Shown piece after piece: positions 1 through 38,160 of a stretch of 38,160 bases of DNA (its first letter is position 1; each line of letters opens with the position of its first letter). The stretch spans positions 1 to 38,160 of the forward strand of contig NZ_JAEPKU010000026.1 in the NCBI RefSeq assembly GCF_016652235.1. The letters run 5' to 3'. This stretch comes from Dysgonomonas sp. Marseille-P4677 (lineage in GTDB: Bacteria; Bacteroidota; Bacteroidia; Bacteroidales; Dysgonomonadaceae). The notes under the pieces are model-generated. The model searched no databases. It had not been told where the DNA came from and was given only the letters and a program-made list of their open reading frames with translations. The translations under genes and the position numbers were made by a program.

Positions 1-114
1 TCCTTAATGATGTATACAAAAGGGTAGGAGAGATTGGAATTCATTGCTTATCTATTTTATTAACACTAATAAAGAAATAAATGAAAACAAGAGCATTAGT
101 AAATAAATCCAGAC

Positions 115-155
115 TCTTTCCAATCTAAAATATCTTGTCAATCAGATTGGAAAGA
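115..155 (-). terminator. Stem-loop downstream of the ribulokinase gene
   Basis: A perfect 12-bp inverted repeat (115-126 with 144-155, arms TCTTTCCAATCT/AGATTGGAAAGA, 17-nt loop) starts about 20 nt after the stop of the ribulokinase gene, the last gene of the PUL. No U-run follows it on the minus strand, so it could be an imperfect intrinsic terminator or a 3'-end stabilising hairpin. The core agattgga is also seen at about 32-39. I see no gene in 1-175. Confidence 0.45.
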
Positions 156-175
156 TATCTGCAACTTATTGTATC

Positions 176-1858
176 TTAATCTTTAGGCAAGCATGCTTCT
201 GTAAACTGACCAATATGGAGATATTTATCATATAATACTTTATATTTCTCATGTTTCTTCATATCAGGCGTGTATTCGCAAATAAATCCTTGTCCCATTT
301 TTAGCTGTGCTTCCTCAATTGTATTGTATTTTCCAGCAATTACAGCAGCAAACATAGCTGCACCTAAAGCACAAGTTTGCTGCGATCTGGCAACCTTTAT
401 AGGTAAACCGATTACATCCGAAAGAATTTGCATAACAAAAGGTGATTTTTGAGAAATACCTCCAATTCCAATAACTTCTTTTATCTCGATTCCGGAATCT
501 AAAAAGCGGTCAATAATAGATTTGGACCCAAAAGCTGTAGCTTCTACCAAGGCTCTAAAAATAAGCGGAGCATTACTACCTAATGTCAGTCCTGTTATAG
601 ATCCCGTTAATAGCTGATTGGCATCAGGAGTACGTCTTCCGTTCATCCAATCGGTGGCGATAATTGTACTTTGCTCTATAGAAATCTTTACAGCGTCATC
701 TGACAATTGTGGTATAATAGTATCACTTACTTCTTCTATTAATTTTGCTTTTATATTCTCATCCAGTAGTTTACTATTCATAAGAATATTATGTAACGGC
801 CATTCCAGCAACCCACGAAACCATGCATACAAATCTCCAAAAGCTGACTGTCCGGCTTCAAGCCCAATGAATCCGGGAATAACCGAACCGTCTACTTGTC
901 CGCAAATACCAGGAATAAGCATATCCTCCATTTGGTCGTAAGGAACAGTCATTATATCGCAGGTAGATGTTCCCATGACGCGAACAAAAGATCCTGGTTT
1001 GATTCCGGCTCCTACGGCACCCATATGGCAGTCTATAGCGCCGATTCCAACCTCTACATCTGTTGTGAGTCCTAATCGTGCGGCCCATTCTGCAGTAAGT
1101 TTTCCGGCAGAAACATCAGATGTATAAGTCTTTTCGTATAAATGTGACCGAAATCCTTTCAGCAGTGGGGATAATTCGGTAAGAAACTCTTCGGATGGAA
1201 GCCCTCCCCATTTTTCATGCCACATTGCTTTATGCCCTCCGACACAGCGGCTTCTCATTACATTTTCGGGTTTTGTATTTCCTGTTAAAAGAGCCGGCAT
1301 CCAGTCTGTATGCTCTATCCATGAGTAAGCCTTTGAACGTATACTTTCGTCAACTCGAAGTACATGCAAGACTTTTGACCATACCCACTCAGCCGAATAA
1401 ATTCCACCTTCGTAGGCTGTAAAATCTATATCCCACTTTTTCGATAACTGATTTATCTCTATTGATTCGGAAATTGCCGTATGGTCTTTCCATAGAATAA
1501 ACATTGCATTCGGATTTTTTTTATATTCCTCTAACAAGGCCAAAGGTGTTCCGTCTTTGTCTACCAAAACAGGTGTACTAGCTGTCATATCGAACGATAT
1601 GCCGATTATCTCTTTTGAAATATCGTTTTCTACTTCCATTAACGAGTCTTTGATAGCCGCCTCAAGAGTATCGATATAATCCTGCGGGTGCTGTCTGTAT
1701 TGGTTTTCCTGCGGATTACAATACAGACCTTCTTTCCATTGGGGATAATATTGCACTGACGATGCTATTTCTTTTCCATCGTCCGTATCAATTATCACAG
1801 CCCGGCACGAGTCTGTTCCATAATCAACCCCAATTACATATTTTTTACTCATACTCAT
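176..1858 (-). CDS. araB: AraB-type ribulokinase (FGGY family), probable D-ribulose kinase
   Basis: This is an ATP-dependent cytoplasmic kinase of 560 residues; E. coli AraB has 566. Family marks are the N-terminal phosphate-binding GVDYGTDSCRA, the AraB-specific DWMPALLTG followed by GGHKAMWHEKWGGLP, GAIDCHMGAVGAG near residue 275, and the C-terminal GIGGISQKSPF and CALGAAMFAA typical of FGGY ATP-binding domains. E. coli AraB phosphorylates both D- and L-ribulose. Next to a FucI-type isomerase that makes D-ribulose from D-arabinose, the likely product is D-ribulose 5-phosphate. It is the last gene of the PUL, 47 bp after the DUF4185 gene, and probably shares its transcript. A second Met two codons downstream (1852) could also be the start. 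Family call is sure; substrate stereochemistry is inferred from neighbours. Confidence 0.9.
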   Translation of the reverse strand: MSMSKKYVIGVDYGTDSCRAVIIDTDDGKEIASSVQYYPQWKEGLYCNPQENQYRQHPQDYIDTLEAAIKDSLMEVENDISKEIIGISFDMTASTPVLVDKDGTPLALLEEYKKNPNAMFILWKDHTAISESIEINQLSKKWDIDFTAYEGGIYSAEWVWSKVLHVLRVDESIRSKAYSWIEHTDWMPALLTGNTKPENVMRSRCVGGHKAMWHEKWGGLPSEEFLTELSPLLKGFRSHLYEKTYTSDVSAGKLTAEWAARLGLTTDVEVGIGAIDCHMGAVGAGIKPGSFVRVMGTSTCDIMTVPYDQMEDMLIPGICGQVDGSVIPGFIGLEAGQSAFGDLYAWFRGLLEWPLHNILMNSKLLDENIKAKLIEEVSDTIIPQLSDDAVKISIEQSTIIATDWMNGRRTPDANQLLTGSITGLTLGSNAPLIFRALVEATAFGSKSIIDRFLDSGIEIKEVIGIGGISQKSPFVMQILSDVIGLPIKVARSQQTCALGAAMFAAVIAGKYNTIEEAQLKMGQGFICEYTPDMKKHEKYKVLYDKYLHIGQFTEACLPKD

Positions 1859-1905
1859 AATATTTATATCTTTTATTATTGATTATATTATTATCTGGCT
1901 CGATG

Positions 1906-3039
1906 TTAATCAAGCTTTGTTTCAACAACCAGTTCGGCTTTCATCATAAATACATTGTACGGAAGCCATAAAGACATATGAAAATATAGATTATCTCCAT
2001 TGAGCGACAATGGATGAATATATGGCCCATAAAGTTGAGGGTATTCCTTTCCTGTAGCTAATAATTTAGGCTCACTCCATTCACCTGTTATCTCAGCGGC
2101 ATCACGCAAGTTAATCTCATACCTTTCCTCATTGAGGTAAGTCATAATCCATCTTTTATATTTGTTATGAAATACTATGGATAGTTCACCAACAGCATCA
2201 TCAAATAGATTAGTAGCTTTAGATTCATCACCTTTGAACCACTTTCTCAGATCCTTGTTCCAGTATTCGTATTTAGTCTGGTTTTCAATATCTGTTTCTC
2301 GAAAACGTGCTACCCGAGGACTGCTTTTACGCCCTGTCTCTGTTCCGACCATGTATACATAGTCATCTTTTTTGAAATAACCTGCTTGTCCAAAATTACT
2401 GTTCGAACCGAAATAGATATTCTTACATTTTGTCCATGTTTGCCCATCGTCGATTGATTTGTATATTCCAGAGTAATTGGTAATCCACCCATCCCATTTT
2501 TTCATATTGAAGTAATGCACATAGTCAGCTCCATTGGCTCGTACTGCTGCTGTGGGAATAGAAGTCCAATCTCCTTCTCCTGATATATCTTTTGCTCCGT
2601 ATACTATTTCACGGGCTTTGCCATTTTCATTTACAGTCATGTTGCTGATAGTCATTCCATCTTCGAGATTCTGATCGTATGAAAAGGCTAGAACATTACA
2701 TCTCCAATTACCGCCGTTTGGTCCTGGCATTTGCGGATTTGGTTTGAAATCGCTACCATAAGTATCTCCAAAGAATATACCATACTTTCCTTTTTTCATT
2801 TCCCATATTATACCTAAATCTGTTCCTCCAACATCATATGATTGGGGTGTGTTATTCGGATTAAAAAGAGTTTCTCCTTCCATTGGTGTTCCTGTTACAC
2901 GAGATTTTTGTTCTACTTTTTTTATAACTATTCCTCTACTGCCATCTTTACTGACAGATTGAGACAGACAATTATTTTGACAAACAAAAAGTAAAAGCAA
3001 GGATGGCAATAGTTGGAATATAATATGTCTTTTTCTCAT
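1906..3039 (-). CDS. DUF4185 / GH183-type secreted protein, probable endo-D-arabinanase
   Basis: A 377-residue exported protein: MRKRH start, hydrophobic stretch at about 7-20, likely cleavage near residue 26. A Cys at 20 is not in a good lipobox. The mature part shows the DUF4185 pattern: GGTDLGIIWE (about 71-80) and GIFFGDTYGSD (about 87-97), which carry conserved Asp residues D74 and D92, then repeated blade-like motifs (SIPTAAVRANG, YKSIDDGQTW, YVYMVGTETG, WIMTYLNEE, LYGPYIHP) that fit a five-bladed beta-propeller. DUF4185 proteins from mycobacteria and Dysgonomonas were shown to be endo-acting D-arabinofuranases and became family GH183. It would cut D-arabinan internally, outside the cell or in the periplasm. 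A promoter-like element lies upstream, so it may be transcribed separately with the kinase gene. I did not assign catalytic residues. Confidence 0.8.
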   Translation of the reverse strand: MRKRHIIFQLLPSLLLLFVCQNNCLSQSVSKDGSRGIVIKKVEQKSRVTGTPMEGETLFNPNNTPQSYDVGGTDLGIIWEMKKGKYGIFFGDTYGSDFKPNPQMPGPNGGNWRCNVLAFSYDQNLEDGMTISNMTVNENGKAREIVYGAKDISGEGDWTSIPTAAVRANGADYVHYFNMKKWDGWITNYSGIYKSIDDGQTWTKCKNIYFGSNSNFGQAGYFKKDDYVYMVGTETGRKSSPRVARFRETDIENQTKYEYWNKDLRKWFKGDESKATNLFDDAVGELSIVFHNKYKRWIMTYLNEERYEINLRDAAEITGEWSEPKLLATGKEYPQLYGPYIHPLSLNGDNLYFHMSLWLPYNVFMMKAELVVETKLD

Positions 3040-3120
3040 GACTTTTATTTGTTATTATGTTCTTAATACCTAAGAACTAATCATATTTTTTATTAGAAAT
3101 ACATTACAAGGTTTTCACAA

Positions 3121-3152
3121 CAACATTAGAAATAGATATCATTTTCGTCAAG
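3121..3152 (-). promoter_or_regulatory. Candidate Bacteroidetes promoter for the DUF4185-ribulokinase pair
   Basis: On the minus strand, CTTG (3149-3152), a 20-nt spacer and TAATGTTG (3121-3128) match the Bacteroides -33 TTTG / -7 TAnnTTTG consensus with one mismatch in each box. The element is about 80 nt upstream of the DUF4185 start and downstream of a strong hairpin, consistent with a separate internal promoter. This is pattern-based only. Confidence 0.4.
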
Positions 3153-3224
3153 TGCTGCCGAATTGTATGTGCTATTTATATAAAAGAGTAACTGGAAACA
3201 TAGGACTATTGCTTCAACTAGATA

Positions 3225-3276
3225 CTTCTATATTGAAACTGTAATTGTAGTTGTATAATTACAGTTTCAATAGAAG
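3225..3276 (-). terminator. Long intergenic stem-loop between the small lipoprotein and DUF4185 genes
   Basis: Arms at 3225-3246 and 3257-3276 form a 20-bp stem with a two-base bulge (TA at about 3231-3232) and a 10-nt loop. It begins about 40 nt after the stop of the lipoprotein gene (3314). The minus strand has no U-run after it, while the plus strand continues into a pyrimidine-rich CCTTCTTTCTTTATT. It may terminate or attenuate transcription, or protect the 3' end of the upstream mRNA. The rest of 3040-3313 holds only the candidate promoter. Confidence 0.5.
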
Positions 3277-3313
3277 CCTTCTTTCTTTATTAATGATTTA
3301 GAATACTAAATTT

Positions 3314-4240
3314 TTAGAAACTTAAAGGAAAATCCAGTTCATAGTTTTCAGGTATTATGATCATACTTGTAATGCCATAAAATTTAGCCCATTGGGTATT
3401 ATTAGGACCAGGCTGTAAGGTTATTTTTATTTTACCATCGCTGTCTGGTATAATATCCTTTATAGTAGCCACATTAGATTGATTATTAGATGTATATAAG
3501 AGAGCCTTTCCTTCATTCTGACCTTTAACTGCATATTCCGTTTGGGTAACATTATCGTCTGCAATTGTAGCATAAAAGACAAATGTATATTTTGTGTTTG
3601 CTTTCAGTTTAGACAAGATAAATCCAGCAGAAGCAATACTAATACCATCGTTAAAAAACATATCAAAAGCAACATTATCAGGGAATCCTAAAGTGTTGAT
3701 ATGCGAACTTCTGTCTAATGTCAGAAAGGATCCGTTTACTTCAATCGCATATTTCGATGTAAAGCCTTTTGCATCTACCAGACCTTGTAGCTTACTATTC
3801 ACAGAACTTAGCATGTTATTAAACGGTTTAGATGATTCTATCGTTCCAAAATCGATAAATATAGGATGCTCGAACTGAAAGGATTGATTGATTTTCAGTG
3901 TTGATGTATATTGCAATTTTCCGTTTTCGGATTCGACTTTCAAATAAGTTTTTCCAGGTTTTAGTCCGGTAATACTTACTGAATTATCACCATTTTCCAC
4001 AAGTTTTACCAATTCTTGGTTAGTAACACTCCATTTGTATTTTCCTGTAGCAGTTTCGTCACTATCATACAGAGGGGTTATAGTTATTGTATTTTCCTCG
4101 TCAGTTTCCATTATGATATCACGATTAGGAATTCTCACATAGGGTCTGACTTCACCTTTTTCATAACCGGCCTCTTCTGTACATGAACCAAGTACGAATG
4201 CAAATAATAGAGAATAGATAAAATACTTAGTTGATTTCAT
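3314..4240 (-). CDS. Surface-type lipoprotein with Ig-like domain, candidate glycan-binding protein
   Basis: A 308-residue lipoprotein: MKSTKYFIY signal followed by lipobox VLGSC with the lipidated Cys at 20. Residues about 35-118 look like a BIG-type Ig fold (ITITPLYD, YKWSVTNQELV, VSITGLKPGKTYLKV). Residues about 125-300 form a second all-beta unit starting FIDFGTIESSKPFNNM, with KLKANTKYTFVFYAT and ending AKFYGITSMIIIP, which resembles non-catalytic carbohydrate-binding or galactose-binding-like folds. No catalytic motif is recognised. Position inside the PUL and lipid anchoring fit a surface glycan-binding protein, although such genes usually follow susD directly and this one sits eight genes into the operon. 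The exact family is not known to me. Confidence 0.6.
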   Translation of the reverse strand: MKSTKYFIYSLLFAFVLGSCTEEAGYEKGEVRPYVRIPNRDIIMETDEENTITITPLYDSDETATGKYKWSVTNQELVKLVENGDNSVSITGLKPGKTYLKVESENGKLQYTSTLKINQSFQFEHPIFIDFGTIESSKPFNNMLSSVNSKLQGLVDAKGFTSKYAIEVNGSFLTLDRSSHINTLGFPDNVAFDMFFNDGISIASAGFILSKLKANTKYTFVFYATIADDNVTQTEYAVKGQNEGKALLYTSNNQSNVATIKDIIPDSDGKIKITLQPGPNNTQWAKFYGITSMIIIPENYELDFPLSF

Positions 4241-4282
4241 ACAACAAAAATTTAAGAGTTAGATTTCATAGTATAATTGATT

Positions 4283-4322
4283 TATGAGGATGCCATAAAA
4301 ATATTTATAAGACATCCTCATA
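4283..4322 (-). terminator. Intergenic stem-loop after the isomerase gene
   Basis: Arms TATGAGGATG (4283-4292) and CATCCTCATA (4313-4322) pair perfectly over 10 bp, and an inner ATAAA/TTTAT pairing shortens the loop. It starts about 20 nt downstream of the fucI stop. There is no U-run on the minus strand, so it may be an operon-internal stabilising or attenuating hairpin and not a full terminator. Confidence 0.4.
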
Positions 4323-4341
4323 TAAATAGAATTAACTTTAT

Positions 4342-6117
4342 TTACTTATAGATTGGTCCATAAGCCTTACATGCTCTATAGTCCGACCCTTCGGCATCTG
4401 AACCAAATGCGGCCCAAGCGGATGGACGGAATATTTTATCTTCATCTACGTTGTGCATACACACAGGTATAGATAACATCGATGCCAACGATATCAAGTC
4501 AGCACCTATATGTCCATAGCTGATTGCTCCATGATTAGCTCCCCAGTTGTTCATCACCGAATATACGTCACGGAAATATCCTTTACCAGTTACACGGGGT
4601 ACGAAAAATGTTGATGGCCAAGTCTTGTCGGTACGTTGATCAATGATATCAAATGCCTTATCAGGGAAAGTTGCTGTCCAGCCTTCAGCTATTTGCAATA
4701 CCAGCCCCAAACCTTTTACAAGATTCAGTCGGCACATAGTTACCGGCATACCACCTTTGGTGAGAAATTTGGATGAATAGCCTCCTCCACGAAAATATTC
4801 ACGTGAAGATGGTCCCCATTGGGTGGCTTTGAGCATTTTGTCAACTTCCACATCTTTGACTTCCCAGAATGGTTTCATTGCAGGGTTGCCATCCTTTTCT
4901 TGCTGACCTGTTCCGTCCAGTGTACATGAGCCTGAATTGATAAGGTGTATGGCCCCGTCTTTCATAATGCCTTCCGGCTTCCAACCTGTCACACGCTCTA
5001 TGGACTGAGGGCTCCAGTAGGTACGCACATCTGCAAACATCTGAGCTGTATTAGTCAGGTATTTACCCAACAACATGGACATACCGTTCAGATGATCGTT
5101 TTCAGTGGCGAATGCAAATGGTTCGCGAACGCCATTCCAGTCAAACGATGAATTGAGTATTGCCTCAGAAAAATCTCCATTTGGCATAAAGTCAGTCCAT
5201 TGGCGTTGTCCTTGAAATCCGCCACAGATAGCATTATGTCCCATTGCTTCTTCACCCCAGCCTATTTTAGCCAGTTTCTCGTTTCCGATCATCAAGTCAC
5301 GGAAAATTAATGTCATTTTGACTACAAATTCCCAGTCTTTATCTTTTTGTTCACGGGTACTTACCAGATGTTGCGGATTATGATCAGGTAATTCGTTAGG
5401 CACACAATGTTTTTTAGTCCATGCTAATGCCTTTTCGTATTCTTCTTTATCATAAATATCTTGTTGCACACGGCGTATTATTTCCGAGCAATCAACGTAT
5501 TCGGTACGCATACCGAAGTATTCCTGAAGCATGTCGGCATTGACCATCGATCCGGCAATACCCATCGATACCGTACCTATAGCCAGATACGACTTACCGC
5601 GCATCATAGCAAGAGCTAATCCCGATTTGGCAAATCGAAGTAGTTTCTCTTGTACATCAGCAGGTATAGCGTTGTCTCCTATATCTTGTATATCACGTCC
5701 GTAGATTCCGAATGTAGGCAATCCTTTTTGGTTATGGGCAGCAAGAGCCGCTGCAAGATATACTGCTCCCGGACGTTGCGTTCCGTTAAAACCCCAAATC
5801 GCTTTCGGAATTAGCGGATTCATGTCAATTGTTTCTGAGCCATAGCACCAACATGGGGTAACGGATAGAGACAAGCCTACATTTTCCTTTTCAAATTTTT
5901 CGGCACAGTCTGCACTTTCTTTTACTCCTCCGATACAAGTATCGGCTATAACGCATTGAATAGGCGACCCATCAGGATATTTTAAATTATCACTGTAAAA
6001 CTTCGCTACATTTTTAGCCATATTCATCGTTGTTTCTTCCAGTGATTCACGGATACCTTTGCGGCGACCATCAATGATAGGTCGTATACCTATCTTGGGA
6101 TAATTTGTTTTACTCAT
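4342..6117 (-). CDS. fucI: L-fucose/D-arabinose isomerase (FucI family)
   Basis: A cytoplasmic Mn2+-dependent ketol isomerase of 591 residues, the same length as E. coli FucI. E. coli FucI uses E337, D361 and H528; the matching residues here are E339 ([16 protein letters not shown]), D363 ([10 protein letters not shown]) and H529 ([13 protein letters not shown]). The N-terminal [20 protein letters not shown] is typical. FucI acts on both L-fucose (to L-fuculose) and D-arabinose (to D-ribulose), which share configuration at C2-C4. The PUL has a ribulokinase but no fuculokinase, fuculose-1-phosphate aldolase or fucosidase, so D-arabinose is the more likely substrate. The gene is 18 bp after the large GH172 gene. 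It has no signal peptide, so it works on imported monosaccharide. Family certain, substrate inferred. Confidence 0.93.
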
Positions 6118-6135
6118 AATCTCAAAGTTTTAATA

Positions 6136-8073
6136 TTATTGTTTTTCTAAAGTCAGTATGTCAAAATGGAATTTTGATCCCTGCTCTGTTTTTTTTACTT
6201 TAATGGATATAGAATTTGTATGTCTGGTTAAAGTGAATGTACCTAAATCGGCATTTTCAATTTTCACTTCATCTTTACTGTAAACATCTTCCCATGATTT
6301 TAATGGCTTTTGACGATTCCAAACCTCAAAAGCACCTCCATCGGGAGTCTTGAAGTAGGTCAGCTTTACTTTGTATACACCTTCGGGAATTTCATCAAGC
6401 ATAATTCTTACCATTCCTTCATTTTCAGTTTCAGCAATTAATCGTCCTTTATTTTGAATTTTAAGGCCATCGCCAATAGAAAGGTCCATCAATTGTGGAA
6501 AGAAAATATGTGTTGTCGGATAATAAACTGTCCGCAGTTCTTCGGTAGGCTCTAAAGCACAAATGGCAGGCTCGGACCCGTAGTAGAATGCAATAGAAGT
6601 ATAATCGACAGGGAATAGGTTATTTTCAGGTCCGTGCTCTATCGTTACACGCAGATTTTCATTGAAAGTAATTTTATCTGTCAGAAAGAAACGATAAGCA
6701 CCTGTTCGAGCCATTGGCAACGAATAGTCTAGAGCACCGTGTATAGGGAGACTCACACCCCGATCCCAACGGTCGAGCAATGCATACCATCCTCCGTTGT
6801 AATAATCTTCCGATCCTGTGCCATGCATTCTGAGCTTATTATCAACGATAGTTGAATCGTCTCCTTCAAAAAACAGGGTCATGCCTGGTTGTAAACCTTG
6901 CGCTATATGTGTAATACCCATATAATGCCCTTTTCCTTTGATATCGGCAAGTAGATAAGGTTCAAAGTCTTTTGGCTTTATCTCTCTTCTCCAAATTGTA
7001 TATAGTCGTCCTTCCGTTTCTATGTTCTGAACCTCTTTGGTATAGAAGACTTTTGCTTTAACTTCAATTTTAGGTTGATTACCCCCTTGTCTTTCTTTAT
7101 ATACAAGACTCATTTCGGCCTTTTTATTATATGGCATTGGAATATATGAATAGTTTACTCCTTGATGATAGCCCAATAATATACTTTGCATTGCCGGTTT
7201 TCCATATGCATATCCGAAGTAGTCTGCAGCCGGACTATAGATTGCCGGTTTTGCATCATTGTCCCATAAGGCTTGTAATAATATATCTTTATTGGGTCCC
7301 TCAAGCGATGAACCTAACTCTAATTCGAACCCTGCTATACGGCCACCTTCACTTGTCGTGAAAAATGGTATAGTTTCCCCCGGAGCAATGAAAAATTGTT
7401 TGGTTTCGGTCAACATCGTTGTTTTATCCAGGATTGAAAGAGGTTCTACCTGATGTTTCCAGACATCACAGGCCTTAGTTAAAGCATCTCTTTGCGATTT
7501 TGTCCAGTCCATAGTAAATGGTTCGACCTTTGTATCTTGAGAATAGGGACGATATTGTATCTGATGAAACATTATTTTTTCGCCACAAAAGACAATCTTA
7601 CATGATTTCGAAAATTGGATAGGTATGTAGCAATAATATCCTCCAACCTCATTTCCACAGACAGGATTGACAAACGGAAAAGTTTTACCTGAAAATAAAT
7701 CTATAAAAGGGATACTTATACGTGGTGTTTTTTCTCCATCTATATAAAATTGGATGGTGTCATTTGTTGGTGTCGGAGTCCAGATACGGTTTATTACACC
7801 CGGCCCTTTATAATCGGCTAACACCAGTTTATTCCCCTCTTTACGAATAAAAGAGTATTTACCCGAAAAACCATCATCGTTGTTTCCTGTACGATCGTAG
7901 CTAGATTCCTGTTCCATTACTCCTTCCCGATATAGCGGTAAAAGTGCCGGATTGTATAGATATTCCAGTTCCTCTGTTAAGGGGATCGAAATAGCTGTTT
8001 TAGCACTCTTCTTCTGAGAATAAGCCGGAAGAAGAAATAATAGGCATAGCACTGTGAAAATAAGTTGTCTCAT
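6136..8073 (-). CDS. Two-domain GH172 (DUF2961) protein, probable exo-D-arabinofuranosidase
   Basis: A 645-residue exported protein with a signal peptide (MRQLIFTVLCLLFLLPAYSQ, cleavage near 20). The N-terminal half of DUF2961 is seen in YKGPGVINRIWTPTPTNDTIQFY and IPFIDLFSG. Family signatures follow at DIKGKGHYMGITH, FFEGDD (E403) and HGTGSEDYYNGGWY (E422). By comparison with the characterised Bifidobacterium GH172 enzyme, these two Glu are the likely nucleophile and acid/base. An added C-terminal beta region (about 520-645, FTLTRHTNSISIKVK) is absent from the shorter paralogue at 19333-20493. GH172 members release D-arabinofuranose or D-fructofuranose. In this locus an exo-alpha-D-arabinofuranosidase in the periplasm is the best guess. 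It sits 24 bp after the 697-residue protein gene and 18 bp before fucI. Confidence 0.87.
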   Translation of the reverse strand: MRQLIFTVLCLLFLLPAYSQKKSAKTAISIPLTEELEYLYNPALLPLYREGVMEQESSYDRTGNNDDGFSGKYSFIRKEGNKLVLADYKGPGVINRIWTPTPTNDTIQFYIDGEKTPRISIPFIDLFSGKTFPFVNPVCGNEVGGYYCYIPIQFSKSCKIVFCGEKIMFHQIQYRPYSQDTKVEPFTMDWTKSQRDALTKACDVWKHQVEPLSILDKTTMLTETKQFFIAPGETIPFFTTSEGGRIAGFELELGSSLEGPNKDILLQALWDNDAKPAIYSPAADYFGYAYGKPAMQSILLGYHQGVNYSYIPMPYNKKAEMSLVYKERQGGNQPKIEVKAKVFYTKEVQNIETEGRLYTIWRREIKPKDFEPYLLADIKGKGHYMGITHIAQGLQPGMTLFFEGDDSTIVDNKLRMHGTGSEDYYNGGWYALLDRWDRGVSLPIHGALDYSLPMARTGAYRFFLTDKITFNENLRVTIEHGPENNLFPVDYTSIAFYYGSEPAICALEPTEELRTVYYPTTHIFFPQLMDLSIGDGLKIQNKGRLIAETENEGMVRIMLDEIPEGVYKVKLTYFKTPDGGAFEVWNRQKPLKSWEDVYSKDEVKIENADLGTFTLTRHTNSISIKVKKTEQGSKFHFDILTLEKQ

Positions 8074-8097
8074 AATTTATTTATTACTTGGGTTGTC

Positions 8098-10191
8098 TTA
8101 TTCAAATATATCTGCACCGAATTTGTCTCTAATTCGGTTGTAGGCTTCGGCAGCAGCTCCATTTCCCCAATCATAGATTGTAAATTCGCCGATACCTATC
8201 CCGTCTTTACTCGTTTGACCTCCATGTCCATAGTTTTCCATAGTGAAACCATAATCTTTTTCGTTGAAAAAAGGCCATACTTTTTCCCATTGTTCTTTTG
8301 CAATCGGATTTTGAGGACAATACATCATTGAGAATGAAGCTCGAAGTGCAGCTAATCCCCGTTCTATATATTCTTCTTTTTTCAGGAGTTTGCCATATTC
8401 AATTATGGTTTCGGCAAAGAGGCTTTGACGTGAATCGTTCCATTCTCCATCGGCATTCATTACACCGAAACCACCTAATCCATTGACATATATATAAGGT
8501 GGTTGCCAAGCGCTTTGTGTCATCAAGAGTTCGTCGAGTGTACGTTGACCGAGAAACAGATATTTTTTATTCTTTGTCTGCTTATAACATTCTAACAGAG
8601 CCTCGGTAGTCCAGTATATTGAGAAATTGCACTGTTTATACATATTGTTTCGTTTTATCTTCTTTCCAACCCAATCTAAGTTGCCTAATCGGCTACAAGA
8701 CCAATAAGTTTCGAAGTCTTCCCAGCGTCCCTCATATATAATATCTTTACATATAGCATCCATAGCTTTGAGTGCTGCGATTCTGTATTTTCGATCTTTG
8801 GTTAACTCCCATAACTTTAGTAAGAAAGTTACGCTCATAGATGTTTCCGGTGAATCGTTTAAATGCTCCATCGGCTGAAGGGTTTCTATATCTAGCCAGC
8901 CAGGAAAAAAACCTCTGGTATCTTGTTTCGTTAATAATGCGTCCGCATATCTGCGAGCATAGTCGAGTAAACGCTGATCTTTTTCTAGTTCGTCATACCA
9001 GCGAAGCATCAATGTAGCAGTCCAGCTCATATCTAAAATATGAAAAGGAGCTTTGCGGGCATCCCATGTATAAGGATTGCGGTTAGAATTTCCCCAATAA
9101 TAAGTATTCCAACCTTTAGATCGATTGTAGGGTTTATTTTCTATTTCTATCGTTTCCATCTCTGTACCAATCAAACAATAAAAGAAACCTTCTTTAACCG
9201 GTGCTGCCAACGCCAACTCTTTGGTCAAATTAGCCTTTTCGAGCAAAGTATTATCACCTGTACGCCGAGCATAGCGGTATAATCCACTTGCCGAACGCAA
9301 GGAACTGAACCAAGCCTGATTCCATATAGAACGAAATTCCCGTTCATTGACAGGTTCCGTATAATTGGGACTTTGTGTTATATTGACTATAAAAACCGGA
9401 GCTCCAACTTTTTTGTCATCGATAACAAATTCTTGCCATACTGCATGTTTCCAAGTGTTGAATGCCCAATTATAGGTGTGTTTTATATATGGTTCCAAAT
9501 CGCCTTTGATAGGGTTACCATCTTCATAAAGTTTGTGTCCCCAGTTGGACCAATAAAAGTCCAGCGGTCTGCGAAATGGATTATCTAAATCAGATTTCTT
9601 ATTATAATTCATGAGGTAAAAGCCAAATTCGACTTTACCTTTGGGGTATGTAGCACCTGGTGCACGTTCATATATTACATGATCCGAAACGAAGCTTTCA
9701 CTCATACCTAAGGTTAATACGTTTTGAGGTGCATTCATATCCAAATACCATCTCGAAGGTGTCTCTCCTTGCATGATTGCTATATCCGGCATGACAACCA
9801 ACCCTTGTTTCACATTTTGAACAATCATAGCCGGTGCCCTGAAAACATGTTGGTCTATAATATTTTTTTCGTATGGGCTAATGTGTGGTGCCCAATGGAA
9901 TGTAGGAGTAAATGCAGGTGTAATTGTCAATTGCCAATCGTCTTGTTTTATTTCTTTTGGTAAGTTGAATATCAATTTTACATGTATTAGGTTATTCTCC
10001 ACAATCTTGATTTCTTGTGAAGGTTGAATTGTTCCTAACAGATCGAATTCAATATTGTGTATAATATGTTTAAATTCTTTTGGAAAACTGCTGATATCAA
10101 GATTTAACCGTTCGGTCGCATTAATCTTAGTCAGAGCTAATAAACTTAGCATATTTCCTAATAGTACTATGTAAATTATTCTTTTTCTCAT
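8098..10191 (-). CDS. Secreted large protein with six-hairpin glycosidase-like repeats, family unknown
   Basis: A 697-residue protein with an N-terminal signal peptide (MRKRIIYIVLLGNMLSLLAL, cleavage near 26). I cannot name a CAZy family. Residues about 30-250 look all-beta. From about 290 to 690 it shows repeated amphipathic helix pairs: IWNQAWFSSLRSASGLYRYA, MSWTATLMLRWYDELEKDQ, SMSVTFLLKLWELTKDRKY, IYWTTEALLECYKQTKNKKY and LFAETIIEYGKLLKKEEY. These are typical of (alpha/alpha)6 or (alpha/alpha)7 toroids, as in six-hairpin glycosidases and lyases. Aromatic, acidic patches such as GFFPGWLD, NDSPETSMS, GRWEDFETYWSC and TIYDWGNG could line an active cleft. Its place between the DUF6786-like and GH172 genes suggests a role in side-chain or backbone removal. 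It could be a new hydrolase family or a lyase-like protein; function unproven. Confidence 0.65.
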   Translation of the reverse strand: MRKRIIYIVLLGNMLSLLALTKINATERLNLDISSFPKEFKHIIHNIEFDLLGTIQPSQEIKIVENNLIHVKLIFNLPKEIKQDDWQLTITPAFTPTFHWAPHISPYEKNIIDQHVFRAPAMIVQNVKQGLVVMPDIAIMQGETPSRWYLDMNAPQNVLTLGMSESFVSDHVIYERAPGATYPKGKVEFGFYLMNYNKKSDLDNPFRRPLDFYWSNWGHKLYEDGNPIKGDLEPYIKHTYNWAFNTWKHAVWQEFVIDDKKVGAPVFIVNITQSPNYTEPVNEREFRSIWNQAWFSSLRSASGLYRYARRTGDNTLLEKANLTKELALAAPVKEGFFYCLIGTEMETIEIENKPYNRSKGWNTYYWGNSNRNPYTWDARKAPFHILDMSWTATLMLRWYDELEKDQRLLDYARRYADALLTKQDTRGFFPGWLDIETLQPMEHLNDSPETSMSVTFLLKLWELTKDRKYRIAALKAMDAICKDIIYEGRWEDFETYWSCSRLGNLDWVGKKIKRNNMYKQCNFSIYWTTEALLECYKQTKNKKYLFLGQRTLDELLMTQSAWQPPYIYVNGLGGFGVMNADGEWNDSRQSLFAETIIEYGKLLKKEEYIERGLAALRASFSMMYCPQNPIAKEQWEKVWPFFNEKDYGFTMENYGHGGQTSKDGIGIGEFTIYDWGNGAAAEAYNRIRDKFGADIFE

Positions 10192-10203
10192 ACCTGTTTT
10201 TAT

Positions 10204-10236
10204 AACGCCGGAGCGGGAAAACCCCGGCGTTTTTTA
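10204..10236 (+). terminator. GC-rich stem-loop with T-tract, oriented for the plus strand
   Basis: Arms AACGCCGG (10204-10211) and CCGGCGTT (10224-10231) form an 8-bp GC-rich stem, followed on the plus strand by TTTTTT. This is a textbook intrinsic terminator on the plus strand, yet no plus-strand gene ends here. On the minus strand, the coding direction of the PUL, the hairpin lies between the DUF6786-like gene and the 697-residue protein gene without a U-run. It might stop antisense transcription or stabilise the upstream mRNA. Confidence 0.5.
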
Positions 10237-10245
10237 TTGTTATCT

Positions 10246-11496
10246 TTAAAAAGCATTTATAATTTCTTCAATAGAAACTCCAAGCAGTTTTTTAGCTATT
10301 GGATCTAAATCGACAGACTCACCTACAAAATGATATACATTATGGTTGTGTGATTGTGATTCACCTGGTTTTAGAAATGCGGCAGGCGAACAGCTTTCTA
10401 TTTCGAGGAATGGCCCCATTATACTACCATCTTCTAATGGTCCGTCATTATAGGCATTCATAGCATCCCCTACAAGCGGATTTTTTGTTGGATTCCATTC
10501 CTGATTGAGATATGTACCTCCTTTTACCACTTCGAAAGTCGTAATAGTCAATCTTTTCGATTCAGGATCATAGTTTCCTGCAATTCCTGTTGTACGAAAC
10601 GAATTCAGACCTAATTTACCACGTTGATTACCATCGGTTTTGAAATATAATGTATTGTCTTTTACAGTTAATCGGTCAGCTGGGATTTCACCAAAATAAT
10701 CGCTTGTGACGATTTTCCCCATTTCTTTTTCATCACCTGTATTGAATGGTATAACAGTCACGGCTTTGGGCGCAGGAACAAACATATCCAGCATCCATAT
10801 ACAAATTGTTCCTGTTTCTTTTGTCCATTCAAAGTCGTTTTTGTTTTTAATTTCGTTTTGTGTACTATAAGCTACAGACTTAACTTTGTCACTTAAGTCG
10901 ACACCAAGGGCAGATTTTATTTTGTTTGGATCTAAAAATGCTATCGTACGATCTACATTCAGTTTAAGTTGTGTTCCTACATAGTTCTTTATTTCCATTT
11001 CTTTTTTCATCTCAACCTTTTGCCCTGTTGCTGAGATTAGTGTCCACGGCTCAATGTCAATAGGTTTAGGAGTATGCCAGTTGTCGTATATCTGTTTTTT
11101 GCCCGGTTCAAAATAAACCGAATACTGTCCACCTTCAGGTCCCAGCCAAAAACGGTTTTCTCCTCCGAAACCATTCATATGTTCATCCGGTGTAGTCAAT
11201 TCAAAAGCCTTATAGCCAATAAAACCCATGCTGCGACCCGATAGACCATCGACAGTACTGGTGAATACTTTTGCCTGATATTTAGGAGATACGATAATCT
11301 GTGCATTGTCGTTTTCTCCTTTAAGTATAATCAAACTGTCTTTTGTTGATAGATAATTTAGATCGTAACCGAATGTTCCTTCTTTATAAGTTTCCATACT
11401 CATAGTCTCATCTCCTTTCTTAGTGTTTTTATTTCCACAGCTTAACAATAGGCTTGTCACCAATGTTATAGCAACAATGTGATTGAATTTTGTCAT
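10246..11496 (-). CDS. DUF6786-like lipoprotein, mutarotase-like beta fold, function unknown
   Basis: A 416-residue lipoprotein when started at the Met of MTKFNHIVAITLVTS; the lipobox LLLSC puts the lipidated Cys at 20. The upstream in-frame Met would add 17 polar residues before the signal, and the chosen ATG overlaps the GH116 stop as ATGA, so this start is strongly preferred. The body is beta-rich, with AQIIVSPKYQAKVFTS, GFGGENRFWLGPEGGQYSVYF, EPWTLISATGQKVEMKKEME and a late LEIESCSPAAFLKPGESQSH plus NHNVYHF. The order and motifs recall galactose-mutarotase or glycan-processing beta-sandwich proteins (DUF4380/DUF6786-like). Translational coupling to the GH116 gene suggests that both act together on released oligosaccharides. 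No catalytic residue is assigned. Confidence 0.6.
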   Translation of the reverse strand: MTKFNHIVAITLVTSLLLSCGNKNTKKGDETMSMETYKEGTFGYDLNYLSTKDSLIILKGENDNAQIIVSPKYQAKVFTSTVDGLSGRSMGFIGYKAFELTTPDEHMNGFGGENRFWLGPEGGQYSVYFEPGKKQIYDNWHTPKPIDIEPWTLISATGQKVEMKKEMEIKNYVGTQLKLNVDRTIAFLDPNKIKSALGVDLSDKVKSVAYSTQNEIKNKNDFEWTKETGTICIWMLDMFVPAPKAVTVIPFNTGDEKEMGKIVTSDYFGEIPADRLTVKDNTLYFKTDGNQRGKLGLNSFRTTGIAGNYDPESKRLTITTFEVVKGGTYLNQEWNPTKNPLVGDAMNAYNDGPLEDGSIMGPFLEIESCSPAAFLKPGESQSHNHNVYHFVGESVDLDPIAKKLLGVSIEEIINAF

Positions 11497-14060
11497 AAAT
11501 TTATTTTTTTGATTTCTATTTTGCTTTCTGCTCCCGAAACTACACACTTTCGTATATCAATTTCACCAAATTTCACTTCGATGAAGGGTATTCCATTTCT
11601 TAAGCCAACATTGGCGAATCCGGTATTAGTAGATAGGAAAGATACAAAATCATTTTCAATACGAGGATTGAGATAGAGAGTTTTATCTACAGCGTCATAA
11701 CGAATTCCTGTCAATGCTTCTAATAACGCATAGCTTGACATCGCTCGGGCGTACCATGCTCCACATTCATATTCGTTAAACGGATTGCGAATTTTCCCGT
11801 TATACCTGTTGCGGCATGTACGAACAATTTCTAATCCTTTTTCAACTTCACCTTCAAATATTAAGTGTGACGCAACCTGATATTCTATACCTGTCCACAC
11901 TTCGTTACTATATACAAACGGTAATTGAAGTTTACCCCCTTTCGGCCATGTACAAAGCAATAAGCCTCCTTCGTTTCCTAAAGCGTAGGTTGGACGTTGC
12001 GGGTTGGCATGTTCTCGAAGATCTTGTTTCAGATTATATTTATAAATAGCTTTAAGATGGCTTGTAATCTTAGCGTTATCCACTATTTCGGACATACCGC
12101 AAACAAGCGACATCCAAGAGCCAAGAACACCGTCCGACAGACATCCTGTTCCATATTGGTATTTAGGACCTTCTTTCTCTAATATTTTTAAAGCTTCGGG
12201 TGAATATCCCGAATTAAAGGTCTGGACTTTTGTCGGATCAGAGGCATTCAGACCTTTCCAACGTATATTCTGAATGAAGTACTCTCCATCATAAAGTTTA
12301 GTTTCCATGTATTCTTTACTCTTTGCCAATAAGTTTTCGTACCTATTAACGTCTTCGTCCAGATGCTTTCCCATCAGGATTATAGCTTGTAAAGCCCCTG
12401 CATAAAAGCTTGTCATCATCCCATTAGCACCCCAGAATTCAATATCGTAAGTATTATGGTGAGGCTCTTCCAATGCCCCTACTTCGCGAGGATCCCAAAC
12501 GCGAATACAATAATCCATACTTGTTTTTACCAGTGGATATATTTCTTTTAGCCAGTTGTCATTTCCATAGATACGCCATTCGCGATATACTTTCATTATT
12601 CCGCCTAACTGTCCGTCAGCCGCTGAATGGAAATCGTGGATTAATGGTCTGATGGGCAAGTTGGAACGGAAGGCCTGATGTCCTTCTTTATTTTGGTCTA
12701 CATAGTATTCTGCTTCCCGCAATGAGCGCTCCATATCAGGGAAAAGATGAGGCACTGCCTGAGCATAATTCCAGACATGGGTACATGATCCATGACACGA
12801 TCCCCAATGATCTCCGCATCCTTCCCAGTTCCACATTCGTCCATCGTATTGGCGGAATACAGTTGGCGACTTCAATATGGTCAGGTTAGAGGTGATAGCT
12901 TCTATTACTTCAGGAGGAAGTGTACTATTATAGAACGTCTCTGAGAACAATTTTGATTTGGACTTCAGTACGTCATAGTTTTTTTCCCAGTATTCGGTTA
13001 CCTCATTTATATTTGTAAATCGGCTACTATACCATGGGCGATAGTTGCCTTCACCTTTATTATCATATGTATAGTTAAGCGGTGTGTTGGGCATATCAGT
13101 TTCAGTCTTTGGCTCACCGCCAAATCTTTGGTTCGAAAATGGCACATACCATGCCATATATAATCTCACAGTCTTAGATTCTCCAGGTTTCAGTTTCACC
13201 GGTACAAATAGAGATGCCCCTGTAGCACCTTCTAATCCTGGAGGATTATTTTCGATTGTACCACTAGCAGTATTGTTCCAGCAAATAGTCAATGGATCGA
13301 ACCATCCGCCACGAAACCAATTATGGTCTACTTTTGTTTCTGGGTTATCTGTAAATATGGCAAATTCACCCTGGTGGAAGGGCTCTGTTTCTGTTCCGGA
13401 CTGATAAAGTATAAAACCATTCTTATGCGATTTAATACATGATGTACCTTTTCCATGTACATACATAAAGTTACGGGTATTGTACGAAAATATTGCATCT
13501 ACGTCAACACTACTTGTATTTTTAAACTCATATTCGAATCCTCCGACAGGCAGGCTTGAATTATCTGCATCGGTTGGGACAAATGGATTCCATATATTTA
13601 TTTTCACCTCTACAGGCATTGTATTATCTTCCAGTTCTATTTCGGTAAAAGGGAAACGTGCCAAAAAAGTATTTTCTTTATATCGGGGTAGGCCCCATGT
13701 GCCGCTACCGCCCAAAGCGGAATTTGGCATCCCGAATTTTTTCCAGTCGGGTACTTGTCCTTCGAGGACTCTGGTTGCATTATCAATTCCTTTTATATGA
13801 AGTGCAGCAAACATTGTTGGTTCATGAAAAATTTCAGGTCTATGTCTTAACGACATATTGGATATTGCACCGCTTCCTTCAATACAAAACATGCCCGTAC
13901 CCATTCCTCCAATCGGAAAAGCAATCCGATTAGTATATTCTCCTGTATATTTTTGGTTATAATCATGGCTGACTACATTATCTGCATTTCTTTTGCTGCA
14001 CGAAGTGCCGATAAAACTTATCAACAATAGAAACAGAATGGTGAAATCTATTTTTTTCAT
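11493..14060 (-). CDS. GH116 / DUF608 family lipoprotein, probable exo-beta-D-arabinofuranosidase
   Basis: An 855-residue lipoprotein if started at MKKIDFTILF; the lipobox FIGTSC puts the Cys at 21. The longer frame (from 14114) adds 18 residues before the signal and is unlikely. The N-terminal beta domain begins RIAFPIGGMGTGMFCIEG, the standard GH116 opening. The (alpha/alpha)6 domain has MWNWEGCGDHWGSC then THVWNYAQAVPHLFPDMERS, with E413 as the likely nucleophile, and HNTYDIEFWGANGMMTSFYA, with D539 as the likely acid/base by comparison with GBA2 and Thermoanaerobacterium GH116. A Microbacterium GH116 enzyme was reported to act as an exo-beta-D-arabinofuranosidase, capping-residue removal that fits this PUL. 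Beta-glucosidase or beta-xylosidase activity is the alternative. It is the first gene after susD. Confidence 0.85.
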   Translation of the reverse strand: MKKIDFTILFLLLISFIGTSCSKRNADNVVSHDYNQKYTGEYTNRIAFPIGGMGTGMFCIEGSGAISNMSLRHRPEIFHEPTMFAALHIKGIDNATRVLEGQVPDWKKFGMPNSALGGSGTWGLPRYKENTFLARFPFTEIELEDNTMPVEVKINIWNPFVPTDADNSSLPVGGFEYEFKNTSSVDVDAIFSYNTRNFMYVHGKGTSCIKSHKNGFILYQSGTETEPFHQGEFAIFTDNPETKVDHNWFRGGWFDPLTICWNNTASGTIENNPPGLEGATGASLFVPVKLKPGESKTVRLYMAWYVPFSNQRFGGEPKTETDMPNTPLNYTYDNKGEGNYRPWYSSRFTNINEVTEYWEKNYDVLKSKSKLFSETFYNSTLPPEVIEAITSNLTILKSPTVFRQYDGRMWNWEGCGDHWGSCHGSCTHVWNYAQAVPHLFPDMERSLREAEYYVDQNKEGHQAFRSNLPIRPLIHDFHSAADGQLGGIMKVYREWRIYGNDNWLKEIYPLVKTSMDYCIRVWDPREVGALEEPHHNTYDIEFWGANGMMTSFYAGALQAIILMGKHLDEDVNRYENLLAKSKEYMETKLYDGEYFIQNIRWKGLNASDPTKVQTFNSGYSPEALKILEKEGPKYQYGTGCLSDGVLGSWMSLVCGMSEIVDNAKITSHLKAIYKYNLKQDLREHANPQRPTYALGNEGGLLLCTWPKGGKLQLPFVYSNEVWTGIEYQVASHLIFEGEVEKGLEIVRTCRNRYNGKIRNPFNEYECGAWYARAMSSYALLEALTGIRYDAVDKTLYLNPRIENDFVSFLSTNTGFANVGLRNGIPFIEVKFGEIDIRKCVVSGAESKIEIKKINL

Positions 14061-14092
14061 ATCGTATTCATTATTATTGATTGAAGGAAACC

Positions 14093-14126
14093 GGAGTCTA
14101 TAGATCAGAATCAATCTACAGACTCC
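14093..14126 (-). terminator. Stem-loop between susD and the GH116 gene
   Basis: GGAGTCT-TAGAT (14093-14105) pairs with ATCTA-AGACTCC (14114-14126) with one internal mismatch and an 8-nt loop. It lies about 20 nt after the susD stop. No U-run follows on the minus strand. A hairpin here may raise the level of susC-susD mRNA relative to the enzyme genes by 3'-end protection or partial attenuation. Confidence 0.5.
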
Positions 14127-14146
14127 AAAGTATCCTTATTTATAGT

Positions 14147-16009
14147 TTATTCATTTTTAGTCCAGCCCGGATTTTGTACCAAAACACGTTCTGTCTCATT
14201 AATTTCATCTTGAGGGATTGGAAACCAATAATGTTTCGTCTTATCAAATACACGTGGCTCACATACAACTCTTTCGTAAAAAGCATTATCTTGCAGATGT
14301 GTGCCGGCCATGATATTCATACAATGGATAGGGCGGTTCTCTGTGGTTTCAGCTATACCCCAACGGCGAACATCAAAGTACCGATGGTTTTCGAAGGCTA
14401 GCTCTATCTTACGTTCTCGTCTGATTGCCTCTCTCATCTGTGTCTGACTCAGACCTGTTGGCAAATTGGCTATACCAGCTCTGCTTCTGATTTTATTTAT
14501 GTACGTATATGCCTTAGTCGGCCCCTCGGCTTCGTTGATAGCTTCAGCATAGTTTAAATAGATTTCTGCCAATCGGAAAAGAACCCAGCAGCGTTGTTCA
14601 TAACCTCTTCCTGCAGCCGGATTTACGTTCGGATTAACAACTTTTGCTATCAGATAGCCTGTTTTACAATAGTCACTTCCTGCTCCTTTCCGACCATCTT
14701 TTCCTGTATACCAGAAGTCGCAGGTAGTGCCTTGCCATTTTTGTCCGGCAAAGTTGATTGAAGCATAAAAACGTGGTTCTCTATTTGCATACATGGATCG
14801 TACTCCGGCTGGAGTCCAGCCATTATCACCTTCGGCAGTTGTATATCCACTTTCTTTGTATCCTGAGGCATTGTTGATTATAGGTGTTTTTTCGTCCGAT
14901 TCATATCCCGTAATTGGTACCGTACCATTTGCCATATGATATGAGTCTACCATTTCCTGAGTAGGATTTAATATAGAGAACCCTCTCAGACTAAGTATAG
15001 TAGCACAGTTATCGAAATGGTCATATCTGTCTAGATTCCGCCAGAATATCCATTCATCATTGAATCTGTCCAATAAGATGTCACGATAGTTTTTTACGTA
15101 ATCGGGGAGCCTAGATTCATACAGTTTATGTGCAGGAGACGCACTTTCCAGTGCCGTAATACATTCCATTGCAGCAGTTGCAGCTTTACTCCATTTAGAA
15201 GGATCATTGCTAGTTGGGAATAGATTAACTCCATCTCTGTCTTTGAAATCTTTATAATAGTCGTGCCCATTATATATCGGTGATGCCGCATAAAGTAACA
15301 TCCTCGATTTCAGAGCTAAGGCTGCGCCTGCGGTAGCTCGCCCTAAGTTTCCATCAGTGTAACGGATTTTAGACAAACTTGCAGCACGGTCACAATCATC
15401 AATAACAAATTGAATGCAATTTTCTAAAGGACTACGCTTAATGGTTGCGTAATCAAGGTCTGTTGGAAGTACATAGTCTATAATAGGTACCGGTCCGTAC
15501 GTCCTTATCAACTGGAAGTAGGCTAATGCCCGTAAAAAGTACGCTTCACCCTTCCACTGATTGCGGCGTTCTTCCGTAAATAAGTCTGTCGACGCAGAAC
15601 TTCCAGCTGCGATCAATGGAGTATTATCTATGTTTGCTAAAAAGATATTGGCCTTGCGAATACCCATATAACATTCGTTCCATACCGGAGCTACGTTATA
15701 TGAGTTATCTGCATTCAAAGCACCACTGTTCAATAAATGAGAAACTGCTCCTCCATAGGCAATTTCCATTTCATCACATCCAGCTGTAAAAGGGTTTCGA
15801 GCCCATGTATCGCCTGTACCACACATGAAATTTATTTCAGCGGGTATATGCATGTATGTATTTGCTAAAAATTTTTCAGCTTTTTTATAGTCTTGAAATA
15901 CTTCTTCTACCGTTAAATCACCTTCAGGTAACTTGTCGAGATAGTCGTTACATGAGGCCAAAGCGACAATAAGAAGAATTGTTGTAAATTTTAATATTCT
16001 TGTTCTCAT
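14147..16009 (-). CDS. SusD/RagB-family outer-membrane lipoprotein
   Basis: This is the surface glycan-binding lid that works with the SusC channel. At 620 residues it is within the usual range. The signal has the lipobox VALASC (Cys 20), followed by NDYLDKLPEGDLTVEEVFQD, the standard start of mature SusD proteins. TPR-like helices are seen in EAYFLRALAYFQLIRTYGPVP and the RagB C-terminal part in LNYAEAINEAEG, INKIRSRAGIANLP and RERKIELAFENHRYFDVRRWG, ending FPIPQDEINETERVLVQNPGW. It starts 12 bp after susC and is surely co-transcribed. Substrate specificity cannot be read from sequence; neighbours suggest D-arabinan fragments. Confidence 0.95.
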   Translation of the reverse strand: MRTRILKFTTILLIVALASCNDYLDKLPEGDLTVEEVFQDYKKAEKFLANTYMHIPAEINFMCGTGDTWARNPFTAGCDEMEIAYGGAVSHLLNSGALNADNSYNVAPVWNECYMGIRKANIFLANIDNTPLIAAGSSASTDLFTEERRNQWKGEAYFLRALAYFQLIRTYGPVPIIDYVLPTDLDYATIKRSPLENCIQFVIDDCDRAASLSKIRYTDGNLGRATAGAALALKSRMLLYAASPIYNGHDYYKDFKDRDGVNLFPTSNDPSKWSKAATAAMECITALESASPAHKLYESRLPDYVKNYRDILLDRFNDEWIFWRNLDRYDHFDNCATILSLRGFSILNPTQEMVDSYHMANGTVPITGYESDEKTPIINNASGYKESGYTTAEGDNGWTPAGVRSMYANREPRFYASINFAGQKWQGTTCDFWYTGKDGRKGAGSDYCKTGYLIAKVVNPNVNPAAGRGYEQRCWVLFRLAEIYLNYAEAINEAEGPTKAYTYINKIRSRAGIANLPTGLSQTQMREAIRRERKIELAFENHRYFDVRRWGIAETTENRPIHCMNIMAGTHLQDNAFYERVVCEPRVFDKTKHYWFPIPQDEINETERVLVQNPGWTKNE

Positions 16010-16021
16010 AATACGATATAA

Positions 16022-19000
16022 TTAGAAGTTAACTTGTGCTCCGAAATTAATAGTACGTTGTAGGGGGTAGGTATCATTAATATTTTGTTCCGGATCAATT
16101 ATTTTCAGCTTATCAAACGTTAAGAGGTTCGAGCCGTTCAAGAATAACCTGATTCCTTCGATTTTCGTTTTATTCATCCATTGTTTAGGTAATGAATATC
16201 CTATTTCTGCATTCTGAAGTTTTACATAACTGGCATTTCGCATATAAAGAGTCGAATTCCGGTTGTTATGCTCGTTCTTTCCAGCTATAACTGTCGGGTA
16301 TTTTGCATTTGAATTATCAGCGCCCGGAACCCAGCGATTGTCATAATATTCTCTCAATACATTGTAATTCGGATATTCCAGCATAAACGGATACATTCCT
16401 TCTTGTGTAAGGAAGGTACTTCGATTGGCTATTCCTGAGAATTGAACAGAGGCATCAATATTTTTATAAGATACGGCAGCCCCGAAACCAAACATAATTT
16501 CCGGTATCTGCGGATTTCCTATATACACTCTATCCTTATCGTTGATTACTCCATCACCGTTAGTATCCTGATATTTTATATCTCCAGGTATTATTGTGGT
16601 TTGATACTCGGATTTTGCCCAATTATCAATTTCTTCCTGGTCCTTGAATAAGCCTAAAGCTACAAGTGCAAATGCTTGTTCGAGAGAAGTTCCTTTTGTG
16701 CGTTGATAAAATTCTTCCGGTTCGGCTTTGTCATCTTCTACAATTTTGTTACGAGCAAAAGTAAAGTTACCTCTCAAAGAGTATGTCAAACCATAGGCTG
16801 TAGTGTTTCTAAACTCGATTGAAGCATCAAATCCTTTATTATCGACAACTCCAACATTACCATAAGGTGTGCCATGAGGAACTAAACCTACATATGCAGG
16901 TATTTTTTGTCTTTTTAATAAGATATCCTCTCTACGTTCTTTGAATGCGTCAAACTGGAAATTGAACTTATCTAATATACCGATGTCAAAACCTGCATTG
17001 TATTTTGTTGCAGTTTCCCAAGTTAAGTTCAAGCCAAATTTCTTTTCTTCAATTCCACCCAGATAGCTTTGACCAGACCCATAATAATATCCTGTCGCAG
17101 AAGAATTTACTGCAGTTATATATAAGAATCTGTCGCCAATAACTTTATCGTTACCTACTTTACCTACCGATCCTCTGAACTTCAAGTGATTTATGACAGA
17201 TTTATTCCAGAAACTCTCATTAGATATAACCCAACCTAAAGATAGAGAAGGAAAAAATCCATATCTTTTTCCTTTAGGAAATTGTTCCGAACCGTTATAT
17301 CCAAAATTCACTTCCGCTAAGTATCGACTATCATAGTTGTATGAGAATCTTCCGGCTAGTCCCTGATGACGATAAGGTAAATTATCTAATGACGAACCTG
17401 CTGTCAGATTCTTATATTCACGCCTATTTACAAGCAACATAGCACCTACATCGTGCAATCCGAAACTACGACCATAATTGATGGCTGCTTCTCCATACAT
17501 GGAATAATTAGAATCCTGTATATCTACCTTATAACCCATAGTTCCTTGTTCCCGCCATGTTTCATAAATATAGTCACCATTAGTATCTTTACCGGTGACT
17601 TGTTTTACTCCAAAGTCAACTCTCCGAGCCACCTCATTCTTGTAATAATGATCGAATGAGAATTTTGCACCTATCGATAAGCCTTTTGTTATCAACTTGG
17701 ATAAATCCCAGCGAGCAGACAGATTTCCTTGGTTATTTCCGATATACATCTGCGTATATCCTGTTTGTGTAGCCAATCCATATGGATTTCCTAACAAATA
17801 TGCAGTTGCACCTCCTCCGGAAATCGATCCGTCCGGGTTTCTTACAGGATATATCAATGGTGATGTCTGGCGTATAGCTCGCCATATATCACCAGAACTG
17901 GTACCCTGATAACTTCTGTCCTGAATAGTTGTAGCTAACCCTAATTCCAGAGTTATTTCCTTAGTTATATTTACATCTATATTGGATCTCAGATTATATC
18001 GACGAAATTTTCCACCACGAGTTTTCCAATCATATGACTTATCTTCTCTATACAGACCATCTTTTCCTATGTATCCTAGATTTACATAATAGCGTACAAC
18101 TTCATCTCCTCCCGAAACATTCAGATTGTGAGTAGTTTGCCAAGTATCCTTTTTAAAGACTTCATCTATCCAGTTTACATTCGGGTGTAGATAAGGGTCA
18201 GATCCATCCTTGAATTTCTGAATATCATCTGTTGACCAAGGTAATGATGATAGTTGGGAGTTGAATGATGCTTCATTCATTAGTGTTGCAAACTCATATG
18301 CTTCTATGTATTTTGGGAACCTCATACCTGTAAGAACAGCATATTCTCCACGATAAGTTACTTTAGGCTTTCCTTTCACACCCTTTTTTGTGGTAATTAG
18401 AATAACTCCATTTGCACCTCTTACACCATAAACAGCTGTAGCGGAGGCATCTTTGAGAATTGTGAAACTTTCAATTTCCTGTGCATTTACCAGATTGATA
18501 TCGCGTTCTACACCGTCGACTAAAACAAGAGGAGCAGTAAAGCCCTGATCGGTATTGAGAGTAGCCATACCACGTATATAGAGGGCTGCTCCATCAAATC
18601 CAGGCTCACCGCTGGATTGACGTGTGATAATTCCGGGTAGCTGTCCCCCCAGCGCATTTGACAAAGATGCTGCCGGAACTGCCTGAAGTTGTTTTACTTC
18701 GGCATTGGTAACAGCACCAGTCACTGAAATTTTCTTTTGGGTACCATATCCTACTACTACCACATCGTCGAGTTGTAGAGTAGCTTCGCGCATTACCAGA
18801 TTGATCGTATTATCCTTTCCTACAGTAATTTCCTGTGTTTGGAAACCCAAATAGGTGAAAACTAAAACATCATTGCTTTTTGCCTTAATGGTAAACTTTC
18901 CATCAATGTCGGTCATTGAGCCTGTTGTAGTACCTTTAATAGCAACTGTTACGCCTATAAGAGGATCACTGTTTACATCTAGCACGACCCCTGAGATTGT

Positions 19001-19117
19001 TCTTTCTGAAGGGGTTTGTTCGGTTCTGGCAAGTAAGGGACTTATTTGTAAAAATAGCATTACAAACAAGAGACTTGCGGCATAATAAAGTCCTTTTTGA
19101 CATTTTTTCTTTTTCAT
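16022..19117 (-). CDS. SusC/RagA-family TonB-dependent outer-membrane transporter
   Basis: A 1031-residue TonB-dependent channel for oligosaccharide uptake. It has a signal peptide at about 1-31, then a carboxypeptidase-regulatory-like domain (ISGVVLDVNSDPLIGVTVAI to LVMREATLQ, about 40-112). The TonB-box region and SusC motif are DDVVVVGYGTQKK, the plug runs from about 120 to 245 (LPGIITRQSSGEPGFDGAALY, VLVDGVERDI, ILKDASATAVYGVRGANGV), and a 22-strand-type barrel ends in the typical aromatic terminus TINFGAQVNF. There is no N-terminal signalling domain, so it does not drive an anti-sigma switch. A palindrome and a promoter-like element lie in the 215-bp upstream gap, suggesting its own promoter under LacI control. 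Confidence 0.96.
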   Translation of the reverse strand: MKKKKCQKGLYYAASLLFVMLFLQISPLLARTEQTPSERTISGVVLDVNSDPLIGVTVAIKGTTTGSMTDIDGKFTIKAKSNDVLVFTYLGFQTQEITVGKDNTINLVMREATLQLDDVVVVGYGTQKKISVTGAVTNAEVKQLQAVPAASLSNALGGQLPGIITRQSSGEPGFDGAALYIRGMATLNTDQGFTAPLVLVDGVERDINLVNAQEIESFTILKDASATAVYGVRGANGVILITTKKGVKGKPKVTYRGEYAVLTGMRFPKYIEAYEFATLMNEASFNSQLSSLPWSTDDIQKFKDGSDPYLHPNVNWIDEVFKKDTWQTTHNLNVSGGDEVVRYYVNLGYIGKDGLYREDKSYDWKTRGGKFRRYNLRSNIDVNITKEITLELGLATTIQDRSYQGTSSGDIWRAIRQTSPLIYPVRNPDGSISGGGATAYLLGNPYGLATQTGYTQMYIGNNQGNLSARWDLSKLITKGLSIGAKFSFDHYYKNEVARRVDFGVKQVTGKDTNGDYIYETWREQGTMGYKVDIQDSNYSMYGEAAINYGRSFGLHDVGAMLLVNRREYKNLTAGSSLDNLPYRHQGLAGRFSYNYDSRYLAEVNFGYNGSEQFPKGKRYGFFPSLSLGWVISNESFWNKSVINHLKFRGSVGKVGNDKVIGDRFLYITAVNSSATGYYYGSGQSYLGGIEEKKFGLNLTWETATKYNAGFDIGILDKFNFQFDAFKERREDILLKRQKIPAYVGLVPHGTPYGNVGVVDNKGFDASIEFRNTTAYGLTYSLRGNFTFARNKIVEDDKAEPEEFYQRTKGTSLEQAFALVALGLFKDQEEIDNWAKSEYQTTIIPGDIKYQDTNGDGVINDKDRVYIGNPQIPEIMFGFGAAVSYKNIDASVQFSGIANRSTFLTQEGMYPFMLEYPNYNVLREYYDNRWVPGADNSNAKYPTVIAGKNEHNNRNSTLYMRNASYVKLQNAEIGYSLPKQWMNKTKIEGIRLFLNGSNLLTFDKLKIIDPEQNINDTYPLQRTINFGAQVNF

Positions 19118-19151
19118 AAAATTCGATTTAAGTCATTTCAAGGAATACTAA

Positions 19152-19163
19152 TTAAACGTTTAA
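19152..19163. promoter_or_regulatory. Candidate LacI-family operator upstream of susC
   Basis: TTAAACGTTTAA is a perfect 12-bp palindrome with a central CG, the common form of LacI/GalR operators (AAACGTTT core). It lies about 35-46 bp upstream of the susC start codon, downstream of the candidate promoter. The LacI-type gene in the same locus is the likely partner. Pattern evidence only. Confidence 0.45.
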
Positions 19164-19228
19164 CTTAGATAGTGTGATTTTTAAAGTAAAAAATATTGCG
19201 ATTTAGAAATTCTATTCTTACATGAGAA

Positions 19229-19260
19229 GAGAAATACGATACGGAAGATTTAAGGTCAAA
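19229..19260 (-). promoter_or_regulatory. Candidate promoter for susC
   Basis: On the minus strand, TTTG (19257-19260), a 20-nt spacer and TATTTCTC (19229-19236) partly match the Bacteroides consensus: the -33 box is perfect and the -7 box has TA plus two of four later bases. It would give a leader of about 100 nt containing the TTAAACGTTTAA palindrome. Confidence 0.35.
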
Positions 19261-19265
19261 TAGGA

Positions 19266-19288
19266 GGGAGTATAGGCCAAATACTCCC
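19266..19288 (-). terminator. Stem-loop between the short GH172 gene and susC
   Basis: GGGAGTAT (19266-19273) pairs with ATACTCCC (19281-19288) over 8 bp with a 7-nt loop, about 45 nt after the GH172 stop. No clear U-run follows on the minus strand. It may separate the transporter-GH172 transcript from the susC transcript. Confidence 0.45.
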
Positions 19289-19332
19289 CCTTATTCACAT
19301 TTCGCATATTTCTTTTCAGTAAAATAACTAAA

Positions 19333-20493
19333 TCAATTTACTTCCAAATCTTGCCATGTTGGCAATTTAGGGAACTGAGCATGTGGCTCGCTCTGATACC
19401 AATACACAACTGATGATATATCAGATTTTTGAGGCAAATAACGACCACCTACTCTCCAACCAAGATCTTGTATTGTGACTCTAAGATCTTTATCGAAGCG
19501 AACAGGATCGGCAATATGCCATCGATACATGCCAAAGCGTTGTTGTGAACGATAGGTTCCGTCGGGACGTATCACTTGATGTAATCCAGCGTAAGGAGTG
19601 CAGAATTCGGTGTATTTCCCATTTCTATCGAAATTATAGCTTCCACAAAAATAATCTTCAGCACCTGTTCCACATATTGTAGGGAATTTGGAATCTCCAT
19701 CCATGAAGAACTTAATTTCACCTTCACCCCACCATCCGTTGTTATGGACACCACAAGCCATATAGGTACCCACATAATGTCCTTTTCCTTTTATACCGTC
19801 GATCAAAGTATAATCGGACGTTTCATTATAATGTGTACGGCGGAATTGAGCATGGAAATAGGCAGCATCAGCAGGTACTTCTGTCAATGTATAATCAACC
19901 TGATAATATAAAACCATTGCATCCTGAGGATTTACATTTTCCATTGTTATACGACATTTTTTACGGAAAGGCATAGTCCAATAACAATTGAAGGCACTTC
20001 CGGGATTGACACATACTGCAAGTGAAGATAAAGGAGCATATTCACCCCATGCCATACCAAAGAAATCACCTACAGGGCATTCAACAGATGGCTCTTTTTC
20101 GTCATCCCAATAGAAACGAAGGATAGAGAAGCGCCAGTTTCCTGTGGGGGTCATCCAGATGTGTTGAATAGCTCCGGGGCCTTCTATTTCAGCCAAAGTA
20201 AAAGTTTCTCCCGGTGCGATATGTACATAAGGATTTACTTTCCATGTTTGTCCTAGATCGCGAGCTGCATGATGAGCATTGGCCACATTGCGTTTTTCAC
20301 CTTGCATATTTGGATCGGCCATTCCACCTTTCCCTTTTTCTCCAGTAAAGTTTTCGGGGCTGATAGAACGTGTTTTGGCGTCAGATAATCTGTATAGATT
20401 GCCCATATTAGAGTCGAGTCCGTTGTATTTGGCCTGACCAAATACAGTCAAAGAGAATAAAAAAGTAATAATAATAAGAATGTTTTTTTTCAT
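19333..20493 (-). CDS. Single-domain GH172 (DUF2961) protein, probable exo-D-arabinofuranosidase
   Basis: A 386-residue exported enzyme with a signal peptide (MKKNILIIITFLFSLTVFGQ). Family marks are NLYRLSDAKTRSISPENFTG, IEGPGAIQHIWMTP, WDDEKEPSVECPVGDFFG, WWGEGEIKFFMDGD and CGTGAEDYFCGSYNF. E257 and E279 fit the GH172 catalytic pair known from the Bifidobacterium difructose-dianhydride enzyme. The length is close to single-domain GH172 members, which include D-arabinofuranosidases; the paralogue at 6136-8073 is much longer. It probably removes terminal D-arabinofuranose in the periplasm. The gene is 38 bp downstream of the symporter gene and likely on the same transcript, upstream of a hairpin and of susC. 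Confidence 0.9.
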   Translation of the reverse strand: MKKNILIIITFLFSLTVFGQAKYNGLDSNMGNLYRLSDAKTRSISPENFTGEKGKGGMADPNMQGEKRNVANAHHAARDLGQTWKVNPYVHIAPGETFTLAEIEGPGAIQHIWMTPTGNWRFSILRFYWDDEKEPSVECPVGDFFGMAWGEYAPLSSLAVCVNPGSAFNCYWTMPFRKKCRITMENVNPQDAMVLYYQVDYTLTEVPADAAYFHAQFRRTHYNETSDYTLIDGIKGKGHYVGTYMACGVHNNGWWGEGEIKFFMDGDSKFPTICGTGAEDYFCGSYNFDRNGKYTEFCTPYAGLHQVIRPDGTYRSQQRFGMYRWHIADPVRFDKDLRVTIQDLGWRVGGRYLPQKSDISSVVYWYQSEPHAQFPKLPTWQDLEVN

Positions 20494-20531
20494 GATAAGA
20501 TATTATTTTATTTAGTTTGACACGAATTATA

Positions 20532-21770
20532 CTATCTTACTTTGTATCCTTTGAGTCCAAAAAATGATATGTATACAAAGCATATTAAAGGAATGATAAA
20601 TCCAATAGCCATATTTTCTTCTCCTACGGCACCCATCATTATAGCAGAAAAAGCTCCTCCCGCTACAGCCATAGTGAGGAATGAAGCTGCTTTTTTTGTT
20701 TGTGTGCCCATGCCTGCTAGTCCTAAAGCATATATAGTAGGGAACATGATAGACATGAAGAAGAAGCAGATACATAGAGCCACTAGCGATATAAAGCCTA
20801 TATTCATAACTACAAGCGCCATACAGATTGCACATGTAATAGCATATACTGCTAATAATTTGTTTGCTTCAAAGCGAGCCATCAAAAAGCTACCACTGAG
20901 ACGTCCGATCATAAACAAAAACATTCCACCAAAAGCAAGGTATCTGGATGCATCTACTTTTGATATAGAACTATCGAGCTCCATAACATAGTTTATAAAC
21001 AAGGCAAATATTCCTGTCTGTGCTATCATATACATTATTTGCGCAATGAATGCCAAAACAAAATGCTTATGCTTCCATATTGATTTTTGAGGTAGTATAT
21101 CGGCCGTTGGAGCAGAATCTGCAACATTTTCTGAAACTTCTTTTATATCGGGCAGCTTGACGAAGAAAAAAATTACTGTAATAACCAATACACATGATCC
21201 TATAAGAATATAAGGTTTGGTTAAAGCCGTGGCATCTCCGGCTTCTGCTCCTAATATCAAATGTCCTCCAATCAGAGGCCCTAATACCCAGCCTAAACCA
21301 TTTAGAGATTGAGATAAATTCAATCTTCGCGAAGCACTTTCCTTTGGTCCTAAAACCGTCGAATATGGATTTGCCGCTGTTTCTAAAACACATAAGCCAC
21401 ATGCAACAATAAACAATGCAACAAGGAAAGGTTCCGGAGAAGTTCCGTATGCTGCGGGAATAAAACTGAATGCGCCTATTGCATACACAATAAGTCCTAA
21501 TATAATACCTTTCTTATATCCATATTTTCGCATAAATATTCCTGCAGGAAAGGCTATGAGCCCATATGCTATATAGGTGGAAAATTGGACTAAACCTGAT
21601 TCGGCTTTACTCATGGTGAATGCTTCCTGAAAGTGTTTGTTGAGAACATCTAAAAGACCATGAGCAAATCCCCACATCAGAAATAATGAACTAATGAGGA
21701 TAAATGGGAATAGATAACTTCCGCCTTCGGGATTAAAAAAAATGCTACGTTTTTTTTCTTTATTCTTCAT
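20532..21770 (-). CDS. FucP-like sugar/H+ symporter (MFS), probable D-arabinose importer
   Basis: A 412-residue inner-membrane transporter with about 12 hydrophobic segments. It matches the FucP/GlcP branch of the MFS: FLMWGFAHGLLDVLNKHFQE near the N-terminus, AYGLIAFPAGIFMRKYGYKKG (loop 2-3) and VACGLCVLETAANPYSTVLG. D41 and E130 line up with D46 and E135, the substrate and proton residues of E. coli FucP, with the same 89-residue spacing. E. coli FucP carries L-fucose, L-galactose and D-arabinose. Here, with an isomerase and ribulokinase but no fucose aldolase, D-arabinose is the most likely cargo. It is 88 bp downstream of the LacI-type gene, with a promoter and operator candidate in the gap. 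Confidence 0.88.
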   Translation of the reverse strand: MKNKEKKRSIFFNPEGGSYLFPFILISSLFLMWGFAHGLLDVLNKHFQEAFTMSKAESGLVQFSTYIAYGLIAFPAGIFMRKYGYKKGIILGLIVYAIGAFSFIPAAYGTSPEPFLVALFIVACGLCVLETAANPYSTVLGPKESASRRLNLSQSLNGLGWVLGPLIGGHLILGAEAGDATALTKPYILIGSCVLVITVIFFFVKLPDIKEVSENVADSAPTADILPQKSIWKHKHFVLAFIAQIMYMIAQTGIFALFINYVMELDSSISKVDASRYLAFGGMFLFMIGRLSGSFLMARFEANKLLAVYAITCAICMALVVMNIGFISLVALCICFFFMSIMFPTIYALGLAGMGTQTKKAASFLTMAVAGGAFSAIMMGAVGEENMAIGFIIPLICFVYISFFGLKGYKVR

Positions 21771-21788
21771 AGGTTAAATATTAATATT

Positions 21789-21820
21789 AGAATATATGCT
21801 AATTCGATTAACTAATCAAA
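21789..21820 (-). promoter_or_regulatory. Candidate promoter of the symporter gene overlapped by an operator-like inverted repeat
   Basis: On the minus strand, TTTG (21817-21820), a 20-nt spacer and TATATTCT (21789-21796) resemble the Bacteroides promoter. An inverted repeat, TTCGATTA-AC-TAATCAAA (21803-21820, 8-bp arms, one mismatch), covers the -33 box and part of the spacer, the right place for repression by a LacI-type protein. The motif TCGATTAACTAA inside it recurs with one change in the promoter of the AraC-type gene. Confidence 0.45.
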
Positions 21821-21858
21821 AGGTCGGGCTAATATCATGAGAATCTAGTTGAAAAGTG

Positions 21859-22896
21859 TCATAAATTGTTTAATTCATTAATTTTAGCTTGTAATACGAC
21901 AGACTCTACTTCATCAAAAGAGGGGTCTTCTATTTGTTTGAATAAGATCTCAAAAGCTCTACGTCCCATACCTTCAATAGGCTGCTCTATACATAACATA
22001 GGTAATCTTGATACTTTATATTCATCAGGATTATCTATACTACCGTATTTCAGATTCAAATGTTTTTTATGTTTTTGCAAAGTGAGTAGCGATTGAATTC
22101 CAACTCTATTCGTAGAGAAAACTAATGAATCTACTCCCTTATCTATAAGTTTTTCGATACCTTGCTCCACAGCCTGTTCAAAGTTTTCGAACGACACAGA
22201 ACACACTATATCTTCATTTAAAGGAATCAAATTGTTCTCTAAAGCACTTTTATAGCCGTCATACCGTTTACTAATATTAGGTAAGCCTATATTACATGCG
22301 ATGAAACCAATTTTCCGGCAACCACGCTTTATTAATAAATCGGTAAGAGAGTAAGCTGCTCCAAAATTATCTATCTGAACTGAACTCACAGGGAGTCTCT
22401 CTATACATCTATCTATTAGCACTACAGGTATATTTCTGTATATCAGCTGCATTATTGTTTCTTCGGAATTCTGAGGAGGAGCTAATATCATGCCATCGAC
22501 ATTTTTTTCGATAAACAGATTAACCAGCTTTTCAAACTTTATACTCGATTCATCTGAACTGCCAAACATTACTTGATAATCTTTTTTATCGGCAATATTT
22601 TCTATATTTCTCGCTAATTTTGCGAAAAATGGGTTTGAAATATCGGCCACAATCAGACCTAATGTCTTTGTTTTACCCGTGCGTAAACTTCGAGCTGACA
22701 TATTAGGACGATAATTCATCTCTTTTGCAGCATCCTTAACTTTTAGAGCCACTTCTTTACTTATACGCCCTTTCTTATCTTTACTATTTAGTACTAATGA
22801 AACTGTAGCTGTAGATACGCCCACATGTTCAGCAATATCTTTTATTGAAACATTCGCTTCTTTTGGCTTATTTTGATTTTTTATTCTTTTTTGCAT
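21859..22896 (-). CDS. LacI/GalR-family transcriptional regulator
   Basis: A 345-residue regulator if started at MQKRIKNQNK; a Met 11 codons upstream (22929) is also possible. The N-terminal helix-turn-helix is VSIKDIAEHVGVSTATVSLVLN, followed by the hinge YRPNMSARSLRTGKT, and then a periplasmic-binding-protein-like ligand domain (LGLIVADISNPFFAKLARNI, VDGMILAPPQ, VVLIDRCI, RKIGFIACN, SLVFSTNRVG). It sits just upstream of the symporter gene in the same direction and likely senses a PUL-derived sugar such as D-arabinose or a phosphorylated product. Candidate operators are at 19152-19163 and 21803-21820. PULs more often use HTCS or sigma/anti-sigma systems, so LacI control here is of note. Confidence 0.93.
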   Translation of the reverse strand: MQKRIKNQNKPKEANVSIKDIAEHVGVSTATVSLVLNSKDKKGRISKEVALKVKDAAKEMNYRPNMSARSLRTGKTKTLGLIVADISNPFFAKLARNIENIADKKDYQVMFGSSDESSIKFEKLVNLFIEKNVDGMILAPPQNSEETIMQLIYRNIPVVLIDRCIERLPVSSVQIDNFGAAYSLTDLLIKRGCRKIGFIACNIGLPNISKRYDGYKSALENNLIPLNEDIVCSVSFENFEQAVEQGIEKLIDKGVDSLVFSTNRVGIQSLLTLQKHKKHLNLKYGSIDNPDEYKVSRLPMLCIEQPIEGMGRRAFEILFKQIEDPSFDEVESVVLQAKINELNNL

Positions 22897-23012
22897 ACAC
22901 AGATCAAATAAATACAACGTAGGCTTCAATATTATAGCCGTTTAAAAGCACTTTTCGTTCATTTTTTTTTCAATTATCCTTTAGCGATTGAAAAAGGATA
23001 TAAAGCACTCTA

Positions 23013-23020
23013 CAAAAGTA
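23013..23020 (-). promoter_or_regulatory. -7 element upstream of the LacI-type gene
   Basis: TACTTTTG on the minus strand matches TAnnTTTG fully; no good -33 TTTG is seen 19-21 nt upstream. A short inverted repeat GTTTA-TT-TAAAC at 23023-23034 adjoins it and could be an autoregulatory site. Both are weak evidence. Confidence 0.3.
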
Positions 23021-23073
23021 AAGTTTATTTAAACCATTTAGCATATAGATTTTTACCTTTTTTATTCACTTTC

Positions 23074-23907
23074 TTACCTATTTGAATATTTTATTCTTAC
23101 TTTTTCTTGTTTCCTTAATTCTGTAGGGGTTAAGCCATAATGTTTTTTACAGAAAGTATAGAAATAGGATTGAGATGTAAAGCCATATCTATCAGATATT
23201 TCACAGAAGTAATCCTGAGTAAAGCATATATCTTGCATAATCCTTTTAGCTTTAAATTTCGTTATCCATTGATATGGGGCTTCATTGAAGCATTTTTGAA
23301 ATTTCTTTATAAATCCAGAAGGGCTATAATTTGTCAGTTGGGCTAATTCTGAAATAGAATTTACTCTTAAACAATTCTCCTTAACCAATTGTGCAAATAA
23401 TGTATTTTCATCTAATATAGGATGAAGAAATGCACTTATTTCCTCCGTCGAATAATATTCCTTTATTAACATAAAAAGTTGATCCTCTATCGATTGATCT
23501 ATATTTTTCATATCTATACTATCTTTAAGATATAGGAAGATCAACGTCCAAAATTTATGCAAATGACCTTTGGCTTCAAGTATGTTCCATTGATCCCCGT
23601 TCGAAATCTCAATCATTTGTTTTATCAAGTTTTTGGAAAAATGTCGGATAATATTCTCTAGCTTTAATAGAATCAAGACAGTCTTATCAATTGTTTCAAA
23701 TTGTATAAACGTATTTTTTGTTATAAGGAGAGTATCTCCAACTTTAATATTTTGCCATTTGTTTTTAGCAAAAGAAGCTGTAACTTGACCATTTAATATA
23801 TATACAAAGCTATCCCTTGTCTCGTTGATTTTGAGACAAATACCCTTGTCCAATTCAATATATCTGAATGTATTAGAGTTGTTCATAGACTGAGTTTTTC
23901 CCATCAC
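23074..23907 (-). CDS. AraC-family transcriptional regulator
   Basis: A 277-residue protein. The N-terminal region (about 15-110) looks like a cupin sensor: YILNGQVTASF, VGDTLLITKNTFIQF and TVLILLKLENI. The C-terminal 100 residues are a double helix-turn-helix AraC domain: NSISELAQLTNYSPSGFIKK, APYQWITKFKAKRIMQDICF and CEISDRYGFTSQSYFYTFCK, ending HYGLTPTELRKQ. It is upstream of and parallel to the LacI-type gene and divergent from the SWIM operon. It may activate the PUL, or regulate an unrelated process. The ligand is unknown. Confidence 0.9.
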   Translation of the reverse strand: MMGKTQSMNNSNTFRYIELDKGICLKINETRDSFVYILNGQVTASFAKNKWQNIKVGDTLLITKNTFIQFETIDKTVLILLKLENIIRHFSKNLIKQMIEISNGDQWNILEAKGHLHKFWTLIFLYLKDSIDMKNIDQSIEDQLFMLIKEYYSTEEISAFLHPILDENTLFAQLVKENCLRVNSISELAQLTNYSPSGFIKKFQKCFNEAPYQWITKFKAKRIMQDICFTQDYFCEISDRYGFTSQSYFYTFCKKHYGLTPTELRKQEKVRIKYSNR

Positions 23908-23966
23908 TTAAAACAAGACAGAAATTAGTATTAGATTAAATTCTTTTTTATTTATTAGGTACATCG

Positions 23967-23998
23967 TAAAAGTATAAATGCTATATCGATTAACCAAA
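23967..23998 (-). promoter_or_regulatory. Candidate promoter of the AraC-type gene
   Basis: On the minus strand, TTTG (23995-23998), a 20-nt spacer and TACTTTTA (23967-23974) give a near-consensus Bacteroides promoter. The spacer contains TCGATTAACCAA (23986-23997, plus strand), an 11-of-12 match to the sequence inside the symporter promoter at 21804-21815, hinting at a shared regulator. Confidence 0.4.
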
Positions 23999-24175
23999 AA
24001 ACATTTGTTAATTGTTGTTATACTGAAAATCTATTAAGTATCCTTGATTTATATAAAAACAAATTAAATATACCAGTCAGTAAAAACACGAACATTTTAA
24101 ATACCAACTCAAAGAAGAAAGCGAATATTAGCATAAATACTATCTCTAACTAAGGCTAGAGTCCAAATATTCTAT

Positions 24176-24183
24176 TATATTTG
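24176..24183 (+). promoter_or_regulatory. -7 element for the SWIM-MoxR-VWA operon
   Basis: TATATTTG fits TAnnTTTG exactly; no clear -33 TTTG lies 19-21 nt upstream. Transcription would begin near 24190, which makes the ATG at 24224 a better start for the first gene than the TTG at 24191. The rest of 23908-24223 shows no gene. Confidence 0.4.
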
Positions 24184-24223
24184 TCATATTTTGATACAAC
24201 TAATACAAAATAACACACTCAAT

Positions 24224-25666
24224 ATGCATGTAACACAACAGAAAATTGAAGAATTAGCTCCAAATGCAGCTGCTGCTAAGAATGGGCGCGATCTCTTAAA
24301 AAAAAGTAAGTTTTCTAATCTTAAAATTTCATCAGATAAAGATCTCATATGGGGAGAATGTGCCGGAAGCGGAAAAAATCCTTATTTGTGTTCGGCTGAT
24401 TATGTAGATGAGAATAATCCCGTATTTCGATGCAATTGCCCAAGCCGACAATTTCCTTGTAAGCATACATTAGGCCTGCTTTATGCTTATGAAGCCAATA
24501 ACGGAGCATTTACGAAAGATGATATACCTGAAGATATACTGTCGAAGCGGGAAAAAATAGAAAAAAAACAAGAGAAAAAAGAACAGATCAAAGAGTCTAT
24601 CAAAGAAAAAGCTGATAAACCTAAAAAGATAAATAAGGCTGCATTTGTAAAAAAAATAGATACCCAACTGTTGGGTTTAGAGATGGCTCATAAAATGCTT
24701 AAAGATATTACTTTAACCGGTTTATCTTCAATAGATGCTAAAATCAAGAAGACATTGAAAGATCAGATTAAAGAATTGGGCAATTATTATATCACGGGGG
24801 TACAAACAGCGTTCAATAATCTAATGCTAGAATTCGACGAAGTAGAGAATGAAGAATATACGAAAGTGATTGATCAGATCAATTACATTTGGGCATTATT
24901 AAAGAAAGCAGAAGACTATCTGAATAAACGAAAAGCTGACCCAGAGGCAGATCCTGAACTCAACTCTGCAATTGAGGAACAGATCGGTTACACTTGGACG
25001 CTTATAGAATTGATGCAATACGGACTTTATGAAGAGAATGCTGAATTAATACAACTTTCGTTTAATAGCTATGATAATTCGGCTCGTAAAGAATACGTTG
25101 ATGAGGGTATCTGGCTCAACCTGAAAACAGGGAAAATATATAAGACAAAAAACTATCGTCCTTATCGTGCAGCTAAATACATTAAAGAGGATAATAGTAA
25201 TTTCAATGTGCTACAGATTAGTGAAATCTATATCTACCCTGGCGATCAAAATCCACGTGTGCGTTGGGAAGCTGATAATATAAAAGAACGCAAAATAGGG
25301 CCAAAAGACTTAGTTACTATTGAATCTTTTGCGGGCCAGAATTATTCAGAAACTATAAAGGCTGTGAAGAATACAATAAAGAACCCTTTAATGGACAAGC
25401 ATCCTGTGGTACTGATTTCGTTGAATAAGGCATCGCTTAACGGAAATGATCTAGTGTTTGAAGATAAAGATGGACATAAACTAACCATCAAAGATATTGA
25501 TGAGCAGGAAGTATCACCGACGACCAATCTGAAAGCTATTTTACCATCAAATCCACAAAGCTATGTGCTGACGGCAATGGTAAATAATGATGTGCAGACA
25601 GGATTATTTTCTATGCAGCCGCTATCACTTATCACTCCAGATAAGATTGTTCGGTTATTGTATTAA
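24224..25666 (+). CDS. SWIM zinc-finger domain protein
   Basis: A 480-residue cytoplasmic protein starting at MHVTQQKIEELAP; an in-frame TTG at 24191 coincides with the predicted transcription start and is rejected. The SWIM motif CxCx(n)CxH is FRCNCPSRQFPCKHTLGLLY, with C70, C72, C79 and H81 as zinc ligands. A Lys/Glu-rich linker follows at about 110-140, then helical and beta regions without a known motif. SWIM domains bind DNA or proteins. In E. coli the yehLMPQ cluster also pairs a SWIM protein (YehQ) with a MoxR ATPase and a VWA protein. First gene of a five-gene operon, 18 bp before the next gene. Confidence 0.85.
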   Translation: MHVTQQKIEELAPNAAAAKNGRDLLKKSKFSNLKISSDKDLIWGECAGSGKNPYLCSADYVDENNPVFRCNCPSRQFPCKHTLGLLYAYEANNGAFTKDDIPEDILSKREKIEKKQEKKEQIKESIKEKADKPKKINKAAFVKKIDTQLLGLEMAHKMLKDITLTGLSSIDAKIKKTLKDQIKELGNYYITGVQTAFNNLMLEFDEVENEEYTKVIDQINYIWALLKKAEDYLNKRKADPEADPELNSAIEEQIGYTWTLIELMQYGLYEENAELIQLSFNSYDNSARKEYVDEGIWLNLKTGKIYKTKNYRPYRAAKYIKEDNSNFNVLQISEIYIYPGDQNPRVRWEADNIKERKIGPKDLVTIESFAGQNYSETIKAVKNTIKNPLMDKHPVVLISLNKASLNGNDLVFEDKDGHKLTIKDIDEQEVSPTTNLKAILPSNPQSYVLTAMVNNDVQTGLFSMQPLSLITPDKIVRLLY

Positions 25667-25684
25667 TTTCAAAACTCAAAGACG

Positions 25685-27517
25685 ATGAAAATTCAACCAT
25701 TATATGACCTCCAACAAGAGATAAACCGTTTGTTCATTGCAGGTAGTAAATTTGCCAAAGGTGATCCCCGTTTACAAAAACATATCATTGTTTTTTCTAA
25801 ATTAGGAGAAAAAGTACCCGTATTCAAAAAAATAGCGACTGATTTGGAAGATTTATCAACTACAGATGTTCAAGCATCACCCGAAAAACTGATGAATATT
25901 TCCACTCTGCTCTATTCCGTTTTGTATACGCAAGGAGAAGGCATAGAGCCCGATCAGGAAACAAAAGAGCAAATACCCGGAATATCTATTGATGAAGTCA
26001 ATACTGAATATTCCTATTTGCAGCTTAAGCCTGTGATGGATGCTCTGACTACGAGCAATTCGGGAAGGCTGGAAGTATTGAAAGATGCTTTCGAAAGAAA
26101 TATTTTTAACGATTCCCGTACTTATAATTATCTGGATTTTGCATTAGGTGACAAATACGGCGAACTATGCCAATATATAGAACAAACTATCATTCCGAAG
26201 ATAGGAAAACCCATGATTCCTTTTCTTCTGCAAGGCTTTGCCTATGAAGACAAGGCTGAAAATGCCAGACGTTTACGTTTATTGAATCAATTGGGTTATC
26301 CTAATATCAGGGAAATGATAGATGCTATTTTAGTATCTTCCCTCCCTGTATTACGAGCAGAAGCAGTTGTTATTCTGGGGGATGACATAGAAAATGAAGA
26401 ACAGGTTATTCAGTTGGCGGATGATAAAAACAAGCAGGTAAGAGAGGCTGCATATAATGCATTAGTGAAATTAAATAGTAGGAAAAGCCTTGAAAAGCTG
26501 AAAGATATCTATCTTAAAAGCAGTAAAAATAAAGCAAATCTGCAATTAGTCACATCAGCTTTAGCATTCTCTAAGCTGCCATTTTTTTTTCAAGAAGTAT
26601 TTAATCAAGTGGTTGATTCGTACGAGGCAGTTTTAGCTCTTGATAAAAGTACCGAAGATAAAGTACTTGTAGATACGTTCGAAAAGTTCACAATCAATCT
26701 TGATGCTCTGAATAATAAAGAGCAACCTGAAACTTTAGTATTCGTTGAAAGAGTATTGACAGATAAACAGTTGCATACATTACTATTAACAAAGAAAAGT
26801 TTGTTAGAAAGCATGGCGCATGGTATAACTAACAGAATAATAGCAATTCTGAATAGTAAAGAACGCTCGAAAATACTGTCTTTTTATGAGAAAAATATAA
26901 ATGATATTCCCGATAGCAGTTGGAAGAAGCATCTGTGGTATGATTATTTTGTTACAGCTAATGAGGTTTATTCTCCATCAATGATATTTGATACTTTTAG
27001 TCCGCAGTTCATAAATGAGGCAAATACCATTAGTATGAATGCCCTTTTTAAAGTATATTCAGATTATAGCTATTATCATTACTACGATGTGGCAGATATG
27101 AAGGTTAACATTGATAAAACAGATTCTCGTTGGGGTAAACTATTATTTAAATGTATTGCCGATTCAAAATGGAATGAGAGTTTTAATTCAGGGTTGCTAT
27201 TATTAAATGCTTTACAACCTAAAAATAAAGAACTGGATGAATTGCTTATTAATTTGACAAAAAGAATAGCTCCGATAGAACAGATTACCATTTTTGAAAT
27301 CATTATGTTGCGCAAGATAAAAGGAGGTTTTGATGCTATTTGTTCATCTATTGAAAAGCTTTCTAGAAATACATATTTTTATGCTCTACATAGATTATTA
27401 GAAAAAGGTTTCTGGACACAGTTTCCAAAAGAATATGCAAAACGTTTCAGGACTATGTACGAAAAAAGCAAAGTAGAGATATACAATAAAATAGCAGACG
27501 AAATAGAAGGGCAATAA
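25685..27517 (+). CDS. HEAT-like repeat protein of the MoxR-VWA operon
   Basis: A 610-residue soluble protein, no signal peptide, mostly helical. HEAT-like units are visible at about 205-285: PMIPFLLQGFAYEDKAENAR, SSLPVLRAEAVVILGDDIEN, IQLADDKNKQVREAAYNALV and SRKSLEKLKDIYLKSS. The C-terminal part (about 380-600) is a further helical region with many aromatic residues. It has no catalytic motif and probably acts as a scaffold or adaptor between the ATPase and its targets. It lies 18 bp after the SWIM gene and 27 bp before the MoxR gene. Function unknown. Confidence 0.75.
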   Translation: MKIQPLYDLQQEINRLFIAGSKFAKGDPRLQKHIIVFSKLGEKVPVFKKIATDLEDLSTTDVQASPEKLMNISTLLYSVLYTQGEGIEPDQETKEQIPGISIDEVNTEYSYLQLKPVMDALTTSNSGRLEVLKDAFERNIFNDSRTYNYLDFALGDKYGELCQYIEQTIIPKIGKPMIPFLLQGFAYEDKAENARRLRLLNQLGYPNIREMIDAILVSSLPVLRAEAVVILGDDIENEEQVIQLADDKNKQVREAAYNALVKLNSRKSLEKLKDIYLKSSKNKANLQLVTSALAFSKLPFFFQEVFNQVVDSYEAVLALDKSTEDKVLVDTFEKFTINLDALNNKEQPETLVFVERVLTDKQLHTLLLTKKSLLESMAHGITNRIIAILNSKERSKILSFYEKNINDIPDSSWKKHLWYDYFVTANEVYSPSMIFDTFSPQFINEANTISMNALFKVYSDYSYYHYYDVADMKVNIDKTDSRWGKLLFKCIADSKWNESFNSGLLLLNALQPKNKELDELLINLTKRIAPIEQITIFEIIMLRKIKGGFDAICSSIEKLSRNTYFYALHRLLEKGFWTQFPKEYAKRFRTMYEKSKVEIYNKIADEIEGQ

Positions 27518-27544
27518 ATAACAAACTTAAAATAACACTATATA

Positions 27545-28642
27545 ATGGCTGAAAAGAAAGAAGACGTATTGAGGCTACCCGCCGAGTTGTTGTATGCTCA
27601 CGAGTTGGAAGCATTGAAAGAAGAAGACAAAAAGGAAGAAAAGCCTGTCGGGTGGCAACTGTCACCAAAGGCTGTTTTTAAGTTTATTACTGGAGGAAAA
27701 GCAGGGAAAGTGGATATTACTCCTAAATATATAGGACACAACCGTTTGGTAGAAATAGCTATAGCGACTTTGCTTACAGACCGCTCTCTGCTCTTGATAG
27801 GTGAACCTGGTACGGCAAAATCGTGGTTGTCCGAGAATCTGACAGCCGCTATTTGCAGCGATTCAGCAAAAGTGATACAAGGTACGGCAGGAACTAGCGA
27901 AGAACATATCCGTTATTCTTGGAATTATGCCATGTTGTTAGCTAATGGGCCATCAAATGAAGCATTGATCAAGAGTCCTATATATAGAGCGATGGAATCG
28001 GGTACAATAGCTCGTTTCGAGGAAATATCGCGTTGTGCTTCAGAAGTACAAGATGCTCTGATTTCTATTTTATCAGAAAAGAATATAGCAATCCCGGAGT
28101 TGGGAAAAGAACTTTCTGCCCAACGTGGTTTCTCAATTATAGCGACAGCCAATACACGTGATAGAGGAGTGAACGATATGTCATCAGCCCTGAAACGTCG
28201 TTTCAATATCATTGTACTGCCTGCTCCGGCAAATTTGGATACTGAGGTATCTATTGTCACTAAACGTGTGTCTGAAATATCAAGCAACTATCGTCTAAAA
28301 GCCAATCTGCCTAGCAATGAGGCGATAGAAAAGATTGTAACCATCTTCCGAGAACTCCGCCAAGGAATGACATTGGATGAAAAACAAAAGTTAAAGTCTC
28401 CGAGTGGAGTAATTTCTACAGCAGAAGCTATCTCACTTATAACAAATAGTATGGCTCTTGCAGCCAGTTTCGGAAATGGAACTATTACTGATGAAGACTT
28501 AGCCGCAGGACTTCAGGGGGCAGTGGTGAAAGATGAAGACAAAGACAAATTAGTCTGGAAAGAATATCTTGAAAACGTAATGAAGAAGCGAGGTTCATCG
28601 TGGCGAGGCTTATATAATACATGTAGCGAGATGAATGATTAA
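27545..28642 (+). CDS. MoxR-family AAA+ ATPase
   Basis: A 365-residue ATPase. Walker A is GEPGTAKS (residues 86-93), the Walker B-type segment is ARFEEISRC (156-164), sensor 1 is in ATANTRDRG (about 200-208), and the arginine finger region is SALKRRFN (214-221). MoxR proteins act as chaperone-like machines together with VWA-domain partners, assembling or activating protein complexes or inserting metals. The VWA partner is three genes away in the same operon. Similarity in gene order to E. coli yehL suggests the YehL-like subfamily; that subfamily call is an inference. Start chosen at MAEKKEDVLRLP. Confidence 0.92.
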   Translation: MAEKKEDVLRLPAELLYAHELEALKEEDKKEEKPVGWQLSPKAVFKFITGGKAGKVDITPKYIGHNRLVEIAIATLLTDRSLLLIGEPGTAKSWLSENLTAAICSDSAKVIQGTAGTSEEHIRYSWNYAMLLANGPSNEALIKSPIYRAMESGTIARFEEISRCASEVQDALISILSEKNIAIPELGKELSAQRGFSIIATANTRDRGVNDMSSALKRRFNIIVLPAPANLDTEVSIVTKRVSEISSNYRLKANLPSNEAIEKIVTIFRELRQGMTLDEKQKLKSPSGVISTAEAISLITNSMALAASFGNGTITDEDLAAGLQGAVVKDEDKDKLVWKEYLENVMKKRGSSWRGLYNTCSEMND

Positions 28643-28652
28643 TGGAGTATAA

Positions 28653-30944
28653 ATGAGTTCAAAATTAAATATATTCGGAGTAAGACATCTTTCTCCCGGA
28701 GCGTCTTATCATCTTATCAAATATCTGAAAGAAAAAAAGCCTAAATACATACTTATAGAAGGCCCTTCGGATGCTACCGAGATGATAAAATATATTGCCA
28801 AGAAAGAGGTAAAACCTCCTATAGCTCTACTGGCTTATACAACTGAGCTGCCAATAGAAACAGTACTTTATCCTTTTGCTTCTTATTCGCCCGAGTATCA
28901 GGCTATTTGTTGGGCGATAAAGAATAAATTGGATGTGAGGTTTATAGACTTACCTACCAATGTGATGCTTAGTCTGCGTCAAGAACGCAATCGCGAGCGC
29001 AACGAGGCGGGCGAGGTTTTCTATGCTTTTCATAACGGTTTGTATGATAAGATAGCATATTGCAGCAAAGAGGAAGATTACGAGAGCTATTGGGAACGTA
29101 GTTTTGAGCATAATCTCAATCCAGATACTTTTCGTAACGGTTTGATATATCAATCATCTGAAATGCGCCAGATGGTTATAGATAAAGAATACGAAGCTGT
29201 ACCCTATGATTTCTCCTATAATCTAATTAGGGAAGCATATATGCGTCGCGAAATAACACGCATTATTTCAGAAGGTGTTAAGCCAGAAGATATAGTCGTA
29301 ATTGTGGGAGCATATCATGTTTTGGGAATTGATATGAAATTATCTCCTATGTCAGATGAAGAATTAAATAGAATGCCTAAGGTCCCGGTTCAACTGACCT
29401 TAATGCCTTATTCTTACTTGCGATTGAGTAGTCGTACAGGTTATGGGGCGGGTAATAAAGCGCCATATTACTTTGAATTGATGTGGCAGGCTATGGGTAA
29501 AGAACGTTTGTCTGATTTGCCTGCTGTTTATCTGTCTAAAGTGGCAAAGGCCTTGCGCGATCAGGGACATAATGCTTCGTCTGCCAGTGTGATTGAAGCT
29601 GTTCGTTTGGCTAATGCACTCACTTCAATGCGGGGAGGAGCTATACCGGTCCTCAAAGATTTACACGATGCAGTGATTACTTGTTTCGGAGGAGGTGAGT
29701 TATCCTCTGTTGCAGAAGCTATCAATCGTATAGATATTGGTACAGCAATAGGCTATCTGCCCGAAGGGGTAAGCCAAACACCTGTTCAGGAAGATATGAA
29801 TCAGGAGTTGAAACGATTGAAATTGACCAATTACAAATCATCCGTAGCACAAGAATTAAGTCTAGATCTGCGGGAAAATCTAAAGGTAAAATCTAAAGAG
29901 GCTGCATTTATAGACCTCAATCGTTCCATCTTTCTTCATCGTCTCCGTGTATTAAATATTCACTTTGCCGAACAGATACGAGTATCGCAAGACAGTGCCA
30001 CATGGGCAGAAAAATGGACGCTTCGTTGGACACCCGAAGTGGAAATAGAAATTGTAGAAGCCAATCTGAAAGGTGAAACGCTGGAGATCGCAGCTGCTTA
30101 TCAGTTAAGGGAACAATTGGCTGATTGTACAGATATTACATTAGCAGCACAGATCATACGTTTAGCATGTGAGTGTCATCTTACAAATATTTTTGATAAT
30201 GCATTAAATACGTTACAAGCATTGCTTGTCGATTCAAACGATTTTAAGGCTACAGCCAACGCAGCTCATGAACTTTCTACGCTCATTCAGTATGGAGATC
30301 TGAGACAGTTTAATTTAGAACCTTTAGTGCCTATTTTGCAACAATTGTTTTTGCGTTCAGCCCTGTTACTTGCTGATGCGGCGTCATGCGACGATAAGGC
30401 GGCTACTATTATTACACAAGGTATTAATATGATGGAACTTATCTCTCAGCAACAATATGATGTAGTAGATGTAGACACATGGCAAAAACAACTTCATCAA
30501 TTGGCTTGGCGTGACGATCTGAATACCAAACTTTCGGGCGTAGCATTCTCTATTTTATTAGAGCACAATTTGGCTAGTGAGGAGGATTGTGCTAAAGAAG
30601 TGTCTCGCCGCCTATCCCCAGGGGTACCAGCTGATTTAGGCGCAGGATGGTTCGAGGGTCTGTCCGGGCGAAATCGCTATGCGTTATTATCGCGTGTTAT
30701 GTTGTGGCAAGAGTTGGATAAATATGTGTCGCAATTAGATGATGATGAGTTTTTTCGATCGGTTGTTTTCCTGCGAAGAGCTTTTGGCGAATTTGAGCCA
30801 AATCAGAAAAATAGTATTGCCGAGCTGCTTGGCGATATATGGGGAACAGGTGCAGAGAATACGGCAGAAATATTGCAATCAGAGTTGACCGAAGTGGAGA
30901 CTGAAAAATTGGATGAATTGAACGATTTTGACTTTGATTTTTGA
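28653..30944 (+). CDS. DUF5682 / YehM-like protein with TraB-like N-terminal motifs
   Basis: A 763-residue soluble protein, close in length to E. coli YehM (about 759), in a MoxR-VWA operon as in yehLMPQ. The N-terminal 230 residues open with NIFGVRHLSPGAS (GxxH at 9-12) and ILIEGPSD (E36). They then show LIREAYMRREITRII and IVVIVGAYHVLGI (GxxH at 219-222). Two GxxH motifs plus an early Glu are the hallmark of the TraB/PrgY/Tiki/EreA superfamily, some members of which are metal-dependent hydrolases. The rest (about 400-750) is helical with no motif I know. The end, DELNDFDFDF, is acidic. Activity unproven. Confidence 0.8.
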   Translation: MSSKLNIFGVRHLSPGASYHLIKYLKEKKPKYILIEGPSDATEMIKYIAKKEVKPPIALLAYTTELPIETVLYPFASYSPEYQAICWAIKNKLDVRFIDLPTNVMLSLRQERNRERNEAGEVFYAFHNGLYDKIAYCSKEEDYESYWERSFEHNLNPDTFRNGLIYQSSEMRQMVIDKEYEAVPYDFSYNLIREAYMRREITRIISEGVKPEDIVVIVGAYHVLGIDMKLSPMSDEELNRMPKVPVQLTLMPYSYLRLSSRTGYGAGNKAPYYFELMWQAMGKERLSDLPAVYLSKVAKALRDQGHNASSASVIEAVRLANALTSMRGGAIPVLKDLHDAVITCFGGGELSSVAEAINRIDIGTAIGYLPEGVSQTPVQEDMNQELKRLKLTNYKSSVAQELSLDLRENLKVKSKEAAFIDLNRSIFLHRLRVLNIHFAEQIRVSQDSATWAEKWTLRWTPEVEIEIVEANLKGETLEIAAAYQLREQLADCTDITLAAQIIRLACECHLTNIFDNALNTLQALLVDSNDFKATANAAHELSTLIQYGDLRQFNLEPLVPILQQLFLRSALLLADAASCDDKAATIITQGINMMELISQQQYDVVDVDTWQKQLHQLAWRDDLNTKLSGVAFSILLEHNLASEEDCAKEVSRRLSPGVPADLGAGWFEGLSGRNRYALLSRVMLWQELDKYVSQLDDDEFFRSVVFLRRAFGEFEPNQKNSIAELLGDIWGTGAENTAEILQSELTEVETEKLDELNDFDFDF

Positions 30945-30948
30945 GAAG

Positions 30949-32118
30949 ATGGGAGAAGTAGAACAACAAAATAAAAATATGACGCGTTGGCGTCTCATTC
31001 TGGGGCAAGATACCCGAGCTTTGGATAATGTAGGACTTAACGAAAAAGAGTCGATCATGGATGCTGCTCTTGCCGCTATCTATGATGGAGAAGGGCAGGG
31101 TGGAGCAGGAGGGAAGAAAGCCGGATTGGGTTCGTCATCACCTAACTTGGCTAAATGGTTAACTGATGTCCGCACTTTCTTTCCCGAAGATGTAGTCAGT
31201 GTCATTCAATCGGATGCTATCGAGCGAAAGGGACTGACTAAGTTACTCTTTGAACCTGAAACTTTGAAGAATGTAAAGCCGGATATAACAATGGTAGGCA
31301 CATTACTTGCGCTGAAAGGTCAGATACCGGAAAAATCGAAAGATACAGCTCGTCAACTGGTACGTGATGTGGTAGATGAAATTATGAAAAAAATGGAGCA
31401 AGATATGCGTCGTGCAGTAACGGGAGCTTTGAATAAGAAAGAACATTCACCCATTGCTAATTTTGCATCTACCGACTGGAAACGTACAATCAATAGGAAT
31501 CTGAAAAATTACGATACAAAAACGAAACGCCTTATTCCCGAAAAATTCTATTTTTTCGAGCGTAGCCAAAGACAAAAGGCATGGACTGTGATTTTGGACA
31601 TAGACCAAAGTGGATCGATGGCTGACTCTATCATCTATTCATCTGTTATGGGTTCGATTTTTGCTAGTATGCCAGCTTTGGATACACATGTTGTTGCTTT
31701 CGATACAGAAGTATCAGACTTGACAGAGTTGTGCCGTCAAGACCCTGTAGATATGTTGTTTGGGGTACAGATGGGAGGTGGAACAGACATAAATAAATCT
31801 GTGGCTTATTGCCAAACTCTTATAGAGAACCCTCGTAAGACTATGTTTATTCTTATCTCCGATCTTTATGAAGGAGGAGTTCGCAAAGGACTTCTTCGCC
31901 GTTTATCCGAAATGTATGAGAATGGTGTAAAAGTAATTACTCTTTTAGCTCTGACCGATAGAGGTAAACCTAGTTATGATGAAGTTCTAGGAAAAGAAAT
32001 CAGTAAGTTGGGAATAGCTTGTTTTGCTTGTACCCCCGATCGTTTACCTGACTTGGTCGCATCTGCCCTCAAAGGAGATGATCTAGCTCAATTTAGTAAG
32101 AGATACAGACAAATGTAA
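30949..32118 (+). CDS. VWA-domain protein with MIDAS motif, MoxR partner
   Basis: A 389-residue protein started at the ATG that follows the previous stop by 4 bp (MGEVEQQNKN); a TTG seven codons upstream overlaps the preceding gene and is less likely. The C-terminal von Willebrand A domain has the metal-ion-dependent adhesion site: DIDQSGSMADS (D219, S221, S223), GGGTDINKSV (T279) and LISDLYEGG. The N-terminal 200 residues are helical (LKNVKPDITMVGTLLALKGQ, MKKMEQDMRRAVTGAL). It is the last gene of the operon, before a strong terminator. It likely forms a two-component machine with the MoxR ATPase; YehP of E. coli is the analogous protein. Confidence 0.9.
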   Translation: MGEVEQQNKNMTRWRLILGQDTRALDNVGLNEKESIMDAALAAIYDGEGQGGAGGKKAGLGSSSPNLAKWLTDVRTFFPEDVVSVIQSDAIERKGLTKLLFEPETLKNVKPDITMVGTLLALKGQIPEKSKDTARQLVRDVVDEIMKKMEQDMRRAVTGALNKKEHSPIANFASTDWKRTINRNLKNYDTKTKRLIPEKFYFFERSQRQKAWTVILDIDQSGSMADSIIYSSVMGSIFASMPALDTHVVAFDTEVSDLTELCRQDPVDMLFGVQMGGGTDINKSVAYCQTLIENPRKTMFILISDLYEGGVRKGLLRRLSEMYENGVKVITLLALTDRGKPSYDEVLGKEISKLGIACFACTPDRLPDLVASALKGDDLAQFSKRYRQM

Positions 32119-32160
32119 AATCTCTTTTCCTGATAGATAACAAGAAAAGAGATTTTTATT
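32117..32160 (+). terminator. Intrinsic terminator of the SWIM-MoxR-VWA operon
   Basis: AAAATCTCTTTTC (32117-32129) pairs perfectly with GAAAAGAGATTTT (32144-32156) over 13 bp with a 14-nt loop, followed by a T-rich tail. It overlaps the stop codon of the VWA gene. The A-run on the other side means it may also work for the fimbrillin-like gene that converges from the minus strand. Confidence 0.8.
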
Positions 32161-32206
32161 AGTGTCAACATGATCAATCCGGTCGATTGTGTTGTCGAGC
32201 TTTATC

Positions 32207-33114
32207 TTAGTTACCTATTCCAGTACCACTCCCTCCATTTTCCCAAACATCAATTGCTCCGGTAACTTGTACTTCTTCTTTATTGATGGTTACATTAAAC
32301 GTATATTTCTTACTACTTTCGAAAGCTGTAATATTATTGTTATTATTGCTAATCGTCCATATATATGTATTGCCTCCCACAGTGAACCTTACAACATGGG
32401 TGTTATTTAATGTCACAGGTAGTAAGATAGCTTCGTAATTGTTACTTCCTGCATCAAATGGAGTAATTGCTACTATCTCACTTATATTGGTAATACCAGC
32501 TGTACCTTTTAGATCAAAATCGGCGTTAGTATTCATACCTTCTATACTTACTGTTAATCCTGTCAAATTAGGTATGCCTGCTCCATTTGCCACATTTATT
32601 ACGATTTTGGCAAGCTGATGTTTGAATCTCAAATTAATAGCCGAAGTATTAGCCTTATCATATCCGGCTCCCGTATTATCAGCAAAGGCTGTCATGAGGT
32701 CGATTCCCGATTGGTTGCTTTGAGTAGCTACATTGATAGGGTAAATATAATTACTTACCGAGGCGTTGTCGGATGATAAGCAATAAAATCTACTTTCGAT
32801 AATATATTTACCGGATAGTAGATAGGAGTTGTGGAGGTGAATGTTGCCGATGCACCTGTAGATGTAGTAGTATATCTTATATTTTGGGCTCCTTCTGCTA
32901 CATCTGTTGTTTTATTACCTACCATATATATACCTATAGATTCGTTTCCTTCCCATTGGTTGCCGTCAGTACCACCTACTTTAGCCAGATTCGCTGATAT
33001 TCCTGATGAGAACTTTACTTTTCTGTCATATACTTCGGGTTCATCGTTGCTACTACATGATGCAAATATAAAACTTGCAACTGTCATCATAATTGATAAA
33101 AGATTAGTTTTCAT
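32207..33114 (-). pseudogene. Fimbrillin-like lipoprotein gene, split by a frameshift
   Basis: The 5' part (33114 to 32755) encodes a lipoprotein signal with lipobox IFASC, then VKFSSGISANLAKVGG and a segment reaching KVDFIAYHP before running into a stop. The 3' part continues in another frame as DNASVSNYIYPINVATQSNQ and on into MTAFADNTGAG, LRFKHQLAKIVINV and a C-terminal KKYTFNVTINKEEVQVTGAI, typical of the fimbrillin/Mfa-like family. The two frames join without a gap at about 32768-32775 if one base is missing from the CATCC-GAC region. Repaired, the protein would be about 303 residues. It could be a true pseudogene, a phase-variable state or a sequencing error. It has no fimbrial neighbours here. 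Confidence 0.75.
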
Positions 33115-33467
33115 AATTACAAATAATTAAAGGGGTTTTTTAATAATGAACAGTAAATAAGTCTTACGTTGTAAAACTTATTTGTTTTCAATTGAATTCC
33201 GAATTACATATTTGTATTAGAACTCCTTATACAGATAAAACATAATTTAAGACATGAGGGTTGTCAAATACAATTAAGCTTTAAATACGATTCGGTTAAG
33301 TTTATTTCTAATCAAATTTCAATTTCGTCTATCTCTGTATATTAATTATTTCGGATTATAGTATTAAGTTGAATTTGAAAAAATAGAGTGGGAGATTTAG
33401 ATTATCAATATTATTTATTCTATATCATTCAACAATGATAAGAAAGTATAATATAGAGTAGTATAAG
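33115..33467. other. Intergenic region without a recognised gene
   Basis: About 350 bp of AT-rich sequence between the fimbrillin-like gene and the end of the thiamine operon. The only structure I see is a weak 8-bp inverted repeat, AAATAAGT/ACTTATTT (33155-33162 with 33176-33183), in the presumed leader of the fimbrillin-like gene. No convincing promoter or RNA gene. Confidence 0.5.
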
Positions 33468-33499
33468 AGATAGAGCCGAGTATCTGTTCAGCTCTATCT
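33468..33499 (-). terminator. Stem-loop after thiF
   Basis: AGATAGAGC (33468-33476) pairs with GCTCTATCT (33491-33499) over 9 bp with a 14-nt loop, 13 nt downstream of the thiF stop on the minus strand. The tail is only moderately U-rich. It is the likely end of the thiamine operon. Confidence 0.5.
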
Positions 33500-33511
33500 G
33501 TTGTAATAAAT

Positions 33512-34210
33512 TTAAACTTTTAAGGAATAGAATGTCATTGTTTCACCTTCTAAGACCAAAAGTCTATCAAGAATTAAGTTTCCTAATCCTGTAAAATATT
33601 TTATAGCTTCAGTTGCTTGTATACTTCCTATAATACCTGCAATAGAGCCCAATATTCCGGCTTGAGCAGAGGTTAAGCTATGTTCTTTCTCCGGAGGGCT
33701 GTCAAAAATCTTACGATAATCTGCACTACCGGGAATATATGTCATTACTTCACCTCGAAGGGAAAGTACAGCTCCATGTGAGTAAGCTTTTTGCTCGGCA
33801 ACACAGATGTCGTTAATTAAGAACTTCGTCTCATAATTGTCGCAACAATCAATTATAAAATCATATTGTCGCACCAAATCTGCTGCATTTTCCATCGTGA
33901 AGAGTTCTTCATAAGTAATTACATTTACTTCAGGGTTTAGAGCCTTCAGCTTTTCTTTTGCTGATACAACTTTCGATTTTCCTATTTCATCTGTTCGATG
34001 CAATATTTGACGTTGAAGATTTGAAAGATCAATAACATCATGATCTATGATTCCCAATGTTCCAATTCCTGCTGCTGCCAGATAAAACAAGACAGGTGAT
34101 CCTAAACCTCCGGCTCCAACAACAAGAACACTGGAATTATGTATTTTTTGTTGTCCAGTCTCACCTAATCCCTCTATTAGTATATTTCTATTATATCTGA
34201 TTCCATCCAT
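33512..34210 (-). CDS. thiF: ThiF/MoeB/HesA-family adenylyltransferase, lacking zinc cysteines
   Basis: A 232-residue E1-like enzyme started at MDGIRYNRN; upstream Met codons lie inside the thiH stop region. It would adenylate the C-terminal Gly of ThiS for sulfur transfer. Visible marks are the nucleotide loop VLVVGAGGLGSPVLFYLAAAG, DHDVIDLSNLQRQILH, and DCCDNYETKFLINDIC with the catalytic-type DN, plus a final GSIAGIIGSIQATEAIKYF. Unlike E. coli ThiF, the position of the first CxxC zinc pair reads ADYRKIF, the C-terminal CxxC is missing because the protein stops at MTFYSLKV, and the active-site Cys region reads LTSAQAG instead of LTCVEAG. There is no rhodanese domain. Last gene of the operon, 23 bp after thiH. 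Confidence 0.85.
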   Translation of the reverse strand: MDGIRYNRNILIEGLGETGQQKIHNSSVLVVGAGGLGSPVLFYLAAAGIGTLGIIDHDVIDLSNLQRQILHRTDEIGKSKVVSAKEKLKALNPEVNVITYEELFTMENAADLVRQYDFIIDCCDNYETKFLINDICVAEQKAYSHGAVLSLRGEVMTYIPGSADYRKIFDSPPEKEHSLTSAQAGILGSIAGIIGSIQATEAIKYFTGLGNLILDRLLVLEGETMTFYSLKV

Positions 34211-34233
34211 AATCTTACTATATCTAAAGATTT

Positions 34234-35349
34234 TTATTGTAAACTCAGATCCCAGTCTTTCCAAACAACCTCGTATCCTTTTTCTTTTACGACCTGTGCT
34301 ACATCAGTAGGAGAACGGCTATCATTCACTGAGAACTGTTCCAGTTTATTGCGGTAAACGGCATAACCTCCAGGAGAAGTTTTAGAACCAGCACTCAAAG
34401 ATGTGATTCCTAATGTAAGCATATTGTCTCTAAACATTACATCTTCTCGTGTAGATAAAGCTATCTCTATATCATGATTGAAAATCCGATATGCAAATAT
34501 TATTTGAGCGAGCTCCTTGTCTGTCATTATCACATTCGGTCCAAATCCTTCCCCTTTGTGCGGACGTATCCGGGGAAAAGAAATAGAGTATTTGGTTTGC
34601 CAATATGTCTTTTGCAAGTACTGCAAATGAAAGGCCATCATAGTGACATCGGTGCGCCAATCTTCAAGGCCTATTAAAACCCCTAATCCTATTTTGTGAA
34701 TTCCGGCTTTACCCATACGATCGAAACCATCGAGACGCCAGTCGAATTTAGACTTTATACCTTTCGGATGATATATTTTGTATCTTGTTTTATTATACGT
34801 TTCCTGATAACAATATACAGCATTCAATCCAGCGTTAGTCAGTTGTTTATATTCTTTTTCTTTCAATGGCTGAACCTCAATAGAAATAGATGAAAAATAA
34901 GGCTTTATCAAACGGATTACATTTTCTATATAATCAACACCCGCACCTCGAGAATTCTCACCTGTGACTAACAGAATATGTTGGAAATCGCCCATTTGTT
35001 TAATAGCTTTAACTTCCTGCATTATCTGTTCTTCGGTCAATATTATACGCTTTATGTCGTTGTTTTTATTAAATCCGCAGTAAACACAGTAGTTTACACA
35101 AGAATTAGTAAGATAAAGAGGAACATAAAACTGTATGGTATTACCATATCTTTGTAGAGTGTATTTTCGGCTCAATATAGCCATTTGTTCCAAATAAGGC
35201 TCTGCAGCAGGTGATATCATTGCCATAAAATCATCGACGGTTGGTCTTTGTTTACCTAAAGCATTTTCAACATCTTTTGCTGTTTTATTATATATAAACG
35301 ACTTTATTGTCTCCCAATCGTAGTCGCTAATTTGTTTTATAAAACTCAT
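34234..35349 (-). CDS. thiH: 2-iminoacetate synthase ThiH (radical SAM)
   Basis: A 371-residue radical SAM enzyme that cleaves tyrosine to give dehydroglycine (2-iminoacetate) for thiazole synthesis with ThiG. The [4Fe-4S] motif CxxxCxxC is CVNYCVYC (C84, C88, C91), followed by GFNKNN. Other family marks are LLVTGENSRGAGVDYIENVI, IEVQPLKEKEYKQLTNAG, YQETYNKTRY and FPRIRPHKGEGF. The length fits the family (about 370-380). It follows thiG after a 105-bp gap, longer than the other gaps in the operon. Use of ThiH, not the glycine oxidase ThiO, matches an anaerobic lifestyle. Confidence 0.96.
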   Translation of the reverse strand: MSFIKQISDYDWETIKSFIYNKTAKDVENALGKQRPTVDDFMAMISPAAEPYLEQMAILSRKYTLQRYGNTIQFYVPLYLTNSCVNYCVYCGFNKNNDIKRIILTEEQIMQEVKAIKQMGDFQHILLVTGENSRGAGVDYIENVIRLIKPYFSSISIEVQPLKEKEYKQLTNAGLNAVYCYQETYNKTRYKIYHPKGIKSKFDWRLDGFDRMGKAGIHKIGLGVLIGLEDWRTDVTMMAFHLQYLQKTYWQTKYSISFPRIRPHKGEGFGPNVIMTDKELAQIIFAYRIFNHDIEIALSTREDVMFRDNMLTLGITSLSAGSKTSPGGYAVYRNKLEQFSVNDSRSPTDVAQVVKEKGYEVVWKDWDLSLQ

Positions 35350-35454
35350 ATCATATATTTATTTTTATTCAATAATCATATCTTCTTTATTAATTCTAGT
35401 ACTGATACATGTAAACACATTTATAATGCGAATGTCTATTTTTTAAGCCTAGGC

Positions 35455-36222
35455 CTACATGAGAAATGAAGTTAGGGGGCTACTTGCTTTAGCCACATTA
35501 AGCTGTGCGCCTAACTGAGATTCAAATGCTATACGCCCACTTTCTACAGCTAAACGAAAAGCCTTTGCCATTTCTACCGGATCGCCGGCTACTGCAATAG
35601 CCGTATTTACCAATACCGCATCGGCTCCAATTTCCATTGCTTCAGCTGCATGAGATGGGGCTCCAATTCCTGCATCTATCACAACCGGAATTTTACTCTG
35701 CTCAATAATGATTTCAAGTAAATCTTTAGTTCTTAAACCTTTATTTGTTCCAATCGGCGCACCTAAAGGCATAACTGTAGAAGCTCCTGCTTCTTCAAGC
35801 AATTTACACAAAACAGGGTCCGCCTGAATATAAGGCAATACTATAAAGCCGAGTTTTGCTAATGATTCTGTCGCTTTTAGTGTTTCTATGGGATCAGGCA
35901 GCAAATATCTTGGATCGGGATGTATTTCCAATTTCAGCCAATTTGTTTCGAAAGCTTCCCTCGCCATTTGAGCAGCAAAGACAGCTTCTTTTGCATTTCG
36001 AACTCCGGAAGTATTTGGTAAAAGTTGAATTCCTGGTAAAGAAATATGCTCTAGCATATCATCCTGTTTTTTTGATATATTCAGGCGTTTCATTGCCACA
36101 GTTACCATCTGGGTATCTGATGCTTTTATAGCATCACTCATTATTGTATTTGAACTGAATTTTCCTGTTCCGAGAAACAGACGAGAGGAAAATTCCTTTC
36201 CTGCTATTACAAGATTTTTCAT
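35455..36222 (-). CDS. thiG: Thiazole synthase ThiG
   Basis: A 255-residue TIM-barrel enzyme that joins deoxyxylulose 5-phosphate, dehydroglycine and ThiS-thiocarboxylate into the thiazole phosphate. Marks are [44 protein letters not shown] with the Schiff-base Lys (K97), [34 protein letters not shown] and [17 protein letters not shown]. The start codon overlaps the thiE stop as ATGA, indicating translational coupling. Confidence 0.97.
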
Positions 36223-36851
36223 ATTTTATATTTATTAATACAAGTGATTATTTTTTTTGTCTCTTCAATTGGATTTTCAGATGTTAAAATAGAGGATGAA
36301 AGGGCAATTCCATGCATTCCCATTTTTATTATATAAGGAATATCATTAATAGTTATTCCTCCAATTGCAACTAGAGGTAATTGTATTTTCGCTTCCTTAC
36401 ACTGTTGTATTATATTCTGATATCCGGATAATCCTAGGATAGGGCTTAAATTCTTTTTAGTAGTAGTAAAACGAAATGGACCGAGACCGATGTAGTCGAC
36501 TCCTTCATTCTTAAAACGGCAAATATCCTCAAATGTATTGGCTGTAGCTCCAATAATAAAGTTATCACCTAATATCTTTCGAGCATCAATCGGCGACATG
36601 TCGGACTTGCCCAAATGTACTCCTTCGGCTTTAATATTTTTACATATCTCAACATGATCATTAATATATAGCTTTGCTTTATATTGGTTACATAATTCTT
36701 TAGCACATAGAGCTATTCTTTCTATAGCATCAGGAAGCTCACCTTTCATGCGTAACTGGATATGCAAACAACCTCCTTTTAAGGCAATTTCAACCGAATC
36801 TAAATAATTATATTTTTCGGTTTGGTGTGTTATAAATAATAAGTTATTCAT
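36219..36851 (-). CDS. thiE: Thiamine-phosphate synthase ThiE
   Basis: A 210-residue TIM-barrel enzyme that couples hydroxymethylpyrimidine diphosphate with thiazole phosphate to form thiamine phosphate. Key segments are [63 protein letters not shown] (phosphate/Mg site) and PLVAIGGI. Compared with the TenI-like neighbour it retains the TTTK loop and the GKSD motif, so it is the true synthase of the pair. It starts in an ATGA overlap with the end of the tenI-like gene. Confidence 0.93.
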
Positions 36852-37456
36852 AATTTACTCACGATTTTTGATAGATCAGAGAATCTTCTCAGCAGAGCAT
36901 TCTCATCTCTATCTTGATAATAATTACCCCATATAGCTCCTAGTACTGCGACACCTCCAAATCCATATTCTGATGCAATAGGTATTGTTTCTTTACAGAT
37001 TCCGCCAAGAGCAATTACCTTTTTGTTTATAATACAATTCAACTTAGCTTCCAGAAGTTCCTCTTTGGTAAAAGCATGGTTATAACCTGATTTGGAAATA
37101 CTATCGAATATAGGACTTAGAAACATATAGTTATGATTATTCATAGATGCTTTGATACATTCGAAGGAATGACATGAACGACTAACGGATGCCACTTCTA
37201 TTGAAGGAGGAATAGGATTTCTGCGATTGAGATGGATTCCATTTAAATCAAAATATTTTAAAATGTTATAATGATCGTGTAATACAATTCTTTTATGATA
37301 TTTTACTGGGATTTGTTCTATTAAATGGATTATCTCTCCTTCGGTAGCTATAAGCTTACGAAGATGTAAGGTCTCAAGCCCTTCATCGAAGAGATTACTT
37401 AAAATAGAGCCTTCGTAATCTAATATACGTTCATTGGTTATTACTATTAATTTCAT
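36848..37456 (-). CDS. tenI: TenI-like thiamine-phosphate synthase paralogue, probable thiazole tautomerase
   Basis: A 202-residue ThiE-superfamily protein started at MKLIVITNERIL; the Met eight codons upstream lies inside thiS. It keeps LHLRK, IVLHDHYNI and GIHLNRR but lacks the ThiE GKSD and TTTK features; instead the loop reads FLSPIFDSISKSGYNH. It has SRSCHSFE with H96, matching the His of B. subtilis TenI, which converts the initial ThiG product to the aromatic carboxythiazole. So tautomerase is more likely than a second synthase. An AGGAGGA ribosome-binding site, formed by the last codons of thiS, lies 7 nt before the start. Confidence 0.82.
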   Translation of the reverse strand: MKLIVITNERILDYEGSILSNLFDEGLETLHLRKLIATEGEIIHLIEQIPVKYHKRIVLHDHYNILKYFDLNGIHLNRRNPIPPSIEVASVSRSCHSFECIKASMNNHNYMFLSPIFDSISKSGYNHAFTKEELLEAKLNCIINKKVIALGGICKETIPIASEYGFGGVAVLGAIWGNYYQDRDENALLRRFSDLSKIVSKL

Positions 37457-37460
37457 GGGT

Positions 37461-37661
37461 TTATCCTCCTGATACAGCATGGATCAGCATTAGTTCTAAT
37501 TTGTCTGTTAATATCGTCTTTGACCACATGGCTTTAGGAACCACTTCGAAGTTAATAGCTATAGCAATTCCATCTGTTTTCAGTCCGAGACTTTCAATAA
37601 AAGACATCAATGAAGTTCCTTCCACTATATCGTGATATTGGTTATTTAGCTTAATTGTCAT
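37461..37661 (-). CDS. thiS: Sulfur carrier protein ThiS
   Basis: A 66-residue ubiquitin-like sulfur carrier. The start is MTIKLNNQYHDIVEGTSLMS, the middle LKTDGIAIAINFEVVPKAMW is typical of ThiS beta strands, and the C-terminus ends in VSGG, the diglycine that ThiF adenylates and that carries the thiocarboxylate to ThiG. It is the first well-supported gene of the operon, about 320 nt downstream of the TPP riboswitch. The Gly-Gly codons GGA GGA also form the ribosome-binding site of the next gene. Confidence 0.95.
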   Translation of the reverse strand: MTIKLNNQYHDIVEGTSLMSFIESLGLKTDGIAIAINFEVVPKAMWSKTILTDKLELMLIHAVSGG

Positions 37662-37914
37662 ATATTTTATTATTTAATGGTTGAGTCCTTGAAGAATAAT
37701 TGTCAATACCGAGAATTATCTTTAAACAGGTTTTACTAATGACAATCATGACAGAATCAACAACTTTTAATGAAATATTATGATTTTCAATAAAAGAAGT
37801 ATTGGAAATACTGATAACCCGAAACGTATTTAAATACGTTGGTATCTCAGCATAACCTTGATTTTCAAAATTTATAATTATGGATGTCGTTGGATACCTC
37901 TTTTTATTTGTCAT
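37651..37914 (-). CDS. Possible 87-residue leader ORF between the riboswitch and thiS
   Basis: An open frame starts 68 nt after the riboswitch and ends 11 nt inside thiS, a position that looks like an operon gene. The protein (MTNKKRYPTTSIIINFENQG onward) is rich in Ile, Ser and Asn, has no signal or motif, and matches no thiamine family I know. It may be a chance frame in a long leader. An AT-rich inverted repeat, AGTAT/ATACT, lies near 37923-37936. If the frame is not real, 37662-37981 is an untranslated leader of about 320 nt. Confidence 0.22.
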   Translation of the reverse strand: MTNKKRYPTTSIIINFENQGYAEIPTYLNTFRVISISNTSFIENHNISLKVVDSVMIVISKTCLKIILGIDNYSSRTQPLNNKIYDN

Positions 37915-37981
37915 GATTGAATAGTATTAATATACTAATCAAGAGATATCCTATTTAAAGGAGAGAATTTCTTTTTTTATC

Positions 37982-38048
37982 ATTCCTACGCCGGCATTAC
38001 CCGTATCAGGTTATAAGGGTATAATCTCAGCCTATTAAGGCACCCCTT
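37982..38048 (-). promoter_or_regulatory. TPP riboswitch (THI element)
   Basis: On the minus strand, AGGGGTGCC, GGCTGAGATTATACCC, ACCTGATACGGGTAATGCCG and GCGTAGGAA appear in order, the conserved core of the thiamine-pyrophosphate riboswitch, including CUGAGA and the P4/P5 arm GGGTAATGCCGGCGTAGGAA. It precedes the thiS-tenI-thiE-thiG-thiH-thiF cluster, so thiamine pyrophosphate should turn the operon down. No clear terminator hairpin with a U-run follows, so control of translation or a less obvious expression platform is possible. Confidence 0.96.
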
Positions 38049-38062
38049 GATTGTATATGCTA

Positions 38063-38070
38063 CAAATATA
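38063..38070 (-). promoter_or_regulatory. -7 element of the thiamine operon promoter
   Basis: TATATTTG on the minus strand matches TAnnTTTG exactly and would start transcription about 10 nt before the riboswitch. No TTTG is seen at the -33 distance. The rest of the window to 38160 shows no gene. Confidence 0.5.
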
Positions 38071-38160
38071 ATGTTTTTATATGATATCATCTGTTTTTTC
38101 TGTTTTATTTACTTTAGTTATTCTAAAATGGTATGGTAAATACTGTTGGTTCTATTGATG

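Follow-up and report, generated by a model that had tools for sequence, protein, structure and literature searches.

The D-arabinan polysaccharide utilization locus (PUL) of Dysgonomonas gadei, PUL42, comprises HMPREF9455_02467-02481 according to the available part of its description (Al-Jourani 2023, PMC10115798). The corresponding source on Microbacterium arabinogalactanolyticum describes a D-arabinan cluster with GH183, GH172 and GH116 enzymes, an isomerase and a kinase (Shimokawa 2023, PMC10509167). The locus analyzed here lies in a 38,160 nt stretch of Dysgonomonas sp. Marseille-P4677 (the window) and has one previously described sister cluster: very probably, as judged from its sequence, it is a D-arabinan utilization PUL of the D. 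gadei PUL42 kind. It extends from 176 to 21770 with every gene on the minus strand, followed by a LacI-family and an AraC-type regulator up to 23907:

176-1858, minus strand: ribulokinase of the AraB family (NF003154, 702.7 bits)
1906-3039, minus strand: GH183 (DUF4185; PF13810, 9.4e-93; PDB 8hhv, 1.4e-46)
3314-4240, minus strand: small lipoprotein (by eye), fn3-like (E 0.00095, under the fn3 cut-off)
4342-6117, minus strand: FucI (TIGR01089, 1027 bits)
6136-8073, minus strand: long GH172, 645 aa, DgGH172b type (PF11175, 1.3e-55, two stretches; PDB 8ah3, 1.5e-23)
8098-10191, minus strand: 697-aa protein, exported by eye, without an accepted family model
10246-11496, minus strand: DUF6786 lipoprotein (by eye; PF20583, 1.7e-157)
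11493-14060 (listed ORF to 14114), minus strand: GH116, lipoprotein by eye (PF04685, 4e-56; PDB 8ic6, 8e-114)
14147-16009, minus strand: SusD-like lipoprotein (PF07980, 1.9e-61)
16022-19117, minus strand: SusC-like TonB-dependent transporter (TIGR04056, 1014 bits)
19152-19163, no strand: candidate operator of LacI (perfect palindrome TTAAACGTTTAA), 34 bp ahead of the susC ATG
19333-20493, minus strand: GH172, 386 aa, DgGH172a/ExoMA1 type (PF11175, 1.6e-97; PDB 8ic8, 1.8e-119)
20532-21770, minus strand: FucP-type sugar:H+ symporter of the MFS (TIGR00885, 305 bits, over the cut-off)
21859-22929, minus strand: LacI-family regulator (PF00356, 6.9e-15)
23074-23907, minus strand: AraC-type regulator (PF12833, 2.2e-14), possibly a member of the PUL

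Profile matches thus recovered everything that the first-pass annotation had listed for this minus-strand locus, i.e., SusC/SusD, GH183, two GH172 proteins and GH116, and the neighboring susC-susD pair together with glycoside hydrolases and a regulator represents the typical composition of a Bacteroidota PUL. The two regulators, the 697-aa protein, DUF6786 and the small fn3-like lipoprotein are additions to that annotation. These findings are not due to chance: DUF4185 and DUF2961 had no match in any of 14 control genomes, and GH183 occurs only once in the genome. As listed, the GH116 and DUF6786 ORFs share 11493-11547, and translation from the ATG at 11496 reduces the overlap to 4 bp. Because the contig starts 175 bp past the ribulokinase gene, a further gene on that side is possible. 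The export and lipoprotein assignments of the PUL proteins were made by eye. Beyond the locus, at 24191-32118, five proteins yielded a single marginal match in PADLOC (mad8, E 0.00035).

The comparison with D. gadei was based on a congener that is near D. gadei by sequence (G304); the order of PUL42 past the printed tags was inferred from it, D. gadei itself not being among the matches. The GH172c of G304 and PDB 8ah3 (DG02479) share 97.8% identity across 270 residues. The G304 cluster contains the same enzyme set as the window, its order and gene count fit the PUL42 locus tags, and therefore the window locus belongs to the published kind. GH172a, GH116, GH172b, FucI and GH183 are common to the window and to PUL42 as far as the latter is described in the accessible text (PMC10115798). 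G304 also has LacI, FucP and the kinase, and DUF6786 and the 697-aa protein are encoded at the positions of PUL42 tags 02469 and 02470. However, the window contains one GH183 in contrast to two in PUL42, and its locus lacks GH172c, again judged by the available portion of the D. gadei report. In addition, its single SusC/SusD pair, located between GH172a and GH116, is only distantly related to the G304 pairs (at most 39% for the SusC copies and 34% for SusD), while SusC is 77% identical to that of another relative locus (L040). The window locus shows that the D. gadei system is not the only one of its kind and that its enzymes can be combined with another outer membrane importer. The M. arabinogalactanolyticum cluster shares the three glycoside hydrolase families, the isomerase and the kinase, and the enzymes are homologous with conserved active sites. 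In contrast to the window, it is of a Gram-positive type with an ABC importer, intracellular exo-enzymes and four GH183, and SusCD, DUF6786 and the 697-aa protein are not mentioned in the part of the description available (PMC10509167).

The closest solved structures of GH183, the 386-aa GH172 and GH116 are the M. arabinogalactanolyticum D-arabinan enzymes EndoMA1, ExoMA1 and ExoMA2, which have endo-alpha, exo-alpha and exo-beta activity, respectively. In the alignment, GH183 residues D74, D92, E285, R237, W182, L336 and Y337 match D33, D51, E243, R198, W138, L292 and Y293 of EndoMA1, so that seven of the eight published residues are kept, the exception being Pro141, which is opposite an alignment gap. 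With a DUF4185 domain and the catalytic Asp/Asp and Glu, the protein is predicted to be an endo-alpha-D-arabinanase, exported as judged by eye. The 386-aa GH172 combines DUF2961 with both catalytic Glu (E257 and E279) and the D-arabinose-specific Asn (N287, aligned with ExoMA1 Asn253 at the position of alphaFFase1 Gly299), which points to an exo-alpha-D-arabinofuranosidase. GH116 keeps all four ExoMA2 residues that mark an exo-beta-D-arabinofuranosidase (nucleophile E431, acid/base D557, H446, R483) and probably has this activity. The long GH172 is 77% identical to its G304 counterpart and contains 1.5 DUF2961 domains and the catalytic Glu pair (E403/E422, aligned with DgGH172c E233/E254), and, by eye, a Tyr where ExoMA1 has Asn253. 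A third GH172 of the genome (contig C204) is 31% identical to the 386-aa protein, and a SusC/SusD pair is 9-14 kb away.

The catabolic genes suit D-arabinose better than L-arabinose. The genome has only this one FucI, and an araD-araA-araB set is located apart from the PUL on another contig (C212). The PUL ribulokinase, 64% identical to the kinase of that set, is a second AraB-family copy. By gene content, the locus therefore provides an isomerase and a kinase apart from the L-arabinose genes, and both fit a conversion of D-arabinose to D-ribulose and D-ribulose-5-phosphate. FucI is the predicted D-arabinose isomerase, the AraB-family kinase a predicted D-ribulokinase and the FucP-type symporter the predicted D-arabinose importer. 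The earlier proposal of D-arabinose-compatible import and catabolism is thus in agreement with the symporter, the single FucI, the own ribulokinase and the L-arabinose set elsewhere. The fn3-like lipoprotein (3314-4240), which matches at 62% a protein adjoining the related SusCD of L040, is probably a surface glycan-binding protein. In the proposed pathway, the exported GH183 would cut alpha-D-arabinan to oligosaccharides, which would be bound and imported by the small lipoprotein, SusD and SusC. Terminal beta-D-Araf would be released by GH116, and alpha-D-Araf by the two GH172 enzymes; DUF6786 may speed up the mutarotation of the sugar set free. D-arabinose would be imported by FucP, isomerized to D-ribulose by FucI and phosphorylated by the AraB-type kinase to D-ribulose-5-phosphate, which would enter the pentose phosphate pathway, so that no aldolase is needed.

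The assignment to D-arabinan, also made in the first-pass annotation, is supported by the solved relatives, the kept active-site residues, the PUL42-like content and the D-arabinose-type catabolism. GH172 also includes alphaFFase1, which matches the 386-aa protein with 1.4e-41, but a locus for alpha-D-fructans or difructose anhydrides is most improbable, because the match to ExoMA1 (1.8e-119) is by far the better one, the protein retains the Asn that reportedly blocks fructofuranose, and no obvious function in the use of fructans suggests itself for GH183, GH116 or FucI. Similarly, FucI, FucP and ribulokinase bear L-sugar gene names and a second class-II aldolase is encoded on contig C214, yet an L-fucose or L-arabinan locus is extremely unlikely in view of the separate araD-araA-araB set and the absence of fucosidase, L-arabinanase and fuculose aldolase families among the locus proteins scanned.

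D-arabinan is known as a sugar polymer in the walls of mycobacteria, but its natural source for this locus is a different matter. We only infer feeding on mycobacteria or actinobacteria, because no galactofuranosidase was among the family matches in the locus and, in the accessible part of their paper, the D. gadei authors mention that D-arabinofuranose also comes from LPS and from the pili of Pseudomonas (PMC10115798). Homologs of the 386-aa GH172 with 70-88% identity are present in many Bacteroidota records, including Chitinophaga, among the matches listed. In the best 80 loci of at least 591 matching stretches (36 of the 80 were at least 21 kb long, the others shorter), GH183 was labeled in 2, GH116 in 17 and FucI in 10, and 43 were devoid of GH183, GH116, FucI, long GH172, DUF6786 and the 697-aa protein. 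This GH172 type is thus widespread and by itself no proof of D-arabinan. The D-arabinofuranose chains might stem from Gram-negative LPS, pili, exopolysaccharide or shed corynebacterial wall instead of mycobacterial arabinogalactan or LAM. We regard this as rather unlikely, since GH116 keeps the exo-beta-D-Araf residues and terminal beta-D-Araf has been described for LAM D-arabinan, and since, in the published tests available, AG was a better substrate than LAM for most GH183, and just some of these enzymes cleaved oligosaccharides of pilin.

The palindrome TTAAACGTTTAA was found in 13 exact copies in 2.03 Mb, whereas the average over 32 comparable palindromes, this one among them, is 0.97. Apart from the copy in the window, all of them (12, two apparently at one and the same place) precede a LacI, FucI, GH172 or GH183 gene by 15-129 bp. 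In the genome to which the window belongs, a search for the 14-bp form that allowed one mismatch at most gave no enrichment (two matches versus four for the reversed control). Counterparts of LacI are encoded beside the cluster in G304 (66%) and beside a GH172 gene in another relative locus (L007, 64%). The palindrome is a candidate operator, at which LacI would act as a repressor and D-arabinose or an oligosaccharide would lift the repression. It also offers a sequence handle to trace the regulon in other Bacteroidota.

Two novel features are this palindrome upstream of genes of such clusters and the 697-aa protein beside the long GH172 and DUF6786; the genes for the 697-aa protein and DUF6786 are kept beside the known enzymes, and no tested function was found in the literature for either. 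The DUF6786 model (pLDDT 89.3) has 3nre as best structural match (9.7e-12), and its galactose-mutarotase fold is that of aldose 1-epimerases but is common to non-epimerases, too. DUF6786 is thus a candidate D-arabinose mutarotase according to the model. The structural match represents a general mutarotase-like fold.

The gene for the 697-aa protein directly adjoins the long GH172 and/or the DUF6786 gene in 28 of 30 relative loci. The profile libraries used yielded no accepted family, PHROGs no match, and the family profile reached only E 0.023 against solved structures. The protein is a candidate unnamed carbohydrate-active enzyme and probably one more enzyme of the D-arabinan set. Its acidic residues E491, E494, E583 and D586 are invariant. 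It is conceivable, albeit somewhat doubtful, that it founds a carbohydrate-active enzyme family outside these libraries that is dedicated to D-arabinan (e.g., a terminal beta-linkage, branch point or cap), and that, with DUF6786 as D-arabinose mutarotase and the LacI/TTAAACGTTTAA regulon, it completes the Bacteroidota D-arabinan system. As D-arabinan-cleaving enzymes are tools for mycobacterial wall analysis, an unrecognized one would be a concrete target. A role as a stand-in for GH116 is unsupported, because GH116 is present within 12 kb in 11 of the 30 loci. The assignment to GH127 was also rejected: PF07944 scored 15.2 bits (cut-off 24.9) at residues 506-558 only, and six of nine homologs had weak GH127 Pfam matches (best 7.8e-4), next to weak matches to C5-epimerase, GH47, GH88 and others. 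The top Foldseek match of the model is 5no8 (BACCELL_00875, named PL27), and GH76 chains reach a TM of 0.6 by target length, while the TM by query length is 0.16-0.37 among the matches listed. In its predicted fold, a beta-domain and an alpha/alpha helical domain, the protein resembles GH127, GH76, PL27 and similar alpha/alpha-barrel enzymes.

The first-pass annotation had placed SusC/SusD, GH183, two GH172 proteins and GH116 on one minus-strand locus, and this was borne out by Pfam and NCBIfam scans, which gave the following order of transcription, while family scans identified the regulators:

176-21770, minus strand: locus, first half, FucP-type symporter, 386-aa GH172, SusC, SusD, GH116, DUF6786 protein
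176-21770, minus strand: locus, second half, 697-aa protein, 645-aa GH172, FucI, small fn3-like lipoprotein, GH183, ribulokinase
upstream of the locus, same (minus) strand: LacI and AraC-type regulators

DUF4185 and DUF2961 had no match in any of 14 control genomes. The own genome (4.73 Mb, 278 contigs, 99.95% complete) contains a single GH183 copy, and GH183 was detected in 4 of 25 genomes of the same genus. For the locus as a whole, we infer the substrate, the induction and the localization of the proteins.

The solved structures that match best are enzymes of Microbacterium arabinogalactanolyticum, i.e., the endo-D-arabinanase 8hhv for GH183 (1.4e-46), the exo-alpha-D-arabinofuranosidase 8ic8 (ExoMA1) for the 386-aa GH172 (1.8e-119; next alphaFFase1, 1.4e-41), and the exo-beta-D-arabinofuranosidase 8ic6 for GH116 (8e-114; next a glucosylceramidase, 6.6e-8). 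Residues named in passages of PMC10509167 were transferred via alignments with these three structures. Seven of eight positions are identical in GH183, Pro141 lying opposite an alignment gap, and all four are identical in GH116. The 386-aa GH172 has kept the Asn to which these passages ascribe the specificity of ExoMA1 for D-arabinose (PMC10509167), and both Glu of the family motifs, the catalytic role of which stems from DgGH172c mutants, as described in the consulted part of PMC10115798. The 645-aa GH172 has two DUF2961 matches, in which it resembles the D. gadei protein DgGH172b, described there with 1.5 domains; it also retains both Glu.

The 697-aa protein had no accepted match in Pfam, NCBIfam, PHROGs or PDB sequence searches, and the best Pfam score among nine homologs was 7.8e-4, for GH127. 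Including the own genome, it occurs in 30 of 101 genomes of the family and in 3 of 295 of the order, one of the three being a 28% relative. Its neighborhood was surveyed at 30 loci from 29 other family genomes, some of the stretches stopping at contig ends. At 28 of the 30, the long GH172 and/or DUF6786 lies within 200 bp. The exceptions are a shortened copy close to a contig end (G318:C5) and a copy in a same-genus genome (G301:C5) with no labeled gene within 12 kb in the stretch examined, a weak GH172-like frame (32%) lying about 10 kb off, just outside the stretch. Within 12 kb, DUF6786 and FucP were found at 26 loci each, the long GH172 at 24, the short (386-aa) GH172 at 23, the kinase at 20, GH116 at 11, GH183 at 9 and FucI at 6. 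Among the matches listed, a short GH172 with 70% identity or more is present in 26/30 genomes with the 697-aa protein versus 15/71 without it (Fisher p = 8e-10, ignoring relatedness); viewed from GH172, the 697-aa protein is labeled in 7 of the best 80 loci.

The invariant columns of the nine-homolog alignment include E491, D492, E494, E583, D586 and E652. An AlphaFold model (9 sequences, mean pLDDT 75.2, pTM 0.81, several loops below 50) predicts a beta-domain and, after it, an alpha/alpha helical domain. Foldseek placed the lyase 5no8 on top, followed by members of GH94, GH63, GH76, GH52 and GH116 as well as sugar 2-epimerases. Among the matches listed, TM was 0.16-0.37 by query and up to 0.61 by target (GH76), and therefore it is the fold class alone that is supported. 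This candidate is probably an enzyme. Distant homologs (21-28%) at L077 (3321-5633) and L190, close to relatives of GH116, GH172 or DUF6786, suggest that the family may be wider.

The model of the DUF6786 protein (pLDDT 89.3) best matched aldose 1-epimerase-like proteins (3nre, E 9.7e-12; TM by query 0.45, by target 0.61), which makes it a plausible candidate mutarotase for released D-arabinose. The word DUF6786 was not found in the literature searched.

The D. gadei genome was absent from the matches, and gene order was compared with its D-arabinan PUL, as the first-pass annotation had proposed, via the same-genus genome G304. The GH172c of G304 is 97.8% identical to DG02479 (PDB 8ah3) over 270 residues; G304 is therefore a near relative of D. 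gadei. Its locus starts with LacI, FucP, GH172a, GH116, DUF6786, the 697-aa protein, GH172b and FucI, and continues with SusC, two unlabeled ORFs, SusC, SusD, a lipoprotein, GH172c, two GH183 and the kinase. Counting genes there, with the first SusC split by the border between two stretches and one unlabeled ORF of only 138 aa, would put GH172a, GH116, GH172b, GH172c and the two GH183 at HMPREF9455_02467, 02468, 02471, 02479, 02480 and 02481, the tags given for these enzymes in passages of PMC10115798 and PMC10509167. The literature passages found contain these six tags as well as 00941 and 02360; 02469 and 02470 were not met in them. Regulator, importer, enzymes, isomerase and kinase of the window are 66-88% identical to those of G304 (second GH183, 60%), in contrast to at most 39%, 34% and 49% for SusC, SusD and the lipoprotein. 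A MAG locus of a Dysgonamonadaceae bacterium (L040) has the window-type SusC, SusD and lipoprotein (77%, 70% and 62%) together with GH116 and GH172, but lacks a labeled 697-aa protein. The G301 locus lacks both GH116 and the 697-aa protein, the gene for which is on a different contig. By these comparisons, the enzyme core changes rather little, and the importer can be exchanged.

D-Arabinose can serve as a substrate of FucI and FucP proteins, and D-ribulose as one of AraB-type kinases. FucI is the sole copy in the own genome. AraA is found on contig C212 only, flanked by an aldolase-II gene on one side and, on the other, by a kinase that shares 64% identity with that of the PUL; these genes are an araD-araA-araB set. 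Because another aldolase-II gene is present on C214, an L-fucose route retains some residual probability. The pathway is most simply read as leading from D-arabinose via D-ribulose to D-ribulose-5-phosphate, which is the end product drawn for Microbacterium in PMC10509167.

The 386-aa GH172 type is widespread, with homologs of 70-88% identity (loci L007-L086). It may have roles beyond this kind of locus, because 43 of the best 80 loci have no other labeled D-arabinan enzyme in the stretch examined. The own genome contains a third GH172 gene on another contig, where a SusC/SusD pair other than that of the locus lies some 9-14 kb from it:

G000:C204:2416-3273 (L170): third GH172 gene, 31% identical to the 386-aa GH172

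The palindrome TTAAACGTTTAA has one exact copy in the window (19152-19163), 34 bp before the susC ATG, and a one-mismatch copy at 33512; 4 of 100 shuffles likewise gave at least two matches at this level. Twelve exact copies were found at other loci (those of L074 and L187 apparently being the same place), all of them in front of a LacI, FucI, GH172 or GH183 gene at a distance of 15-129 bp. Compared with all 32 palindromes of the type (A/T)5-CG-(A/T)5 in the window and 118 loci (2.03 Mb, with some overlap), it is the commonest, with 13 copies versus a mean of 0.97. When one mismatch is allowed, 29 of 357 genes have it upstream, among them 13 of the 26 LacI genes, compared with a mean of 1.9 genes for the 31 other palindromes and 19 for the next best. 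On the other hand, the exact form is absent from 179 of 191 loci, the sole copy of G304 is a one-mismatch form before FucP, and a 14-bp form was not enriched in the own genome (2 versus 4 for the reversed control).

The window contains the following additional features:

24191-32118, plus strand: five-gene cluster, SWIM zinc finger, HEAT repeats, MoxR-type AAA, DUF5682, VWA/CoxE
32207-33114, minus strand: fimbrillin-like (Mfa_like_1) gene, two ORFs
33512-38057, minus strand: thiamine synthesis genes, ThiF, radical SAM/BATS, ThiG, two TMP synthase-like
37966-38057, minus strand: TPP riboswitch

The sole match of the five-gene cluster in a defense-library scan was marginal (mad8, 0.00035). The two ORFs of the Mfa_like_1 gene match successive parts of the profile, and the gene is possibly broken. 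The thiamine synthesis genes stand behind the riboswitch.
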